Shown here piece by piece: positions 1 to 64,000 of a stretch of DNA of 64,000 nucleotides. Each line of letters starts with the position of its first letter. Position 1 is the first letter of the stretch. The DNA is from Blastopirellula retiformator. Its GTDB lineage: Bacteria > Planctomycetota > Planctomycetia > Pirellulales > Pirellulaceae. The position numbers and the translations under genes were made by a program. The stretch is from the NCBI RefSeq assembly GCF_007859755.1, contig NZ_SJPF01000006.1, positions 248,010 through 312,009 on the forward strand, in the 5' to 3' direction. The notes beneath the pieces were generated by a model that saw only the letters and a program-made list of their open reading frames with translations, made no database searches and was not told the origin of the DNA.

Positions 1-618
1 GACGCAGCGGAGACCGCCTACATCAATGGCGAGTACGAGAAGGCGATTGAACTATTTACGGAAGTTGCCAAGACCTCCGACAACCCGGCAGTTTATTGCA
101 ACCGCGGCAACTGCTATTCGGTCCTAGGGAATATCGATGCAGCGTTGGCGGACTATGAAACCGCAATCGATTTGATGAACAAAGTGACGGACGATCCCAA
201 CGATCCAAATCTCGCTTACTTCTACTACAACCGCGGCTTCGCCTGCGATATGGCAGGCAAGTATGGGCAAGCGATCAAGGACTACGAACGAACGATCGCC
301 GTCAACGCGACCTACCCCGACGTCAAGAACCACCTTGGCTGGGTGTTGGCGACCTGTCCCGAAAAGAAGTATCGCAACCCGAAGCGAGCCGTGGAAGTCG
401 CGACCCTGGCCTGCGAAGAAAGCCAATGGCAAGACGGTTCGGTGATCGATACGCTCGCCGCCGCGCATGCCGCCGCCGGCGACTTTGCGCAGGCGGTCCA
501 GCGCCAGGAACAAGCGATCGCACTGATCGAAGAGGATGAGGGCAGACCAGAGTTAACGGAACGGCTAGAGCTATATCGCAATAAGAAGCCGTTCGTCGAC
601 GCTCCGCCGGTGAAGTAG
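1..618 (+). CDS. TPR-repeat protein, 3' part only
   Basis: The reading frame is open from the first base, so the gene starts upstream of the window; 205 C-terminal residues are present. Helix pairs with the TPR pattern are visible (GEYEKAIELF, GNIDAALADYETAI, GKYGQAIKDYERTI, GDFAQAVQRQEQAI), giving about four repeats. TPR arrays are protein-interaction scaffolds, so the partner cannot be read from this fragment. The third unit has the longer spacing with ATCPEKKYRNPKRAVE that I associate with planctomycete TPR proteins often joined to kinase or caspase-like domains upstream; the missing N-terminus may hold such a domain. Stop codon at 616-618; no clear terminator follows. Confidence 0.85.
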   Translation, partial: DAAETAYINGEYEKAIELFTEVAKTSDNPAVYCNRGNCYSVLGNIDAALADYETAIDLMNKVTDDPNDPNLAYFYYNRGFACDMAGKYGQAIKDYERTIAVNATYPDVKNHLGWVLATCPEKKYRNPKRAVEVATLACEESQWQDGSVIDTLAAAHAAAGDFAQAVQRQEQAIALIEEDEGRPELTERLELYRNKKPFVDAPPVK

Positions 619-714
619 CGTGTAACACGTGAAGGTGTTAGGGTATGCATTTGCTTATTCCGAATTCGACCGCTCGTTCAACCCAAGAAATGCTGGACGA
701 AAAAGTGTGAGCGC

Positions 715-1049
715 ATGATGCCCGATGGCCCGAAGTCGCCGTCACGACCGACGGTAAAGCGCCTATTTGCGTTGTCGAGCAATCGATGCGCATACCCAGA
801 TTGCTCAACTCAATTGGTTGACCCAGCGACTGGATCGATCGTAGGCGAAGTCTGTCACATCAAAGGTGAAAAACCAGGAGCCCCACGTTACGACAGCGAG
901 CAGGATAACCAGTCTCGCCATAGTTTTGAGAACTTGATTCTTCTTTGCAATTCTTCTTTGCAACGTCCATCACAAAATCGTTGACGATGATGAAGAGCTG
1001 TTTTCGGTCGAACGTTTACTCCAAATGAAGTCAAGTCATGAGACCCTAA
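715..1049 (+). pseudogene. HNH endonuclease-like gene, frameshifted by a tandem duplication and cut by a mobile element
   Basis: The first 75 or so residues resemble the HNH-type domain seen in many uncharacterised nuclease or defence-associated proteins: a CAYPDC knuckle, then GEVCHIKG, APRYD and FENLILLC. The frame then breaks at a perfect 13-bp tandem duplication (938-950 and 951-963). Removing one copy restores NLILLCNVHHKIVDDDEE and SVERLLQMK, exactly the expected HNH continuation with paired histidines, so the domain was once intact. The restored frame then runs into the left end of the mobile element at 1050, so the original C-terminus is lost. As it stands the product would be an 89-residue truncated protein without the catalytic HH. 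An association with defence is only a guess from the family. Confidence 0.8.
938..963 (+). repeat. 13-bp perfect tandem duplication that breaks the HNH gene
   Basis: TTCTTCTTTGCAA occurs twice head to tail. Thirteen bases is not a multiple of three, so the second copy shifts the frame and produces a stop about 20 bases later (TGA at 982-984). Slippage replication is the likely cause. A sequencing or assembly error is possible but less likely for a 13-base unit. Confidence 0.9.
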
Positions 1050-1198
1050 CTGCCTGTTGAAAAATGCCCTCGTGGCATTTTCCAACCTCGCCAGGCTCAG
1101 AGCATAGCTCTTCGCGGCTCGCAAAATAACGACTTACGTCGCTATTTTGGGATCGCATCCATGCGATCACGCAGTCCGTCGAGAAAATCAACGGCCTG
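1050..1198 (+). mobile_element. MITE-like element, copy 1
   Basis: 149 bp, over 90% identical by eye to the copies at 14753, 28199 and 30657. The left end is CTGCCTGTTGA and the right end TCAACGGCCTG, which form imperfect terminal inverted repeats. Inside are three hairpins: AAAATGCC/GGCATTTT, a CGACTTACGTCG-type palindrome flanked by AAAATA and TATTTT, and GATCGCAT/ATGCGATC. It is preceded by CTAA (1046-1049) but followed by CTCG, so the right copy of the usual 4-bp target duplication is absent; the right flank was probably rearranged. No transposase is encoded; the minus-strand reading frame across it is a by-product. Confidence 0.8.
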
Positions 1199-1496
1199 CT
1201 CGAGGTTCAGTCCAGGGAACTATGCCTTGGGAATGGGACGGGGCAAACAATCCGTTGGCGAGGATGCGTGGAAGGCGCAACCACACGGAAAGGTTGGAAA
1301 ATCGCTCGCCGTTGCGATCGAGTTCGGCGTGGTCAATGGTCGGGGCCAAATTTTGAAATGGCCGTTCGATCGACGACAAATCCCCTCCCCTGCCCTTCTG
1401 TCAGATTGGCAGCCCTGCCCTGGCTCGCTCGCCTCGCCCAAGTGACCATTTCAGAAAAACGTTTCCCAGTCAGGACTTACGACGCAAGACATTTTG

Positions 1497-1513
1497 TTGG
1501 CACACCGGTTGCT
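1497..1513 (+). promoter_or_regulatory. sigma-54 (-24/-12) promoter upstream of groES
   Basis: TTGGCACACCGGTTGCT matches the RpoN consensus: GG and GC are separated by exactly 10 bases, and the surrounding TTGGCAC and TTGCT blocks are intact. It lies 120 bases before the groES start. I found no CIRCE inverted repeat here. An inverted pair TGAAATGG (1354-1361) and CCATTTCA (1446-1453) upstream could be an activator site, but this is speculative. The rest of 1199-1632 holds no gene that I can support. Confidence 0.7.
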
Positions 1514-1632
1514 CTTATGGGGCTCCATCTTGAAATTCCGCAAGATTGGCAGCCGGTGCGCTTCCTAGGCGCCTGGCATCCTCATATCCCCATGTTCCTC
1601 AAACTTGGATCATTCTCGGAGGAAATCGACGA

Positions 1633-1962
1633 ATGGCGACCGCGACCAAAAAGAAAACCGCTTCCAAGCCCCGTTTGCAGCCCCTTGGCGACCGTGTTGT
1701 CGTTAAGCGTGACGAAAGCGAAGAAATGACCGCCGGCGGCATCGTTCTGCCGGGCGCCGCTCAAGACAAGCCTTCGCGCGGCATCGTCGTCAGCGTCGGC
1801 AATGGTCGTCTGTTGGACGACGGCACCCGCGCTCCGCTGCAAGTCGCTGAAGGCGATCGCGTCATCTTCAGTCGTTACGCCGGCAACGACACCTTCCAGA
1901 TCGGCGACGACGAAGTCATCTTGATCCGCGAAGACGACATTCAAGCCGTCCTGACCGACTAG
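1633..1962 (+). CDS. groES: co-chaperonin GroES
   Basis: 109 residues. GroES forms the heptameric lid of the GroEL chamber and helps cytosolic protein folding. The family core is clear: LQPLGDRVVVKRDE at the start, GGIVLPGAAQDKPSRG where the mobile loop lies, then GDRVIFSRYAGN and EVILIREDDIQAVL at the end. There is a short extra lysine-rich N-terminal segment (MATATKKKTASK). The ATG at 1633 is preceded by GGAGGA at 1618-1623, which decides this start over an in-frame ATG 87 bases upstream. groEL follows 66 bases later, so both are probably one transcript from the sigma-54-type promoter at 1497. Confidence 0.96.
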   Translation: MATATKKKTASKPRLQPLGDRVVVKRDESEEMTAGGIVLPGAAQDKPSRGIVVSVGNGRLLDDGTRAPLQVAEGDRVIFSRYAGNDTFQIGDDEVILIREDDIQAVLTD

Positions 1963-2016
1963 GTTTTCGCCCCGACAGGGCTAAGAACCAACCACCGAAC
2001 AAGCAAATCCTCATAG

Positions 2017-3642
<1,626 letters not shown>

Positions 3643-3692
3643 TCGACGCCCGGCGACGCCGAGCCGTCGCCGAGAAGTCTACGATGCGAAGA

Positions 3693-3730
3693 AGGGCCGT
3701 ACTCCCAGCGAGTACGGCCCTTTCTTTTTT
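3693..3730 (+). terminator. rho-independent terminator of groESL
   Basis: Perfect 12-bp stem AGGGCCGTACTC / GAGTACGGCCCT with a 5-base loop (3705-3709), followed by TTCTTTTTT. Confidence 0.93.
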
Positions 3731-3937
3731 GCGCCTGCCGGTCAACGCCGAATGCCCAAGGGTTAAGCAGCCGCTACCAAGCTACGCGCAATACCCGCCA
3801 CCAATGGCGATATGCCATGCGCACGACTGAGCGTCTAGCGCAATGAATTGGGCGCGCCAATCGGTACGTCGATTGCCTAAGGATTTCTACTCCACTTTGA
3901 TTCCTTACCCTCTTGTTTTGGTGCTGGGATTTCTCGG

Positions 3938-4449
3938 ATGAATGTTTCGCTGCGTCGCAAGGCGTTTACGTTGGTTGAATTGTTGGTGGCCATCGCGATC
4001 ATCGGAGTCTTGATCGCCCTGCTGCTACCGGCGGTGCAACAAGCTCGGGAAGCGGCGCGGCGGATGTCCAGCTCGAACAACGTCAAGCAGCTTGGCCTGG
4101 CGATGCATAACTATCACGACACGCTCGGAACATTCCCGTTTGGCTATATTGCCGACGATCCCGACACGGGCGTTCATCGAACAGAACGCTTTCGCCGACC
4201 TCCTGAAAGCCGACACGACGGAGTACCTGATGCACGTCTCCTCCGACATTCAAGGAGTCGAGATCGATGGTCTGCTCTGTCCGTCCGAAGCGAACGGCGA
4301 CGCCACCGGCGGCAAAAACGAATATCGAAGGAGACTCGACGAAGTTCGTCGAGGCGATTCCAGTTCGTTACAACCAGAAATCGAATCTGCAACTGAAAGT
4401 CGACGCGGACCGACAGCAGCAAGACTTTGAGCTAACGAGCAAGTCGTAG
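3938..4449 (+). pseudogene. decayed DUF1559 gene fused by deletion to the end of a DUF1559-associated lipoprotein gene
   Basis: The first 70 residues are a good DUF1559 N-terminus: a prepilin-like [18 protein letters not shown] helix, then [15 protein letters not shown] and [15 protein letters not shown]. The frame is then lost three times. DUF1559-like sequence continues in another frame ([23 protein letters not shown]), and the last 43 codons in the third frame ([25 protein letters not shown]) match the end of the carboxypeptidase-regulatory-like lipoprotein that normally follows DUF1559 genes; compare the intact lipoprotein at 5735-6151. So most of both genes has been deleted and the remnants joined. 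A clean terminator still follows. The intact pair just downstream is the obvious paralogue. Confidence 0.82.
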
Positions 4450-4475
4450 CGGCAACGAACAGCACAGCGTTTTCA

Positions 4476-4509
4476 GTCGTCACCCGCCGTGGGTGACGAC
4501 TTTCTTTAT
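4476..4509 (+). terminator. rho-independent terminator after the decayed pair
   Basis: Perfect 10-bp stem GTCGTCACCC / GGGTGACGAC, 5-base loop, then TTTCTTTATT. The 250 bases from here to the next gene hold no other feature that I can support. Confidence 0.85.
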
Positions 4510-4756
4510 TCGCCTCTGCAAAGCGGGGACTGATTCCCCCCGCAGTAACGAGTAGCAACTCGACATTGCATTCCTTCTCTGCCTAACAATGCGGCAGAAA
4601 AGTCGCGAGCCACGCCCCAGTTTACCGCAACGGCTGGTAACGCGCACACAACCGCCTCCAATGCGCAACTTATGGTGGGCACGAAAAGGTACGTGTGTTG
4701 CTATTATTCAGGAATCCTTCAATCTCTTCCATTTTTCTTTCTTGCAGAGGTTTGCC

Positions 4757-5686
4757 ATGACGAACTTTTCTCGCAGACGCGCGTTTACCCTGGTCGAGCT
4801 ACTGGTGGTAATTGCGATCATCGGCGTTTTGATCGCCTTGTTGCTGCCAGCGGTGCAACAAGCGCGAGAAGCGGCTCGCCGAATGTCCTGCTCCAATAAC
4901 CTGAAGCAGATCGGACTCGGACTGCACAACTATCACGACACCTTCGGTTCGCTGCCGCCGATGATCGTCAAATCGGGCGAGTCGCCTGACGATGTTCGTC
5001 CGGCGTGGGCCTGGAGCGCCCTACTGCTGCCGATGCTGGAACTGGGCAACCAACACGATGCGCTGCAAGTCGGCACGCTGTCGCTCACCGATTCGGCGGC
5101 CACGGCCGAGGGCGCCGCCGTACTGGGAACCGCCCTGCCTGCGTTTCTGTGCCCGTCCGAAGCGGGAGCTTCCGACGTCACCGCCCGCGCCGTCTCGGGA
5201 GTTAACCTGGGCCGCTCCAGCTACCCTGGCGTCAACGGCCATGGACCGCGGGTCTATTACTACGACCAAGGCCCGACGGCGAGCGCTTCCGGCATCTTCT
5301 CAGACCGCGTCAAGGGCTTCCTCTTCCGGGACGTCATCGACGGTACGTCGAACACGATGGCAGTTGGCGAGCGGACGCAAACGCTTCCCCGTACGACCGA
5401 GCAAACCAGCACGCAGTGGGCAGGCGCCTCGCATGGCGAAGAAGACGACAGCGGCTATCGCGGCTCGCTGGAAGTCGCTGGTTGCACTGGTTATCCGCTC
5501 AACGAGCCGTACGTCGACGGCGTTACCAACTGGCAGTACAAGCATTGGTTCCGCAGCTTTCATCCGGGCGGCGCACAGTTCGCCTTTGTCGACGGCAGCG
5601 TCCACTTTATCGCCGATACGATCGACATGACGACCTACCGCAACCTGTCGAATCGTCACGACGGCGCCGTACTGGGCCAGTACTAA
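4757..5686 (+). CDS. DUF1559 domain protein with prepilin-type N-terminus
   Basis: 309 residues. The N-terminus is a type IV prepilin-like signal: short basic leader, then [18 protein letters not shown] with the Glu at position 5 after the predicted cleavage site. The DUF1559 body follows: [51 protein letters not shown], and the terminal [16 protein letters not shown] block. DUF1559 proteins are numerous in planctomycetes and are thought to be cell-surface pseudopilin-like proteins; the function is not known. The ATG at 4757 has AGAGG six bases upstream and gives the expected leader; an in-frame ATG 168 bases earlier gives no sensible leader. A lipoprotein gene follows 48 bases later. Confidence 0.92.
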
Positions 5687-5734
5687 TCATCTCCTTCCAC
5701 CATCCGCAAGCGATTCAACAAGGAGACCGATCGT

Positions 5735-6151
5735 ATGAAGATGCGACTGTTGCCGCTGCTGGCGGTCGTCGGACTTGTCGGCTGCTTCAGCAACAAGCCC
5801 GACCTGGAGTTTGGCGAGGTCCATGGGACGATCACGCTCAACGGCGAGCCGCTGAAGAACGCCAAGGTGCGATTCCAACCCCCAGCCGGACGCCCCTCGT
5901 TTGGCGCGACCGATGCTGCGGGGGAGTATTCCCTTTACTTTCAGGGAGAACCGTGGGGAGCACTGGTTGGCGTGAACAACGTCGCCATCACGACCGAGGA
6001 CATGTTTGAAGACGAGGTCACCGGCGAGCGAAAATTCGTTCGTGAGCTCCTTCCCAAAAAGTACCATGTCGAATCAACGCTGACCGCCGACGTACAACCT
6101 GGCGATAACCATTTCGACTTCAATCTGGTCGACGAAAAAAAGCGGAAGTAA
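5735..6151 (+). CDS. DUF1559-associated lipoprotein, carboxypeptidase-regulatory-like (transthyretin fold)
   Basis: 138 residues. The N-terminus is a lipoprotein signal peptide with lipobox LVGC at about residues 14-17. The remainder reads as a single Ig/transthyretin-like domain: GEVHGTITLNGEPLKNAKVRFQP, FGATDAAGEYSLYF, and the closing LLPKKYHVESTLTADVQPG. Such small lipoproteins regularly follow DUF1559 genes in planctomycetes, which suggests a shared envelope role; no enzymatic residues are visible. AGGAG (5720-5724) precedes the ATG, and a terminator follows 20 bases after the stop, so the DUF1559-lipoprotein pair is a two-gene unit. Confidence 0.85.
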   Translation: MKMRLLPLLAVVGLVGCFSNKPDLEFGEVHGTITLNGEPLKNAKVRFQPPAGRPSFGATDAAGEYSLYFQGEPWGALVGVNNVAITTEDMFEDEVTGERKFVRELLPKKYHVESTLTADVQPGDNHFDFNLVDEKKRK

Positions 6152-6170
6152 ACCGAAACGCTTCCTTGAA

Positions 6171-6199
6171 AACGCCGTCGACCTGACGGCGTTTTTTTT
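6171..6199 (+). terminator. rho-independent terminator of the DUF1559/lipoprotein pair
   Basis: 9-bp stem AACGCCGTC / GACGGCGTT with a 5-base loop, followed by a T-run to 6199. Confidence 0.92.
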
Positions 6200-6854
6200 A
6201 TGCGCGCTACACGAAGTCACTCGACCTACCGGCGTCGAGCCAAAGATGTCACGATTTTCCGCTTCTCTCCTTTGACTAGCGTTAACGCGCGCAAAGCTGA
6301 CGCGCATTGCCTTGCGAATAGGCGCCATGCCTGGCGGATCCCGGCCAGGACCAGCCAATTTGTACGTATCCGACGCGAACTGGGCTTTTCGTCGCGCGCG
6401 GCCATTTCGGCGCGATGCTTGCACTTACGGCACCTCAGTTCCGCTTGTCTGGGCTCCTGCCTTTCGGCCTTAGAAGATCCCCGGGACTGCCCCACCCAAA
6501 TCAACGGCTTTTCGCGGCTCCTTCCTCCCACCACCTGACGCTTCGAGACAACTTATCGACCCCGCGGCCGTCGTAGCCTACCTGCGACGGCCGCCTTATT
6601 TCTTGCCCGCGTTCCCCCATTTCTCCGGGATATTCGCTACGACATGATCAAGCGGAACGTCCTTTCCACATTGGTGATGCGCTTGTCCGCGTGCTAGGAA
6701 ACGCCCCCTTAGTTACGTCCTACCTTCTGCATAGCGGCGAATCCTAATGGTGGAGTTACGCTACCGCCGGAAAGAACATCGCCCAACTGGCAGACCGCTG
6801 CAGCCCCGACACACCAGCGGCAACGTTTTTCGACTCGATCAAACTGACTGGCAA
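6200..6854 (+). other. 655-base stretch without a convincing gene
   Basis: Short open frames on both strands show no recognisable protein. The only structure seen is a perfect 10-bp inverted repeat, GCGGCCGTCG (6564-6573) and CGACGGCCGC (6585-6594), followed by CTTATTTCTT, which may be a terminator or an attenuator ahead of the signalling genes. The promoter for the HD-GYP gene is presumably between 6600 and 6854. Confidence 0.5.
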
Positions 6855-8087
6855 ATGGACTCGATAATTTCCGAACTTGACACTTCCTCTTCGGTGGGAT
6901 TGCCCCCCTCGATGCAACGCCCAAGCGAAGCGTCCCAGGCGGAATCCGACTCGCCCAGCGCGCTGGAGTTCAATGATCGAGAAATGCGGCAGAAGCGCAT
7001 TATCGCCATTGATGACGAGCCGGTGAACCTTGCGCTCGCCGAGGCCTACCTTCGCCACGACGGTTTTGAACGTCTTGAGTTTTACTCCGACCCGCAAACG
7101 GCGCTGGAAGTCGTTCGCAACGATCCGCCCGATCTGATCCTGCTCGACTTGATGATGCCCAAGCTAGATGGCCTCAACTTTCTGAAGGCGATCGAAACGA
7201 CGCACAATCAATTGTTAGCGCCGGTGATCCTGTTGACCGCTTCGTCCGATACCGAGCATCGTCGCGAAGCGCTGGAACTGGGCGGCGCCGACTTCCTGCA
7301 AAAACCGATTCTCGCCGAAGAGTTGATCCCGCGAATTCGCAACGTGCTCAGCGCCCAGCACTTCAAGACCTGGCTCCGCGATCAAAACCAACGTCTGGAG
7401 CAGCTCGTTCAGCATCGGACAAAGGAGTTGGAGCGGGCGCAAGGTTTGATCATTGCGTGCCTGGCCCGTGCCGCCGAATTTCGCGATGAGCTGACCGGGC
7501 ACCACAATATGCGGGTGGCGAGATACGCCGGGTTGATCGCCCGCAACGTCGGCTTGCCGGGCGAATTGGTCCGCACGATTCAAGCCGCCGCCCCGCTGCA
7601 CGACATCGGCAAAGTGGCGGTGCCCGATTCGATCTTGCACAAACCGGGACGTTTGACGCCGGAAGAACGATCGCTGATGGAGCGTCATACCGACTGGGGA
7701 CGCTCCATCGTCGAACCCGAAAAGAAATGGGGATTCATAATCACTGATCTCACCTCCGGCGATGCCGGTCAGGCAAACGCCGATCTGCTCCGCGTCGCTT
7801 CGCGAATCGCCATGAGCCACCACGAACGTTGGGACGGCGCAGGGTATCCGCAAGGCCTGGCCGGAACCGACATCCCGGTCGAAGCTCGGGTCGTCTCGGT
7901 CGCCGACGTGTTTGACGCCTTGTCGTGCAAACGCCCGTACAAGGACGCATTTCCGCCGGAAAAATGCCTGGCGATGATTCGTGAGCAGCGGGGGAAACAG
8001 TTTGACCCCGATATGGTCGACGCATTTGAGGAAGCGATTCCAGAGGTTCTCTGGATCCAAGAAATCTTACGAGATGAGGCGCAATGA
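6855..8087 (+). CDS. response regulator with HD-GYP domain (probable c-di-GMP phosphodiesterase)
   Basis: 410 residues. A receiver domain (about 45-165) has the acidic pair in AIDDEP, the phospho-acceptor Asp in DLILLDLMMPKLDG, and the conserved Lys in FLQKP. A coiled linker leads to an HD-GYP domain (about 205-400) with HDIGKVAVPDSILHKPG, the HHERWDGAGYPQGL signature that contains GYP, and DVFDALSCKRPYK. HD-GYP enzymes hydrolyse cyclic di-GMP, so this protein is predicted to convert a phosphorelay signal into lower c-di-GMP. The ATG at 6855 is preferred over an in-frame ATG at 6747 because the intervening sequence looks non-coding. It overlaps the next gene by four bases (ATGA), so the two are translationally coupled. 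Confidence 0.92.
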   Translation: MDSIISELDTSSSVGLPPSMQRPSEASQAESDSPSALEFNDREMRQKRIIAIDDEPVNLALAEAYLRHDGFERLEFYSDPQTALEVVRNDPPDLILLDLMMPKLDGLNFLKAIETTHNQLLAPVILLTASSDTEHRREALELGGADFLQKPILAEELIPRIRNVLSAQHFKTWLRDQNQRLEQLVQHRTKELERAQGLIIACLARAAEFRDELTGHHNMRVARYAGLIARNVGLPGELVRTIQAAAPLHDIGKVAVPDSILHKPGRLTPEERSLMERHTDWGRSIVEPEKKWGFIITDLTSGDAGQANADLLRVASRIAMSHHERWDGAGYPQGLAGTDIPVEARVVSVADVFDALSCKRPYKDAFPPEKCLAMIREQRGKQFDPDMVDAFEEAIPEVLWIQEILRDEAQ

Positions 8088-8773
8088 ACGTCCCCGCTAC
8101 ATCATCTCGCTGGAAGTGTCCCCTAACCACGCTGCTCACCGGATGGATCGTCGCGATCTGCCTGGTCTGGTGGAACATGACCGCTTATTCGTTTCAGATC
8201 GACGCCGAACCGACGCCGATTGAAGTCTGGCCGGCGGTCGCGGATATTCCGCTAGCCGCTGACCGGCCGACGGTGCTGTTGTTTCTGCATCCCCGCTGTC
8301 CCTGTTCGGTCGCCTCGCTGGCGGAACTGGAGCAGGCGATCGCGGCGACGCCTTCCGATCTTCGCCCCAACGTTCAGGTCGTGGCGACGGTCCCGCAGGA
8401 ATATGACGCCTCGTGGACCGACACCAAGACCATGGCCCGCAGCGAGAACCTACCCGGCGCGAGCGTCTTTGTCGACGTCGGAGGCCATGAATCGCAAAAG
8501 TTTGGCGCCGCGTCCAGCGGTCACGTCATGGCGTTCGCACCGAGCGGCGAGCTGCTCTATTCCGGCGGCGTGACCCACTCACGCGGACACGAAGGAGACA
8601 ACGTCGGCCGGGCGTCGCTCGTACGCGTCTTGTCAGACGCCAGCGATCAGTCCCACGTTGCGGCCGAGCTGCCGGCGTTCGGCTGTCGGCTGTTCCTGCC
8701 GGATTCCACTTGCGCAATTGTTCACCCGGGGCAAACGCCTCCGGCGCCCGCCAACCAAGAATCGACACGATAG
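8084..8773 (+). CDS. thioredoxin-fold membrane-anchored protein with CPC motif (RedB-like)
   Basis: 229 residues. A single hydrophobic N-terminal segment (TTLLTGWIVAICLVWWN) should anchor or export the protein. A thioredoxin-like domain follows: PTVLLFLHPRCPCSVASLAELE, with a CPC motif in place of CxxC, then PGASVFVDVGG, GHVMAFAPSGELLYSGGVT and SRGHEGDNVGR. This pattern matches proteins annotated as RedB in planctomycetes and myxobacteria; their substrate is not known to me. It lies between the HD-GYP regulator (ATGA overlap) and the hybrid kinase, so it may act as a periplasmic redox component of the same signalling unit; this is an inference from position. Confidence 0.72.
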   Translation: MNVPATSSRWKCPLTTLLTGWIVAICLVWWNMTAYSFQIDAEPTPIEVWPAVADIPLAADRPTVLLFLHPRCPCSVASLAELEQAIAATPSDLRPNVQVVATVPQEYDASWTDTKTMARSENLPGASVFVDVGGHESQKFGAASSGHVMAFAPSGELLYSGGVTHSRGHEGDNVGRASLVRVLSDASDQSHVAAELPAFGCRLFLPDSTCAIVHPGQTPPAPANQESTR

Positions 8774-8853
8774 GGGCTTCGGTGCCTGCTTCAGGCCTCC
8801 GCAATTCGGTAAACGCGTCCGTCTTTGCAGCGTCGGTCGAACGTCGATATCAG

Positions 8854-11799
8854 ATGCAAACGGAGAATATCTACCGCAACACCGACCGTTTGTTCGCCGT
8901 GTTGATGCCGTTTCAATGGATTTGCGGAATCATCGCAACGGCCTGCGCCTCTCCTTGGGCGTGGTCGGGACAGTCAAGCTATACCCACCCGCACGTATGG
9001 CTGGCGATGCTTGGTGGCGGTCTCTGCTGTCTACTCCCTTGCTATCTGGCGATATTTCGGCCCGGCCGACTCAGCACTCGCATGGTCATTGGGTGCAGCC
9101 AGATGGTATTCGTATCGATACTGATTCACGTAACCGGCGGCCGCATTGAAACTCATTTCTACGTTTTCGGCTCGCTCGCGTTTCTGGCCGCATATCGGGA
9201 CATCCGCGTCCTAGTTCCGGCCACGCTAATTGTCGCAGCGGACCATTTTGTACGCGGCATCTTTTGGCCCGAAAGCATTTTTGGCATCGCTACCGCCAGT
9301 CCTTGGCGATGGGTCGAGCATACCGGCTGGGTGCTGTTTGAAGATGTCTTCCTGATCCTTTCGATCCGGCAGAGCCTGGCTGAGGTACGGGAGCTGGCCC
9401 GTCAGACGACCGATACCGAGATCGCCATGGAGCGTCTGGCGATCGCCAAGCGTTTCGCCGAGCACAACGAAGCCCGGTTCCGCGCGACGTTTGACCACGC
9501 GGCGGTCGGCGTCGCCCATATCGGCTTTGACGGTTACTGTTTGCGGGCCAACAAACACATCTGCGAGATGCTGGAATACACCGAACAAGAGCTGCAGCAC
9601 CTGCGATTCCAGGACGTCACCTACCCCGAAGACCGACAACTGGACGCGACTCGACTGCAAGGTTTTCTCGATGGCACATTTGAAGAAACGGCGTTTGAGA
9701 AGCGTTACGTCAGCCGCTCGGGCGAAGCCATCTGGGTACGTCTGACCGTTTCGATCGTCCGTGACGAGGAGTTCTTCATCTGCGTGGTCGAAGACATTCG
9801 CGAAGAACGTCGCGCCCGCGAAGCGCTCGAGAAATCGCATCTTGAGAACCACAAACTCTCGCTGGTCGCCGCCAAGGCGCGGCAGTCGGTCATCATTGCG
9901 GACGCCTTTTGCCGGATCGAATGGGTCAACTCGGCGTTCACGCAACTGACCGGATTTACCCAGGAAGAAGTCGAGGGTCGCAAGCCGTGGGATCTGCTTC
10001 AGGGCCCTGAAACCGATCCCCAAACCATCGCTCTGGTGGGTGAAAAAATACGGGCGAAAGAGAGCGTCAGCGTCGAGATCGTCAACTACTCGAAAACCGG
10101 CGAGAAGTACTGGATCGCCCTCGAAATCGAGCCCGTGTTCGACGACCAGCAGCGTCTGACGCAGTTTATCGCCACGCAAAACAACGTGACCGAGCGCAAA
10201 CGGTATGAAGAGGACTTGCGCAGCGCCAAAGATGCCGCCGAAGCGGCCAGCGCCGCCAAAAGCGAATTCTTGGCCAACATGAGCCATGAGATTCGCACCC
10301 CGCTCAACGGCTTGCTCGGCTTCACCGATCTGTTGATTCGGGGCGCCGCAAATGACCCGGCCAAACGGGACGAGTACCTACAGATTATCCGCACCAGCGG
10401 CCGCAGCCTACTCGACGTGATCAACGATTTGCTCGATCTGTCCAAGATCGAAGCCGGCAAGCTGGAAACCGAACTGCTTCCCTGCGATCCGGCGGCGATC
10501 TTGTCCGAAGTCGCGTCGATCCTGAAAGTCAAAGCGGACGAAAAAGGGCTAAAGCTAGAACACGAGTGGATTTCGGATACGCCCAACCAGATCGTCACCG
10601 ATGCGGTTCGGTTGCGGCAGTTGCTAACCAACTTGATTGGCAACGCGATCAAGTTCACCGAGTTTGGCGGCGTCTCGGTCTCGGCCAGTTGGAGCGCCAA
10701 ACGCCAGCAACTGATGTTCGAAGTCCGGGATTCCGGCATCGGCATTCCGGAAGATCAACTCGAGGCAATCTTTGAACCGTTCTCGCAAGCCGATACCACC
10801 ACAACGCGGCGTTTCGGTGGTACCGGCTTGGGCCTGGCGATTTGCCGACGTATCGCAGACCTGTTGGGCGGCGACGTCACCGTGCAAAGTCAGGTTGGCG
10901 CAGGGACGACCTTCCTGGTGAACATCGCCGCGCCGGCGCCCGACGAATCGTCCCAGGCCGTGGCGGAAAAAGTTACCGAAGCGGTTGGCGATCCCGCCTC
11001 GGCTCGCTCTGGCGAACAATTTCAGGGCGTCCGGGCGCTAGTTGCGGAAGATGGCCCGGTGAATCGCTTGCTGGTCGAAAAGATGCTGACTCCGTGCGGG
11101 TTCCAGCTGACCTTCGTCGAAAATGGTCAGCTGGCGCTGGAAGCGTATAATCCGGAGCGGTTTGATCTGATCTTGATGGACATGCAAATGCCGGTGCTGG
11201 ACGGCTATGCGGCGACCGAACGTCTTCGCGCAACCGGCTGCGTGGCGCCGATCATCGCCATGACGGCGCATGCGATGGCGTCGGATCGCCAAGACTGTTT
11301 GTCAGCCGGATGCAGCGACTACGTCAGCAAACCGGTGACGCTGGAACAACTGCTGACGACGATCGAGCGGAATTTGCCTTCCTCGCACGCCCCAACCTCC
11401 ACCGGCGATTCATCCGCCGAAACGGCGGCTGCGCCCCAAGACGCTCCGTTGGCCAGCGAGATTCTCCCCGGTATGGAGATGCTCGCCCCGGCGATCGACC
11501 TGTTCGTTAACGGCCTGCCTGAGTTGTTGGCCGACATGTTGGCGGCGGCGGAAGACGCCGATTGGGAAAAGGTCGAGCTATTAGCCCATCGCCTGCGCGG
11601 CTCTTGCGGAGGGTGCGGCTTCCCCGTGATGTACGACGTCGCAACCGCGCTGGAAGAGTCCGCTCGGACACAAAAGGACGCTCCCAGCGAAAAAACCAAC
11701 AATGAGATTTTGGCGACGCATGAGCAACTGATGAAAATGTTGCCGCGGATCGAAGATTCGACCGGTCGTCGTCCTTATGCCGCGAACCCCGGCCTCTAA
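8854..11799 (+). CDS. membrane hybrid histidine kinase (5TM-PAS-PAS-HisKA-HATPase-REC-HPt)
   Basis: About 981 residues. Five hydrophobic segments span roughly residues 13-165, followed by two PAS domains (about 205-330 and 335-455; [30 protein letters not shown]). The HisKA motif is [13 protein letters not shown], and the ATPase has [18 protein letters not shown] and [10 protein letters not shown] receiver domain carries [15 protein letters not shown], and the C-terminal HPt has its His in [14 protein letters not shown]. So this one protein holds an entire phosphorelay and probably passes phosphate to a separate receiver, perhaps the HD-GYP protein two genes upstream. The ATG at 8854 has a weak ribosome site; an in-frame GTG at 8782, eight bases after the previous stop and behind AGGGG, is an equally good start. 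Confidence 0.93.
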
Positions 11800-12008
11800 A
11801 GCTGGGTCTTGCGCTTTGCGGCGGAATTTCCGTACCTGCTAGCGGCGAAAAACGCTCGGCAGGCGGCCTGCGATGGCGACTCGCTCTAGGAGGGGGCGCT
11901 TTCGGTCTCTATACTGCTGCACTGCGGCGCCATCGGCATTCAGACGTCCTTTGTTTCGACGCCGGCCGACGACGCTCTCACGCGCGTATTGGAAGAATTG
12001 CAGATCCC

Positions 12009-14015
12009 ATGCTTGAGGTTCATCTCCCTGACGGCAACGTAAAATCTTACGACATCGAAGTCACCCCTATGGATGTCGCCGCCGACATCGGCGCTGGCCT
12101 GGCCAAAGCGACCCTGGCGGCTCAGGTCGACGGCCAGACCGTCGGCTTCGACACCAAGCTGCCGACCGAAGGCTCGGTCAACTTGCGGCTGTTGACCAAC
12201 AAAAATGAAGAAGCCCTGGGCGTGATGCGGCATAGCTGCGCACACATCATGGCCCGCGCCATCATGCGTCTATTCGACGGCGTGCAGCTGGCGTTTGGTC
12301 CGACCATCGAAGGGGGCTTCTACTACGACTTTGATCTGGAGCACAAGCTGACCGCCGAAGACTTCCCGGCGATCGAAGCCGAGATGAAGAAGATCATCAA
12401 AGAAAACGAGCCGTTCGAGCGGATCGAAGAGTCGCGCGAAGGGGCGTTGGCCGTCGTCAAGGACATCGACCAGAAGTACAAGATCGAGCACATCGAAACC
12501 GGCCTGGGCGATCACGGCGCCTTGTCGTTCTACCGCCAGGGCGAGTTCATCGATCTCTGCCGCGGCCCTCACGTTCCCAAACCGAAAGCGATCGGCGCCT
12601 TCAAGCTATTGTCGGTCGCCGGCGCCTATTGGAAAGGGAGCTCCGACAACAAGCAGTTGCAGCGAGTTTACGCAACTGCGTTCTTCAACAAGGAAGCCCT
12701 TGCCGCGCATCTGGAGAAGCTCGAAGAAGCCAAACGCCGCGACCATCGCGTGCTGGGCAAACAGCTTGAGCTCTTCTCGATCAATCCAATGGTCGGGCAA
12801 GGTTTGATTTTGTGGATGCCCAAAGGCGCGGTCATTCGCCAGCAGCTGACCGACTTCGTATCGGAACAGCTGAAGAAGCACGAATACGAATCGGTCTTCA
12901 CCCCCAACATCGGCAAGGTCGAGCTTTACAAGACCTCGGGACACTATCCGTATTACAAGGATAGCCAGTTCCCGCCGATCCACGTGGCGGATGACGAAGA
13001 GTACTTGCTGAAGCCGATGAACTGTCCGCACCACATCATGATCTACAAGAGTCGGCCACGCAGTTATCGCGAGCTGCCGATTCGCTTGTCGGAATTCGGC
13101 ACCGTCTATCGCTACGAGCAATCGGGCGAATTGAACGGCATGACTCGCGTCCGCGGCTTCTGCCAGGACGACGCCCACATCTTCTGCATGGAAGAGCAGG
13201 TCGAAGAAGAATTCCGTAAGTGCATCGAGATGACTCAGTACGTACTGAACAGTCTCGGCCTGACCGACTATCGCGTCCGGCTTGGCTTCCGTGATCCTGA
13301 CAGCACCAAGTATGTCGGCGACTCGAAGGTCTGGGATCGGGCCGAACAGTCGCTCGTTTCGGTCTGCAAGAACATGGGGATCGACGCCGTCGCCGAAGCA
13401 GGCGAAGCCGCCTTCTACGGACCGAAAGCGGACTTCGTGGTCAACGACTGCCTAGGCCGCGAATGGCAACTTGGCACCGTGCAGCTCGACTACAACCTGC
13501 CGAGCGCCGAACGCTTCGCCCTGGAGTACATCGGCGCCGACAACCAACCGCATCGCCCGGTGATGATTCACCGCGCTCCGTTCGGCTCGCTCGAACGGTT
13601 CATGGGCGTGTTGATCGAGCACTTCGCCGGCGCCTTCCCGCTCTGGCTCGCTCCAGAGCAGGTCCGCGTCTTGGTCGTCAGCCAGAAGTTTGAAGAGTAC
13701 GCCCGCAAGGTCGAGGCCGAACTCAAACAGGCGGGCTTCCGCGTCACCGGCGATTACCGTCCCGAAAAGATCGGCGCCAAGATCCGCGATGCGCAGCTAG
13801 AGTTGATCCCCTACATGCTGATCATCGGCGGACGCGAGATGGAGACCGAATCGGTCGCCGTTCGCGATCGGATCGACGGGGATCTCGGATCGATGAAAGT
13901 CGCCGAAGCGATCGACAAGCTGAAGCAGGAAGTCGCCGAGCGTAAGGTTCGCCAGGTCTACGCCGGCTCGTCCGGACTCGGAACTGCCGCAACCGGCGCC
14001 GTCGAAGAATACTAA
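12009..14015 (+). CDS. thrS: threonine--tRNA ligase
   Basis: 668 residues. Charges tRNA-Thr in the cytosol. An N-terminal TGS domain (1-60) is followed by the editing domain with [11 protein letters not shown] and the [11 protein letters not shown] zinc/editing motif. The class II core has motif 1 to 3 signatures, including [42 protein letters not shown] and [13 protein letters not shown]. The anticodon-binding domain follows ([30 protein letters not shown]). The C-terminus extends about 20 residues past the usual end. A bidirectional terminator follows. The 200 bases upstream carry no recognised leader or T-box; T-box control would not be expected in this phylum. Confidence 0.97.
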
Positions 14016-14044
14016 ACGCGAAAGACGCGACAATCGAAACTCGA

Positions 14045-14074
14045 AAACGCCGGCAACCCTGCCGGCGTTTTTTT
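14045..14074. terminator. bidirectional terminator between thrS and the convergent membrane-protein gene
   Basis: 10-bp stem AAACGCCGGC / GCCGGCGTTT, loop 14055-14060. On the plus strand a T-run follows. On the minus strand TTTTCG follows, so it can serve both convergent genes; it touches the minus-strand stop codon. Confidence 0.88.
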
Positions 14075-14702
14075 AGTCGAAGTCGCCGCGGTTCACTTTG
14101 CCGGTCGCGACCGCTGCGGCTGGCTCTTCGAGCGGCATCATGTCCAGGTCGACCCGCGTCGCGCTGTTTAGACTCGCATCCGTCGAGCCCTGGCTCCAAT
14201 CGATTTCCATCTCTTGGGCAAATCGCTCTTCATCGGTCGGATCACCTTTCATCCATCCCAGCATGCCTGCAAAGTCGAGGATCGCCGAGCTGATGAATCG
14301 TCCTGGCCCCAGCAGAATTCTCCACGTCCGCAGACTGCGGTTGTAGTTGTCCGAATACTTCCAGGGGTTGTTGACCAGACCGCCAAGGAATCCCACGTTG
14401 TTGTAATTGGGACGGGGGACAAACAAGAAGGCGATCGCCACATACATCATTTCGACGCCGACAATGATCGCCAGCTTTGAGAACGCGCCGGACGGCAACA
14501 GGAGCTGGGTGATTTGCCAGTGAAACGCCCAATAGCCCATGCCCCCAAGCATCGCCAGCGACGTGATCGACTTGAACAGAACGACAGCGACGCTCGTTTG
14601 GCGTACGTAGGTCGTGTTTACCTCGATCGTTCCGCAGTCGCTGGGCCCATTGCGGGTGGTCCAGCCATAGGTCGGACTGGAAATGGTATCGAAGATCCAC
14701 AT
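14073..14702 (-). CDS. conserved hypothetical membrane protein
   Basis: 209 residues. Two clear hydrophobic stretches are visible, VAVVLFKSITSLAMLGGMGY (about 39-58) and KLAIIVGVEMMYVAIAFLF (about 78-97), with further semi-hydrophobic helices around 130-150 (RFISSAILDFAGMLGWM). The N-terminus is soluble and the last 50 residues are acidic and probably cytosolic. I do not recognise a family with a known function; proteins of this shape occur widely in Pirellulales. The gene is alone on the minus strand, convergent with thrS, with the mobile element copy 2 starting 50 bases upstream of its start. Confidence 0.75.
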   Translation of the reverse strand: MWIFDTISSPTYGWTTRNGPSDCGTIEVNTTYVRQTSVAVVLFKSITSLAMLGGMGYWAFHWQITQLLLPSGAFSKLAIIVGVEMMYVAIAFLFVPRPNYNNVGFLGGLVNNPWKYSDNYNRSLRTWRILLGPGRFISSAILDFAGMLGWMKGDPTDEERFAQEMEIDWSQGSTDASLNSATRVDLDMMPLEEPAAAVATGKVNRGDFD

Positions 14703-14752
14703 AGGACGTTCCTGGGGTTCGACTAGAGTCGTCGCGGGAAAAGAGTACTTAG

Positions 14753-14900
14753 CTGCCTGTTGAAAAATGCCCTCGTGGCATTTTCCAACCTCGCCAGGCT
14801 CAGAGCATAGCTCTTCGCGGCTGGCAAAATAACACTTACGTCGCTATTTTGGGATCGCATCCCTGCGATCACGCAGTCCGTCGAGAAAATCAACGGACTG
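14753..14900 (+). mobile_element. MITE-like element, copy 2
   Basis: 148 bp, same family as copy 1 with one base missing in the central palindrome. Left end CTGCCTGTTGA, right end TCAACGGACTG. It is flanked on both sides by TTAG (14749-14752 and 14901-14904), a 4-bp target-site duplication. It lies 50 bases upstream of a minus-strand gene and 200 bases before a small plus-strand gene, where it could affect transcription. Confidence 0.88.
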
Positions 14901-15104
14901 TTAGAAAGGTAGCTTTTTTCCCTTGGGGATGACGAACGTGCGCCGTAACGCCCGTCGGCGGCTGACAATTCCGACCGCGCGACCTAACGGTTGTAACGAT
15001 TAGTCTTGCGACGATTCCCCAGGATTTCGGATCCCCTGCCATTGGGAATTTCCTATACTTAATTAGAGAGGGTCTCCAAATCTCTTTCATTTAGGAGCCA
15101 AGCG

Positions 15105-15221
15105 ATGTATGCCAAGACACGAATCCAACGGACGCAGGAAGCGGTGAAATGGGCCGTCTTGCTGGCTACGGCCGGCATGATGATGGTGATCGCCTGGCAA
15201 GCGGTCGGCGGTGCCTGGTAG
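15105..15221 (+). CDS. 38-residue predicted membrane microprotein
   Basis: A short frame with an ideal ribosome site: TTAGGAG ends seven bases before the ATG. The peptide has a basic N-terminal half (KTRIQRTQEAVK) followed by one hydrophobic helix (WAVLLATAGMMMVIAWQAV), so it is predicted to be a single-pass inner-membrane peptide. A TATACT box (15054-15059) lies about 45 bases before the start and could be a -10 element. No family is recognised. The strong Shine-Dalgarno site and a coherent helix are the evidence that it is real; conservation in relatives would decide. Confidence 0.6.
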   Translation: MYAKTRIQRTQEAVKWAVLLATAGMMMVIAWQAVGGAW

Positions 15222-15359
15222 CCAGCTGACAAACGCAGGCTGGGAGCAAACCCAGCCGACGGATGCGGCGGAAAAAATGTTCGCCGACGGGCACTCCACA
15301 TTTCCTGGGGAGTCGTTAGAGTTGCGGTAGAGCACCTCTCCGCAACCCACGATACTGCC

Positions 15360-16277
15360 ATGACGAGCCCCATCGCATTTCACACCGGCCGCTGGATCCC
15401 CCAGGCCGAACTTTCCATCCCGATCGACGACGTCGGCTTCGTCATGGGAACGACGGTCGTCGAGCAACTCCGCACCTTTGGCGGCAAGATCTTTCGGCTA
15501 GAGCAGCATCTCGCTCGGCTCCGCGACAGTCTGGCGATTATGGGCCTGCAGATTCCCTTCAGCGACGCCGACCTGTCGCAGGCCGTTCAAGAGATCATCG
15601 CCCACAACCACCCACTGCTGACGCCTGGTGACGATCTGGGAGTCGCCATCTTCATCACCCCCGGCAGCATGGAGCATCCGGGCCAACAACCGCTGGTCTG
15701 CATCCATACCCGCCCGGTCGCATTTAATGCCTTCGCCGGCAAATTTACGTCGTGTCAGGCGCTGGTCGTTCCGCCGACGCGTCAAACCCCAGTCGAGTGC
15801 TGGCCGCGACAACTAAAGGTCCGCTCCCGGGTGCACTATTACCTGGCCGATCTGGAAGCCCGCAAGATCGAGCCGAATGCCCGGGCCGTCTTGCTTGACC
15901 TGGATGGCCACGTGATGGAAGCGACAACCGCCAACCTGGTCGCTCACTTCGCTGGGGAAGGATTGGTCGCCCCGCCGCGTGAGTTAGTCTTGCCCGGAAT
16001 CAGCATCGCCGCTCTGGAAGATCTCGCCAAACGTCTGGCGATTCCGTTTCAGCATCGACTGATGACGCCCGACGATGTCGCCCAGGCGGACGAGATCCTG
16101 CTGACCAGCACGTCGCCGTGCGTTTTGCCGTGCCACCGCTGGAATGGCCAACAGGTCGGCTCCGGCGGTCCGGGGCCCATTTTCGAGCGGCTGATCACCG
16201 CGTGGAGCGAATCGGTCGGGCTCGATATCCGCGACCAAGCGGCTAAATTTGCGGTTCGTGACGGCGCTGCGGTTTAA
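15360..16277 (+). CDS. class IV PLP aminotransferase (branched-chain aminotransferase / aminodeoxychorismate lyase type)
   Basis: 305 residues, normal for fold-type IV. The N-terminal strand motif SIPIDDVGFVMGTTVVEQLRT and the EQHLARLRDS helix are typical. The PLP-binding Lys is in RQLKVRSRVHYYLADLEA (about residue 153). The phosphate-binding end is visible as VMEATTANLV, and VLPGISIAALEDLAKRL is the usual closing helix. The family includes IlvE, D-amino acid transaminase and PabC. The sequence does not decide between them, and an isolated single gene in this context gives no pathway hint, so no symbol is assigned. prfB follows 108 bases downstream in the same direction. Confidence 0.85.
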   Translation: MTSPIAFHTGRWIPQAELSIPIDDVGFVMGTTVVEQLRTFGGKIFRLEQHLARLRDSLAIMGLQIPFSDADLSQAVQEIIAHNHPLLTPGDDLGVAIFITPGSMEHPGQQPLVCIHTRPVAFNAFAGKFTSCQALVVPPTRQTPVECWPRQLKVRSRVHYYLADLEARKIEPNARAVLLDLDGHVMEATTANLVAHFAGEGLVAPPRELVLPGISIAALEDLAKRLAIPFQHRLMTPDDVAQADEILLTSTSPCVLPCHRWNGQQVGSGGPGPIFERLITAWSESVGLDIRDQAAKFAVRDGAAV

Positions 16278-16385
16278 GACCGGTCCTCGTCCTGGCCGCA
16301 GCGGCCCTCGTCCTGTCCACAGCGGCAAGGTACAATGCGATGCTTGAAACATCCCTGCTGTTGTCCCTAAGGGCGAACCGAAACG

Positions 16386-17499
16386 ATGGACCGCGATACG
16401 ATCGACCGTGCCGAAACGATACGTCAGCGTTTGACGCAGCTTCAGGACAGTCTTTGACTACGCCGCCAAGAAAGCGGAGCTTGAAGCCGCCGAAGCGAAA
16501 ATGGCGGCGCCCGGCTTCTGGGACAATCAGGAAAAAGCGCAGGCGGTTGTCGGTCAGCTCAAATCGCTGAAATCGATTCTGGAACCGCTCGACGATTGCG
16601 TCACCGCCGTCGGCGATCTCGAAACGATGTTCGAAATGGCCGAAGAGGACGACTCGTTCGCCGCCGAAGCGAAGTCCGAAGTCGAGCGGATCGAGAAGGT
16701 GCTGGACGAGCTGGAGCTGAGGGCGCTGCTCAGCGGTCCTCATGACGACTGCGGCGCTCTGATCTCGATCCATGCCCGCGACGGCGGCACTGACGCCAAC
16801 GACTGGGCCGAGATGCTGCTGCGGATGTACTCGCAGTGGGCGGCCCAGAACGACTACAGCGTTGAGCTAATCGATCGTTCCGACAACGAAGAGGCGGGCA
16901 TCAACAGCGCCACCTTCGCGATTCGCGGCACGATGGCGTACGGCTACCTGAAAGGGGAAACCGGCATGCACCGCCTGGTGCGGATCAGCCCGTTCAACTC
17001 GGAAGGAAAGCGCCAGACCAGCTTTGCGGCGGTCGACGTCTCGCCGGAGATTTCCGACAGCGAGGAAGTCGAGATCGACGAAGAGGACGTGCGCGTCGAC
17101 ACCTTCCGGGCCAGTGGCGCCGGCGGACAACACGTCAACAAGACCGATAGCGCCATTCGTCTGACCCACATTCCGACGGGCGTGGTCGTGCAGTGCCAAA
17201 ACGAACGGAGCCAACACAAGAACCGGGCCCAGGCCTGGAAGTTGCTCCGTTCGCGCATGGCGCGACTCGAAGAGGAAAAGCGGGAAGCGGAAGAGGCGGC
17301 CCGTTACAAGACGCAGGCCAAGGTCGGCTTCGGCTCGCAAATCCGCAACTACTTCCTCCATCCCGATCAACGCGTCAAAGACGCACGCACCGGCCACTAC
17401 GTCGGCAGCTTTCATGCGGTGATGGACGGTGATATTCAGGGCTTTCTCGACGCCTACCTGCGTTGGCGCGTCGGTCAAGGCGAAGCAGAAGGGAACTAA
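16386..17499 (+). CDS. prfB: peptide chain release factor 2, expressed by +1 programmed frameshift
   Basis: RF2 terminates translation at UGA and UAA. The first 23 codons from ATG 16386 end in CTT-TGA at 16452-16457. Reading continues in the +1 frame from GAC (DYAAKKAELE), giving 370 residues in total, the normal RF2 length. The GGQ motif is in ASGAGGQHVNKTDSA, and the RF2-type stop recognition SPF is in VRISPFNSEG. As in E. coli, the UGA lets RF2 regulate its own synthesis. Reading only the later frame would start at an internal ATG (16501) and lose the N-terminal helix. The next gene follows after 8 bases. Confidence 0.95.
16444..16458 (+). promoter_or_regulatory. programmed +1 frameshift site of prfB
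   Basis: AGGACAGTCTTTGAC. The slippery CTT codon is followed by in-frame TGA and a C, as in known prfB genes. The upstream Shine-Dalgarno-like stimulator is weak (AGGA, 16444-16447) compared with the AGGGGG of E. coli. Confidence 0.88.
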
Positions 17500-17507
17500 C
17501 TTCGATT

Positions 17508-18098
17508 ATGTCCAGCGACAGTGACAACGACATCCAATTCGTCGACGCCATCGATTCCGACGGGCGCGGGCTTTTCGTCAGCTTCCCGGGTCGAGGCGAT
17601 CGCTTTGGCCACGTCGTCTCGATCGTGTGCGGCGAAGAAATCGTTCCTTGCATGGTTTCGCTGGAAGGGGACGATGCGGAAGAATGGCCCGACAGCCCGC
17701 CGATTCAGCAGTTGAGCGTCGAACAGCGCAAGACCGGCGCCGTCGGTCTCGGCGTCGGCCAGGCAGGCAAGAGCCACTGGTCGGTCACCGTCGAAACGTT
17801 CGCCGAAGAGCGGCGCATCGATTTTCACGTCGCCTGTCGGCTGAAAATGCATCCGGCGCAGATCAGCAGCCGCTATGCAAGTCTGCTGGGCGAAGGGATC
17901 GAGCCGACTTCGGTCGATCCCTACACATGGAGTTGGACCGCTGGCGACAAGACGCTGTTGGTTCGCGAGTCGGTCTTTGATCACTATCCGGCGCCGGAGT
18001 TTCCGGCCACCGCCTCGGGGTTCGAAATCAACGCGGCGGTTGATCAGATGCCGTTTCCCAAGACGATCGAGTGGCGCTATTCGTTTCAGCTGGCGTAA
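17508..18098 (+). CDS. hypothetical protein
   Basis: 196 residues, soluble, no signal peptide or membrane segment. It begins with an acidic tail, then shows a run of beta-like segments (GLFVSFPGRGDRFGHVVSIV, HWSVTVETFAEERRIDFHVA, WSWTAGDKTLLVRESVF, KTIEWRYSFQLA). I do not recognise the family; planctomycete genomes have similar small beta-rich proteins. The ATG at 17508 lies eight bases after the prfB stop, so it is probably co-transcribed with prfB. Its last 13 bases overlap the end of the convergent receiver gene. Confidence 0.75.
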   Translation: MSSDSDNDIQFVDAIDSDGRGLFVSFPGRGDRFGHVVSIVCGEEIVPCMVSLEGDDAEEWPDSPPIQQLSVEQRKTGAVGLGVGQAGKSHWSVTVETFAEERRIDFHVACRLKMHPAQISSRYASLLGEGIEPTSVDPYTWSWTAGDKTLLVRESVFDHYPAPEFPATASGFEINAAVDQMPFPKTIEWRYSFQLA

Positions 18099-18601
18099 AG
18101 CGAATAGTAGCCGTGCGACACGGTAATATGTCCGTGCAGATCGGGGCCCGCCAGTTCCTGTTCTAACAGCTGAAAATTCTTGATCTCTTGCGTGCGGGCG
18201 ATCAATTCGTCCTTGCGGATCGGCTTGGCGAGATAATCATTGGCGCCGGCTCGCAGCGCTTGCTCGACGGCGAGGTTGGTGCGATGTGCCGATACCATCA
18301 AAATAAAGGGGCGACGAATGTTCTGGACGTAGCGTACATGACGCACCAGATCGATACCGGCCGCATCAGGCAATTCCCAATCGCAAATGATTAGTTCGGC
18401 GGGAAATTCGTCAAAAAGCGTCAACGCTTGTTTGCAGCTTCCAGCCGTACGTACTTCAAATCCAGCGGCGTTGAGCAAATCAGTCAACAAGCAACGCATC
18501 AAACGGTCGTCGTCAACCACAATCGTCGGAATCGGCAGTTTCGTTGTATCCACGTCTGAGTATCTCACGTTAGATGTTCGTTCCAGCGTTTCCGTCGCCA
18601 A
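18086..18601 (-). CDS. single-domain response regulator (CheY-like receiver)
   Basis: 171 residues. The receiver spans about residues 24-145: acidic residues in IVVDDDRLMR, the phospho-acceptor Asp in LIICDWELPDAAG, the Ser/Thr position in ILMVSAHR and the conserved Lys in DYLAKPIRKDE. A 23-residue N-terminal extension and a 25-residue C-terminal tail show no output domain, so it would act by protein contact or as a phosphate shuttle. It could accept phosphate from the HPt of the hybrid kinase elsewhere in the window, but there is no direct evidence. The gene overlaps the convergent hypothetical gene by 13 bases. Confidence 0.9.
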   Translation of the reverse strand: MATETLERTSNVRYSDVDTTKLPIPTIVVDDDRLMRCLLTDLLNAAGFEVRTAGSCKQALTLFDEFPAELIICDWELPDAAGIDLVRHVRYVQNIRRPFILMVSAHRTNLAVEQALRAGANDYLAKPIRKDELIARTQEIKNFQLLEQELAGPDLHGHITVSHGYYSLYAS

Positions 18602-18958
18602 GACACTGCCCTATCTCGGCCGACTCATGATTCATAGCCTAGTCGGCAACGGCGACTCTCCGCATCTGGGGGGCAAGGTCTGGCTTTTGCGCACAATCGC
18701 AGTGGGTCGCGCTAGCCTTTAACGATTGCGCCAGTAAAGCGAGTTCAGCCAACCTTGGCGTTGACGCGACTTCAATCTCCAGTTCGTCTAGCGCGTTGTA
18801 ACGAGTATTCGGCCTATGCCAGCGGTGCTGGAAACGGACGTTCCGATCCGGCCGGTTTCAGTGAATGCACGTCCCAAATCGAGACGATCCTAACGACCGC
18901 GGGATCATCGCGTCGGCGGAGTACGACGCGCCCCCGGCATCTCCTGAACGGAATCACG
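18602..18958 (+). other. 357-base divergent intergenic region
   Basis: Lies between the start of the minus-strand receiver gene and the TPR lipoprotein gene, so it must hold both promoters. I see no clear -10/-35 or sigma-54 box and no stable hairpin. An open frame that extends the lipoprotein gene upstream from 18755 has no coding character. Confidence 0.5.
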
Positions 18959-20707
18959 ATGGATCGTAAACACCCAATTTGGATGGGACCGACGGCGTTT
19001 GCCGCCGCCACGCTCGCGGCGCTGACCGGCTGCAGCGATGCGCCGACGTCTCCTTCCGCCCGAGTTTCGAAAGCTGGTTCGCTCGACGCCCCTGGTCGGT
19101 TTCACGCGCCGGCCGACGTCCGCCCGGTGGCGCTGGAGATCACCGAAGGCGCCGCCGATCAGACGATCGAGAACCCTTATCTGCAGTCGCAGTTGCCGAC
19201 TCCCTTCGCATCGTCGGTGATTGGCCTGCCGCCGCTGCCGGAAGCGGCGGCAGAAAACGCGCAACCAGCGCCAGCTCCCGTCCAACCGACTCCCACAACG
19301 CAGCGCTACATGCCGCTGATCGAAGCCCAGCCGCAGCTAGAAGCGCCGATTACCGTTCCTGAGCCTCGCTTGGACGAGCCTGATTCGACCTTCTCACTGC
19401 AGGCCCCGCAGAACAGCGCGCCCCAACCCGCGAAGCCCGACATGGGACCGTCGAAGCTCGAAGGTTCTCGCTGGAGCAACAATCCGGCTCCGGCGCCGCG
19501 AAAGACGTCGGAACCGATGCCTGCGGCTTCGCCGCAATCGCCGGAAGTGTCGCTCGATCAGTTGGAGCTGTTTCCGCTGCAGCCAGGAGCGCCCAGCAAA
19601 CCGGCCCCACGACACGAGATGCGCTCGCTGCCCGAATTGCCGCCGCCCCCGGAACTCTCGCAACAGCCGCCCGCTTTCATGCCGCGGATCGAAGCGGAAG
19701 TGGCCCCGCAGCCCGAGCCGCAACGTACTCCGGTCGCCCCCGCCGCGCCGCTGGTTCAGAGTCCTCCGGCCCAGTTGTCGCCGGTGGCGATTCCTCCGCA
19801 AGCGTTCGCCGCGGCGCCCAGCAATCCCGCGCATCAGCGACTTGACCTGCATGCGATGGCGGCGGTCCGCGGACGCGCCCAATCGTTGATCGAACACAGC
19901 TTCTTGTTGGCCCAGCGCGGCGCGTTCTTCTCGGCTCGCGCCGAGTTGATTCAGGCGTTGCGGCTGTTGACGCAAACGCTGGACACCGAGCGTCAAACGC
20001 ACCAGTACAGCGAAGCGCTGGCCGAGGGCCTGCTCGCCTTGGAAGAAGCGAGCGACTTTGTGCCGGAGGGATCCCGCCTGGAAGCGGACATCAACCTGGA
20101 GCGACTGATCCAGTCGCACCGTACGCAGATTTTGAAGAAGGTCGATGCGTCGCAACTGACGCCGCTGGTCGCCGCCCAGCAATACTTCTCGCATGCCCAA
20201 GATCGCCTGGCGATTGCGTGCGGCGGAGTGCCGGAGTCGTCGGCGGCGCTGTACGGCTTGGCCAAGCTGCAGCCTTACCTGAAGTCGGGAAGCGGCGGCG
20301 ACAAGGCGTTGATCGGCCCCCGTTCGATCGCACTGCATCAGTCGGCGTTCCTGGCCGATCCGAACAATATCCTGGCCGCCAACGAACTGGGCGTATTGCT
20401 CGCCCGGTATGGACAGCTGAGTGACGCCAAGCAGGTTTTCGTCAAAGGTCTTCGCAGCCATTCGCTGGCCGATACCTGGAACAACCTGGCGAAGGTCCAT
20501 GAGATGCTTGGGGAAAACGAAATGGCGAGCCTGGCTCGCGAAGAAGCGAAGTACGCCACCGCGCAAGGGGGCGTCGCCCCCAAGGGCAACTTCGTCCGCT
20601 GGGTTTCTCCGGAAGCGTTCGCCCAGCAACAGCGTCGCGAAGAGACGGCGATCGGTCTGCAAAATCCCGACGTCAGCCGCCAACCGCAACATTTTCAGCA
20701 ACGTTGA
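18959..20707 (+). CDS. proline-rich TPR lipoprotein
   Basis: 582 residues. The ATG at 18959 gives a lipoprotein signal with lipobox LTGC at about residue 25; earlier in-frame ATG codons would bury this signal. Residues 60-300 are proline/glutamine/alanine-rich and probably unstructured. The C-terminal half is helical with TPR-like pairs (AHQRLDLHAMAAVRGRA, SAFLADPNNILAANELGVLL, TWNNLAKVHEMLGENEMASL). The gene is followed directly by a Wza-type polysaccharide export gene, which suggests an envelope assembly role, perhaps as a scaffold for export; this is inferred only from position. Confidence 0.8.
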   Translation: MDRKHPIWMGPTAFAAATLAALTGCSDAPTSPSARVSKAGSLDAPGRFHAPADVRPVALEITEGAADQTIENPYLQSQLPTPFASSVIGLPPLPEAAAENAQPAPAPVQPTPTTQRYMPLIEAQPQLEAPITVPEPRLDEPDSTFSLQAPQNSAPQPAKPDMGPSKLEGSRWSNNPAPAPRKTSEPMPAASPQSPEVSLDQLELFPLQPGAPSKPAPRHEMRSLPELPPPPELSQQPPAFMPRIEAEVAPQPEPQRTPVAPAAPLVQSPPAQLSPVAIPPQAFAAAPSNPAHQRLDLHAMAAVRGRAQSLIEHSFLLAQRGAFFSARAELIQALRLLTQTLDTERQTHQYSEALAEGLLALEEASDFVPEGSRLEADINLERLIQSHRTQILKKVDASQLTPLVAAQQYFSHAQDRLAIACGGVPESSAALYGLAKLQPYLKSGSGGDKALIGPRSIALHQSAFLADPNNILAANELGVLLARYGQLSDAKQVFVKGLRSHSLADTWNNLAKVHEMLGENEMASLAREEAKYATAQGGVAPKGNFVRWVSPEAFAQQQRREETAIGLQNPDVSRQPQHFQQR

Positions 20708-20715
20708 GTCGCAAG

Positions 20716-22026
20716 ATGATTAGTCGCAATTTCGTGCCGAATTCGCTCCGCGCCAGCCGCTCGCTGGTCGTCGTCGCTGGTCTGCTGTTGGCAACCGGTG
20801 GAATCGGCTTGGCGTTGACTCCGGCCATGCCGGAAGTCGCCGCAAGTAGGCCATCCTCCGTCGAAGCTGCCGCTCCCCGTCCCGCGGTGGTGACGCCGGC
20901 CGCCTACGAAGCGACGACCGAGCCGGCGAATATCCAGTTGTGCGCCGGCCCGACGCCCTGCGTCCCCTGCCCGACTCCGGCCGAAGTGGTCACCAACCCG
21001 ATCATGACCGGCGTCGACTCGAACACGCCGACCTGCAAGGGGGAGTTGCACTGGGACTCGCGCCGCCCGATTCCTTGGCAGATCTTCGCGCAAGGCGAAT
21101 ACGTCGGCCCGGCTCGCTTGCAGCATGTGCCCGAGTATCGGATTCGCGTCGACGATCAGCTGGAGTTCGTCTACCGCTTGACCCGTAACGAGATGACGAC
21201 TCCCTACCGGCTGAACGTCGGCGACGAGATTCGTCTTGAGTCGCTTACCGACCCCAACCTGAACCGCGACCTGGTGATTCAGCCCGATGGTTCGATCACG
21301 GTGCTGTTGCTTGGCCAGGTGCATGCCGCTCGCAAGACGGTCGTCGAACTGACGGACCTACTCGACAAAGCGTACAAGCGGTACTACAAAGTCCCCGCCA
21401 TCACCGTAACGCCGCTGCGGGTCAACACCAAGCTGGAAGACTTGCGAGCGACGGTCGACAGTCGCGCCGGTCGCGGCGGTCAGTCGCAGTCGGTCCGGGT
21501 CACCCCGGAAGGCACGATTCAGCTGCCGGCGATCGAGTCGGTTCCGGCCCAAGGTTTGACCCTCGACGAATTGAAGCGGGAAGTCGACGAACGCTACGCC
21601 CAGGTGGTCAACGGGATCGGCGTCACCCCAATTCTGACCGAGCGGGCGCCGCGTTACCTGTACGTGCTGGGCGAAGTCCGCACGCCGGGCCGGTTTGAGC
21701 TGGTCGGACCGACCACCGTCATGCAAGCAATCGCCTTGGCGGGCGGTTGGAACGTCGGCGGTAATCTGCGGGAAGTGGTCATTTTCCGCCGTGCCGAAGA
21801 TTGGCGCCTGGTCGCGACCAAAGTCGACATCCAAGGCGCCTTATACGGCAAACGTCCGATTCCTTCGGACGAACTGTGGCTACGCGACTCTGACATCCTG
21901 GTTGTGCCGAAGCAGCCGATCCTGTGGGCCGATGAGTTTATCGAGCTCGTCTTCACCCGCGGCATCTATGGCGTCGTCCCGTTCAACGGGATCAGCATCT
22001 CCTACAACGACGTCACGGCGTTGTAA
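20716..22026 (+). CDS. polysaccharide biosynthesis/export outer-membrane protein (Wza-like, SLBB)
   Basis: 436 residues. N-terminal hydrophobic segment SLVVVAGLLLATGGIGLAL acts as a signal or anchor. The Poly_export core is YRLNVGDEIRLESL to VIQPDGSITVLLLGQVHA. A second strand set IQLPAIESVPAQGLTLDELK leads to an SLBB-type block, YLYVLGEVRTPGRFELVGP and IALAGGWNVGGN. Wza family proteins form the export channel for capsule or exopolysaccharide. No lipobox is seen and no glycosyltransferase or Wzc kinase is nearby, so this is probably an isolated export component. ATG 20716 is chosen; a TTG at 20704 overlaps the previous stop and adds four residues. Confidence 0.88.
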   Translation: MISRNFVPNSLRASRSLVVVAGLLLATGGIGLALTPAMPEVAASRPSSVEAAAPRPAVVTPAAYEATTEPANIQLCAGPTPCVPCPTPAEVVTNPIMTGVDSNTPTCKGELHWDSRRPIPWQIFAQGEYVGPARLQHVPEYRIRVDDQLEFVYRLTRNEMTTPYRLNVGDEIRLESLTDPNLNRDLVIQPDGSITVLLLGQVHAARKTVVELTDLLDKAYKRYYKVPAITVTPLRVNTKLEDLRATVDSRAGRGGQSQSVRVTPEGTIQLPAIESVPAQGLTLDELKREVDERYAQVVNGIGVTPILTERAPRYLYVLGEVRTPGRFELVGPTTVMQAIALAGGWNVGGNLREVVIFRRAEDWRLVATKVDIQGALYGKRPIPSDELWLRDSDILVVPKQPILWADEFIELVFTRGIYGVVPFNGISISYNDVTAL

Positions 22027-22041
22027 GGATCGAGAACTTCG

Positions 22042-22069
22042 CCGGGGGGGCAAGAATCTGCTCCCCCGG
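22042..22069 (+). terminator. hairpin, probable terminator without a T-run
   Basis: CCGGGGGGGCA / TGCTCCCCCGG pair as an 11-bp stem with one mismatch. Only TGAAACC follows, so termination may be factor-dependent. Confidence 0.6.
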
Positions 22070-22173
22070 TGAAACCGATTGACACCAGGCAGGGTTTTAA
22101 TGTACGACGGGCGAAGGTAACCTCGCTGACCGACCTGTACATTCATTCCCCTTCTCTGCCCGGACTCGACTCG

Positions 22174-24159
22174 ATGAACCGCTCTTCGCTTCTTTCGCTT
22201 GCGCTGCTGGCGTTTACGGTGACCAGCCCGCTGTTGGCCCGCGATTCGGTCGCCGAGAAAACGCCGATCGGGGCGACGATCCCCGATATGCAGTTGAAGG
22301 ACTACCGCGGCAAAGATTACTCGCTGGGCGATTATGGCGATCAAAAGGTGATCGTTTTGGCGTTCCTGGGAACCGAGTGCCCGCTCGCCAAACTGTATGG
22401 CGGCCGCCTGCAGCAGATGGCCGACGAGTACGCCGACAAGCAAGTTGCGATCATCGGCGTGATGTCGAACGAGCACGACGCGGTCACCGAGATCGCCGCC
22501 TATGCCCGCAAGCACAATATTTCGTTCCCCTTGCTCAAGGATGTCGGCAATCGTCTGGCCGACGCCGCGGGAGCCGAACGTACGCCGGAAGCGATCGTCC
22601 TGACTGCCGACCGCAAGATTCGCTATCGCGGCCGAATCGACGACCAGTACCAGATTGGGGTGGTCCGTGATAAAGCGGAAGAGCACGAACTGCGCGACGC
22701 GATTGAAGACCTGCTGGCGAGCAAACAAGTCGCCGTCCCATCCACCGATGCGATTGGTTGCCATATCGGCCGCGTCCGCCAACCCCAAACCGATAGCAAA
22801 GTCACTTACTACAACCAAGTCGCTCGGATCTTGCAAAAGCGGTGCGTTGAGTGCCATCGCGAAGGGGAAATCGCCCCGTTCGCCCTGACCGACTACGACG
22901 AAGTCGCTGGCTGGGGCGAGATGATCGCCGAGGTGGTTGAAGACAAACGGATGCCTCCGTGGCATGCCGATCCGGCGCACGGCGTCTTTAAGAACGCCCG
23001 CCCCATCCCGGCCGAGGAAAAAGAACTGTTGCTGAAGTGGGTCGCCGCCGGAGCGCCGGCAGGCGATCCGGCGCAAGCGCCGAAACCAGTCGAGTATTCC
23101 AACACCGGCTGGACGCTGGCGACCGAACCCGACCAGGTGATCAAGGTTACCAAAGATCCTTTCAAGGTCGCCGCGACCGGCGAAGTGAAGTATCAATACT
23201 TCATTCACGATCCCGGCTTCACCGAGGACAAATGGCTGCAAGCGGCCGAAATTCGCCCCGGCAACCGGATGGTCGTCCATCACATCCTCGCATTCGCCGT
23301 CGCGCCGGGCGAGCGCAATCTGCGCGATGGTGGGGCCCGCGGTTTTCTGGTCGGCTATGTTCCAGGCATGCGCGCCGAGCCGTTTCCGCCAGGCATGGCG
23401 AAGCGAATTCCGGCCGGTTCGCGGCTCGTCTTTCAAGTTCACTACACGCCGATCGGTAGCGAGCAGTTCGATCAGAGCGAACTGGGGCTAGTCTTCGCCG
23501 ATCCAAAAGAGATCAAGTACGAAGTCAAAACGACCAGCGCCCTGAATCGCGCGTTCAAAATCCCGGCCGGCGACGGCAACTATCGGGTCGAAGCGAATTC
23601 GCTGCGTCTGCCGACCGAAGGCGCCTATCTGTTGGCGATGATGCCCCACATGCACCTCCGCGGCAAGGCGTTTCGCTATGAGCTGAAGCAGGAAGGGGAA
23701 AACGAAGTCCTGCTCGACATTCCGGCTTATGACTTCAACTGGCAAACCGCCTATCGTCTGCAAGATCCGCTACCGCTAACCGCCGACAGCGTTATCCACT
23801 GCGTCGCCCACTTCGACAACTCGAAATGGAACAACGCGAACCCCGATCCGTCCAAAGTGGTGAAATGGGGAGATCAGACCTGGGAAGAAATGATGATCGG
23901 CTATTTTGACGTCGCGCTGCCCTACAAGCCCGGCGATGCGAGCGAAGAAGCGAAAGTCGACAAAACGCTGGCCGCCGCCCGTAAGGTGATGGATCGCTAC
24001 GACGCCGACCAGGACGGCATCGTCCTCCGCAACGAAGTCCCCGATAAAGGGCAACGTTACTTCGACCTGATCGACAGGAACAAAGACGACAAGGTCGAAG
24101 AAGAAGAGATCATCACGACGCTCAAGCAAATGCCGATCTTGCTGCAGTTGATCCGCTAG
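22174..24159 (+). CDS. composite exported oxidoreductase: redoxin, c-type haem, copper monooxygenase-like and EF-hand
   Basis: 661 residues. A signal peptide (LLSLALLAFTVTSPLLA) is followed by a peroxiredoxin/TlpA-like domain (about 30-180; IGATIPDMQLKDYRGKDYSL, FLGTECPLAKLYGG). A single CVECH haem c motif lies near residue 224. The central part resembles copper type II ascorbate-dependent monooxygenases, with metal-binding candidates HHILAF (about 369), FQVHYTP (about 424) and MPHMHLRG (about 490). The C-terminal 60 residues hold two EF-hand loops, DADQDGIVLRNE and DRNKDDKVEEEE. The architecture fits a periplasmic electron-transfer oxygenase; substrate unknown. The ATG at 22174 is used because it places the signal peptide at the N-terminus. 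Confidence 0.85.
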   Translation: MNRSSLLSLALLAFTVTSPLLARDSVAEKTPIGATIPDMQLKDYRGKDYSLGDYGDQKVIVLAFLGTECPLAKLYGGRLQQMADEYADKQVAIIGVMSNEHDAVTEIAAYARKHNISFPLLKDVGNRLADAAGAERTPEAIVLTADRKIRYRGRIDDQYQIGVVRDKAEEHELRDAIEDLLASKQVAVPSTDAIGCHIGRVRQPQTDSKVTYYNQVARILQKRCVECHREGEIAPFALTDYDEVAGWGEMIAEVVEDKRMPPWHADPAHGVFKNARPIPAEEKELLLKWVAAGAPAGDPAQAPKPVEYSNTGWTLATEPDQVIKVTKDPFKVAATGEVKYQYFIHDPGFTEDKWLQAAEIRPGNRMVVHHILAFAVAPGERNLRDGGARGFLVGYVPGMRAEPFPPGMAKRIPAGSRLVFQVHYTPIGSEQFDQSELGLVFADPKEIKYEVKTTSALNRAFKIPAGDGNYRVEANSLRLPTEGAYLLAMMPHMHLRGKAFRYELKQEGENEVLLDIPAYDFNWQTAYRLQDPLPLTADSVIHCVAHFDNSKWNNANPDPSKVVKWGDQTWEEMMIGYFDVALPYKPGDASEEAKVDKTLAAARKVMDRYDADQDGIVLRNEVPDKGQRYFDLIDRNKDDKVEEEEIITTLKQMPILLQLIR

Positions 24160-24170
24160 TTGCCACAACA

Positions 24171-24320
24171 CTAGCCCGCAGCGCGAGCGAGGGAATGCGT
24201 TAGGGTGAATGACTAATGTCTAAATCCTAGTGTCTAATGACAGAGGGAGAGGACGCCAAGTCTTTCTTTGTTAGACATTGGTTATTTGCTTGCGAGCGCA
24301 TTCCCGCGTTTGCGGACTAG
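24171..24320. repeat. 150-bp long imperfect inverted repeat bounded by CTAG
   Basis: The two arms pair over most of their length: CTAGCCCGCA and GGGAATGCG on the left (24171-24199) with CGCATTCCC and TGCGGACTAG on the right (to 24320), and inside them AATGTCTAA (24215-24223) with TTAGACATT (24271-24279). CTAG stands at both outer ends. It fills the gap between two convergent genes. It could be a MITE of a second family, a bidirectional terminator, or both. No coding sequence is present. Confidence 0.7.
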
Positions 24321-24354
24321 AGAAGAGTAGCGATTCTTCGAGGCGGTCGCTTAC

Positions 24355-25578
24355 TTAGCCGTCGCGGCGGAGATCAACCGTCGGCGGGGCCTGGCGGTTG
24401 GCGTTCCAGTGTTTCCACTGGGCTTCGTCATAGCCGAAATTGGCGTTCAGTTCGGCCGCTTGCAGCGTTTCCATCAGCGCCCGCAGCACCGCTTCGTTGC
24501 GTAGATCGCGGGTAATGATCTGCGGCTTTGAAGAACCAAACGAGAATCCGCCGGTACTGCCGCTGCCGAACGCGGCGGAAGTTTCTCCCGGCTTGCTCCC
24601 CTTCGTCACCTTGTACTGATGCGACGTTACCAGAGAGTCGATCAACGCGTCGATGGCGGCCGGGTGTTTCAGACGGGCCAGCACCAACGCGGCGCGATTG
24701 ACGACCGTGTTGTCTTTGCTGTGGAGCAACTGCATCAGGTGCGCGACTGCCCGATCGTTGGGGCGACGCTCGAGCAGGATCGTTGCGCGATCGCGGAGCG
24801 AGGCCGAAGGATCCTCGAGCGCCACGTTCGTCAGGGCGGTCGTCGAAGGCCCGTTGACTAGGTTGCCCAATGCGTCGACCAACGTCTCACGCATTCCCTG
24901 GTACTTGCCGTCCTTCAAGAGTTCAATCAGCGGTTCGGTCGCCATCGGATCTTGGATGGCGGCGATTTCGGCCTGCACGCTTGCCGCTTTTTCGCCGCCA
25001 CGGCGCATCTGCAACAGGTACGATCGCAACTTGACGCGCCAGTCCTTCGTAGCGTCTTTGTATTTTTGGGAGCGTTCTTCCATCGCCACATCTTGCGGAT
25101 ACATCCACTTTCCCTTGTGGCGAATCATCCCTTGGTCTTTGAACCACTGTTCGGTAATGATCCATTCGCCGCGTCGACGAATATAGCCAAGCGCTCTTCG
25201 CGCTTGCTCGTGATTGGGATCCATCGTCAGGATCTGCTGCAGGTGATGATCGCGCTGCTCCGGCAGATCATGTTTGCCGCACCAGTCGGCCATCTGCCAG
25301 TTGCCGTCTACATCGGGAGGCATCTGCGGCAAGATCGCTTCGTAGTTCCGCAGTTCCGGAGACTTTTCGATCACCTCGGCCACAATATCGGCCGGCAAGA
25401 CCATATCGCCCCCGGCGGTGCGCACATGCAGCTCTTGCGGCGTGTCGGCCGCGGGGCTCAGCAACTCCCCGTCGATTCGACCGCCGGAGGTCAGCACAAA
25501 GACGTCCGCCACCGCCGGCGTCGCGATACCAGTCGCGGCCAAAAGCAGGGCGGTGCGGAAGCGGCGGATCAACTTCAC
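24355..25578 (-). CDS. exported HEAT-repeat protein
   Basis: 407 residues. A cleavable signal peptide (FRTALLLAATGIATPAVA) is followed by a small beta domain (VFVLTSGGRIDGELLS). A tryptophan-rich middle section follows (GNWQMADWCGKHDLP, ALGYIRRRGEWI, RHKGKWMY), and then helical HEAT-type repeats (about 205-310; ATEPLIELLKDGKY, TTALTNVALEDPSASLRDRA, NRAALVLARLKHPAAIDALI). Proteins of this design are common in planctomycetes and probably scaffold other exported proteins; the role is unknown. The start is GTG at 25578, which gives a proper signal peptide. The end is rich in serine and glycine before a short charged tail. Confidence 0.8.
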   Translation of the reverse strand: MKLIRRFRTALLLAATGIATPAVADVFVLTSGGRIDGELLSPAADTPQELHVRTAGGDMVLPADIVAEVIEKSPELRNYEAILPQMPPDVDGNWQMADWCGKHDLPEQRDHHLQQILTMDPNHEQARRALGYIRRRGEWIITEQWFKDQGMIRHKGKWMYPQDVAMEERSQKYKDATKDWRVKLRSYLLQMRRGGEKAASVQAEIAAIQDPMATEPLIELLKDGKYQGMRETLVDALGNLVNGPSTTALTNVALEDPSASLRDRATILLERRPNDRAVAHLMQLLHSKDNTVVNRAALVLARLKHPAAIDALIDSLVTSHQYKVTKGSKPGETSAAFGSGSTGGFSFGSSKPQIITRDLRNEAVLRALMETLQAAELNANFGYDEAQWKHWNANRQAPPTVDLRRDG

Positions 25579-25769
25579 GTCGAGGAGTTTGCCGAAAGGG
25601 AGAAAGGGTTCCGGTGCAGTGTACGACGCTCAGAATGCCGGCGCCCTGCAAACTTCAACACCGGCGCACGGCGAAGGAGCCGTTTTTAGTATAGGCGAGC
25701 GGCGCAGGCCAAGCCATTCGGAAGTAAACAAACCGCCGCCAGAGGGGGAATTCGGTCGGTTCGTACCGC

Positions 25770-26210
25770 TTATACCGACGCTTCGTCTTGCCGGAAGAGC
25801 TGGAAGGCGTTCAGAATCTCGTCGGGAATCCGCCGCGGGGTCCGTTTGGCCATGTCGATCAAGACCCACTTCGTTTCGGCCTTGGCCAGGGTCCGCCCAT
25901 CGCTGACGCGGCAGATTTCGTACTGCCGCAAGACCGATGCGGTGAAGTATTCGGAAAGCCAGGTCTTGATGACCACTTCTTCCCCTTCAAAGGCCGGCGA
26001 CAAATATTCGATCGAATGGGCCCGCACGACCCATCCGCAGCCGAGCTCTTCGTAGCGGCGCTTGCCCCAGTTTTCGGCCACCGAATGGGCGACCGCCGCG
26101 TCCTGCATCCAGCGCAAGTAAACCAGGTTGTTTACATGCCCCTGCATGTCGATGTCGGCCGACGCGACCGAGACCGCATGTTCGTAGATTGCCGCCACGT
26201 TAGACCTCAC
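25770..26210 (-). CDS. acyl-CoA thioesterase, hotdog fold (YbgC/FadM type)
   Basis: 146 residues, the usual size of a single 4HBT hotdog domain. The hallmark is ADIDMQGHVNNLVYLRWMQDA with the catalytic Asp and the HVNN turn near residues 20-27, followed by VRAHSIEYLSPAFEGEEVVI and KAETKWVLIDMAKRTPRRIP. These enzymes hydrolyse short or medium acyl-CoA thioesters in the cytosol; the preferred acyl chain cannot be read. It overlaps the stop of the HAD gene by four bases (ATGA), so it is translated as the second gene of that pair. Confidence 0.88.
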   Translation of the reverse strand: MRSNVAAIYEHAVSVASADIDMQGHVNNLVYLRWMQDAAVAHSVAENWGKRRYEELGCGWVVRAHSIEYLSPAFEGEEVVIKTWLSEYFTASVLRQYEICRVSDGRTLAKAETKWVLIDMAKRTPRRIPDEILNAFQLFRQDEASV

Positions 26211-26800
26211 GAAACGGTAATTCGCCGCGGAGTGAAGAAGTTACGCACATCAACCACTTCCATGCCGGCGCGACGCGCCGCTTCGACGCCCAGATCGGCG
26301 TCTTCATAGACGCGGCAATGCTCCGGCTCGACATTCAGCTGCTTCGCCGCTTCCAGAAAGACGTCGGGATACGGCTTGTGCCGCGCGGTGTCTTCCGACG
26401 TCACGCAGGCGTCAAAGTGGTTCGACAAGCCGATATGCCCCAAGATCAGGTCAGCGACGTAACGCATGGCGCCGGTGGCGACCGCCATTGGAATGCGACC
26501 GCGATACTCGTAGACCAGCTCGACCGTCGCTTCGATCGGGGCGACATTGCTGATTTCCAGCAGAAACGCCTCTTCTTTCTCGATTGCGACCGTGTGAGGA
26601 TCGAGCGCGATCCCCTGCTCTCCGGCGAGCAATTCGACGATCTTATCGCTCGGTTTTCCGCCCAGGGCGTAAAACCGGTCCTCATCGAAGGTAATACCGT
26701 ACTTTTCCATGGTCGATCGCCAAGCGACATAGTGCGCCGGCATCGTATCGGCCAGGGTTCCGTCCAAATCAAAAATCAGTGCGTCAAAAGGCATTGGCAA
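26207..26800 (-). CDS. HAD-superfamily hydrolase (beta-phosphoglucomutase/phosphatase-like)
   Basis: 197 residues. Motif I is ALIFDLDGTLADTMPAHY with the nucleophile and acid/base Asp pair. A helical cap follows (DEDRFYALGGKPSDKIVELL), then motif II/III regions (PMAVATGAMRYVADLIL, CVTSEDTARHKPYPDVFLEAA) and motif IV (CRVYEDADLGVEAARRAGM). The cap and size suit the PGMB/phosphoglycolate-phosphatase subgroup, which acts on sugar phosphates or glycolate phosphate. The substrate cannot be fixed by sequence. It is the first gene of a two-gene unit with the thioesterase. Confidence 0.87.
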   Translation of the reverse strand: MPMPFDALIFDLDGTLADTMPAHYVAWRSTMEKYGITFDEDRFYALGGKPSDKIVELLAGEQGIALDPHTVAIEKEEAFLLEISNVAPIEATVELVYEYRGRIPMAVATGAMRYVADLILGHIGLSNHFDACVTSEDTARHKPYPDVFLEAAKQLNVEPEHCRVYEDADLGVEAARRAGMEVVDVRNFFTPRRITVS

Positions 26801-26952
26801 TAAAATCCTTAGGACAATCGTTGTTCGCCCATTCTAATTCGAAACGGCCGGTTTTCGTAGGCCGCGGAAGTTAGGCGAAATTCGTTGACCCGGGTGTGGG
26901 AAGACGCATAATGGATCTTCCCCCCTTAACCCTCACTCGACGGAGTCGATTT

Positions 26953-28191
26953 ATGTCCCGCCTGCCTGCCCTCCTTTTGGTTTTCCTGTTCTTTTCCGCC
27001 ACGAAAGCAGCGGACAACTGGCCGGAATTCCGAGGACCGCACGGCGATGGCGTCGCCCAGAGCGAAAATCTACCGGTCGATTTTAGCGATCCCCAAGCCC
27101 TGAAGTGGAAAACCGCAATCCATGATCGCGGCTGGTCGTCACCGGTCATCTGGGGCGATCGCATCTGGGTCACCACCTCGACCGAAGACGGTACCAAACA
27201 GTCGGTCCTGGCGCTCGACCGCCACACCGGTGAGATTTTGCTCGACCGGGTCGTCTTCACCACCGACGATCCGCAAGAGAAAGAAGTCTCGAACAGCTAC
27301 GCTTCGTGCACGCCAGCGATTGAAGAGGGCCGCATTTACGTTCACTACGGCAGTCTGGGAACGGCCTGTCTCGACAGTCAAACCGGCGAAACGATCTGGG
27401 AGCGACGCGATCTCCGCTGCGATCACTGGCGCGGCCCCGGTTCTTCCCCCATCTTGGACGACAAAAATTTGTACGTCGCCTACGACGGCTACGATTTTCA
27501 ATACGCCGTGGCCCTCGACAAGAATTCGGGCAAAACGGTCTGGAAGCGTGATCGCAACATCGACTACGGCACCGACAACGGCGACCGCAAGAAAGCGTAC
27601 AGCACCGCCTGCCTGTTTGAGCATGAAGGCCAGCGGCAGTTGGTGATGCCGAGCGCCTCGGACACCATTTGCTACGATCCGGCCACCGGCGACGAGCTGT
27701 GGCGGGTCAAACATGGCGGCATGAACGCGGCGCCGCGTCCGCTCTACAAACATGGTCTGGTTTACATCACCGGCGGCGACCGCGATCGCAAGCTGTTCGC
27801 GATGGATCCTTCGGTTCGCGGCCAAGTCCCCGATGATGCGATTGCCTGGGGATTGTCGAAAGGCGCCCCTTATCGCCCCTCGCAAATCATTCTCGGCGAC
27901 CGGATGTACATGATCGAAGACAAGGGAATCGCCACCTGCGTCGACGCCAAGTCAGGCGAAAAAATCTGGCAAAAGCGAATCGGCGGCAACTATCGCGCCT
28001 CGCTGTTGGCGGCCGGCGGCAATCTTTACTGCTTTGACGAAAGCGGCAAGATCACCGTCTTCAAGGCGAGCGACGAGTTTGAGCTGGTCGCCGAGAGTTC
28101 GCTCCCTGACGGCTTTCAGGCTTCGCCGGCCGTCGCTGGCGATTCGCTCTATCTGCGGACGACCAAAGACCTCTACTGCTTCGAGAAATAA
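26953..28191 (+). CDS. exported PQQ-type beta-propeller protein
   Basis: 412 residues. A signal peptide (PALLLVFLFFSATKAA) precedes WPEFRGPHGDGVAQSENLP, the usual start of planctomycete PQQ-like proteins. Repeated blades carry the LDxxTGE/W pattern: VLALDRHTGEILLDR, TACLDSQTGETIWERR, AVALDKNSGKTVWKR, TICYDPATGDELWRVK. A beta-propeller of seven or eight blades is expected. No enzyme signature is visible; relatives may bind PQQ or act as structural proteins like BamB. The ATG at 26953 is chosen for the signal peptide. The stop codon lies three bases before the target site of mobile element copy 3. Confidence 0.88.
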   Translation: MSRLPALLLVFLFFSATKAADNWPEFRGPHGDGVAQSENLPVDFSDPQALKWKTAIHDRGWSSPVIWGDRIWVTTSTEDGTKQSVLALDRHTGEILLDRVVFTTDDPQEKEVSNSYASCTPAIEEGRIYVHYGSLGTACLDSQTGETIWERRDLRCDHWRGPGSSPILDDKNLYVAYDGYDFQYAVALDKNSGKTVWKRDRNIDYGTDNGDRKKAYSTACLFEHEGQRQLVMPSASDTICYDPATGDELWRVKHGGMNAAPRPLYKHGLVYITGGDRDRKLFAMDPSVRGQVPDDAIAWGLSKGAPYRPSQIILGDRMYMIEDKGIATCVDAKSGEKIWQKRIGGNYRASLLAAGGNLYCFDESGKITVFKASDEFELVAESSLPDGFQASPAVAGDSLYLRTTKDLYCFEK

Positions 28192-28198
28192 CGCTTAG

Positions 28199-28347
28199 CT
28201 GCCTGTTGAAAAATGCCATCGTGGCATTTTTCAACCTCGCCAGGCTCAGAGCGTAGCTCTTCGCGGCTCGCAAAATAACGACTTACGTCGCTATTTTGGG
28301 ATCGCATCCGTGCGATCACGCAGTCCGTCGAGAAAATCAACGGACTG
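28199..28347 (+). mobile_element. MITE-like element, copy 3, inserted at a stop codon
   Basis: 149 bp, same family. It is flanked by TTAG at 28195-28198 and 28348-28351. The right TTAG read on the minus strand is CTAA and supplies the TAA stop of the GNAT gene (TGC-TAA). Before insertion the convergent stops of the PQQ and GNAT genes were only three bases apart, so the element landed in a minimal intergenic gap without changing either protein. Confidence 0.9.
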
Positions 28348-29271
28348 TTAGCAGGTTTCCGGCATAAAGGTCGGCATCACGATCCCCTCGATAATCGGCG
28401 GGCGATCGTAGGCCTGGGCCAGGTGCAACTCGCAGTTGCGTCCTCCCAAGGCGTACATGATGGCGACCAGCTTGGGGTTATCGCTGGGGATTAGCGCGAC
28501 CGGCGTCTGGCCGGGGTATTGATTCAGTTCGGCGACGATCAGCGCCGCGATTTCGATGGAACTGGTTCCGACCCCGGGACCGATCATGTTGCTGGCTGGA
28601 TGCCCGATCGAAGCCATCGCCCCGGTGATCTCTCCGTTCCGTTCGATCACCGAACAGTGCCAATAGCCCCGCTGGTTGGCGATCATGTACCGCCAGTCCC
28701 CTTCCCGCGACGTCCGCCACACTTCCTGTTCCAGCCGATCGATCGCTTTGACGTCGTCCAATGTGGCCGGACGGACTCGCTCAAGCGGAAGGTCCATCAA
28801 GTGCAAGCCGCCGCCAGACGGAACGCGGAAGAACATATCCTGGTAGACCGCGTACGGATGAAAAAAGCGTCGACTGTAGAGCGAAAACGAATCGAGGTTC
28901 ATCGCGCTCGAAACGAGCCGCAGCGGCAACTCGCGCTCATCGGCGATGCCGATAATGTCGTCCAACAACGCGCTGGCGATTCCGCCGCCGGCAAACTCGC
29001 TAGAAGCGTTCATGATCCCGAGCGAGATGTGCGTCTGGCGGGGATGATAAAAACAGGATCCGATGATCCGGCCATTCGCTGCGCTCTGCGCCACCAGGCA
29101 GCACCCCGGGTCGAGATCTTCGTACACTTCCGGAAACAGCCCGCACGCTTCCGGCGGGCAAAGAAAGATCTTGTCGCGACCATGCGATAGATACCACGCA
29201 TTGGTCGAGGCGTGAATCAACTCGGCGATCTCGGCCGCATCCTTGGCCTCGGCAGGATGGATTTTAAACAT
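28348..29271 (-). CDS. tandem GNAT acetyltransferase-like protein
   Basis: 307 residues. The N-terminal half has a GNAT fold (MFKIHPAEAKDAAEIAELI, NGRIIGSCFYHPRQTHISLG, GGGIASALLDDIIGIADERE for the acyl-CoA loop). A second GNAT-like unit follows from about residue 165 (VRPATLDDVKAIDRLEQEVW, HCSVIERNGEITGAM, SIEIAALIVAELN). The two-domain arrangement suggests a regulatory or structural second copy; the acyl acceptor is unknown. The stop codon TAA is formed by the target duplication of the mobile element, and the protein end (MPTFMPETC) seems complete. Confidence 0.83.
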   Translation of the reverse strand: MFKIHPAEAKDAAEIAELIHASTNAWYLSHGRDKIFLCPPEACGLFPEVYEDLDPGCCLVAQSAANGRIIGSCFYHPRQTHISLGIMNASSEFAGGGIASALLDDIIGIADERELPLRLVSSAMNLDSFSLYSRRFFHPYAVYQDMFFRVPSGGGLHLMDLPLERVRPATLDDVKAIDRLEQEVWRTSREGDWRYMIANQRGYWHCSVIERNGEITGAMASIGHPASNMIGPGVGTSSIEIAALIVAELNQYPGQTPVALIPSDNPKLVAIMYALGGRNCELHLAQAYDRPPIIEGIVMPTFMPETC

Positions 29272-29495
29272 AGACGCTCCCAGAAGTTACTGCTTACATC
29301 TCTAGTTTCCATTGGCCCCCCTCAGAAAGTCAACTCGGCCGCGGCCAGCCGGCATTCGGCACGTACTTTCCAAGATTGAAGGAACGGCGAGCGCCATTAT
29401 CGCATCTGAATATTTGCTGCAATTGCGTTGAAACAGGCCATCAGAAGAATTAGGCTATTTAGGCGCTTACTTCGTCGAAATCTGAGGGCAAGGTC

Positions 29496-30656
29496 ATGAA
29501 TTCAGGCAGGACTCAAGCAGGCAGGCCCTGCGGCTTCACGCTCGTAGAATTGCTGGTTGCAATTGCAATCATTAGCGTTTTGATCGGTCTGTTGATTCCC
29601 GCCGTTCAGCAATCGCGGGAAGCGGCGCGACGCGCTCATTGTCAAAACAATCTCCGCCAAGTTGGTATCGCGGCGCACCTGTTCCATGACGTCAACAAGC
29701 GACTCCCCCCCGGTTGGATCGGGGCCACCCTCGCTGGCAAGCATGAGGTGTTTGGCCTGACCGGTTGGGGCTGGAGCGCCCATCTGCTGCCGCACTTGGA
29801 ACAGAAAGGGATCAGCGATCGGCTGGCGTTTGAATATCCAATGTTGTCGGAAATAAACCAGGTCAGTCGCGAACAAGAGGTTTCCCTGTTTCATTGTCCG
29901 AGCGATCCGTCGACGGCGCCGCTGACCATCTCCTTCCTCAATCAGACGAGTCTGACGCTGCCGCGATCCAACTACGTCGCCAACTTTGGCGCAGCGCCGC
30001 TCATCGCCGCAGGCGGCTTCCAAGGGACAGGTCTCAAGTTTTCCGGCGCCCCGTTCAAAGGCCCTTTCTCGCACAATAGCGGCACGCAGTTGCGTGACTT
30101 CTTGCGCGGCGCCAGCAACACGATCCTTGTCGGAGAACGCCGCTCGAACCCGACCGACGAGTCAACCCGAGCAACCTGGACCGGCTTCGCCTTCGGACAT
30201 GCCCGCTTTTTGGCAAACGTCGTCGGGACCTCGAACAAGCCGATCAACGATCCAGACGATACCGCATTCTCAAGCAGCCACCCAGGCGGCGCTTTATTCT
30301 TGTACGCCGATGGACATGTCCAATTCTGGTCCGACACAAGCGATCACTTGCAATTCGCCCAGGCGTCTCTTTTGGATGAAAACAATGCAGGCCTGGTCAC
30401 CTTGCTGGCGGGGGGAGACGCGGTCTATTATCCCGATGAACCGGATGAGGAAGAAGATGAAGCGGACGATCCTGACGACGAATACGTTCCGCCGGTCAGC
30501 GTTCCGCCTGGTTATTTCTACGGACCCGGCGGCGATGGCGAGGCCCTTTGCCCGATCTGCCTAGAGCCGAGCTTAGAGCCGTGGCCGCATAAGCCTGGCG
30601 AAGATGATCACTTGCCGATTCTGCGGCCGATCCTGCGGCCGATTCGATTCCGTTAG
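29496..30656 (+). CDS. DUF1559 domain protein with acidic C-terminal tail
   Basis: 386 residues. Prepilin-type start [20 protein letters not shown], then the DUF1559 body (IPAVQQSREAARRAHCQNN, AHLFHDVNKRLPPGW, FHCPSDPS, RGASNTILVGERR, SSHPGGALFLYADGHVQFW). Beyond the usual end it carries an unusual tail: an acidic run (DEPDEEEDEADDPDDE), a CPIC motif and a repeated ILRP/ILRP segment encoded by tandem 12-base units. The tail is about 60 residues longer than in typical DUF1559 proteins. The stop codon TAG lies within the TTAG duplicated by mobile element copy 4. Confidence 0.87.
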   Translation: MNSGRTQAGRPCGFTLVELLVAIAIISVLIGLLIPAVQQSREAARRAHCQNNLRQVGIAAHLFHDVNKRLPPGWIGATLAGKHEVFGLTGWGWSAHLLPHLEQKGISDRLAFEYPMLSEINQVSREQEVSLFHCPSDPSTAPLTISFLNQTSLTLPRSNYVANFGAAPLIAAGGFQGTGLKFSGAPFKGPFSHNSGTQLRDFLRGASNTILVGERRSNPTDESTRATWTGFAFGHARFLANVVGTSNKPINDPDDTAFSSSHPGGALFLYADGHVQFWSDTSDHLQFAQASLLDENNAGLVTLLAGGDAVYYPDEPDEEEDEADDPDDEYVPPVSVPPGYFYGPGGDGEALCPICLEPSLEPWPHKPGEDDHLPILRPILRPIRFR

Positions 30657-30805
30657 CAGTCCGTTGATTTTCTCAACGGGCTGCTGGATCGCAGGGATGC
30701 GATCCAAAAATAGCGACGTAAGTCGTTATTTTGCGAGCCGCGAAGAGCTATGCTCTGAGCCTGGCGAGGTTGGAAAATGCCACGAGGGCATTTTTCAACA
30801 GGCAG
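30657..30805 (-). mobile_element. MITE-like element, copy 4, inserted at a stop codon
   Basis: 149 bp in reverse orientation. On the plus strand it starts CAGTCCGTTGA and ends TCAACAGGCAG. It is flanked by TTAG at 30653-30656 and 30806-30809. The left TTAG contains the TAG stop of the DUF1559 gene, so the insertion preserved its end. Confidence 0.9.
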
Positions 30806-30944
30806 TTAGGTCTCGCGCGACGCCACCCCCCAATCATCCACCTTTCTCGCTAGAATCAAAGCAAGTTCCCTGGTAACGAACCGGACCATCGGTGCATCCA
30901 AACAAATTGACCGTTGGTTCCTTTGATTCTTGCGAAAGGACGTC

Positions 30945-32156
30945 ATGCCGCTGTTTCGATATGCCCTGCTGCTGCCGCTCATCGTTCCTACCTTGACCTT
31001 CGCCCAAGATTCCGGAATTGAGCCTGCGGCGCTCGACGGCCGCGACGGACGCAACTTGGCGCTCGATCAGTTTTTTCCGCAGCCGCAACTGAAGGTTGCC
31101 GAGACGAAGCTGGAGCAAGCGAAGTTTCCGGTGATCGACGCCCACACTCACTTTCGCTATCGACTCCGCAGTTCGCCGGAACAGCTGGATGACTTTGTCG
31201 CCGTGATGGACAAGCAAAACATCGCGATCTGCGTCAGCCTGGATGGACGACTGGGGGACGAATTTGACGCCCACGCCAAGTACCTGTGGACCAAGTACCC
31301 CAACCGCTTTCTGATTTACGCCAACATCGACTGGCAAGGCGCCGGCGACCCCGACAAACCGGAGACCTGGGATTGCCAACGTCCCGACTTTGGCCGCCGC
31401 ATGGCGATGGCCCTGGCCGACGCCAAAGAAAAAGGCGCCAGCGGGCTGAAGCTGTTCAAGCAGTTTGGGCTCGGGCACAAGGACGCCGACGGATCGCTAC
31501 TAAAAATCGACGATCCCCGCTGGGACCCGATCTGGAAAGCCTGTGGCGAGCTCGGTCTGCCGGTGATCATTCATACCGCCGATCCAGCCGCCTTCTTCGA
31601 TCCAATCGATGAGACGAATGAACGCTGGGAAGAACTGCATCGCCATCCCGATTGGCACTTTCCGCCCGACAAGTTCCCGACGCGCCAATCGCTGTTGGAG
31701 GCCCGAAACCGGGTGATCGCGAGACATCCCGAGACCACTTTCATCGGCGCCCACTTCGCCAATAACTCGGAAGATCTGGCGACCGTCGCGAAGTGGCTGC
31801 ATACCTATCCCAACCTGGTGATCGAACCGGCGTCACGCATTAGCGAACTGGGGCGTCAGCCTTACACGTCGCGAAAATTCTTTCTGAAGTACGCCGATCG
31901 AATCTTGTTTGGGACCGACGGACCGTGGCCCGAACTTCGTTTGACCTACTACTGGCGGTTCCTGGAAACATACAACGAGTACTTTCCTTATTCGGAAAAG
32001 CCATTTCCGCCGCAAGGTTTTTGGCGGATCTATGGCATCGGCCTGCCGGACGACGTACTGAAGAAGGTCTACTCGGAGAACGCCTGTCGCATCATTCCGC
32101 ACGCCCAGGAAAAGCTCGACGCGTGGCGCAAAGAACAAGCCGCCGCATCAAAGTAA
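30945..32156 (+). CDS. exported amidohydrolase family 2 protein
   Basis: 403 residues. Signal peptide PLFRYALLLPLIVPTLTFA, then a TIM-barrel amidohydrolase: FPVIDAHTHFRYR (metal-binding HxH), LPVIIHTADPAAFFDP, TTFIGAHFANNS and RILFGTDGPWPE with the conserved Asp. Family members include decarboxylases and lactonases for aromatic or sugar acids; this one appears to be periplasmic, which is common in planctomycetes. The substrate is unknown. ATG at 30945 with GAAAGGA just upstream. The gene ends in a nine-base overlap with the convergent DUF58 gene. Confidence 0.87.
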   Translation: MPLFRYALLLPLIVPTLTFAQDSGIEPAALDGRDGRNLALDQFFPQPQLKVAETKLEQAKFPVIDAHTHFRYRLRSSPEQLDDFVAVMDKQNIAICVSLDGRLGDEFDAHAKYLWTKYPNRFLIYANIDWQGAGDPDKPETWDCQRPDFGRRMAMALADAKEKGASGLKLFKQFGLGHKDADGSLLKIDDPRWDPIWKACGELGLPVIIHTADPAAFFDPIDETNERWEELHRHPDWHFPPDKFPTRQSLLEARNRVIARHPETTFIGAHFANNSEDLATVAKWLHTYPNLVIEPASRISELGRQPYTSRKFFLKYADRILFGTDGPWPELRLTYYWRFLETYNEYFPYSEKPFPPQGFWRIYGIGLPDDVLKKVYSENACRIIPHAQEKLDAWRKEQAAASK

Positions 32157-33572
32157 GTGGCGGGCTTTGATCTCAAGGTACTGATTGACCAGGTTGGCGG
32201 TCAGGTCTTCCGGAAAGACGTCCATCGCCATTACGCCGCGATGGGCCAGGTCGGTTAGCACCTGGTGGCGCCAGGTGAGAATCTCAGCCGCAGCCGCCGC
32301 TTCAAACAGATCGCGGCCATACAGCTTCTCATTGTCGGCCGCATCAAACAGGCGATGATCGCGGAGCAAAATCCCGAGCGGCAAATGCCGTCCGACGATC
32401 GTCCCCAGGTACTGCTCCACCTGGTGGGCGTTCACCTCGTCAATGACGTTGGAAATCATCACCACCAGCGAGCGCTTCTGACAGTGGGCCCGCAGGTACA
32501 TGAAGGCCGAGTCATACCGCGATTCGACCAACTGCGGGAAGCGGTCGTACGACGCGTGCAGCAGATGGTTCATTTGGTTCGCGCCGCTACGCGGCGGAAC
32601 GTACGACAGCACCTCGTTGGAGAAGCAGATCGCCCCGACCGAGTCGCCTTGCCGTAGCGCCACGTAGCTCATCATCAACATCGCGTTGAGCGAGTGATCG
32701 AGCAGGCTGATGCCGTCCGCCTCGTTGGTCATCATGCGGCCGCAGTCAATCATAAAAATGATTCGCTGCGATTGGCTGCTTTGAAACTCACGGACGGTTA
32801 GCTTGCGGCGGCGGGCAGTCGAGCGCCAGTCGATATGCTTGTAGTTATCGTCAAGCGTGTAATCGCGGAGCCGCTCAAAATCGTGATCCTGACCCACCTT
32901 GCGAGTGCGTCGCACGCCCATCAAGCTCAAGCGGTTGGTCCGGGCGAGGATCGCGTACTCCGACAGTTGTTTCATGTCGGGGTAGACTTTGATCTCGGTC
33001 TCGACCGGAATGCGGACAAATTTCCGCCACAGCCGGAAAAAGCTGGTCACCTGGACGTAGACATACTCCATCTGAAACGAGCCGCGGGAGTTCGGTTCAA
33101 ACTCGTAATGAACCGTCGCTCGACTGCTAGGATTGAGATCCATCTGGAACTCTTCCGGCAGCGCCGCAAACAGTTGCGGCACATCGTCGCGGATCGCCGT
33201 CGCAATACGGTAGGGACTGCGATTTTCGATCAGTAGCGTAACCCGATGCTTTTTTTGCAGCGAAGCGATCCGCAGCGTCTCGCGCTCGGCTTTCAGGTGT
33301 CTGGCCAGCGGCAACGTCAAGAGATCGGCAAAACCCACCAGCAAGATCAAACCGTCCAGCGCTAGTGCGATGAGCAGCACCAGCGGGCTGACCAACACGC
33401 CCACCGAGGCGATCAGCGGCGCAGCGAACAATACCGCCATCCACCGCGTGGGATAAACCCGCCCAAATCGCGCAAACAGCAGCAGCGGCAAAGCGAACGC
33501 GACGAACATCATGATCGGCGTCGCCGGCGACGCTTTCAACGCCGACTCGATGTACTGAACAATCAAATTCAC
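32148..33572 (-). CDS. DUF58 domain protein
   Basis: 474 residues. Two hydrophobic segments near the N-terminus (about 15-35 and 46-85) anchor it. The DUF58 core contains GVRRTRKVGQDHDFERLRDY and NYKHIDWRSTARRRKLTVRE, followed by a vWA-like part with FMIDCGRMM and SLVVMISNVIDEVN. DUF58 proteins are usual partners of MoxR ATPases and are thought to act with them in assembling or maturing other proteins. It is the last gene of the seven-gene minus-strand operon, overlapping the MoxR gene by four bases. Confidence 0.9.
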   Translation of the reverse strand: MNLIVQYIESALKASPATPIMMFVAFALPLLLFARFGRVYPTRWMAVLFAAPLIASVGVLVSPLVLLIALALDGLILLVGFADLLTLPLARHLKAERETLRIASLQKKHRVTLLIENRSPYRIATAIRDDVPQLFAALPEEFQMDLNPSSRATVHYEFEPNSRGSFQMEYVYVQVTSFFRLWRKFVRIPVETEIKVYPDMKQLSEYAILARTNRLSLMGVRRTRKVGQDHDFERLRDYTLDDNYKHIDWRSTARRRKLTVREFQSSQSQRIIFMIDCGRMMTNEADGISLLDHSLNAMLMMSYVALRQGDSVGAICFSNEVLSYVPPRSGANQMNHLLHASYDRFPQLVESRYDSAFMYLRAHCQKRSLVVMISNVIDEVNAHQVEQYLGTIVGRHLPLGILLRDHRLFDAADNEKLYGRDLFEAAAAAEILTWRHQVLTDLAHRGVMAMDVFPEDLTANLVNQYLEIKARHLL

Positions 33573-34819
33573 AGCCGCGGGACCTCCACGGTCCGGATCA
33601 ATTCGGTCAGCAAGTCGTCGACGTCATGTCCTTCCACTTCCGCTTCGGCCGACAGAATCACGCGATGGCGGAGCGTCGGAATCGCGATCTGCACCACGTC
33701 GTCCGGCACCGCATAGTTGCGACCGCTAAAGGCGGCCAACGTACGGGCGCCCTGCATCAAGGTAATGCCGGCACGCGGCGAAGCGCCCATGTGGAACTGC
33801 GGCCACTCGCGGGTCAAACGGACGATCTTGTTGATGTAGTCGATCAGTTTGTCGTCGACAATCACGTCGCTGTTCGACTGCGTGATCTCCAAGATCTCTT
33901 GCGGCGAGGTGACCACCTCCAGCTCTTCTTCGAGCCGGCGATTAATGTCCTCCTGGCGGCTGTGCATCTTCAAGATTTCGGCTTCTTCTTCGACCGCCGG
34001 ATAGTTCAAATTCAGCTTGAACATGAAACGGTCGAGCTGCGCTTCCGGCAGATTGTAGGTTCCTTCCGACTCGATCGGATTTTGCGTCGCCAGCACCAAA
34101 AACGGCCGGTCAATGTTGTGGCTGGTCCCGTCAATCGTGACGCGAAACTCTTGCATGATTTCCAAGAGCGCCGCGTGCGTCTTGGCGGGCGAACGGTTGA
34201 TTTCGTCCGCCAACAGCAACTGCGTGAAGATCGGTCCCGGGCGAAAACGGAACTCGTTGGTCTTCATGTCAAAGATCGGCGCCCCGGTAATGTCGGACGG
34301 CATCAAGTCGGCCGTAAACTGCACGCGGCCAAATTGGCAACCGAGCACCCGACCCAAGGTTCGCACAAACAAAGTCTTGCCGAGCCCCGGCGCACTTTCG
34401 ATCAACACGTGCCCGCTGGAGAAGAGTGCGGTCAGCGTTCCCAGCACCAACTCATCCTGACCAACATAGATCTTGCTAATCTCGCGCGTGATTTTCTTGA
34501 AGAGCTGACGCGTCCGGGTATCGCTTCCTTCTTCGGCGTGATGCCCCTGAATCGTCGTCTGAAACGCCCCGGTCTGCGGCGGCGCCGCGGCGGGCGGATT
34601 GGGCGTCGGCATCGCAGGCGATGCCGGAGATGCCGACGCGACCGGATCGGGAGCGGCGAGACCTGGACCGGCGGCCGCTGCTGCGCCATCCGGAATCACT
34701 TGCACCGAACCGCAATCAGGGCACTTCGCCTTCTTACCGGCTGCAGAGCTAGGAACGCGCAGCGATTTACTGCAGGCGGAACAAGCGAACTCGATCGTAT
34801 CGGAAGTTGGCGAACTCAT
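33569..34819 (-). CDS. MoxR-family AAA ATPase with N-terminal zinc ribbon
   Basis: 416 residues. The N-terminus is a two-CxxC zinc-ribbon-like segment (FACSACSKSLRVP, KCPDCGSVQVIPD) joined by an alanine/proline linker to an AAA+ domain. Walker A is SAPGLGKTLFVRTLG, Walker B LLLADEINRSPAKTHA, and the sensor regions are FLVLATQNPIESEGTYNLPE and GASPRAGITLMQGARTLAA. MoxR proteins act as ATP-driven chaperones for metal or cofactor insertion, usually with DUF58/vWA partners as here. The added zinc ribbon is unusual for MoxR and may bind the substrate or the membrane partner. Confidence 0.92.
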   Translation of the reverse strand: MSSPTSDTIEFACSACSKSLRVPSSAAGKKAKCPDCGSVQVIPDGAAAAAGPGLAAPDPVASASPASPAMPTPNPPAAAPPQTGAFQTTIQGHHAEEGSDTRTRQLFKKITREISKIYVGQDELVLGTLTALFSSGHVLIESAPGLGKTLFVRTLGRVLGCQFGRVQFTADLMPSDITGAPIFDMKTNEFRFRPGPIFTQLLLADEINRSPAKTHAALLEIMQEFRVTIDGTSHNIDRPFLVLATQNPIESEGTYNLPEAQLDRFMFKLNLNYPAVEEEAEILKMHSRQEDINRRLEEELEVVTSPQEILEITQSNSDVIVDDKLIDYINKIVRLTREWPQFHMGASPRAGITLMQGARTLAAFSGRNYAVPDDVVQIAIPTLRHRVILSAEAEVEGHDVDDLLTELIRTVEVPRL

Positions 34820-34860
34820 CGTTGCGAATCAAAGCTCCCAGAGGGAATAATTGGCTAGAT

Positions 34861-36063
34861 CTAAGGTTTCACGCGGGCGCGACCGACGCGTCGATAGACG
34901 GTCTCGCCGCGGGCGATCTGTTGATATTGGCGCACCCGCAGTTGAGCGTAGTCGTAGTCGTCGGTCGCTTCCAGCAATTCGCCCAAAGCGCCGATATGTT
35001 TTTGAAAATCGGTAGAACGAACTTCCGGCAAGCGTTTCGGCCGTCCAAAAATCGGGAACGCCGCGAAACAAAAGACGATCAACAACAATGCGATATGCAG
35101 CCCCAGCGGACTAAGGGGCCAAACGGTCAGCCACTCCCAACCCGATCGCCCCGCCGAAACGTCGCTGGCGGTGATGATCTCGACCCCATCGTCGCCCGAC
35201 TCGAGAAACGTCACGGTCTGTCCGTATCCGCATTCTTCGATCAGGCTGGCCGCCAGCTTGCGATGCTCATGATTGACCAGCGGCTGGTTCAGCAAAAACG
35301 AGCCGTTGCTGACGACGATCAGCTGAATACCAACGTCGTAATCGTCCCAATAAAGAATGGCGATCGGATCTTTGCCGTCGGCGGTCGCCAACACGACTTC
35401 GCTGTTAGGCATCATCTCCGACAGGCTGCCGTACTCATCCTTGTCCCAGTTCTCGGAATAGCCGATCCGCGACCGCAGGACGAGATCGGTCTTACCGGCG
35501 TCGACTCCGTCGGCCCAGCGTCCGGTGAGTCGTCGCGGTCGACGCGTCGGCAAATCCCGCTCGACCGCATACCACTCGCAATCGAACTTGTTCGCGGCGC
35601 CAGCCGAGATCTGGTCGAAATCGTGCTGCGCAATCCCCTTCTCCCGCTGTGCGGTCAACAATTGCTCAGCAGAAGCGGTCTCGGTCATCGTGTTCCAATA
35701 TTCAATCGCCGCATCAAAATCGCGGTCGATGTAGATAAGCGTGCGATCGGGCGCCGCTTGCAGCCAGGTTTCCAGATAGTCGCGCACCTCCTGCGTCGGG
35801 GGCGAAAACGAATTGGGCGCCCATACGATGACGTCGCTTTGCTCGATCCGGGGCGAGAGCCGTTCGACCGTGCGCACCGTATAGCCAGCGCGGCGAAATA
35901 GCTCGCCCAGGACGTGCGTGCCGTTGACGCTCGAGGTCTGCTGATATCCGCTGCGGACGCCATACGAGGTCGGTACCGTCACTTCTTTCGAATCGCAACC
36001 GGCGAACACGCCCAGCAACGCGATCGTCAGCGTCAGCCCGAGGTTGGTTAACTTCCACTTCAT
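34861..36063 (-). CDS. DUF4350 domain protein (lipoprotein-like signal, one C-terminal TM)
   Basis: 400 residues. The start has a signal peptide with a possible lipobox (VFAGC, about residue 23). A Rossmann-like DUF4350 region follows (VNGTHVLGELFRRAGYTV, QSDVIVWAPNSFSPPTQEV). Near residue 320 a membrane helix (LGLHIALLLIVFCFAAFPIF) precedes a basic C-terminus with an RLPEVRSTDFQKHIGALGELL segment. The protein is the usual neighbour of DUF4129, MoxR and DUF58. Function unknown; probably part of a membrane assembly with them. Starts with a four-base overlap with the preceding gene. Confidence 0.8.
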   Translation of the reverse strand: MKWKLTNLGLTLTIALLGVFAGCDSKEVTVPTSYGVRSGYQQTSSVNGTHVLGELFRRAGYTVRTVERLSPRIEQSDVIVWAPNSFSPPTQEVRDYLETWLQAAPDRTLIYIDRDFDAAIEYWNTMTETASAEQLLTAQREKGIAQHDFDQISAGAANKFDCEWYAVERDLPTRRPRRLTGRWADGVDAGKTDLVLRSRIGYSENWDKDEYGSLSEMMPNSEVVLATADGKDPIAILYWDDYDVGIQLIVVSNGSFLLNQPLVNHEHRKLAASLIEECGYGQTVTFLESGDDGVEIITASDVSAGRSGWEWLTVWPLSPLGLHIALLLIVFCFAAFPIFGRPKRLPEVRSTDFQKHIGALGELLEATDDYDYAQLRVRQYQQIARGETVYRRVGRARVKP

Positions 36064-36902
36064 GACGCCGCTCCGCTCAATTGCTTACGAAACGGCTCCA
36101 ACTGGCCCCAACAGCGCTCAAAGCCGTCGCGAGACAGCGTCCGTTGCCCGAAGAAGACGTCCTCGAAGGCCCGCATCGTCACTTCCAGGATATCCTCGAT
36201 CGCGTGGTTCTTGCGGAGTTCGCGGAGGTACTGTCCGTTGGTCTTTCCCTTGGCCAGTCGAATCAAATGCCGTTTGTCGAGCTCGACCAGTTCATAGCTA
36301 AACAGGTAGACGATCGCCTCGTTGAAATCTCCCCGGTCGTAGCAGCGGCGGGCTTCGGCCAGCAGATCGGAGTCAGGTCGTTTGACCTGAAACGGCAGAC
36401 TCTCGAGCCGATCGACTTGCGTCGTCGTATCCATATCCTCTGGACGTTGGCGATTGGAACCGCCGGACGATATCGGCTCTTCGCTCTCTAAATAGCGATA
36501 GATCAAATACGCGACCAGTCCCAACACGACCAGAATCACGGTGTACAACATGATGGCGCCCAACGAAAACAGACCGCCGCTAAACAGCGTGCCCAGCCAC
36601 GAAAGATCGGGCCACCAGTTCCACGAAGTGCGGGTCGTCACCGCCTTCGGATTCGCCGGGGCGGGACGAAAATCGTTCGACTTGGGCGGGGTCACGTCAA
36701 CCCGCTGCAGCGCATCTTTGTCGGCGTCGTACCACGCGGCCGACGGCAACCGCGTAAGTTCGTCCTTCGTCGTCGCGACCGGCTCATCGACCTTACCTGT
36801 GGTCGGCTGCTCCTCCCACCAATCTTGTCCGCGGGCGGTCGACGCCAGGCAGAGCAGCAGGAGGATCGGCATGATCTTGTTGGGAATGCGGAGCGCGCTC
36901 AT
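36060..36902 (-). CDS. DUF4129 domain membrane protein
   Basis: 280 residues. The ATG at 36902 overlaps the stop of the upstream gene (ATGA) and gives a signal peptide (IMPILLLLCLASTARG); a longer upstream frame would run through that gene antiphase. A membrane helix near residue 135 (GAIMLYTVILVVLGLVAYLI) precedes a cytosolic helical domain, LAEARRCYDRGDFNEAIVYL and IRLAKGKTNGQYLRELR, typical of DUF4129. In other bacteria it is linked to MoxR/DUF58 operons; the exact role is unknown. Confidence 0.85.
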   Translation of the reverse strand: MSALRIPNKIMPILLLLCLASTARGQDWWEEQPTTGKVDEPVATTKDELTRLPSAAWYDADKDALQRVDVTPPKSNDFRPAPANPKAVTTRTSWNWWPDLSWLGTLFSGGLFSLGAIMLYTVILVVLGLVAYLIYRYLESEEPISSGGSNRQRPEDMDTTTQVDRLESLPFQVKRPDSDLLAEARRCYDRGDFNEAIVYLFSYELVELDKRHLIRLAKGKTNGQYLRELRKNHAIEDILEVTMRAFEDVFFGQRTLSRDGFERCWGQLEPFRKQLSGAAS

Positions 36903-37774
36903 ACCGTCGCCCCCTTCCAGCGATTCGCTTCGGCGCGGACCACCAACTCCACTTCCCAACCTTCGCGGCGAATCCGCAGATCGAGATAGCTGAGGAACCG
37001 CGTCACCGCCATGTACGCCGCCACCATCCACAGCGAGGTGGGAAGCAGCAAATCGAGCATCACCCAATCCCAGGCCCACTGGCCGAACAAATAGCCGCGG
37101 AGCGCCCAGATATTGATGCAAATGGCGCACGCCAGCGGAACCGAAAACGTGGAGGCCATCGCCCGAATGACCATATCTCCAAAGTTTGGATTGTGGAGTG
37201 CGGCGCTACGGCGGCCGACAGTCATGGTGTTGGCGTCATTGGCGTAAAACGGGTTCCGCTCTAGCAGGATGATCTCTCCCAAGAATGGCCGGACGCCGCG
37301 TAAGACCATCGCGTAGGCGACCAACAGAAAGAGAAGGAAGCCCCACGCTTCGCCATCGTCGAGGGTGCACAAGAACACCATCCCCATCCCCGGCACGACG
37401 CCCCGCAACAGCGCGACCAGCCAGAACATCCGCGGGATCAGCGAGAAGGGCGCCGACAGCATCCGTCGCCAGCTAGGCTCGTCATGAAACATGACGTCCC
37501 CCAGCATCAACGTCACCAGCGAAGTGGCGAGCGGCGCTTCGAGGAAAATCAAGATCACCATCAACATCCCGTACTGGGCCGAGGTGACCTCGGTCGGTAG
37601 ATCGGGACGCAGATTGGAAAGGATCGCGATGTTGATCAGCGTAAACGGAATCGCCATGGCGGCGGTCGTAATCACGATCCGCCCCATGTACCGTTTGATC
37701 ACCAATAGCGACAGGTCGAATAGTTCGAGCAAGCCGCGCTCGCGAATTGCGATTTGGGTCTTATCGAGTTGCAC
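36899..37774 (-). CDS. polytopic membrane protein of the MoxR/DUF58 operon
   Basis: 291 residues with at least five hydrophobic segments: ITTAAMAIPFTLINIAIL (about 35-52), GMLMVILIFLEAPLATSLVTL, FWLVALLRGVVPGMGMVFL, GFLLFLLVAYAMVLRGV, and a C-terminal set including FGQWAWDWVMLDLLLPTSLW. No enzyme motif is seen. It overlaps the SpoIIM-like gene by 14 bases and the DUF4129 gene by four, so it is part of the same transcript. Function unknown; the place in the operon is usually filled by a membrane protein of this kind. Confidence 0.78.
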   Translation of the reverse strand: MQLDKTQIAIRERGLLELFDLSLLVIKRYMGRIVITTAAMAIPFTLINIAILSNLRPDLPTEVTSAQYGMLMVILIFLEAPLATSLVTLMLGDVMFHDEPSWRRMLSAPFSLIPRMFWLVALLRGVVPGMGMVFLCTLDDGEAWGFLLFLLVAYAMVLRGVRPFLGEIILLERNPFYANDANTMTVGRRSAALHNPNFGDMVIRAMASTFSVPLACAICINIWALRGYLFGQWAWDWVMLDLLLPTSLWMVAAYMAVTRFLSYLDLRIRREGWEVELVVRAEANRWKGATV

Positions 37775-38822
37775 TTTCCCCTCCTCGCGGAAATCCGAGC
37801 ACGATGAAGTAGATCATCAGCAGGAAACTGCAAAAAATCATCACGATGATTTTCACGGCGATCGGCAGCGCCGACGGCGAAATCCAAGCTTCAATCATCG
37901 CCGCCAGGCAAAACATCGTCGCTGACGCCCCCATGATTGGCAAGCTGCGCCAGGCGGCGATCTTCAGCGAGTCGATCCGATCGAAAGCCAGCAACCGCGA
38001 CTTCGACAGCATGTTCTCGTCCGGCTGCGGATCTTCGCCAGGCTGTAGTTCGCTCTTGTAATGCCGCGGCGAAATCAGCGCCATCCCTAGTCGCAATCCG
38101 GCGCCGGCCGCCAAGACGATCGCCGTCAGTTCAAACGGTCCATGCGCCATGACAAACTCAAAAAAGTTGTCGCGGACATCATCCGGAACCGACGGACTCG
38201 ACATGTGCCCGAACATCGACCCCAGCGCCGTCGCGTTGTACATCAACGTGCCGATTCCGCCAACCACGGTGATCCCCAGGGCGAAGCACTGCAGGCCAAT
38301 CGACGTATTGTGCTGCACGTAAAAGGTGGCTCCCGACGGCGAGACGCCGGTGTTGCCGACCGAGTTACGATGCATCTCGACCATCGCTTCCAACTGTTCG
38401 CGGCCGACCATCTCTTCGGCGAAGCCAGGATAGAACGACGGATTGGCGCCCAACACCCAAGACAGGATGAAGAAGCCGAAAAACAGGAAGAAGCAAAGCT
38501 GGACGCAACGATCGGCAAAGATATGCCGCGGCGTTGTGACAAACAGCGTGTAGACCAGCCCGGTCCAGTCGATCGACCGGCTGCGGTAAAGTTGATTGTG
38601 GGCCCGACCGACCAGTTGGTGCAGGTACTCCACGATATTGGGCGGCAACTGATACGAGTCGGCCAAAGCCAAGTCGGCGCACGCGGCCCGGTAGAGCGCG
38701 GCGAACCGGGAGATCGCCCGAGCCCCCATCTTTTTCTTGCGGCGCATTTCCATCGACGTGCAGAGCGCTTCCAGCTCTTGCCAATTGCGGCGACGCTTTT
38801 CGATGAGTTCGGCGACCTTCAC
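37761..38822 (-). CDS. SpoIIM-family (stage II sporulation protein M-like) membrane protein
   Basis: 353 residues. The basic soluble N-terminus (RRRNWQELEALCTSMEMRR, FAALYRAACADLALADSY) and the membrane core (LCFFLFFGFFILSWVLGAN, GITVVGGIGTLMYNATAL, FELTAIVLAAGAGLRLGMAL) fit the SpoIIM family. In firmicutes SpoIIM helps peptidoglycan remodelling during engulfment; planctomycetes do not sporulate, so here it is probably an envelope factor of the MoxR/DUF58 group. The RDD gene ends 13 bases upstream. Confidence 0.86.
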   Translation of the reverse strand: MKVAELIEKRRRNWQELEALCTSMEMRRKKKMGARAISRFAALYRAACADLALADSYQLPPNIVEYLHQLVGRAHNQLYRSRSIDWTGLVYTLFVTTPRHIFADRCVQLCFFLFFGFFILSWVLGANPSFYPGFAEEMVGREQLEAMVEMHRNSVGNTGVSPSGATFYVQHNTSIGLQCFALGITVVGGIGTLMYNATALGSMFGHMSSPSVPDDVRDNFFEFVMAHGPFELTAIVLAAGAGLRLGMALISPRHYKSELQPGEDPQPDENMLSKSRLLAFDRIDSLKIAAWRSLPIMGASATMFCLAAMIEAWISPSALPIAVKIIVMIFCSFLLMIYFIVLGFPRGGESATR

Positions 38823-38835
38823 GCGGGCTGCCCTT

Positions 38836-39768
38836 CTATTGGTTGACCATCAAAGACCGAGCGGACGACGGCGCGCCGCTGGAAGTCGCGCTCGGAGGCC
38901 CGCCCGCGTAGACCGACGACTCGGACGCAGTGCCGTCGGCCGAGCGGTCTGACAGGAACGTGCGATAGTAGAGCGCGCACAACATCAAATCGTAGCTGGT
39001 ATCGGCCGGCAGGTTAAATTGTCGCAACATCGGTTCGGCCAGGTGACGGGCGATCTCGCGACGGCGGGCGGTGGTAAAAAACCGGCGACGCTCGACATAC
39101 GTGGCGACCGCTTTGCAGAGGCTCGGCCCGGCGACAAAATTCGGCGGAATGTAGTCGGCCAACTGTCGCGCTCGATCATCTTCAATCTTGGCGATTTTCA
39201 TCAGCCAGCTGCGGTCCTCAATCACGACCATCGTCGAGACGAGCAGATCGCCCAGCCGTTGGAATCGTTTGTTAAAAGCGGGCACGATCAAGCCGATCAA
39301 AAAGGTGGGGAGGATCGGTCCTGCAAAGCCAACCCCTTCGCGCAGCCATTCAAACGGTAGCGGCGCCAGCGGCATCATGTCGGCGTAACGAAACAGATTT
39401 CGGCCAAAAGCCTGTAGCGCGTTGATCGGCTCACCATCGACCGTGACGCTCCGAATCGACAAGGCCCGTTTCCCCGGCGTCTGTCCATTCCAATAGGTTT
39501 CAAACAGCGCGCCGTAAAACCAGTCGAGCACGAAGAACGACAGAAAACGAATCGCGGTCCCCAGTTCGGCCAGCGGTCCAACCGCATCCATCAAGCCGCT
39601 ACAGGCGACCGCGATCAAAATCAGCACGTAGACCGCCACGCGAATGGCGAAATCGATCAGAAACGCGGTCAGACGACGGAAGGGACCGGCCGCCTGATAA
39701 TAGAAGGCGATATTCTCCGGAGTCACGATCTTCAATCGCGAATCGATCGGATCGATGGTGCTCGCCAT
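38836..39768 (-). CDS. RDD-family membrane protein
   Basis: 310 residues. The RDD signature is present: FRRLTAFLIDFAIRVAVYVL with the conserved Arg and Asp, and NGQTPGKRALSIRSVTVDGE. Two or three membrane helices lie between residues 35 and 105, and a longer soluble tail contains charged helices and a Ser-rich end. RDD proteins are small transport-like membrane proteins of uncertain function; one at the head of a SpoIIM/DUF4129/MoxR operon is a recurrent arrangement. First gene of the seven-gene unit; the promoter would be in 39769-39974. Confidence 0.88.
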   Translation of the reverse strand: MASTIDPIDSRLKIVTPENIAFYYQAAGPFRRLTAFLIDFAIRVAVYVLILIAVACSGLMDAVGPLAELGTAIRFLSFFVLDWFYGALFETYWNGQTPGKRALSIRSVTVDGEPINALQAFGRNLFRYADMMPLAPLPFEWLREGVGFAGPILPTFLIGLIVPAFNKRFQRLGDLLVSTMVVIEDRSWLMKIAKIEDDRARQLADYIPPNFVAGPSLCKAVATYVERRRFFTTARRREIARHLAEPMLRQFNLPADTSYDLMLCALYYRTFLSDRSADGTASESSVYAGGPPSATSSGAPSSARSLMVNQ

Positions 39769-39974
39769 GCAGAAATCGTCGTCCGGAAGAAGAATAGTCG
39801 AATCGCCCCGGAGTTCGCATCCACGGCATACGTCTAGTTTAGTCCGCCGGGGCGCCCTCTCTCCAGAGGTAAGTTCCTTGGATTGGGCCGAAGGTTCTCA
39901 AATTCGCTTCATTTCGCTATATTTTTGGCGCGTGCGCCTAGAATTTTCTCCCCAATTTTGCGTAGGACGATCGG

Positions 39975-41405
39975 ATGCGTCAGACCTATCCTCTCCTTTT
40001 CGCCGGTAAGCCGCTTGAGCCGAATCTTGACCTGGAAGTTTGTGACAAATTTTCGGGCGAAGTCGCCGCGCGGGTCCCGCTCGCCTCGGCCGAGTTGATC
40101 GATCAGGCGATCGCCGCCGCCGCCAAGGCCGCCCCTGCGATGGCCAAGCTGAAAGCGTACCAACGGCAAGATATCTTGCAGTACTGCGTCAAACAGTTCG
40201 AGTCGCGGCAAGAGGAACTGGCCGAGTCCCTTTGCATCGAAGCGGGCAAACCGATTCGCGATAGCCAAGGAGAAGTCGCCCGCTTGATCGATACCTTTCG
40301 GATCGCGGCGGAAGAGGCGGTTCGCATCACCGGCGAGATCATGCCGCTCGACATTTCGGCGCGGGCGGCCAACTATCGCGGCATGTGGCGTCGGGCGCCG
40401 ATCGGCCCCTGCTCCTTTATCTCTCCCTTCAACTTTCCGCTCAACCTGACCGCCCACAAGATCGCCCCGGCGATCGCGGCCGGTTGTCCGTTCGTATTGA
40501 AACCGGCCAGCTTAACGCCGATCGGCGCACTGATCATCGGCGAAGTCCTGGCCGAAACCGATCTGCCGGAGGGCGCCTTTTCGATTCTTCCCTGTCACCG
40601 CGATGGGGCGAGTCTGTTCACTACCGATCCCCGCTTGAAACTGCTCAGCTTCACCGGCTCCGACGAAGTTGGCTGGAAGCTGAAGTCGCAAGCTGGCGCC
40701 AAAAAGGTGGTGCTCGAACTGGGCGGCAATGCGGCCTGTATTGTCGACGCCGACGCCGATCTGGAAGACGCCGTAAAACGGATTATCGTCGGCGCCTTCT
40801 ATCAGTCAGGCCAAAGCTGCATCAGCGTCCAGCGGATCATCGCCCATCGCGACATCTACGACGACCTGAAGGCTCGCCTGGTGGCGGCGACCGCCAAGCT
40901 GAAGTCGGGCGATCCCAAGTCAGAAGACACGTTCATCGGTCCGATGATTACCGAAGGAGAAGCGGAGCGGGTCGAGACCTGGGTCGCCGACGCCGTCAAG
41001 GCGGGCGCAAAATTGCTCGTCGGCGGTCAGCGCAAGGGTGCGATGGTCGAAGCGGCGCTGCTCGAAAACGTGCCGACCAACCTGCCGCTCTCTTGCGACG
41101 AAGTCTTCGGCCCGGTCGCCACGCTTGCATCGTTCGATAGTTTCGATCAGGCGATCGCCATGGCCAATGACAGCGAGTATGGCCTGCAGGTGGGCGTCTT
41201 TACCCGCGACGTCTACAAGGTTTTAACCGCATGGGACGAGATGGAAGTAGGTGGCGTGATCATCGGCGACGTCCCTTCGTGGCGCGTCGATCACATGCCG
41301 TATGGCGGCGTCAAAAATAGCGGTCTCGGGCGCGAAGGAATTCGTTTCGCTATCGAGGACATGACCGAGATTCGCAACCTGGTGATTCGCGAAATCGACG
41401 GTTAG
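39975..41405 (+). CDS. NAD(P)-dependent aldehyde dehydrogenase
   Basis: 476 residues, normal for the family. The catalytic Cys is in YQSGQSCISVQRI (about residue 282) and the general base Glu in VLELGGNAACIV (about 248). Cofactor-binding parts are SPFNFPLNLTAHKIAPAIAA, FVLKPASLTPIGAL and SFTGSDEVGWKLKSQAG. It ends with the usual MPYGGVKNSGLGREG. Nearest types oxidise lactaldehyde, glyceraldehyde or succinate semialdehyde; the substrate is not decidable here. It is monocistronic; the gap to the next minus-strand gene holds only that gene's terminator. Confidence 0.92.
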   Translation: MRQTYPLLFAGKPLEPNLDLEVCDKFSGEVAARVPLASAELIDQAIAAAAKAAPAMAKLKAYQRQDILQYCVKQFESRQEELAESLCIEAGKPIRDSQGEVARLIDTFRIAAEEAVRITGEIMPLDISARAANYRGMWRRAPIGPCSFISPFNFPLNLTAHKIAPAIAAGCPFVLKPASLTPIGALIIGEVLAETDLPEGAFSILPCHRDGASLFTTDPRLKLLSFTGSDEVGWKLKSQAGAKKVVLELGGNAACIVDADADLEDAVKRIIVGAFYQSGQSCISVQRIIAHRDIYDDLKARLVAATAKLKSGDPKSEDTFIGPMITEGEAERVETWVADAVKAGAKLLVGGQRKGAMVEAALLENVPTNLPLSCDEVFGPVATLASFDSFDQAIAMANDSEYGLQVGVFTRDVYKVLTAWDEMEVGGVIIGDVPSWRVDHMPYGGVKNSGLGREGIRFAIEDMTEIRNLVIREIDG

Positions 41406-41570
41406 AGCGTTTTTCTGATCGCTGTAGCGTTTCTGGCGCCGGTGAGGCAAGCTGGTCCAGGCGACCGAAGCAGGCGAATCCTCAAGATTTGTCGATGCAG
41501 GTCAACGCCGACCAGCGCGGCCGCAACCAGCCAGAACGATACAGATGGAGGAAAACCGCTCTAGCGGAAA

Positions 41571-41604
41571 GAAAAACGGATCGCCCCGCGAGAGGGCGAT
41601 CCGT
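41571..41604 (-). terminator. rho-independent terminator of the HTH-type gene
   Basis: On the minus strand an 11-bp perfect stem ACGGATCGCCC / GGGCGATCCGT with a 7-base loop is followed by TTTTCTTTCC. It lies 30 bases beyond the stop of the gene at 41634. Confidence 0.88.
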
Positions 41605-41633
41605 TGAATCTTGTGGTTGGTCGGCGTTTGCCG

Positions 41634-42818
41634 TTAGCCATGAATCCGGCGGTGAATCACTTCCGGATCGATCGGAATCACCTTGGTGGTGGCCGAGTAG
41701 TCGGCGGTCAGCACGCTGCGATTCTTCTTTTGCTTCTTCAGTTCGTACTGCACGATGTAGGCGCCGATCTGCACGCCGCCGGTGGTGTAAACCGGGGGCC
41801 ACAGTTCTTCGGGACGGCTCGACAAGGTCTTGGCGAGCAAACGCGTGCCGCGGCCCGAGTAACCGCCCAGCGACATTTCCAAACGGCCTTGCGACTCGTG
41901 ATAGGCGTACAACACGTAAGCCGGTTCGTAGGTCGTTTCGTCCCACTTGGCGCACTTCCACGAACCGTCGGCCGTTTCGTAGTAGAAGCCCGGCGTCTCC
42001 GGCGTTTCGGTCTTCGACAGCCGCTTGCCGCCGCTGCACGATTCGGGATGCTCGACGTTCTTTTCGCGATGACGCAGGTAGATCGGCACGGCGCGATCGC
42101 TCGGCTTTTCGACTTCGTCCTGGCTGATGTATGGCTCGCAGTTGAAAATGCTGGCCATCGAGATTTCGACGACCGGGTTGCTGCGGATACTGCCAAGACA
42201 AATCAGCGCCTTGTCACCCTGAGCGGCGTGGAAGTTTTGATAAACTTCGGCAGCCCGGGCATGCACTTCTTCGTTGTCAGCTTGGCCCGGCGCCCAGACG
42301 AGCGTTTGGAACAAGTCTTCCGGCTGCGGAATCGGGGCGTCATAGATCTGTTCGCCCATTTCGTTCAGCATCACCGGCTCTGGCGCCGGATGATGATTGC
42401 GCTGGTACTTGGCGGTCCCGCCTAAAGTCGAAATGCCGGTCAGCAACTCGCCCTGCAGGATCGTATCGGAAGCGACCACCCAGGCGCCTTCTGGCCAGTT
42501 TTCGTCCGCCCGTACGCCCAAGCACATTTCGATGCGGCGTCGGCGAGCGAGCAGTTCCCAAAAGTTCTCAGGCTCAACCGAGAAGAGGGCGCCCGGCAGT
42601 TGGCCTGCGTCGGCGTAGCCATGTTTGATCAAGAAGTCGCACAACTGCGACAACGCGGTCAGCGGGATATATTTCGCTTCGTTCTTCAACAGCGACGAGA
42701 CCTGATGCCGGTCCAGTCCTGTGTAATCGCAGATCGCTTTGATCGTTCCCGGCCGTTTTTTCGGATCGGGAGAGTGGTTCAGAAGTTCCGCGAGACGAAA
42801 GGAGAATTTCATCGACAA
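41634..42818 (-). CDS. HTH-type protein of unknown function
   Basis: 394 residues. The N-terminal 70 residues form a Cro/C1-type helix-turn-helix (GTIKAICDYTGLDRHQVSSL then YIPLTALSQLCDFLIKHG). The remaining 320 residues are soluble and show no fold that I know. They include ENFWELLARRRRIEMCLGV, DTILQGELLTGISTLGG, DKALICLGSIRSNPVVEISM and a long C-terminal region that ends KVIPIDPEVIHRRIHG. The central part reads like a ligand- or nucleotide-sensing domain (inference). It stands alone with a long upstream region that contains a small inverted repeat, so autoregulation is possible. Probably conserved in Pirellulales. Confidence 0.75.
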   Translation of the reverse strand: MSMKFSFRLAELLNHSPDPKKRPGTIKAICDYTGLDRHQVSSLLKNEAKYIPLTALSQLCDFLIKHGYADAGQLPGALFSVEPENFWELLARRRRIEMCLGVRADENWPEGAWVVASDTILQGELLTGISTLGGTAKYQRNHHPAPEPVMLNEMGEQIYDAPIPQPEDLFQTLVWAPGQADNEEVHARAAEVYQNFHAAQGDKALICLGSIRSNPVVEISMASIFNCEPYISQDEVEKPSDRAVPIYLRHREKNVEHPESCSGGKRLSKTETPETPGFYYETADGSWKCAKWDETTYEPAYVLYAYHESQGRLEMSLGGYSGRGTRLLAKTLSSRPEELWPPVYTTGGVQIGAYIVQYELKKQKKNRSVLTADYSATTKVIPIDPEVIHRRIHG

Positions 42819-42889
42819 GCTCCTGCAGCAATAAGGGCGAACCGTCTATTCGCCGTAAGCGAGCCCAAACTTCAAATAGACACAAGGCT

Positions 42890-42904
42890 CACATACACAA
42901 TGTG
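42890..42904. promoter_or_regulatory. candidate operator, inverted repeat CACAT-N5-ATGTG
   Basis: A perfect 5-bp dyad with 5-base spacer, 72 bases upstream of the HTH-type gene start. It could be the binding site of that protein or chance. The whole stretch 42819-43237 is AT-richer than its surroundings, contains no gene and otherwise holds only the terminator at 43171-43202. Confidence 0.35.
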
Positions 42905-43170
42905 CATTACTCCGCCATTGAAATCAACGGTGGAAACACCGCCTTTGAGCTAAAGTGCAAAAAATTCACACCAAGCCTCCGCACAATCGTTTCCTCGCCC
43001 CAGCCGATAATAAACATAAACCTTTTATGCAAAACACCTTAGGTCGATTTCCGTCGATTCCCGGCTAATATGCGGAAAGTCGCTAATGAGCAAAGGCTGC
43101 GGCGAGGCAATTCACGCAAGCTGCGCAATGCCGGCATATCCTCCATCGGGCGATCTTCGCCACTGGGTAC

Positions 43171-43202
43171 AAAAAAACTGCCGCCCCAAACGGGACGGCA
43201 GT
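43171..43202 (-). terminator. rho-independent terminator of the pilus gene operon
   Basis: On the minus strand ACTGCCGTCCC / GGGGCGGCAGT pairs as a stem with one internal mismatch, followed by TTTTTTTG. It lies 36 bases after the stop of the 1932-residue protein. Confidence 0.85.
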
Positions 43203-43237
43203 CAATTCGCGTTGACTGAGGTTCGCCTAGCGGCGAA

Positions 43238-46200
43238 CTATTCGATCCGCCGCTTCAACAGCAAGGCGTCTTCCACATTGTGGTCCTCGCCCGGCTCATA
43301 ACCAACCGGAATCGAACGATCGATCAGGTAGAACGACCGGTTCCGGGTGACCTCTCCGGTATCGCTCCCCAGTTCCTGGCCCAACTGCCATCCGTCCGGA
43401 TGCACCGAACTAATCGCCGTCGGCTCAACCTCAAAGTAACCGAGGGTAATCCAGACGGCGTAGACGTTGGACTGAGTCGTGGTGAGGTTATCCAACCGGC
43501 GAATGCCTTGATAACGGTTGGCCGGGCTGATCGTGGCGTCGTTGTACCGAGTTTCCAACGAATTCGCCGCGACGGACGCCGGGTTGGGCGTCGTAAAGGC
43601 GAATAGCGGTTGATCCTCGGTATTCGTTCCAATCGTGGGCCGACCACCGCTGGAATTGGCCAACAGCTTCTTGGAACGCAACACCGTCGCGTCGGTCTCC
43701 GAAACGCGCAGTGCGTTGTTGTAGTCCGAGCCGGTACCGCCGGTCGGATCGATCGGCGGCATCATATTGCTCGAGCCAGCGGTGCGGAACGGATTGGCGA
43801 ACCACGACGGATAATCGCGGGCCGCGGCGCCGAACCGATTGCCGCCGGTGCTGCCGGCCCGACTTTGTTGGAACTCGGTCCAGTCCGGGAAACCAACGTT
43901 CGAGTCCTGGAAATACTCAGGCTGGAAGATGGCGTTGTAAACGTATTGGCTCGCCATCGTGTTGAGGTTCACCTTGCCCGGATCGCGCTGCTCGCTCCGT
44001 TTGTTGAACGGGAAGCGGAACAGATCGCGGGCATCGTTGATGCCCATCGCCTGGTCAGTAAGCGACGCTGCATCATAGTCAGCAGGGCGATAGTAGCGCT
44101 GCGTACCGACAAACCGCGACGGCACCGTCACATAATCCAACAGGCGATTCATGTGAGTTCGATGCTGATACTGGGTTCCGGTCGAGCCCGATCCCAATGC
44201 ATGATTCTGTCGCGAATTGAAGAAGTTGATCAGACCGCCAAAGCGACCGCGGTAGTCGCGGGCCTGTTCCAGGTCGTCGGCGGCGTCGTTGTCTCCGTAT
44301 TGCTCGATGGCGTTGTTCGAGTTGAACAGCGAATACTCCAACGTCAACCGTTGCGGAGAACAGGTCGGCACCAACATCAAGTCATGCGCCGAGACGAACG
44401 GGCTGTCGGGCCAGTACAGGAAGTTGTACGGAACCGGATCGACCGGGGCGACCGAATTGACCGGCGCTCCGACGTATTCGCCGGCCTGACCGTTGCCTTG
44501 GGGTAGCGGCAGCCCCAAACTCTTGTTCACGTAGCCAATCGAGTGCTTTAGCGCCCGGGCGAAGTGCTCTTGCTGCCCACCCACCGTGAACGACGCGTCA
44601 CGCGGCGTCGGAGACGTACCGCTGACGTAGCCTTCGGTCGAGGTCTTGGAGATCGTGCGGTTGGCGCGAGTCACCAAATCGCCGGCGCTGGCGACCCAGC
44701 CCAGCACGTTCCCATCGGGACGGCCGGTGATCGGGTCAGAATCGCGAAGGCCTCGCTGGAGCGAACCAAACTGGATCGCGTCGGCGTCGGTCGCATCGGG
44801 ATCGTCCGGATCGTCCGCAGCGGGATTCGACCCGTTGTGATCCTCGCCGTTGAAGACCTGCAGGTCGAGCGACGCCCAGTCAATCGTGATATACGGATTG
44901 TAGGCGGGATCATACGCACGGGTCGGATCGGCCAGGCGTTGCAGCAACAAGCCTTTGAAATCCTTATAGGTGCCGGTCGCCAGGGCGCCAGCCGATTCCA
45001 GCGGCGTTCCCGCTTGGCTATCGAACGGATCGTTGGGAACCATCGTCGTCGGCATCGCCAAATCGTCAAACGGATTCGCTTCCGAATAGTGCCCCAATCG
45101 CTCGACCTCACCAGCGGGATCAATCGGCTCTTGGTAGTAGCTACCACTCGCGGGAAGCGGTTCCGAGATATTCATGCCAACGTCGGGCGACGGGGAAGTC
45201 AGTTCGTCGGGATCGACCGTCGGCGCCGCCGTCGTCCAATCTGCCGGAACCGGCGCGGTGAAGATTCCGTAGTTAACGCCTTGGATCACCGTACCGGCCG
45301 GGTAGGCGTCCGCCGCAACCGCCGTGTTGTAGCCAACGTTTGACGCGGGATTCGCCAACGCCGGATTGGCCCACGACACCGGTCCCAACTGCAGATAGTG
45401 ATTGCCGTTGGCGTTGATGGCGGTCAAGTCCGATGACGCGTCATCAGGCACTGAGCCGAAATAGGTGATCGGACGGGGCCCCGCCACAAAGTAGCGATTT
45501 GGCGCCACTTCCAGACCCCCACCGCCACGATAACTGAATGAGACGTCTTCGAGGTGAGACAATGACCCCGGCAACGTCCCTGGTATCCTCACGTCGGTGA
45601 ACCAGAAGACGCGATCAATGTCCAAGTCGGGGTCGGAGATGGTTCCAGAGCTGAGCACATTGAACATCGCCGGGTCGCCGGTTGCACCGCCAGCGATCGA
45701 GGCTTCGTCGGGCTGGAACATGATCGAATTCACACGATCGCTGGCGTCGTTGATCTGTCCCAGCAGCTTCTCGTCGGCCGCCGTCTTGTGAGCAGTCACC
45801 ACCATTCGCCACACCGGGGCGCCGCTTGGGGCAAGCTTGCCCAACTGCAGATTGCCAGTCGACAAGTTGTACAGTTCGGCCGGCAACTTGCGACCGCTGC
45901 TAATCGCGCTGTGGGACAGGTTACGGGCCGTGTAGAGTTCGATGAAGCTCGATCCTTGCGGGATGCGATACTGGTCCATCGTCATATCGGCGCTCATGCC
46001 GCCCATCTTTTCCTGGCTGCTGTCGTCGAAGTCGGTATCCTTCACCCGACGATCGTGCGTATTGAGCGTCTCGGTAATCAGCAAGTCGGGCTGTTCCAAG
46101 CCCCACACAACGCGACGATCGGTATAGGTCGCTGACGTTTCGTCGGTCGTCAAGTCGCCATCGACGCCCCAGCCGTCCCACGGATTCACGTCGTACTCAA

Positions 46201-49036
46201 ACGGCGTCATGATCGCGTCGTTATCGCGGAAGTCGACGACGTTGATCGCCCACTGCGCGATGCGGCGAACCGTCAACTCGCGCCGCTGATCCGCCGTGAA
46301 CGTTTCGGCCGTCTCAAGGATCGGCAGTTCGTATCCCGAGTCATGCAACAACAGCGCCAGACAGAACAGGTGCCGGGCATACAGTTGCTTCGCCAACAGC
46401 GGCTGAAACTGCGTATCGGTCGCCCGCAGCGCTCGGTTAAAGCGAATATCGCCTGGGTAGGCGACCGCGCTCTCAAAAAAGTCGTGTCCGAAGTCGTTCA
46501 CATACTGCGGCGTGTATGTACCTAGATTGGGTAGCGCGACCCCTTCGTTGTATTCGTCGGTCGTCGAATCGCTATCGTCATCGGCGCCGTTGATCGGACT
46601 GCGGAAGAGGCGATTCAAATCCATCGGCTCGCCGAGGCTCACCTCAAACGGCAGCGTCGAAGCGACCACCAGGTCGACTTTCGCCGGCGTCACCGTTTGT
46701 GAATTGGCTTGCATCGTTTCGTGCAGGCCGCGGCGAACCCGTTCACGCGCCAGTTCGTAGATCGTCGGCGTTGATCCGGTCCAGGCGGCCGAGTTCAATT
46801 GGGCGCGACCGGTACCATAGCCTCTGATTTGGTTCTTGGCCAGCTGCGCAGCTGGCATCACCGTACCATCGACCGTAAATCCGCCCCGCAAATCGAGCGG
46901 AATCGGCGGCGCCGGCAACGAGGGAGCGCTGAAGCTTTGGGTCGTCACCGCCGCGCGGCGGCCGACATCGGCCAGCATGACCGGCGCTTCGGACCGTAAA
47001 CGGACCGACAGGTAGTTGCCGTCGTAGTCGTTCCAGCGAAGCATCGCTTCGAGATCGGCCGCCGAGAAGGGAGCGTCGGTCCCTTGCGGCTGAACCAGGT
47101 TCAATTCGTACGGATCGTCGATCGAGTTGGTGATCGTATGCCCGGTGAAGTTGATCGGACTGGTGGCGGTACGCACGCGTCCCGTGTAGTCCAGGTACGA
47201 CATTCCCCGATCGGCGATCAAGGGATAGGTGCCGTAGTCCTCGCCAATGCCGCTGGTTCCCCAAGCGACCGGCAAACCGATTTCGCCATACGTGGCCAGA
47301 CGTTCGTTACCGGTGGCGCGGCTGCCGTCGGTACCCGGCAGAACCGAGCTGACGCTGTTGTCGACGCCATACCGACTGGCGAAGACGTTATACATCTCGC
47401 GGGGACCAGAGGCGCCGGCGGCGTTGAATAACGCTCGCAGATCAAGGTCGGGGGGACCATAGCCAGCGCCCAACAGACGCTGCATCGGATTGGCCCCATT
47501 GGCCGAGTTCGCTTGATCGGTAAGCTGAGTCGCCGGATCAAGCATCGTGTACGTGCCGTTGCCGGTATCGACCGTGTCAAACTGCGTGTAAAAACCAGCC
47601 GCATTCAGATTCAAACGGCCGTCCTGGTCCTTCACCAGAATCGCCGCCAGCTTCTTGTAGCGTCGGCCATCCTTGCCGGTCACGACCGGCAAACCGGGAT
47701 CGATCCAGATGCTGTCCGCGATACCGTCTTTGTCGTTGTCGACGTCCCATTGCAGTCCCACGTCCAGGCTCGGCGTGCTGGTAATTCCCGCCATGCGGGT
47801 CGCCCGATAGTCGAGATTGCTGCCGGTAAAGCTGGGGTTGTCCTCACGGAGTGGGCGGAACGAGATCCGACGCTTCAGCATCACCAACGCATCGCGATGC
47901 TCTATTGGAAACGTGGCGTAGTCAACGACCGACTCGTCATCGGCTGATCCACGGACAAAGTCGGCGCCATAGGGACGCAACCACATTTCGGCCCGCTGCG
48001 AATCGGTAATATCGTGAAAGCCGTCGCCATCGCCACCACTTTCGTCCCATTCTTTCGACAGGCGGTTGTACCAATAGGCGATCAAGTCAGGACGATGATA
48101 CGACGGCAGCACGTCGTCCGACGACGTGGGCGCTCCGTTGTTGAAGTAATACGAGAGCGCCATGTTCTGGTAGTCGGGCGCGTCCCATGGTTCGTCGGCG
48201 CCGCCGTGATCGACGTAACGCTGGGCGTTCCCTTGGAACGGATCGGTCACGATGCCGTCAGCGACATAGGCCGAGAAGTTCGGCAACAGCGCCACCGGCA
48301 GTTGCATATCGGTACCGGCGGCGATATTCATCTCACCGATGCTGGTCTGCAAGCTGAGCGAAGCGCCGCCGGTGTACGATCGACTGGCGTCGCTATAGCC
48401 AAAGCCCGTACCGCTAAAGGCGCGCCCATTGACCAGCACCTGGTCGTTGACGCCCGGGATTGAGACGTCGTTTCCCGCGGCGTTCAGGCGAGCATTTTGC
48501 GTCGGCGCTTCGACCGTAAAATTGAAAGTATCGAAGTTGCCGTCATCGTTGGTGTCATCCGCATTGCTACGCAGAATGCGGACGCTACATCCCTTGGCGT
48601 TGCCGTCCAGGAAGGTCATCACACAGCCGTTGTAGTAGTTCCTGGTCGGCACGAAACTGACGCCGGCGTCCGGCGCAATGGTCAACCGCAGCATGTCTTC
48701 CGGGACAGGCGAACTTGCTACCGGAGTCGTCGCACCCTGAATGCTGCCAATCGTCCCCCGCCGCGATTCGCGACCATACATGTCGCGCAATAGTTCGCCA
48801 CCCAAAAGGACGCTCGGGCGGCCAAGCTTCGGTCCGCGCATGACATCCAGGATCACGGAGTCCGTGTCTTTTTGCGCTTCGTCGGCCCGCACCGGGTTTA
48901 ACCGTCCGACGTCGGCCGCACGCTTGTACCCGGCGGCGGTCACGACAAACGTGACCCCGACCAGGGCGAACAGCACCAGGACGCTGAGGACGACGAGCAA
49001 GATAGCCCCGCGACGGGGCGTTTGCTTCCGATTCAT
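43238..49036 (-). CDS. very large PilX/GspK-like protein with prepilin-type N-terminus
   Basis: 1932 residues, far larger than normal PilX or GspK (under about 400). The start MNRKQTPRRGAILLVVLSVL has a basic leader and a hydrophobic helix like a type IV prepilin, but without the usual Glu at position 5, as in GspK/PilX proteins. The body has many aspartate-rich loops (DNDKDGIADSIWIDPG, VKDQDGRLNLNAAG near residue 475, LRWNDYDGNYLSVRL), an FIELY lamin-tail-like strand (about 1025) and long Ser/Thr/Asp-rich linkers. I infer a surface-exposed tip or shaft protein of the pseudopilus. It is the last gene of the prepilin operon. An in-frame ATG at 49081 is less likely because it adds 15 residues before the leader. 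Confidence 0.78.
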   Translation of the reverse strand: MNRKQTPRRGAILLVVLSVLVLFALVGVTFVVTAAGYKRAADVGRLNPVRADEAQKDTDSVILDVMRGPKLGRPSVLLGGELLRDMYGRESRRGTIGSIQGATTPVASSPVPEDMLRLTIAPDAGVSFVPTRNYYNGCVMTFLDGNAKGCSVRILRSNADDTNDDGNFDTFNFTVEAPTQNARLNAAGNDVSIPGVNDQVLVNGRAFSGTGFGYSDASRSYTGGASLSLQTSIGEMNIAAGTDMQLPVALLPNFSAYVADGIVTDPFQGNAQRYVDHGGADEPWDAPDYQNMALSYYFNNGAPTSSDDVLPSYHRPDLIAYWYNRLSKEWDESGGDGDGFHDITDSQRAEMWLRPYGADFVRGSADDESVVDYATFPIEHRDALVMLKRRISFRPLREDNPSFTGSNLDYRATRMAGITSTPSLDVGLQWDVDNDKDGIADSIWIDPGLPVVTGKDGRRYKKLAAILVKDQDGRLNLNAAGFYTQFDTVDTGNGTYTMLDPATQLTDQANSANGANPMQRLLGAGYGPPDLDLRALFNAAGASGPREMYNVFASRYGVDNSVSSVLPGTDGSRATGNERLATYGEIGLPVAWGTSGIGEDYGTYPLIADRGMSYLDYTGRVRTATSPINFTGHTITNSIDDPYELNLVQPQGTDAPFSAADLEAMLRWNDYDGNYLSVRLRSEAPVMLADVGRRAAVTTQSFSAPSLPAPPIPLDLRGGFTVDGTVMPAAQLAKNQIRGYGTGRAQLNSAAWTGSTPTIYELARERVRRGLHETMQANSQTVTPAKVDLVVASTLPFEVSLGEPMDLNRLFRSPINGADDDSDSTTDEYNEGVALPNLGTYTPQYVNDFGHDFFESAVAYPGDIRFNRALRATDTQFQPLLAKQLYARHLFCLALLLHDSGYELPILETAETFTADQRRELTVRRIAQWAINVVDFRDNDAIMTPFEYDVNPWDGWGVDGDLTTDETSATYTDRRVVWGLEQPDLLITETLNTHDRRVKDTDFDDSSQEKMGGMSADMTMDQYRIPQGSSFIELYTARNLSHSAISSGRKLPAELYNLSTGNLQLGKLAPSGAPVWRMVVTAHKTAADEKLLGQINDASDRVNSIMFQPDEASIAGGATGDPAMFNVLSSGTISDPDLDIDRVFWFTDVRIPGTLPGSLSHLEDVSFSYRGGGGLEVAPNRYFVAGPRPITYFGSVPDDASSDLTAINANGNHYLQLGPVSWANPALANPASNVGYNTAVAADAYPAGTVIQGVNYGIFTAPVPADWTTAAPTVDPDELTSPSPDVGMNISEPLPASGSYYQEPIDPAGEVERLGHYSEANPFDDLAMPTTMVPNDPFDSQAGTPLESAGALATGTYKDFKGLLLQRLADPTRAYDPAYNPYITIDWASLDLQVFNGEDHNGSNPAADDPDDPDATDADAIQFGSLQRGLRDSDPITGRPDGNVLGWVASAGDLVTRANRTISKTSTEGYVSGTSPTPRDASFTVGGQQEHFARALKHSIGYVNKSLGLPLPQGNGQAGEYVGAPVNSVAPVDPVPYNFLYWPDSPFVSAHDLMLVPTCSPQRLTLEYSLFNSNNAIEQYGDNDAADDLEQARDYRGRFGGLINFFNSRQNHALGSGSTGTQYQHRTHMNRLLDYVTVPSRFVGTQRYYRPADYDAASLTDQAMGINDARDLFRFPFNKRSEQRDPGKVNLNTMASQYVYNAIFQPEYFQDSNVGFPDWTEFQQSRAGSTGGNRFGAAARDYPSWFANPFRTAGSSNMMPPIDPTGGTGSDYNNALRVSETDATVLRSKKLLANSSGGRPTIGTNTEDQPLFAFTTPNPASVAANSLETRYNDATISPANRYQGIRRLDNLTTTQSNVYAVWITLGYFEVEPTAISSVHPDGWQLGQELGSDTGEVTRNRSFYLIDRSIPVGYEPGEDHNVEDALLLKRRIE

Positions 49037-49171
49037 GGGTAATACCTTTGCTTTCGCAAGTAGCGACGCCAGCCCCCGCAAAGCGTCGCCATTATTTCGA
49101 TCAAGCCGCTGTCAATCAGCATGCTTGATTTGCTGGTTTGAATAGTAGCTGGGAAAAGGGAAAGGTCGAGG

Positions 49172-50341
49172 TTAAGGAGTCCAAGGAGAGCCCGTCTCCA
49201 GTCGGACTTTGCGTTCGTAGACGCCCACGACCCCTTCCATGTAAATGGCTTGGTCTGGCGCTTGGGCCACATTCCAATCGGGCCCGCTGATCGTCAATCG
49301 ACGAAAGGGAGTGCCGGTGGCGTCAATTTCATCCATGGCGAGAATGCGATACCACTTGAATACGTCGCCCCAGTAGTACGTGTTGCCGCCGGACGTCGTC
49401 TCGAGACGCGCCGACAAGCAGATCCAATCGCCGGTCTGCATTTCAAGTTCATTAACGGTCCCTTGGACGACGACTTCGCCGGCGGTCGATCCGCCGCTGA
49501 TAAACCCGCTGCCGACGGCCAACACGCGTTCGTTAAGCGAAGCGGCGATCTCGGTGGTCAACGGAATCTTCCCCTGACGGTCTTGGAAGATGATCGTCGA
49601 CATGTTGTAAATGTCGGTCGCCGGCTGAGACGCATCGGCCGCTAGAGCGAACGGAGGTCGATTGCCGCCCGACGTCACGTTGACGGGCGTCGAAGAAGGC
49701 TCTGGGGTTAACATGATCGCCCAGCTGTAGGTACCGGCCGATTGTCGGCGGATATTGTCCGCGGCGGTCTGATTTCCGTCGCCATCCAGGTCTCGGCGAA
49801 AGAAGAGCGCTTCGAGCGGAAACTCGCGATCGTCAGGGCGGACATAGCCAATGGCGTCGGCGACCCCAAAATCGTCGTCGGAAACAAAGGCCCGCTCTGC
49901 CCGACTAGCGACGAAGTCGTAATCGGTGTTGTACGCGCCGAGCGACAACCGACGCATCTGCGGCGTGCCGCCGACGTACGGAAACGCCTGCCGCTGCGTG
50001 GCGTTATCGACAAAGAACATAGGGTCGATCAAGTACGACTGACGGACCGGCAACGGGTTGGCGCCGGCGCGGAGCCGCGTTTGATCGACGGGAGCGGTTT
50101 TGCCGAGATCCAACCAGGTATCGGGATTCAAGATGCCGCGGATGACCGCATCGCGATAGACGCGGCGGCCAATGCTGGCGACGCGATCGCTGCGGGTGCC
50201 CCGTTCGGCCAGATGACTGCCGAGCGGAATCAGCGAGATCAGGCCGAGGATCCCGAGCATCACCACCATCGTCGACATCAACACTTCGACCAGCGTGATG
50301 CCGCCGCGGCGAGTTCGAGTTGGCTGTTTCGTATTCATCAT
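49172..50341 (-). CDS. prepilin-like protein (PilV/GspI type)
   Basis: 389 residues. Prepilin leader RRGGITLVEVLMSTMVVMLG with Glu at position 5 after the cleavage site, followed by a hydrophobic helix to about residue 40. The large C-terminal domain has aspartate-rich loops (FRRDLDGDGNQTAADN, SDDDFGVADAIGYVRPDD) and ends in TGSPWTP. Minor pseudopilins with such enlarged globular parts are typical of planctomycetes. It is separated from the 1932-residue gene by about 135 bases and from the next upstream prepilin gene by 26. Confidence 0.8.
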   Translation of the reverse strand: MMNTKQPTRTRRGGITLVEVLMSTMVVMLGILGLISLIPLGSHLAERGTRSDRVASIGRRVYRDAVIRGILNPDTWLDLGKTAPVDQTRLRAGANPLPVRQSYLIDPMFFVDNATQRQAFPYVGGTPQMRRLSLGAYNTDYDFVASRAERAFVSDDDFGVADAIGYVRPDDREFPLEALFFRRDLDGDGNQTAADNIRRQSAGTYSWAIMLTPEPSSTPVNVTSGGNRPPFALAADASQPATDIYNMSTIIFQDRQGKIPLTTEIAASLNERVLAVGSGFISGGSTAGEVVVQGTVNELEMQTGDWICLSARLETTSGGNTYYWGDVFKWYRILAMDEIDATGTPFRRLTISGPDWNVAQAPDQAIYMEGVVGVYERKVRLETGSPWTP

Positions 50342-50367
50342 TACGCTATTACGTTCGTATTAGGCGG

Positions 50368-51546
50368 TTATCGACCCGAGATGCTTTGCGTCTGCTTGGC
50401 GAAACGGCGAGCCGAAGCCAGCAGCGCATCGTCCGAAGTAAAGCTGGCCGGATCGCTGACCATCGCGTTGTTGGAGGTCGCCACATTGCCGGTAATGCGG
50501 TTGATCGAGACCCAAAACGCTTCGGGATCGGCAATGTTGCTGCCATCTTCCGGAGGCGCAGTGAAAATCGAATAAATGCCGCCGGTTGACGATCCAGCCG
50601 ACAATACGCTGACGCCTGCCTCGCGGACCGCGACCACCTTTTCGTAGCGGCCAATCAACAGGTTGATGTTGCCGGTCGGCAGGCCGCGGTACGTGACGAC
50701 TCCCGCAGCGCTCGAGCTGCCCAAATCTTGAGCGTAAACGGCGTCGATCGTCCCGTTCGGGCTGAACATGATCTTCGCGTATTCTTCCGAGGGAACGGAC
50801 GCTTCGAGGTCGAACGAGGCGAGTTGCTGCCCCGTGGTTCCCATGCCGGAGAAAGCCAGATCAATGCAAGCGCCGGTCGGAATCTGCAGCGGCGTCACGC
50901 TGTTACGCTGCGGTTGGCGATACACCTTGAACGGCAACCCCGGATAGATCGGTCCCGTCGGCGCACTGGTGATCCAGGGGAAAGGAGCGGGCTGATCGAT
51001 CTGCCAGGTAATGTTCACGAGCCGATAACCGGACGAAAGCGCCGCCGGCACGGAACTGACCAGATAGGGCTGATTGTTGTAGCCCAAAAAGACCGCATCG
51101 CCTGCGCGGATAAAGTTGGGATCGGTCATCAACGTGGCGTCAGGCGAATGGTACGGCAGATTGGTCGAATTGCTGACGTTAAACGCCAATTGCGCCGTGT
51201 ACGATCCGATCGTACGCAGCTCGACAAACGCACTGGTGAGATCGCCCGCATACGGAGGTGGCGTTTCGACCATGTACAGGGTCGTGCCGGCCTGCGGTTC
51301 GTTGGGTCGATTGTTGACGATCTCGATGCCGACCGATCGGTCCAGTTCGACCGCTCGGGTGCGGGCGCCGGCGATAAACGCGTTGATCTGACGCGCCGCT
51401 TCGCGCTGTTTCTTGCCGCGGGTACCGTTTCGCGCCGCCGTCGCCGCGATGCCGAGCAAAATCGACAGCAGCGTGACGACGACCAGCAGTTCGACCAGGG
51501 TAACGCCACGGCGATGTTGATCAGCTTTACATTTCAGACCAATCAT
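50368..51546 (-). CDS. prepilin-like protein (GspH/PilW type)
   Basis: 392 residues. Prepilin leader [20 protein letters not shown] with the standard Glu5, then a helix and a large globular domain with strands such as ACIDLAFSGMGTTGQQLASF, EEYAKIMFSPNGTIDAVYAQ and GNINLLIGRYEKVVAVREAG. The position between other prepilins and the GspH-like strand pattern suggest a minor pseudopilin. The start ATG overlaps the stop of the upstream prepilin gene by four bases (ATGA). Confidence 0.8.
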   Translation of the reverse strand: MIGLKCKADQHRRGVTLVELLVVVTLLSILLGIAATAARNGTRGKKQREAARQINAFIAGARTRAVELDRSVGIEIVNNRPNEPQAGTTLYMVETPPPYAGDLTSAFVELRTIGSYTAQLAFNVSNSTNLPYHSPDATLMTDPNFIRAGDAVFLGYNNQPYLVSSVPAALSSGYRLVNITWQIDQPAPFPWITSAPTGPIYPGLPFKVYRQPQRNSVTPLQIPTGACIDLAFSGMGTTGQQLASFDLEASVPSEEYAKIMFSPNGTIDAVYAQDLGSSSAAGVVTYRGLPTGNINLLIGRYEKVVAVREAGVSVLSAGSSTGGIYSIFTAPPEDGSNIADPEAFWVSINRITGNVATSNNAMVSDPASFTSDDALLASARRFAKQTQSISGR

Positions 51547-52622
51547 GGTGAGTTACCTCCGACAATCAGGTAGTGATTGCTGATGTTGTCGAGCGAATTG
51601 TCGTAGCCGTCGCCGTTGACGTCGGTAATCGCCCCAACGCCCACCGACAAATTGTCGCCGGCGATCGTAGTGGCGAACGCATAGGGATTCGCCTTTGGAG
51701 TGGTCGACAGATAGTCCACCGCACTCGATCCATTGGCGTAGGTAATGCCATGAGTCGTATCGGTCGTCCCCGTCGAGGTGTCTCCAACGATGTCGAAAAT
51801 CCCATCCTTACCGGCCGAAACGACCAGCGGCACCAGATTGAAGTGTGCGAATCCGGTCGCCACTGGCGTACTGTTGCTCATTTCGTAAACGTCGGGCGCG
51901 CCGACCGTCCCGGCCGATCGTCCTCGCACGCGTAACGGATCGAAGGCGTCGTAAACGGTGATGTCCTGCAGGCCAAATCCTTGTTCCGACTTGTCGGGGT
52001 TCACGTAACCCTGCGGCCAGCGAATGAACGCGATCGGGTTCCCCCAGCCATCGAGCACTTCCGGCACGCCGTCGCCGTCGGTGTCGCCGACTTCGCTGTC
52101 GTGCAAAAACTCGAGAGCGCTCGTCTCACCATCGTTGATCGACGCCAAGATGAGATAAAGGCACTCGGCGTGCTGGTTTTCGGCCGTCCAGGCGGCATAG
52201 GCGGCAGTCCAGTTTCCCTCGTTGTTGGTGAAGGCCTCCACCGCGCGCTGATGGCGAGCGTAGGTCGCCGAGTACTTGCCCGACGTAAGCCCACGATGGT
52301 CCACAAACAGGTCGGTCTTACGATCCGGCATTTCTTGCAACATCACGGCGCGGATCTGATCGACGCGTGCCCGAGCTTGAATGATCGCATTGCCAGTGGC
52401 GGGCCGCGGCGTGCGCCGCGTCCGGTAGCTCTCGTAACGGTTCATCAGGAACTCGTTGAGCTTTTGGATCTGCGAGCGAGTGCGGGCTTCGCGAGCCGTT
52501 TCGGCGGCGCCGGCCAAGGCGACCAGGACCATGCCGGACAACAGGCCCAGGATCGTCACCACGACCAGCATTTCGACCAGCGTAAAGCCGCGGCGTGTTG
52601 TTCGCGCGTCGTTACGCAACAT
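51543..52622 (-). CDS. prepilin-like protein with prepilin cleavage signal
   Basis: 359 residues. Leader RRGFTLVEMLVVVTILGLLS with Glu5 and a long helix continuing into ETAREARTRSQIQKLNEFLM. The globular part contains GDTDGDGVPEVLDGWGNPIA, a calcium-type loop seen in GspG-like major pseudopilins, and VPLVVSAGKDGIFDIV. It shares one base with the stop of the upstream prepilin (TAATG), which implies translational coupling. Confidence 0.8.
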   Translation of the reverse strand: MLRNDARTTRRGFTLVEMLVVVTILGLLSGMVLVALAGAAETAREARTRSQIQKLNEFLMNRYESYRTRRTPRPATGNAIIQARARVDQIRAVMLQEMPDRKTDLFVDHRGLTSGKYSATYARHQRAVEAFTNNEGNWTAAYAAWTAENQHAECLYLILASINDGETSALEFLHDSEVGDTDGDGVPEVLDGWGNPIAFIRWPQGYVNPDKSEQGFGLQDITVYDAFDPLRVRGRSAGTVGAPDVYEMSNSTPVATGFAHFNLVPLVVSAGKDGIFDIVGDTSTGTTDTTHGITYANGSSAVDYLSTTPKANPYAFATTIAGDNLSVGVGAITDVNGDGYDNSLDNISNHYLIVGGNSP

Positions 52623-53605
52623 TATTCAGGCTCCTTGTTTCGCAACGGCCCCTGAGCGAAGTTGGTGATGTTGTCGCGATCATCGACGGTGTAGGGAGTC
52701 GCGGTCAGCGGCGTAATGGTGGCGCTGCCGAAACCGGTCGGATAGACCTTCGCGAACAGCGGATTGGGATTCGCGCTGTAGTCGTCGGAGTAGTCGCCGA
52801 AGTGACCGTCGAGCCCGGCGCAAATAATTTGGAACGAATCGGGATTCACGAAGCCAGACGTCGCCCCAACCTGTTGAAAGTAGGGACGGGCTTGCCCGAT
52901 ATCAACGGAGTAAGTGGACGGATCGAGTGGAAAGCGAGCCACCACGGACGAACCATCCCAGTAGCTGCGCGAGTTGAAATAAACGTACGGCGCTTGGCTG
53001 GAAGGCGGGTAGTACTCGTACCAGTAGTCGCCGTCCTGGTCTCCTAAACGCTCGATCGCAAATTCGAAATACTTCTTACGATCCCCTGCCCCGGTCAAGG
53101 GATGCTCCACGTCGGAGCTATATCCCATCAGCGCCAAGACAAAGGCTTCGGTTGGACCGATCGTGGCGAGGTCGACGTCGTTGCCCGACGCATCCGGCGA
53201 AATCACTCCGGCGGCGATCATATTGTTGATCGCCTGCTGATCGTCCGCGTCACTCCACTCCAACAGCCCGTTGCTCGACGGCTTATCCAAGTTCGACAAG
53301 CGGGGAAAAATCTTCCGCAAGTGAGAAGTCATCTCCGCCAGGCGAAGCGTGCCGGTGCCGTACACCGCCGCGTTCAAATCGGGCGGGTAGGCCCCGTGGT
53401 CCGACTTGTACAGCTTGACGGCCGCTTCCAATTGGGCCAGCTCGGCGGTAATCGCCCCTTCCCGCACCGTACCGACCGCTCGTGGGATCGCCACCAGCGC
53501 CAAGCCGGCCAGGATGCCGATGATCGTGATGACGACCAGCAGTTCGACGAGCGTGAAGCCGGGCTTCTGGAATCGTCGCTGTTGTGCAAATGCCCGAGTT
53601 TTCAT
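52622..53605 (-). CDS. type II secretion / type IV pilus major pseudopilin-like protein (GspG type)
   Basis: 327 residues. Leader [20 protein letters not shown] with the canonical Glu5, helix to AELAQLEAAVKLYKSDHGAY, the GspG-like N-terminal pattern (YKSDHGAYPPDL). The C-terminal part carries DQDGDYWYEYYPPS and other aromatic loops, longer than in standard GspG (about 140 residues). First gene of the five-gene prepilin operon; a gap of 128 bases separates it from the GspF/PilC gene upstream. Confidence 0.83.
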   Translation of the reverse strand: MKTRAFAQQRRFQKPGFTLVELLVVITIIGILAGLALVAIPRAVGTVREGAITAELAQLEAAVKLYKSDHGAYPPDLNAAVYGTGTLRLAEMTSHLRKIFPRLSNLDKPSSNGLLEWSDADDQQAINNMIAAGVISPDASGNDVDLATIGPTEAFVLALMGYSSDVEHPLTGAGDRKKYFEFAIERLGDQDGDYWYEYYPPSSQAPYVYFNSRSYWDGSSVVARFPLDPSTYSVDIGQARPYFQQVGATSGFVNPDSFQIICAGLDGHFGDYSDDYSANPNPLFAKVYPTGFGSATITPLTATPYTVDDRDNITNFAQGPLRNKEPE

Positions 53606-53733
53606 GGCGAACCTTTCCTGGTAAACGCGTCGGCTTCGATGCCGCGGTTCCGTTCGATGGTGTATGGGTAGATTGTTTTTGGGAGTCGAGAGAGGACGGC
53701 TGGCGAGCGTCCTCTCTCGGTTTTTACAAGGAT

Positions 53734-55134
53734 TTACGACAGGTTCTGAATCAAGCTAACCAGCGGCAGGAAGAGCGAGACGACGATAAAGCCGACCGAC
53801 ACGCCGAGGAACACGATCAAGATCGGCTCCAACAGCTTGGTCAGCGACTCGGTCATCACTTTCACGTCTTCGTCATAGGTGTCGGCCACCTTGAAAAGCA
53901 TGGTATCGAGTTCACCGGTCTCTTCACCCACGTCGATCATGTTCGTCACGAACAATTCGACGATGCGGCGTTTCATTCGCATGAAGTACCACAGGGCGCC
54001 GCAGACCGCACAGACGGCGATCGTTTGCGGAGCGTACTGCGCCACGTCGCCCGGCACGACCATCAGGCCGAATGCCGGAAGCGCCGGAAACAGCATCCAC
54101 AGGAAGAGCGCGACCGGATGAAACGGCGCCCGGGCGTTTTCTTCCATCGGTTTGAAGATCGATTCGCCTTCTTTAATCGACTCGGCGACGTTGTGATACA
54201 TCTTTTCAAACATCGCGTGTCCCGACGTATCGCGGGCGATGTTCAAGCATTCCAAAATCGGCACGCCGGACGCGATCAGCGTTCCGAGGGTTCGCGTCGT
54301 CCGGGCCAGGATGTTCTTTTCCTGCAACCGTCCAGCGATTGGGATGTTCAGGAAGAACAAGTCCCAGCCCATGCGGCCATGCTTAAACTTCCGCAGCAGT
54401 TTAATGAACAGCACGATCGCCATCGGGATCAGCGGGATCACATACCAGTAGTTGACGATCGCCGTCGACATGGTGATCAGCAACTGCGTCGGTGGCGGCA
54501 GCTCCAGCTCGAAGTCGTCGAAGATCGTCTTAAACACCGGCACGATCTTGATCATGATGAAGGTCAAGATGCCGACCGCCACGGTGATCACGACCGCCGG
54601 GTAAATCATGGCGCCTTTGACCTGACGTTTCAGGTCTTCGTCACGTTCCATGAAGTCGGCCAGACGCAGCAGAATGATTTCCAAGGCGCCGCCCGCCTCA
54701 CCGGCTTTGATCATGTTGACGTACAAGCGGTTGAAGCACTTGGGGCACTTGGCCATCGCTTCGGAGAGCCCGGCGCCCGACTCGATGTCTTCGCAGACGT
54801 CCATCAGCGAGTTCTTCAAGCGGCCCGGCTTCGATTGTTTCTCGAGAATCTTCAGGCTCCGCAAGATCGGCAGACCGGCGTTTTGCAGAATCGCCAACTG
54901 ACGCGTAAACGTGGTCAGCTGACGGCTGCTGACGCCGCCGATCGCAAAGGTGCGGCCTGATTTAGCGCCCCGCTTACCGCCGGCCGCCGCCCGCTGTTTC
55001 TTTTCAGAAATGCGGGTAATGAAGTAGCCCATCTGGCGTATAGTGGCCACCGCTTCATCTTCGGTCGGCGCATCAATCACATCGCGGATCTCCTGACCCT
55101 CGGTGTCCATCGCTTCGAATTGATAGGTAGGCAT
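53734..55134 (-). CDS. type II secretion / type IV pilus inner-membrane platform protein
   Basis: 466 residues. GspF/PilC family: N-terminal YQFEAMDTEGQEIRDVIDAP, two GspF repeats around FTRQLAILQNAGLPILRSLK and RTTRTLGTLIASGVPILECL. Long membrane helices include VVITVAVGILTFIMIKIV and PLIPMAIVLFIKLL. The C-terminus is FIVVSLFLPLVSLIQNLS. The protein is the membrane platform on which pseudopilins are assembled by the GspE/PilB ATPase. A linker rich in Lys/Ala separates the first cytosolic domain from the rest. The two ATPase genes upstream provide its energy partner. Confidence 0.93.
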   Translation of the reverse strand: MPTYQFEAMDTEGQEIRDVIDAPTEDEAVATIRQMGYFITRISEKKQRAAAGGKRGAKSGRTFAIGGVSSRQLTTFTRQLAILQNAGLPILRSLKILEKQSKPGRLKNSLMDVCEDIESGAGLSEAMAKCPKCFNRLYVNMIKAGEAGGALEIILLRLADFMERDEDLKRQVKGAMIYPAVVITVAVGILTFIMIKIVPVFKTIFDDFELELPPPTQLLITMSTAIVNYWYVIPLIPMAIVLFIKLLRKFKHGRMGWDLFFLNIPIAGRLQEKNILARTTRTLGTLIASGVPILECLNIARDTSGHAMFEKMYHNVAESIKEGESIFKPMEENARAPFHPVALFLWMLFPALPAFGLMVVPGDVAQYAPQTIAVCAVCGALWYFMRMKRRIVELFVTNMIDVGEETGELDTMLFKVADTYDEDVKVMTESLTKLLEPILIVFLGVSVGFIVVSLFLPLVSLIQNLS

Positions 55135-55318
55135 GATCGTTTCCCGCGTTGCAGCCTGGGTTTGTCGAGCGGCGCGGCTGGTCGCAATGCTCGAAGGGTA
55201 TTTGGCGTCTGGCGATTATTTCGCACCGTCGCTCAGTTCTTGTGAATTCAACGTGTAGGTTTCTTCAATTTCTCGCGATGGCGTCCGATTGACGCGAGAG
55301 CGAGACGTTTCGCAGCGG

Positions 55319-57046
55319 TTACGCTTCAAGCACCGTTTCGCGAACGACCTCTTCAATCGTCGTCAAACCGTCGTACGCCAAGTTCATGCCGGCGTCGCGA
55401 AGCGTCGTCATTCCAAACCCGCGAGCCACCTCGCGAATTTCGTCGGTCGACGAGTTCCGCATGATCATGTCGCGGATGTCGTCGTTCATCAGCAGTAGTT
55501 CGTACAGGCCGATGCGTCCTTTGTAGCCGGTGTTGTTGCAGTTTTCGCAACCGACTCCTTTGAAGAACTTGCGGCCGGCCAGCTCTTCGGGCTTCATCTG
55601 CAGTTCGTACAGCATATCTTTGCTGGGGATCGTCTCTTCGCGGCATTGGCTGCAAATGCGACGGACCAAACGCTGCGCCAAGATCGCTTCGACCGTAGCG
55701 GTGATCATGAACGTCGGGATCCCCATGTCCTTTAGACGAGTCACCGTCGAAGGCGCGTCGTTGGTGTGCAGCGTGCTGAACACCATATGCCCGGTCAGCG
55801 ACGCTTGAATCGCAATCTCGGCCGTCTCGCGATCGCGGATCTCACCAACCAGAATCGTGTCGGGATCTTGCCGCAAAATCGCCCGCAGACAGTTGGCGAA
55901 GGAATTGCCAATGTCGGCGTCGATCGGAATCTGCACGATCCCGTCGATGTCGTACTCGACCGGCTCTTCGGTCGTAATGATCTTGTCCGAGACTTCGTTC
56001 ATTTCGCTGAGGGCCGAATACAACGTGGTCGTCTTGCCGGAGCCGGTCGGGCCGGTCACCAACACGATGCCGTTGGGACGCTCCATCACCTTGCGAAACT
56101 CTTTGAGCGTCACCGGATGCATGCCGACCTTTTCCAGATCGAGCGACACGACGCTGCGGTCCAAGAGTCGCATCACGACGCTTTCGCCAAACATCGTCGG
56201 CAAGACCGAAACCCGCAGGTCGACCGGGTGGCCGCCGACGGTCAATTCGATACGTCCGTCCTGCGGCATGCGGCGTTCGGCGATGTCCAGATTCGCCATC
56301 ACCTTGATGCGGGTCGTAATCGCAAACGCCAAGTGGCGCGGCGGCGGAACCATTTCAAACAACACGCCGTCCGCTTTCACGCGAATGCGGAACTCTTCTT
56401 CAAACGGCTCGAAGTGAATATCGCTGGCGTGATCCTTGATCGCCATCAGCAACACCATATTCAGCAGCTTGCGAACCGGCGCGCTGTCGGCCAACGCCTC
56501 GGCGTCGGTAATGTCGATCGGGCCATCCCCCATCAGCGCTTCCGCCGCTTGGGCCAGGTTGGCGTCGGTCTCCAGATCGTGCACCAGGCTCTCGAAGCTT
56601 TCGGTATCTTCCGAGTAGTAGCGATCGAGCGTCTTCTGGATGTCCCGCTCGGTGGCGACGACGATCCGGATCGAGTGCCCCAGGAACTGACGCAGTTCGT
56701 CCTGCGTCGACAGGTTCTGCGGTTCGCAGGTGGCGACCGTCAGCTCGTTCATGTCTTCGTCAAACGCGACCGGAATCACCTTGTACAGCTGCGCCATCGG
56801 CTCGGTCACGCGAGCCAACAAATCGCCGGCGATCGAGACGTCGTCCAGACTGACGACCTGCATCCCCAGCTGTTCGGCCAAGGCCTGCACCAACTGATCG
56901 TCGGTGATCAGATTCATGTCTTCAGCGATCTTGCCGATCGGCTGATGTTCGGCCTGTTGCTCCTGCTCTTCCAGCAACAGCACCAGTTGTTCATCGCTGA
57001 TGAACCCTAAGTCGACCAGAATCTGTCCCAGGCGTCGAATCGCCAT
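55319..57046 (-). CDS. GspE/PilB-type assembly ATPase
   Basis: 575 residues. An N-terminal GspE N-domain (LGQILVDLGFISDEQLVLLL) leads to the hexameric ATPase: Walker A VTGPTGSGKTTTLYSALSEM, Walker B ILVGEIRDRETAEIAIQASL with the Asp and His boxes, and the zinc finger CSQCREETIPS ... CENCNNTG. It powers pseudopilus or pilus assembly. A second paralogue lies further upstream in the locus, so the two may serve different fibres. The PilT gene lies between them. Confidence 0.94.
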   Translation of the reverse strand: MAIRRLGQILVDLGFISDEQLVLLLEEQEQQAEHQPIGKIAEDMNLITDDQLVQALAEQLGMQVVSLDDVSIAGDLLARVTEPMAQLYKVIPVAFDEDMNELTVATCEPQNLSTQDELRQFLGHSIRIVVATERDIQKTLDRYYSEDTESFESLVHDLETDANLAQAAEALMGDGPIDITDAEALADSAPVRKLLNMVLLMAIKDHASDIHFEPFEEEFRIRVKADGVLFEMVPPPRHLAFAITTRIKVMANLDIAERRMPQDGRIELTVGGHPVDLRVSVLPTMFGESVVMRLLDRSVVSLDLEKVGMHPVTLKEFRKVMERPNGIVLVTGPTGSGKTTTLYSALSEMNEVSDKIITTEEPVEYDIDGIVQIPIDADIGNSFANCLRAILRQDPDTILVGEIRDRETAEIAIQASLTGHMVFSTLHTNDAPSTVTRLKDMGIPTFMITATVEAILAQRLVRRICSQCREETIPSKDMLYELQMKPEELAGRKFFKGVGCENCNNTGYKGRIGLYELLLMNDDIRDMIMRNSSTDEIREVARGFGMTTLRDAGMNLAYDGLTTIEEVVRETVLEA

Positions 57047-57113
57047 AGATAAGTCCTTGCTGCTGCTGTTTGGCTAAAGCTGGTTGGTGATAAGTCTCTG
57101 TCGTCTTACGCCG

Positions 57114-58223
57114 TTAGTGAGCCGACGATTCGGCCGGCTCGTCAAATTCCATGCCGCGACGGGCGTCGGCGATGCGCTTGGCCAGCGAGGTCGGATCGTG
57201 CGCCTTGCCCAGCGCTTCCTCCTGCGACACCTTTTCCGCTTTCCACAAGTTGTAAAGCGAGTCGTCCATCAGGATCATCCCGTGCTTGGCGCCGGTCTGA
57301 ATCATCGACGGAATACGGAACACCTTGTTTTCGCGGATCAGGTTCTTGATGCCGGAGGTGCAGTTGAGCAACTCGTAGGCCGCACAACGACCGCCGCCGA
57401 TCTTGGGGCAGAGCGATTGCGACAACACGCCGATCAAACCTTCGCCCAACTGCGTGCGGATCTGATCCTGCTGATTGGTCGGAAACACGTCGATAATACG
57501 GTTGATCGTACCGGCGGCGCTGTTGGTATGGAGCGTGCCGAACACGACGTGCCCCGTTTCCGCCGCGGTAATCGCCGCTTCGATCGTTTCCAAGTCGCGC
57601 ATTTCGCCCACCAGGATCACGTCCGGGTCCTGACGCAACGCACGACGAATCGCTTCGGCGAAGGACGGGACGTCGACGCCGACTTCCCGCTGGTTGACCG
57701 TCGATTTCTTGTGGTAGTGATAAAATTCGATCGGGTCTTCGATCGTGATGATGTGATGGTCGACCGTCTCGTTGATGTTGTTGATCACGCTGGCCAGCGT
57801 CGTACTCTTACCGGAACCGGTCGGCCCGGTCACCAAAAAGAGACCACGGGGCCGCTTACACAGCTCGATCACCTTTTCAGGCAAGCCAAGCTGCTCCGGC
57901 GTCAGCATCGAGTTCGGAATCTGACGCAACACCATCGAGATGTTGCCCCGTTGGCGAAACACCGACACGCGGAAACGGGCCAGGTCGCTAAAGGCGAAAC
58001 CAAAGTCGGCGCTGCCTGACTCTTGCAATTCTCGCTGGCACCGTTCCGGCGAGATGCTTTTCATCAGCGAAACGGTGTCTTCCGGAGTGAGCGATTTCGT
58101 ATCGAGTTGTCGCATTCTGCCGTGCAAGCGAAACACCGGCGGCTGTCCGACGGTTATATGAATATCGCTCGCGCCTTGCTTCACGGCGGCTTGCAACAAC
58201 TTGTCGATCAGAATCGTGGCCAT
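57114..58223 (-). CDS. pilT: type IV pilus retraction ATPase
   Basis: 369 residues. PilT family: N-terminal DKLLQAAVKQGASDIHITVG, Walker A VTGPTGSGKSTTLASVINNI, Walker B DVILVGEMRDLETIEAAITA, the AIRGE-related segment QLGEGLIGVLSQSLCPKIGG, and TGHVVFGTLHTNSAAGTINR. PilT drives retraction of type IV pili in twitching motility. Its presence argues for a retractable pilus rather than a pure secretion system. The C-terminus ends with a charged ADARRGMEFDEPAES tail. Confidence 0.93.
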   Translation of the reverse strand: MATILIDKLLQAAVKQGASDIHITVGQPPVFRLHGRMRQLDTKSLTPEDTVSLMKSISPERCQRELQESGSADFGFAFSDLARFRVSVFRQRGNISMVLRQIPNSMLTPEQLGLPEKVIELCKRPRGLFLVTGPTGSGKSTTLASVINNINETVDHHIITIEDPIEFYHYHKKSTVNQREVGVDVPSFAEAIRRALRQDPDVILVGEMRDLETIEAAITAAETGHVVFGTLHTNSAAGTINRIIDVFPTNQQDQIRTQLGEGLIGVLSQSLCPKIGGGRCAAYELLNCTSGIKNLIRENKVFRIPSMIQTGAKHGMILMDDSLYNLWKAEKVSQEEALGKAHDPTSLAKRIADARRGMEFDEPAESSAH

Positions 58224-58714
58224 ACGAATCCTTAATTACATTCAACAAGAGGGCGCATCACCCCTCGGCAGGAATGACGCCAAAACGAAATCGACTCGCG
58301 TGAACGAATCTCGTCTGCGAGATGCGTCAGGAGCCGGTTTGGGTTGTTAATAGGAATGAATCACGGTCGAGCTATCCAGCGTACGAAGCGTCGCCTTGCT
58401 TGTGGCGCTTCAAGACAACTGCGATTCCAGACGAGGGATATAGGGATTGTCTGGACGCCGTTATCAGGATCTTGCTGGCTCCGACCTGATCAGGCCGGAA
58501 GTCGTCGTGCGATCCGTTCTGCTGCGTGGATGAGGATAGGGGAAAAGGAATAGGAAAGCTGGCGGATCGTTGTCATTGTCACCGCGCGGCCGATGAAATC
58601 CAGGAAATGGTCGGAATCGCGGCGCATTTCGTAAAAACGGATTCCCCCGGCCATGCGACGTAATCTACACCCGCTGCGAAAAGTGGGCGGGTTGCGCCGA
58701 TCCTAGGAGTGCGA
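58224..58714 (-). other. 490-base intergenic region between two ATPase genes
   Basis: No open frame with coding character on either strand. It must contain the promoter of pilT, which is transcribed away from it. One near-perfect palindrome, CCGACCTGATCAGGCCGG (58481-58498), is seen, with GGATC/GATCC around it that could extend the fold. Nothing identifies it as a known riboswitch. Confidence 0.45.
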
Positions 58715-60436
58715 TTACTTCTCCACCTGCTTGGCGACGCGAAAGACCTCCTCCAGGGTGGTCAGTCCTTTCATCGCCTTGGCGATGCCATCGTCATACA
58801 AGGTCGCCATCCCCAGCCCCACGGCGGCGCGTCGAATCTCCTGAGTCGACGCTCCCTCGAACGCTAGCTCCCGGATTTTGGCGGACATCGGCATCAATTC
58901 AAAGATACCGCGGCGTCCCTTATATCCGCTTCGCTGGCAGTTGCCGCACCCTCGTCCCTTCATGAACGTGGCGTTGGCCGCGTCCTCGGGCGAAATGCCG
59001 GCTTCTTCCAAAACCGCGTCGCTGGGGGTAAATGGCGACTTGCATTTGTCGCAGATGATCCGCACCAAACGCTGTGCAAGCACCCCAATGATTGTACTCG
59101 CAACGAGATAAGGGGGAACCCCCATGTCAACGAGACGTGTAATGGAACCGGGCGCATCGTTCGTATGCAGAGTACTGAAAACCAAGTGTCCAGTTAAAGA
59201 AGCTTGGATTCCCATCGAAGCCGTCTCTTGATCGCGCATTTCCCCCACAAGGATGATGTTCGGCGCCTGACGCAACATCGCCCGAATGATCCGGGCAAAG
59301 TCGAGCCCAATGTCGTGGCGGACCTGCGTCTGGTTGATCCCCGGCAGGTAGTACTCAACCGGATCCTCGGCGGTGATGATCTTGCTGTCGGGACGGTTCA
59401 GCTCGTTGAGCGCGGCGTAGAGCGTGGTCGTTTTTCCGGAACCGGTCGGTCCGGTAACCAGAATGATGCCGTTGGGCCGCTTGATGAGACTTTGAAACTT
59501 CTGGAACGAGGCTTCCGACAGACCCAACTGCCGAACCCCCACTTTAATACTATCTTTATCCAGAATACGCATGACGATCGACTGACCATGGTTGGTCGGT
59601 ATCACATTGACACGCAGGTCGATCTCTTTGGTACCAATGTCCGCCTTGATACGGCCGTCCTGACAACGGCGGCGTTCGGCGATGTCAATTCCGGCCAGAA
59701 TCTTGATCCGCGAAATCAGGGCGCCCAACATCCGCCGGGGGGGGCTATCTCGCTCGACCAGCACGCCGTCGATCCGGTAGCGAATCCGGACGCGGTCTTC
59801 AAACGGCTCGACATGAATGTCGGAAGCCCGCAGCTGAACCGCCTCGTTGATCATCAGCTGCACCAGGCGGACGACCGGGGCCGAGTTATCGTCGACCGCC
59901 GAGGTTTCGGCGTAGGTCTGCGTATCCTCCTGCATCGTGTCGGTGAAGTCGATCGCCGTATCGGTGAATTCCTGGAGCATCGTATCGGCCGATTCGCCTT
60001 CCTGCTGGCCGTAATAGCGGTTGATCGACTCCAGGATGTTTTCGCGGGGGGCGAGTGCGATCTCAACCTTACGGTTCAAGATAAACCGCAGCTTATCGAA
60101 CGCCTCGAGGTCGAACGGATTGCTCACGATCACCCGCAGCGCCCCATCTTCTTCCGACATCGGCATGATGACGTTTTCGCGGGCGACCGATTCCGGCACC
60201 AGTTCGACCGCTGACGGATTGATCAACACCGAGTCGAGGTCGATATATTCCAGCCCGTGCTCCTGGGCGAGCGCCTTCATCACGTCGGCGCCGGTCGCAT
60301 ATCCGAGTTGGACGAGCGCATCGTGGACCTGGAGTTTCTTCTTGTCTGCTAGTTGCTCCGCTTCGGCCAACTGATCGGGGCCAACGATGCCACGACGAAT
60401 CAGATTTTCCGCGAAGTCTCCGAGTGTTCCAGCCAA
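58715..60436 (-). CDS. second GspE/PilB-type assembly ATPase
   Basis: 573 residues if started at TTG 60436. That TTG has a strong ribosome site GGGAGGA seven bases upstream (complement at 60444-60450), and the resulting N-terminus AGTLGDFAENLIRRGIVGPD is a proper GspE N-domain; an in-frame ATG 81 bases earlier gives a poor start. ATPase motifs: Walker A VTGPTGSGKTTTLYAALNEL, Walker B ILVGEMRDQETASMGIQASL, zinc finger CDKCKSPFTPS ... CGNCQRSG. It is a paralogue of the protein at 55319. Being near no pilin gene, it may serve a distinct secretion machine. Confidence 0.92.
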   Translation of the reverse strand: MAGTLGDFAENLIRRGIVGPDQLAEAEQLADKKKLQVHDALVQLGYATGADVMKALAQEHGLEYIDLDSVLINPSAVELVPESVARENVIMPMSEEDGALRVIVSNPFDLEAFDKLRFILNRKVEIALAPRENILESINRYYGQQEGESADTMLQEFTDTAIDFTDTMQEDTQTYAETSAVDDNSAPVVRLVQLMINEAVQLRASDIHVEPFEDRVRIRYRIDGVLVERDSPPRRMLGALISRIKILAGIDIAERRRCQDGRIKADIGTKEIDLRVNVIPTNHGQSIVMRILDKDSIKVGVRQLGLSEASFQKFQSLIKRPNGIILVTGPTGSGKTTTLYAALNELNRPDSKIITAEDPVEYYLPGINQTQVRHDIGLDFARIIRAMLRQAPNIILVGEMRDQETASMGIQASLTGHLVFSTLHTNDAPGSITRLVDMGVPPYLVASTIIGVLAQRLVRIICDKCKSPFTPSDAVLEEAGISPEDAANATFMKGRGCGNCQRSGYKGRRGIFELMPMSAKIRELAFEGASTQEIRRAAVGLGMATLYDDGIAKAMKGLTTLEEVFRVAKQVEK

Positions 60437-60632
60437 GGCGCAATCCTCCCGAACGCGATAGGTCGCTGCGAGCGCAGTTATTGACGAAAAGTCAGAATAT
60501 AAGGAATCACACGACATCAGAATAGCTTTGGACGTCGCGCATCATCCCCGAGGACGAGTTCCCTCATCATGTATCATGCTTCGGAAACCGTAGTCGCGTC
60601 AACCGATTGGTAAGTCGAAGAAGCGCCGAATT

Positions 60633-61307
60633 TTACGGTTCTTTCCGCCCAGCCGGCCAAATCTTCAAAACCACGCTCGGGTGATCGTTGCCGGGGTTCT
60701 CGTATTCGACCTCTTTCCGCAGTTGCAGATCCCCCAACAGGCCGAAATGCCGCGCTTCGTTGCGTTCTTCGATCCACTTCCCCCCCTTGATGGCCAGAAG
60801 CTGATCAAACGAGGCCCAATGGGGGGCCAGCCAGGTGAGCAGCTTTTTCAGCGGGGCGACGGCGCGGCAAACGATCGCGTTGTACCGGAAATCTTCGAGC
60901 AAATCTTCCGCCCGGGCATGATAAACCGGAATCGAAAGCCCCAATTGGCCGACGATCTCTTCGAGCGCCTTCGCTTTTTTCGTCACCGAATCGCACAAAG
61001 AAACCTGCACGTCAGGACGTAGAATGGCGATGATGACGCCGGGGACGCCGCCGCCGGAACCGAGATCAAGGATCTCATCCCCCGGCTTCAGCTGCCCCGC
61101 CAGGGCGAGACTATCCAGAACGTCTCGCGCCACGAAGCGGTCGTAGTCGGTATGACGCGTGAGATTCAGCTTTTGATTCATTTCCCACACCACCTGCACG
61201 TAACGGTCGAGCTCGGCGGCGATCGCCGGGTCAAGCGGAGCGCCATGCGCGGTAAGCGCTTCTTGGAGCGTGTCGAATTTCGGGGCAGGCGGGGGAACTT
61301 CGTTCAA
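60633..61307 (-). CDS. rsmG: 16S rRNA (guanine-527-N7)-methyltransferase
   Basis: 224 residues from TTG 61307. RsmG methylates G527 of 16S rRNA with SAM. The family signature is EILDLGSGGGVPGVIIAIL (SAM-binding), with the pre-domain NLTRHTDYDRFVARDVLDSL and the motif RAVAPLKKLLTWL. No in-frame ATG precedes the conserved part. The TTG at 61307 has AAGAGA a few bases upstream and gives the usual length; another TTG at 61322 is possible. It is divergent from the oxidoreductase gene. The 196 bases between its stop and the ATPase start hold no other feature. Confidence 0.9.
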   Translation of the reverse strand: MNEVPPPAPKFDTLQEALTAHGAPLDPAIAAELDRYVQVVWEMNQKLNLTRHTDYDRFVARDVLDSLALAGQLKPGDEILDLGSGGGVPGVIIAILRPDVQVSLCDSVTKKAKALEEIVGQLGLSIPVYHARAEDLLEDFRYNAIVCRAVAPLKKLLTWLAPHWASFDQLLAIKGGKWIEERNEARHFGLLGDLQLRKEVEYENPGNDHPSVVLKIWPAGRKEP

Positions 61308-61390
61308 AGCGATTCTCTTCAAGTAAGCGACCAAAACCAATCTACTAGATTCGGCCCTGCGGCCCTTGGCGACAAGAGGGGGACCGCCGC

Positions 61391-62695
61391 GTGAGCAACC
61401 GTATTTCCCGTCGAAGTTTGCTGCTGAGCGCCTCTGCCGCCGCGATCGCCCCCCATTTGCCGCAGCAAGCCCAGGCAAGATCCCCCAACGAGCGACTCCG
61501 GCTCGGCTTTATTGGCGTCGGCAACCAAGGCTTCAGCAACCTGGCCCTTTGCCAGGACGAAGAAGTCGCCGCCCTGTGCGACGTCGACGCGCGGTACCTG
61601 AACGAAGCCAGCGCGCGATTCCCCGCGGCGGCCGGCTTTCGCGACTTTCGCGAGATGCTGACCTCGGCCAATCTCGACGCCGTCGTCATCAGTTCGCCCG
61701 ACCATACGCACGCCCTGGCCAGCTTGCTGGCGATGCAACAGGGGCTGCACGTCTATTGCGAAAAGCCGCTTTCCAACAACTACGACGATTGTCAGGTGAT
61801 GGCGGCCGCCGCGAAAGACTCCCAGGTCGTCACCCAGTTCGGCGTACAGCATCACGCCAAACGGGGCTATCGGCGGCTGCGGCAGATCTTGCAGGCAGGC
61901 GAACTCGGCCAGATCAAAGCGATCCATGCCTGGTCAACCGCTCCCTTCTGGCCACAAGGCGTTTCGCGACCTACCGGCGACTATCCGGTCCCCGAATATC
62001 TCGACTGGAATCTCTGGATCAGCGGCGCCCCGATGCGTCCTTATGCGCCCGGCTATCATCCGCTGCAGTGGCGCGGACACTGGGCTTTTGGTAGCGGCGC
62101 GCTGGGAGACAACGGCTGCCATTTGCTCGATCCAATCGTCAGCGGTCTGCCGATCACGGCGCCAACGACGATCGAGGTCAAAACCTCCGGCGACGGTTCG
62201 AACGAATCGCCGCCGAGCTGGAGCGTGGTGAAATACCAGGTCGCCTGCACCGGTGCGCCCGCGATTCCGCTGACCTGGTACGACGGCGGCCAAAAACCGT
62301 CGGCCGAAGTGGTTGGCGTCCGCCGCGTTCCGGACGACGGCATTTTGATCGTCGCCGAGCGATCCAAGGTTTACGCCGGCAAGTTTGGCGGGATGCCCCA
62401 GATTGTGCCCGGGACTGCGCAAGACGGCTTTCAACTTTCGCCCCTGACGATGGAAGACCCCAGCAACCACCATCAACAGTGGCTGGCTGCGATTCGTAGC
62501 GGCGGACCAACCGACTGTCCTTTCTCTTATGGGGCGCGGCTGACGTCTCTCTGCCTGCTTGGCAATGTCGCCGTTCGGCTCAACCAGCGCGTTACTTGGA
62601 ACGATGCCGCCCAGCGGTTTGAAGACGCACCCGCCGCCGATGCGCTACTGAAGACGACCCAACGCCAAGGGTGGAAATTCCCCCAAATGCATTGA
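61391..62695 (+). CDS. Tat-exported Gfo/Idh/MocA oxidoreductase
   Basis: 434 residues. Twin-arginine signal with hydrophobic core (SRRSLLLSASAAAIAPHL) and cleavage near AQA. The NAD(P)-binding Rossmann part is LRLGFIGVGNQGFSNLALCQ, followed by VVISSPDHTHALASLLAMQ and GLHVYCEKPLSNN with the conserved Lys. The C-terminal Gfo domain continues to LLKTTQRQGWKFPQMH. Such enzymes oxidise sugars or inositols; planctomycetes carry many exported copies next to sulfatases, as here, suggesting polysaccharide breakdown. The start is GTG at 61391 behind AGAGGGGG. Confidence 0.9.
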   Translation: MSNRISRRSLLLSASAAAIAPHLPQQAQARSPNERLRLGFIGVGNQGFSNLALCQDEEVAALCDVDARYLNEASARFPAAAGFRDFREMLTSANLDAVVISSPDHTHALASLLAMQQGLHVYCEKPLSNNYDDCQVMAAAAKDSQVVTQFGVQHHAKRGYRRLRQILQAGELGQIKAIHAWSTAPFWPQGVSRPTGDYPVPEYLDWNLWISGAPMRPYAPGYHPLQWRGHWAFGSGALGDNGCHLLDPIVSGLPITAPTTIEVKTSGDGSNESPPSWSVVKYQVACTGAPAIPLTWYDGGQKPSAEVVGVRRVPDDGILIVAERSKVYAGKFGGMPQIVPGTAQDGFQLSPLTMEDPSNHHQQWLAAIRSGGPTDCPFSYGARLTSLCLLGNVAVRLNQRVTWNDAAQRFEDAPAADALLKTTQRQGWKFPQMH

Positions 62696-63116
62696 TTTTC
62701 ACCAAATCCATAGACAAACAAAATCTGACCGTGATTCTTGTCGCGAAAGTAGACGCCCTTTTTCCGCAATTTTGAGCACCTAACAGAAAAGTCGTTATTG
62801 CACGCCAGCTGAATATCTATCGCAAAACTAACCATTTGTTTTCGTTATTGGCGTACTCTCCCCCTCAAACAACCTCGCAGGGATGGGCTCGCAAAATAGC
62901 GACGTAAGTCGCTATTTTGCGAGCCGCGAAGAGCTACGGTCTGAGCCTGGCGAGCTCGAGTCGTACATTCTGTTCGGCTGAGCATCGGCGCCGGGCGAGC
63001 GAATTTTGCCCAGGGGTAAAAACGGCCACTGCCGCAGGGTAAGATAAAAACACCCGTCCGCCGGCAAAATGGGCCGACGACCTGCCCCCGCACAATTCTC
63101 ACAAGGCCTCGATCGC
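62696..63116 (+). other. 421-base intergenic region between oxidoreductase and sulfatase
   Basis: No coding sequence supported. It contains the mobile element fragment at 62875-62954; the remainder shows no clear terminator or promoter box. Confidence 0.5.
62875..62954 (-). mobile_element. MITE-like element, truncated copy 5
   Basis: An 80-base internal piece of the family in reverse orientation, lacking both ends. It contains an exceptionally perfect hairpin, GGCTCGCAAAATAGCGAC with GTCGCTATTTTGCGAGCC and a GTAA loop (62886-62925), and then AGAGCTACGG...CTGAGCCTGGCGAG. No target duplication can be assigned. Confidence 0.8.
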
Positions 63117-64000
63117 ATGAGAATCCTCGCCTCTTTCCTGATCTTCTGCGCGCTGACCAGCTCGCTGCTGGCCCAAGACGCGGCTACCAAGTCCGCCAAG
63201 CGTCCCAACGTGCTGTTCATCCTGACCGATGATCAGCGGTACGACGCCCTCAGTTGCATGGGGCATCCCCATCTGAAGACGCCGCATGTTGACCGACTGG
63301 CCAATGAAGGGTTGCTCTTCAAGAACCACTTCTGCACCACTTCGCTTTGTTCCCCCAGCCGCGCTTCGATCCTTAGTGGCCTCTACGCGCATGCCCATGG
63401 CGTGGTCAACAACTTTACCGACTACCCGTCCGACTTCGTCAGCTTCCCGATGCGGCTGCAGCAGGAAGGTTACGAAACCGCCTATCTCGGCAAGTGGCAC
63501 ATGGGCGAAGAGAACGACGAGCCCCGCCCCGGCTTCGATTACTTCGTCACTCACAAGGGACAAGGGAAGTACTTCGATACCGAGTTCAACTTTAATGGCC
63601 AGGGCCGCAAGGTCGTGCCGGGCTACTACACCACCGTCGTCACCGACATGGCCGAAGATTGGCTCCGCAAGCGCGACGGCGACAAGCCATGGTGTCTGAT
63701 GGTCGGGCACAAGGCGCCCCACAGCTTTTACCTGCCCGAGGAAAAGTACGAACAGACCTTCGACCAGGTCGACATCCAATACCCCGAGACCGCCTTCCAT
63801 CTCGAAGACAAACCGGCCTGGTTCAAGAAGCGACTCGATACCTGGCACGGCATCTATGGCCCGCTCTTCGACTGGCGCAAGAAGTTCCCCGACGACAGTC
63901 CCGAGGCGGTCGCCGACTTTGCCCGCATGGTCCGCGCCTATTGGGGCACGATCCTCTCGGTCGACGACAGCGTTGGCCGGCTGTATGACTATCTCGACAA
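63117..64000 (+). CDS. exported sulfatase, 5' part (runs off the window)
   Basis: 294 residues visible. A signal peptide ([17 protein letters not shown]) leads to a type I sulfatase: [19 protein letters not shown] with metal-binding Asp pair, [19 protein letters not shown] with the C-x-P-x-R formylglycine site, [13 protein letters not shown] and the [16 protein letters not shown] segment. It should hydrolyse sulfate esters in the periplasm, typically on marine polysaccharides, after oxidation of the Cys by an anaerobic maturase or FGE. The C-terminal subdomain lies beyond base 64000. Next to an exported Gfo/Idh/MocA enzyme. Confidence 0.93.

Follow-up and report, generated by a model that had tools for sequence, protein, structure and literature searches.

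A multicopy non-coding element of Blastopirellula retiformator that duplicates a YTAR target and occurs in excess at stop codons

How did one short sequence come to occupy several places in a stretch of planctomycete DNA, two of them exactly at the ends of genes? The window analysed here is the whole stretch of 64,000 nt from Blastopirellula retiformator (NZ_SJPF01000006.1, positions 248,010-312,009, forward strand). The initial annotation described four near-identical copies of 148-149 bp with imperfect terminal inverted repeats (CTGCCTGTTGA against CAGTCCGTTGA), TTAG on both plus-strand flanks of copies 2, 3 and 4, and insertion of copies 3 and 4 at gene stops. These features were borne out (Table 1): the window copies are 94-100% identical to copy 3, their ends read as described, copy 3 adjoins the TAA of a GNAT gene and copy 4 the TAG of a DUF1559 gene. 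The two flanks of copy 1 differ, and this copy is therefore without a target duplication.

Table 1. Element copies, target duplications, neighbouring genes and hairpins in the window
Feature	Position	Strand	Remarks
Element copy 1	1050..1198	+	149 bp; flanks CTAA left, CTCG right
Copy 2, left TTAG target duplication	14749..14752		
Element copy 2	14753..14900	+	148 bp; between divergent genes
Copy 2, right TTAG target duplication	14901..14904		
Copy 3, left TTAG target duplication	28195..28198		
Element copy 3	28199..28347	+	149 bp; at stop codon, between convergent genes
Hairpin 1 (left)	28205..28235		element positions 7-37; AAAAA/TTTTT arms around G+C stem
Hairpin 2	28239..28267		element positions 41-69
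Hairpin 3	28271..28298		element positions 73-100
Hairpin 4	28301..28316		element positions 103-118
Hairpin 5 (right end)	28321..28347		element positions 123-149; includes right terminal repeat
Copy 3, right TTAG target duplication	28348..28351		contains TAA stop of GNAT gene (28348-28350, minus strand)
GNAT acetyltransferase domain gene	28348..29271	-	PF00583, 27.7 bits; stop is copy 3 target
DUF1559 gene with N-methylation motif	29496..30656	+	PF07596, 157.8 bits; stop is copy 4 target
Copy 4, TTAG duplication	30653..30656		contains TAG stop of DUF1559 gene (30654-30656)
Element copy 4	30657..30805	-	149 bp; at TAG stop of DUF1559 gene
Copy 4, second TTAG duplication	30806..30809		
Core-only element fragment	62875..62959	-	fifth in window; without terminal repeats or duplication

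We found 314 matches to the left end (at most three mismatches) in the 6.2-Mb genome, versus none for a control pattern. Identical 4-mers flank 95 of the 123 full copies taken from about 2.42 Mb with boundaries unadjusted (permuted mean 24.6, maximum 41 in 10,000 permutations); direct repeats are thus carried by the majority. The duplicated 4-mers, mostly YTAR among the full copies examined, differ from copy to copy and match within a copy (CTAG, CTAA, TTAG, CTAT, TTAA). The 28 copies without identical flanks were counted against our best explanation. At the copy 3 locus the element is absent from three of three congeners, and in two of them (G002 and G001) the empty site is a single TTAG; for copy 4, no alignable empty site was found in the congeners. 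Together, the flanks and the empty site confirm a 4-bp target duplication of the YTAR type.

A REP/RAYT origin (IS200/IS605 superfamily) would make TTAG a fixed end of the element instead of a duplication. Hairpins with a flanking tetranucleotide would suit such an origin, as would an IS200-like frame near C3:114638, a coincidence as far as seen. The flanking 4-mer, however, varies between copies while matching within them, and the empty site holds one TTAG, as a duplication from a staggered cut leaves it. An origin without target duplication is contradicted by the co-varying flanks and was rejected; we consider it exceedingly improbable.

With about 149 bp, many copies, no transposase gene, inverted repeats and a duplicated target, the family is a bacterial MITE, a known kind of element, as the initial annotation had proposed. 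MITEPsy1 of Pseudomonas syringae pv. phaseolicola is likewise short (100 nt) and non-coding, resembles a resident IS (ISPsy2) at its ends and inserts after CTAG or YTAA, duplicating the target; its terminal repeats (18 nt) are different, and the available part of the source reports neither a stop-codon excess nor a conserved multi-hairpin interior (PMC3189936). According to the accessible sections of another paper, RUP of Streptococcus pneumoniae (107 bp, about 108 copies) is also believed to owe its mobility to a resident IS whose ends match and which acts in trans, but its helper is of IS630 type and its target is TA (PMC2229807). The same sections describe ERIC/IRU and Correia/NEMIS as elements of 100-200 bp with strong stem-loop transcripts, a duplicated target and proposed effects on neighbouring mRNA; these mostly form a single long end-to-end stem-loop, whereas here five serial hairpins are combined with a YTAR target (PMC2229807). 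In a search of an open-access library we recognised no report of the present element or of a stop-codon excess of a bacterial MITE, which is not proof of absence.

Which transposase could move the element? Among 25 loci of a transposase search, nine have paired CAGNCNGTTGA ends (at most one mismatch per end) located 1,069-1,540 bp apart and flanked by identical YTAR 4-mers. These autonomous-looking relatives, which share their ends and duplications with the MITE, comprise 8 of the 11 loci of relatives whose open frame exceeds 400 aa; the three other long-frame loci (L184, L189 and L191) are without paired ends by the pattern used and were counted against the assignment. Candidates for the full-length insertion sequence that the initial annotation had suggested searching for are present in relatives; the host has only two matches of this transposase kind, a 5'-truncated copy that ends in TTCAACGGGCTG next to CTAG and a fragment. 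A complete transposase of the IS1182-like kind was not found in the host genome, so the helper for recent copies was not seen.

The presumed helper contains the domains DUF772 and DDE_Tnp_1, a pair linked to the IS1182 family. For two full relatives the best NCBIfam model is IS1182, with 195.5 and 195.1 bits and the cut-off of 270 not reached; it is also the best-scoring model for the truncated host copy (163.3 bits). The second-best model, IS5_4, gave 117.8 and 92.1 bits, under its cut-off of 140, and scores of IS5_1, IS5_2 and IS5_3 for the relatives' transposases are under cut-off as well. Because IS1182 is the best model with a score below the curated cut-off, we call the enzyme IS1182-like; judged from the relatives' elements with the same 11-bp ends and YTAR duplications, such a transposase is the likely helper, and we infer that it moved the resident copies.

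A 4-bp YTAR duplication is the definition of the IS5 group, and the initial annotation had drawn on it. The duplication is indeed present, but with IS1182 scoring best and IS5_4 second and below cut-off, membership in the IS5 subgroup is not established. The ends of Escherichia coli IS5 differ from those of this element. The resemblance to IS5 lies in copies with CTAA or CTAG flanks (PMC11677980), and the difference in the sub-threshold IS5 models. As for IS1182 itself, ISPse1 is listed in this family with a length of 1,653 bp; its entries '16/16' and '4' we read as lengths of terminal repeat and duplication (PMC3281130). IS1272 differs in that it takes the place of inverted repeats and leaves no duplication (PMC5678879).

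Several other candidates were rejected. An IS701-type helper (DDE_5, PF13546) has no match in the host genome, and a search for a DDE_Tnp_1_2 (PF13586) helper gave none either. The ten-copy group of 406 aa among the host's 23 PF01609 matches has other ends (CACGGCGAT...), and an IS4-family transposase of 426 aa belongs to an element nested inside the MITE. Of eight matches in which the left end runs into non-element sequence, six are inside this IS4 transposase gene, one is unrelated and one is a derivative of 26 bp flanked by CTAG on either side.

Are stop codons occupied more often than their motif predicts? With genes from a home-made gene caller, 31 of 56 copies in the first set are at stops (9.5 expected among the 51 non-coding ones), and about half of the examined copies with duplicated flanks (49/96) form or touch the stop of a predicted gene. 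The excess over background target sites was replicated on a held-out 0.8 Mb, with 16/247 YTAR stops occupied vs 14/898 other non-coding YTAR sites (odds ratio 4.4, p = 1.1e-4). The pooled data give 44/731 vs 33/2,841 (odds ratio 5.4), and with the count restricted to genes of 200 aa or more, 16/333 YTAR stops are occupied; copies are rarest at YTAR sites in coding sequence (5/4,344). Since the control consists of other non-coding sites of the same YTAR motif, the excess cannot be put down to the 4-bp motif by itself. The target preference invoked by the initial annotation thus holds for the YTAR target and the real excess at stops, but is insufficient as the cause.

On one or both strands every YTAR contains TAA or TAG, and many of these sites therefore overlap stop codons; because the target is duplicated, insertion into a stop disrupts neither the coding sequence nor the intergenic region downstream of it. 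Copies elsewhere would be lost more often, and surviving copies would therefore gather at stops. In tandem gaps 30/495 stops are occupied vs 14/1,445 other sites, and between convergent genes 14/236 vs 9/383 (odds ratio 2.6, p = 0.028). With this drop in odds ratio, purifying selection probably explains much of the excess. It is unlikely, in our estimate, that the excess arises mainly from target choice, by which the transposase or its complex would prefer a feature of gene ends such as an extended sequence context, local structure or a state linked to the end of transcription or translation. The larger excess in tandem gaps is as expected if near-promoter insertions get lost, coding insertions are the rarest, and just one of nine autonomous relatives is at a stop (seven are intergenic and one is inside a predicted gene). 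Still, the excess remains in convergent gaps, where promoters should not interfere, and the G/C-rich target flanks favour stops ∼1.4-fold (1.26 vs 0.89), both of which speak for target choice. As flank context predicts no more than this factor, selection may not be the whole story. An apparent dip of insertions 21-60 bp after stops (0/228 in the first set) was not repeated in the second (3/125) and was dropped.

The conserved five-hairpin interior was absent from the initial, sequence-only reading and was unexpected. In related bacteria, compensatory (both-side) changes occur in 20 of 50 pairs, which none of 500 shuffles matched, and the covariation score is 0.181 vs 0.083 for shuffles, again with none of 500 reaching it. 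The number of further pair types did not stand out from the shuffles (88/500), and end-to-end pairing of the terminal repeats gave three pairs with both-side changes, little beyond shuffles (286/500). A search of the window against Rfam at gathering score gave no matches. Rare variants fall on stems and loops alike (137 at 102 paired vs 72 at 47 unpaired positions, p = 0.37), whereas common variants spare the stems (4 vs 9, p = 0.006). Among the rare stem changes 80/137 break a pair, as do 3/8 of the common or mid-frequency stem variants. Private mutations thus ignore the fold while inherited common variants respect it, and so the fold seems to serve propagation and not host genes: most likely it helps the element propagate, with pairing kept in transposing lineages and not after insertion.

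Evidence from the same variants bears on whether copies are kept at stops for a benefit to the host, as terminators or mRNA 3'-end elements. The left hairpin (A5, G+C stem, T5) could terminate transcription both ways, and the hairpins could shield the 3' end of the transcript or direct its cleavage; the A-run and T-run around the left stem are symmetric with nearly invariant columns, and no copy is present in 60 tandem YTAR-stop gaps shorter than 30 bp (0/19 observed, Fisher p = 0.03). Yet a terminator scan of positions 28000-31000 gave four candidates, none in copies 3 or 4, vs 3.3 in shuffles; orientation at stops has no clear bias (31 same vs 18 opposite, p = 0.085); and the rare changes described above are indifferent to the stems. 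We regard a host benefit as distinctly improbable.

Near-perfect palindromes are prone to template-switch correction, and the third hairpin is unusually perfect in the core-only fragment. Paired changes could accordingly be products of template switching that perfects palindromes, not of selection on the fold. This mutational origin appears rather improbable: a standard pair with the consensus partner results from only 1/137 rare stem changes (97 copies), and the excess of A·C (G·U on the other strand) over G·T, 31 vs 15 pair-columns (p = 0.026), is not what palindrome correction gives. As a tentative proposal, itself somewhat doubtful, the element may be a mobile structured nucleic acid whose propagation would require one strand of its interior (reverse-complementary to our orientation) to fold as RNA or single-stranded DNA. 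Selection would then act on the fold in source copies only, and the IS1182-like transposase would accept it in trans. If so, this would be a MITE of the cut-and-paste type with a cis-acting fold, unlike the usual picture of MITE interiors.

The explanation that we favour, and consider fairly probable as a whole, is a MITE that an IS1182-like DDE transposase mobilises in trans, with survivors collecting at stops and the fold aiding propagation. The DUF772 and DDE_Tnp_1 enzyme would recognise the 11-bp end CAGNCNGTTGA and cut with a 4-bp stagger at YTAR, preferring G/C beside the site. A target that holds TAA or TAG would let a selfish element multiply to hundreds of copies while doing little harm, and from the stop excess the shares of target choice and of selection can be measured separately in a bacterium. 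As inherited variants spare the stems and private mutations are indifferent to them, a role of MITE interiors in transposition becomes testable.

Among 35 matches to the element in relatives, with at least one locus counted twice, 10 retain a duplication centred on TA, and 4 of these 10 are at stops. A plasmid search with the element gave no match; one viral contig bears the core pattern.

Full copies of the 149-bp non-coding MITE numbered 123 (73 in a first set and 50 in host contig C3) in the ∼2.42 Mb of host sequence analysed (C1:1-1,460,000, seven other pieces, the window at C6:248010-312009 and C3:1-800,000; 11,743 bases of the first 1.2 Mb were unavailable). These ∼39% of the 6.2 Mb Blastopirellula retiformator genome (10 contigs) underlie all family and stop-codon counts unless stated. 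In the whole genome, the left-end pattern with at most three mismatches gave 158 forward and 156 reverse matches, truncated copies included; a control pattern gave none. The two flanking 4-mers, extracted without adjusting boundaries, were identical in 95 of the 123 full copies, while 10,000 permutations averaged 24.6 and never exceeded 41. The flanks therefore represent target duplications, with the YTAR form that the initial annotation had claimed and sometimes YTAT or YTAC (left flanks CTAG 40, CTAA 33, TTAG 22, CTAT 8, TTAA 6, plus rarer ones). Unequal flanks of the other 28 copies would fit decay or recombination. Two copies, at window 1050-1198 and C1:1640366-1640514, share a CTAA left flank and a CTCGAG right flank, which do not look like a duplication; no wider flank homology was found between them. 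Three same-orientation copies lie inside 1.2 kb at C1:845667-846833; each has the rarer left end CAGCC and a left flank of TTAA type.

The locus of copy 3 (window 28199-28347) was alignable in three congeners, G001, G002 and G003, all lacking the element; the junction holds one TTAG in G002 and G001 and TCAG in G003. Copy 4 (window 30657-30805) had no alignable empty site in the congeners. Record titles of related genomes with the element include ‘Pirellulales bacterium’ and ‘Planctomycetaceae bacterium’. Among viral contigs, only IMG/VR IMGVR_UViG_2891333991_000001 (L287:11184-11206) had an exact match to the core pattern.

Empty sites were reconstructed by excising copies with duplicated flanks, leaving one target copy; gene calling then used a host-trained hexamer model (1,159 genes in C1, 84% coding). 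Among 56 copies of the first set, the target contains a predicted gene's stop codon in 31, is intergenic in 23 and lies in coding sequence in 2. Stops accounted for 30 of the 51 non-coding sites with tested motifs, against an expected 9.5 (0 of 20,000 draws reached 30). The effect does not depend on short genes, because for genes of at least 200 aa copies sit at 16 of 333 YTAR stops. The held-out contig C3 gave 18 stop-codon copies out of 40; its YTAR stops were occupied in 16/247 cases versus 14/898 for YTAR sites in the rest of the non-coding sequence (odds ratio 4.4, p 1.1e-4). Pooled YTAR occupancy was 44/731 at stops (including the two window copies that raised the question), 33/2,841 at other non-coding sites and 5/4,344 in coding sequence, the table being restricted to YTAR sites and to copies with identical flanks, so that 28 copies are omitted. 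The proposed excess at stop codons held against other non-coding YTAR sites. No clear orientation bias was seen at stops (18 to 13 in the first set, 13 to 5 in C3; combined 31 to 18, p 0.085). The signal is weaker in relatives than in the host: 10 of 35 element matches (at least one locus listed twice) retain a TA-centred duplication, and four of these 10 are at stops.

In gaps between tandem genes, 30/495 YTAR stops were occupied versus 14/1,445 other sites (odds ratio 6.6); in convergent-gene gaps the figures were 14/236 and 9/383 (odds ratio 2.6, p 0.028). Tandem YTAR-stop gaps below 30 bp, 60 in all, contained no copy (p 0.03). Such a distribution is consistent with the loss of copies that interrupt genes, promoters or tight operons, which leaves stops as the safest sites, together with some effect of target context: G/C is favoured in the three bases each side of the target, with a predicted effect of ∼1.4-fold towards stops (1.26 versus 0.89). 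A true targeting component could also contribute to the excess.

Copy 3 is predicted to fold into five consecutive hairpins on either strand (−62.8 and −73.3 kcal/mol). We aligned, without structure information, 29 elements: two from the host, six from the three congeners, 17 from loci of one Pirellulales MAG (apparently also G039) and one each from G037, G045, G056 and one Planctomycetaceae MAG. In the five-hairpin structure 89.8% of cells pair versus 84.0% in shuffles, both sides change at 20 of 50 pairs versus 11.3 and the covariation score is 0.181 versus 0.083 (0/500 shuffles reach any of these values), where cells count sequences rather than events and more than half of the rows come from one MAG. 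Shifting the partner by 1-3 columns lowers pairing to 31-42%; further pair types (42 versus 39.6) were not above shuffles (88/500). Of the 32 pairs that RNAalifold predicted unaided, 12 have changed on both sides.

In the orientation analysed, A·C mismatches, which read as G·U on the complementary strand, exceed G·T by 82 to 21 cells over the 50 pairs and by 31 to 15 pair-columns (p 0.026), and this excess points to the reverse complement as the probable folding strand. The variant counts draw on 97 host copies, each 149 bp long: 64 of the first set and 33 copies with duplications from C3. Rare variants (at most two copies) gave 137 hits in the 102 paired positions and 72 in the 47 unpaired ones, matching the expectation without constraint (p 0.37); the 137 in stems comprise 80 that break the pair, 30 G·T, 26 A·C and one standard pair. 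Common variants (eight or more copies) numbered four in paired and nine in unpaired positions (p 0.006), none of the four breaking a pair with G·U allowed on either strand, and mid-frequency variants (3-7 copies) four in paired and seven in unpaired, three of the four in stems breaking a pair; comparison among classes is rough, since the tally was by copy for rare variants and by variant for the other two classes. Our reading is that the fold would be kept in transposing lineages, not in resident copies.

MITEs are a known kind of element. The 100-nt MITEPsy1 of P. syringae targets CTAG or YTAA, inserting behind this sequence and duplicating it (PMC3189936), so a target of this type already has a precedent in a MITE; for copy number and for the logic of a helper, the classic parallels are RUP and ERIC (PMC2229807). 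The portion of text examined in a prokaryotic MITE review (PMC10969869) contains no ‘stop codon’, ‘Planctomycet’ or ‘IS1182’. Two findings are new within the literature searched: the stop-codon excess as measured here and the conservation of the multi-hairpin interior.

The host carries a truncated transposase frame, C1:769747-770961 (405 aa), followed by TTCAACGGGCTG|CTAG, i.e. the terminal repeat and a YTAR flank; its 5′ side merges into another IS-like gene. A protein search found, besides this frame, a single host fragment; 40 of the 196 genomes searched, the host among them, had matches. A full-length insertion sequence with the element's ends had been sought; paired CAGNCNGTTGA ends with identical YTAR flanks were found in 9 of 25 transposase loci checked for ends (L181-L205). 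L184, L189 and L191 have long frames with no end pair detected. One of the nine is at the stop of a weak 52-aa call and one within a predicted gene. The autonomous relatives share only short ends with the element, since the element profile found nothing in their loci and its terminal hairpins are absent from their end sequences. Transposases of L183 and L187 contain DUF772 and DDE_Tnp_1 domains; the best model is IS1182 (195 bits, cut-off 270) and the second IS5_4 (118 and 92 bits, cut-off 140). We call them IS1182-like, assigned to no family. For the suggested IS5-subgroup helper, the YTAR duplication agrees and the model scores do not.

An IS4-family element (426-aa transposase, NF033592 217 bits) occurs in the left-hairpin loop with ∼13 bp duplicated. 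Seven copies were examined: five have element sequence on both sides, a sixth on one side, and the seventh lies elsewhere. Four nested units have matching outer YTAR flanks; therefore either the IS chooses the left hairpin or the nested unit moved whole. In L140 a single base distinguishes the two copies of this duplication. Internal-deletion derivatives with duplicated YTAR flanks measure 132, 115, 98, 43, 27 and 26 bp. In the core-only fragment near the window's end, the third hairpin is a perfect palindrome lengthened by flanking bases.

Locations of autonomous relatives, nested insertions and element derivatives (L, extracted loci; C1, host contig)
Feature	Location	Strand	Size
Autonomous relatives, paired ends and YTAR flanks	L183, L185, L186, L187, L188, L190, L192, L193, L196		1,069-1,540 bp
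IS4-family element in left-hairpin loop	C1:917326-918590; C1:650425-652360; L140:7707-9415; L141:7206-8840; L144:7054-8762; L143:6398-8308		
Derivative, barely more than ends, identical YTAR flanks	L138:7418-7443		26 bp
Same	C1:1215475-1215501		27 bp
Same	C1:686328-686370		43 bp
Core-only fragment without terminal repeats	window 62875-62959	minus
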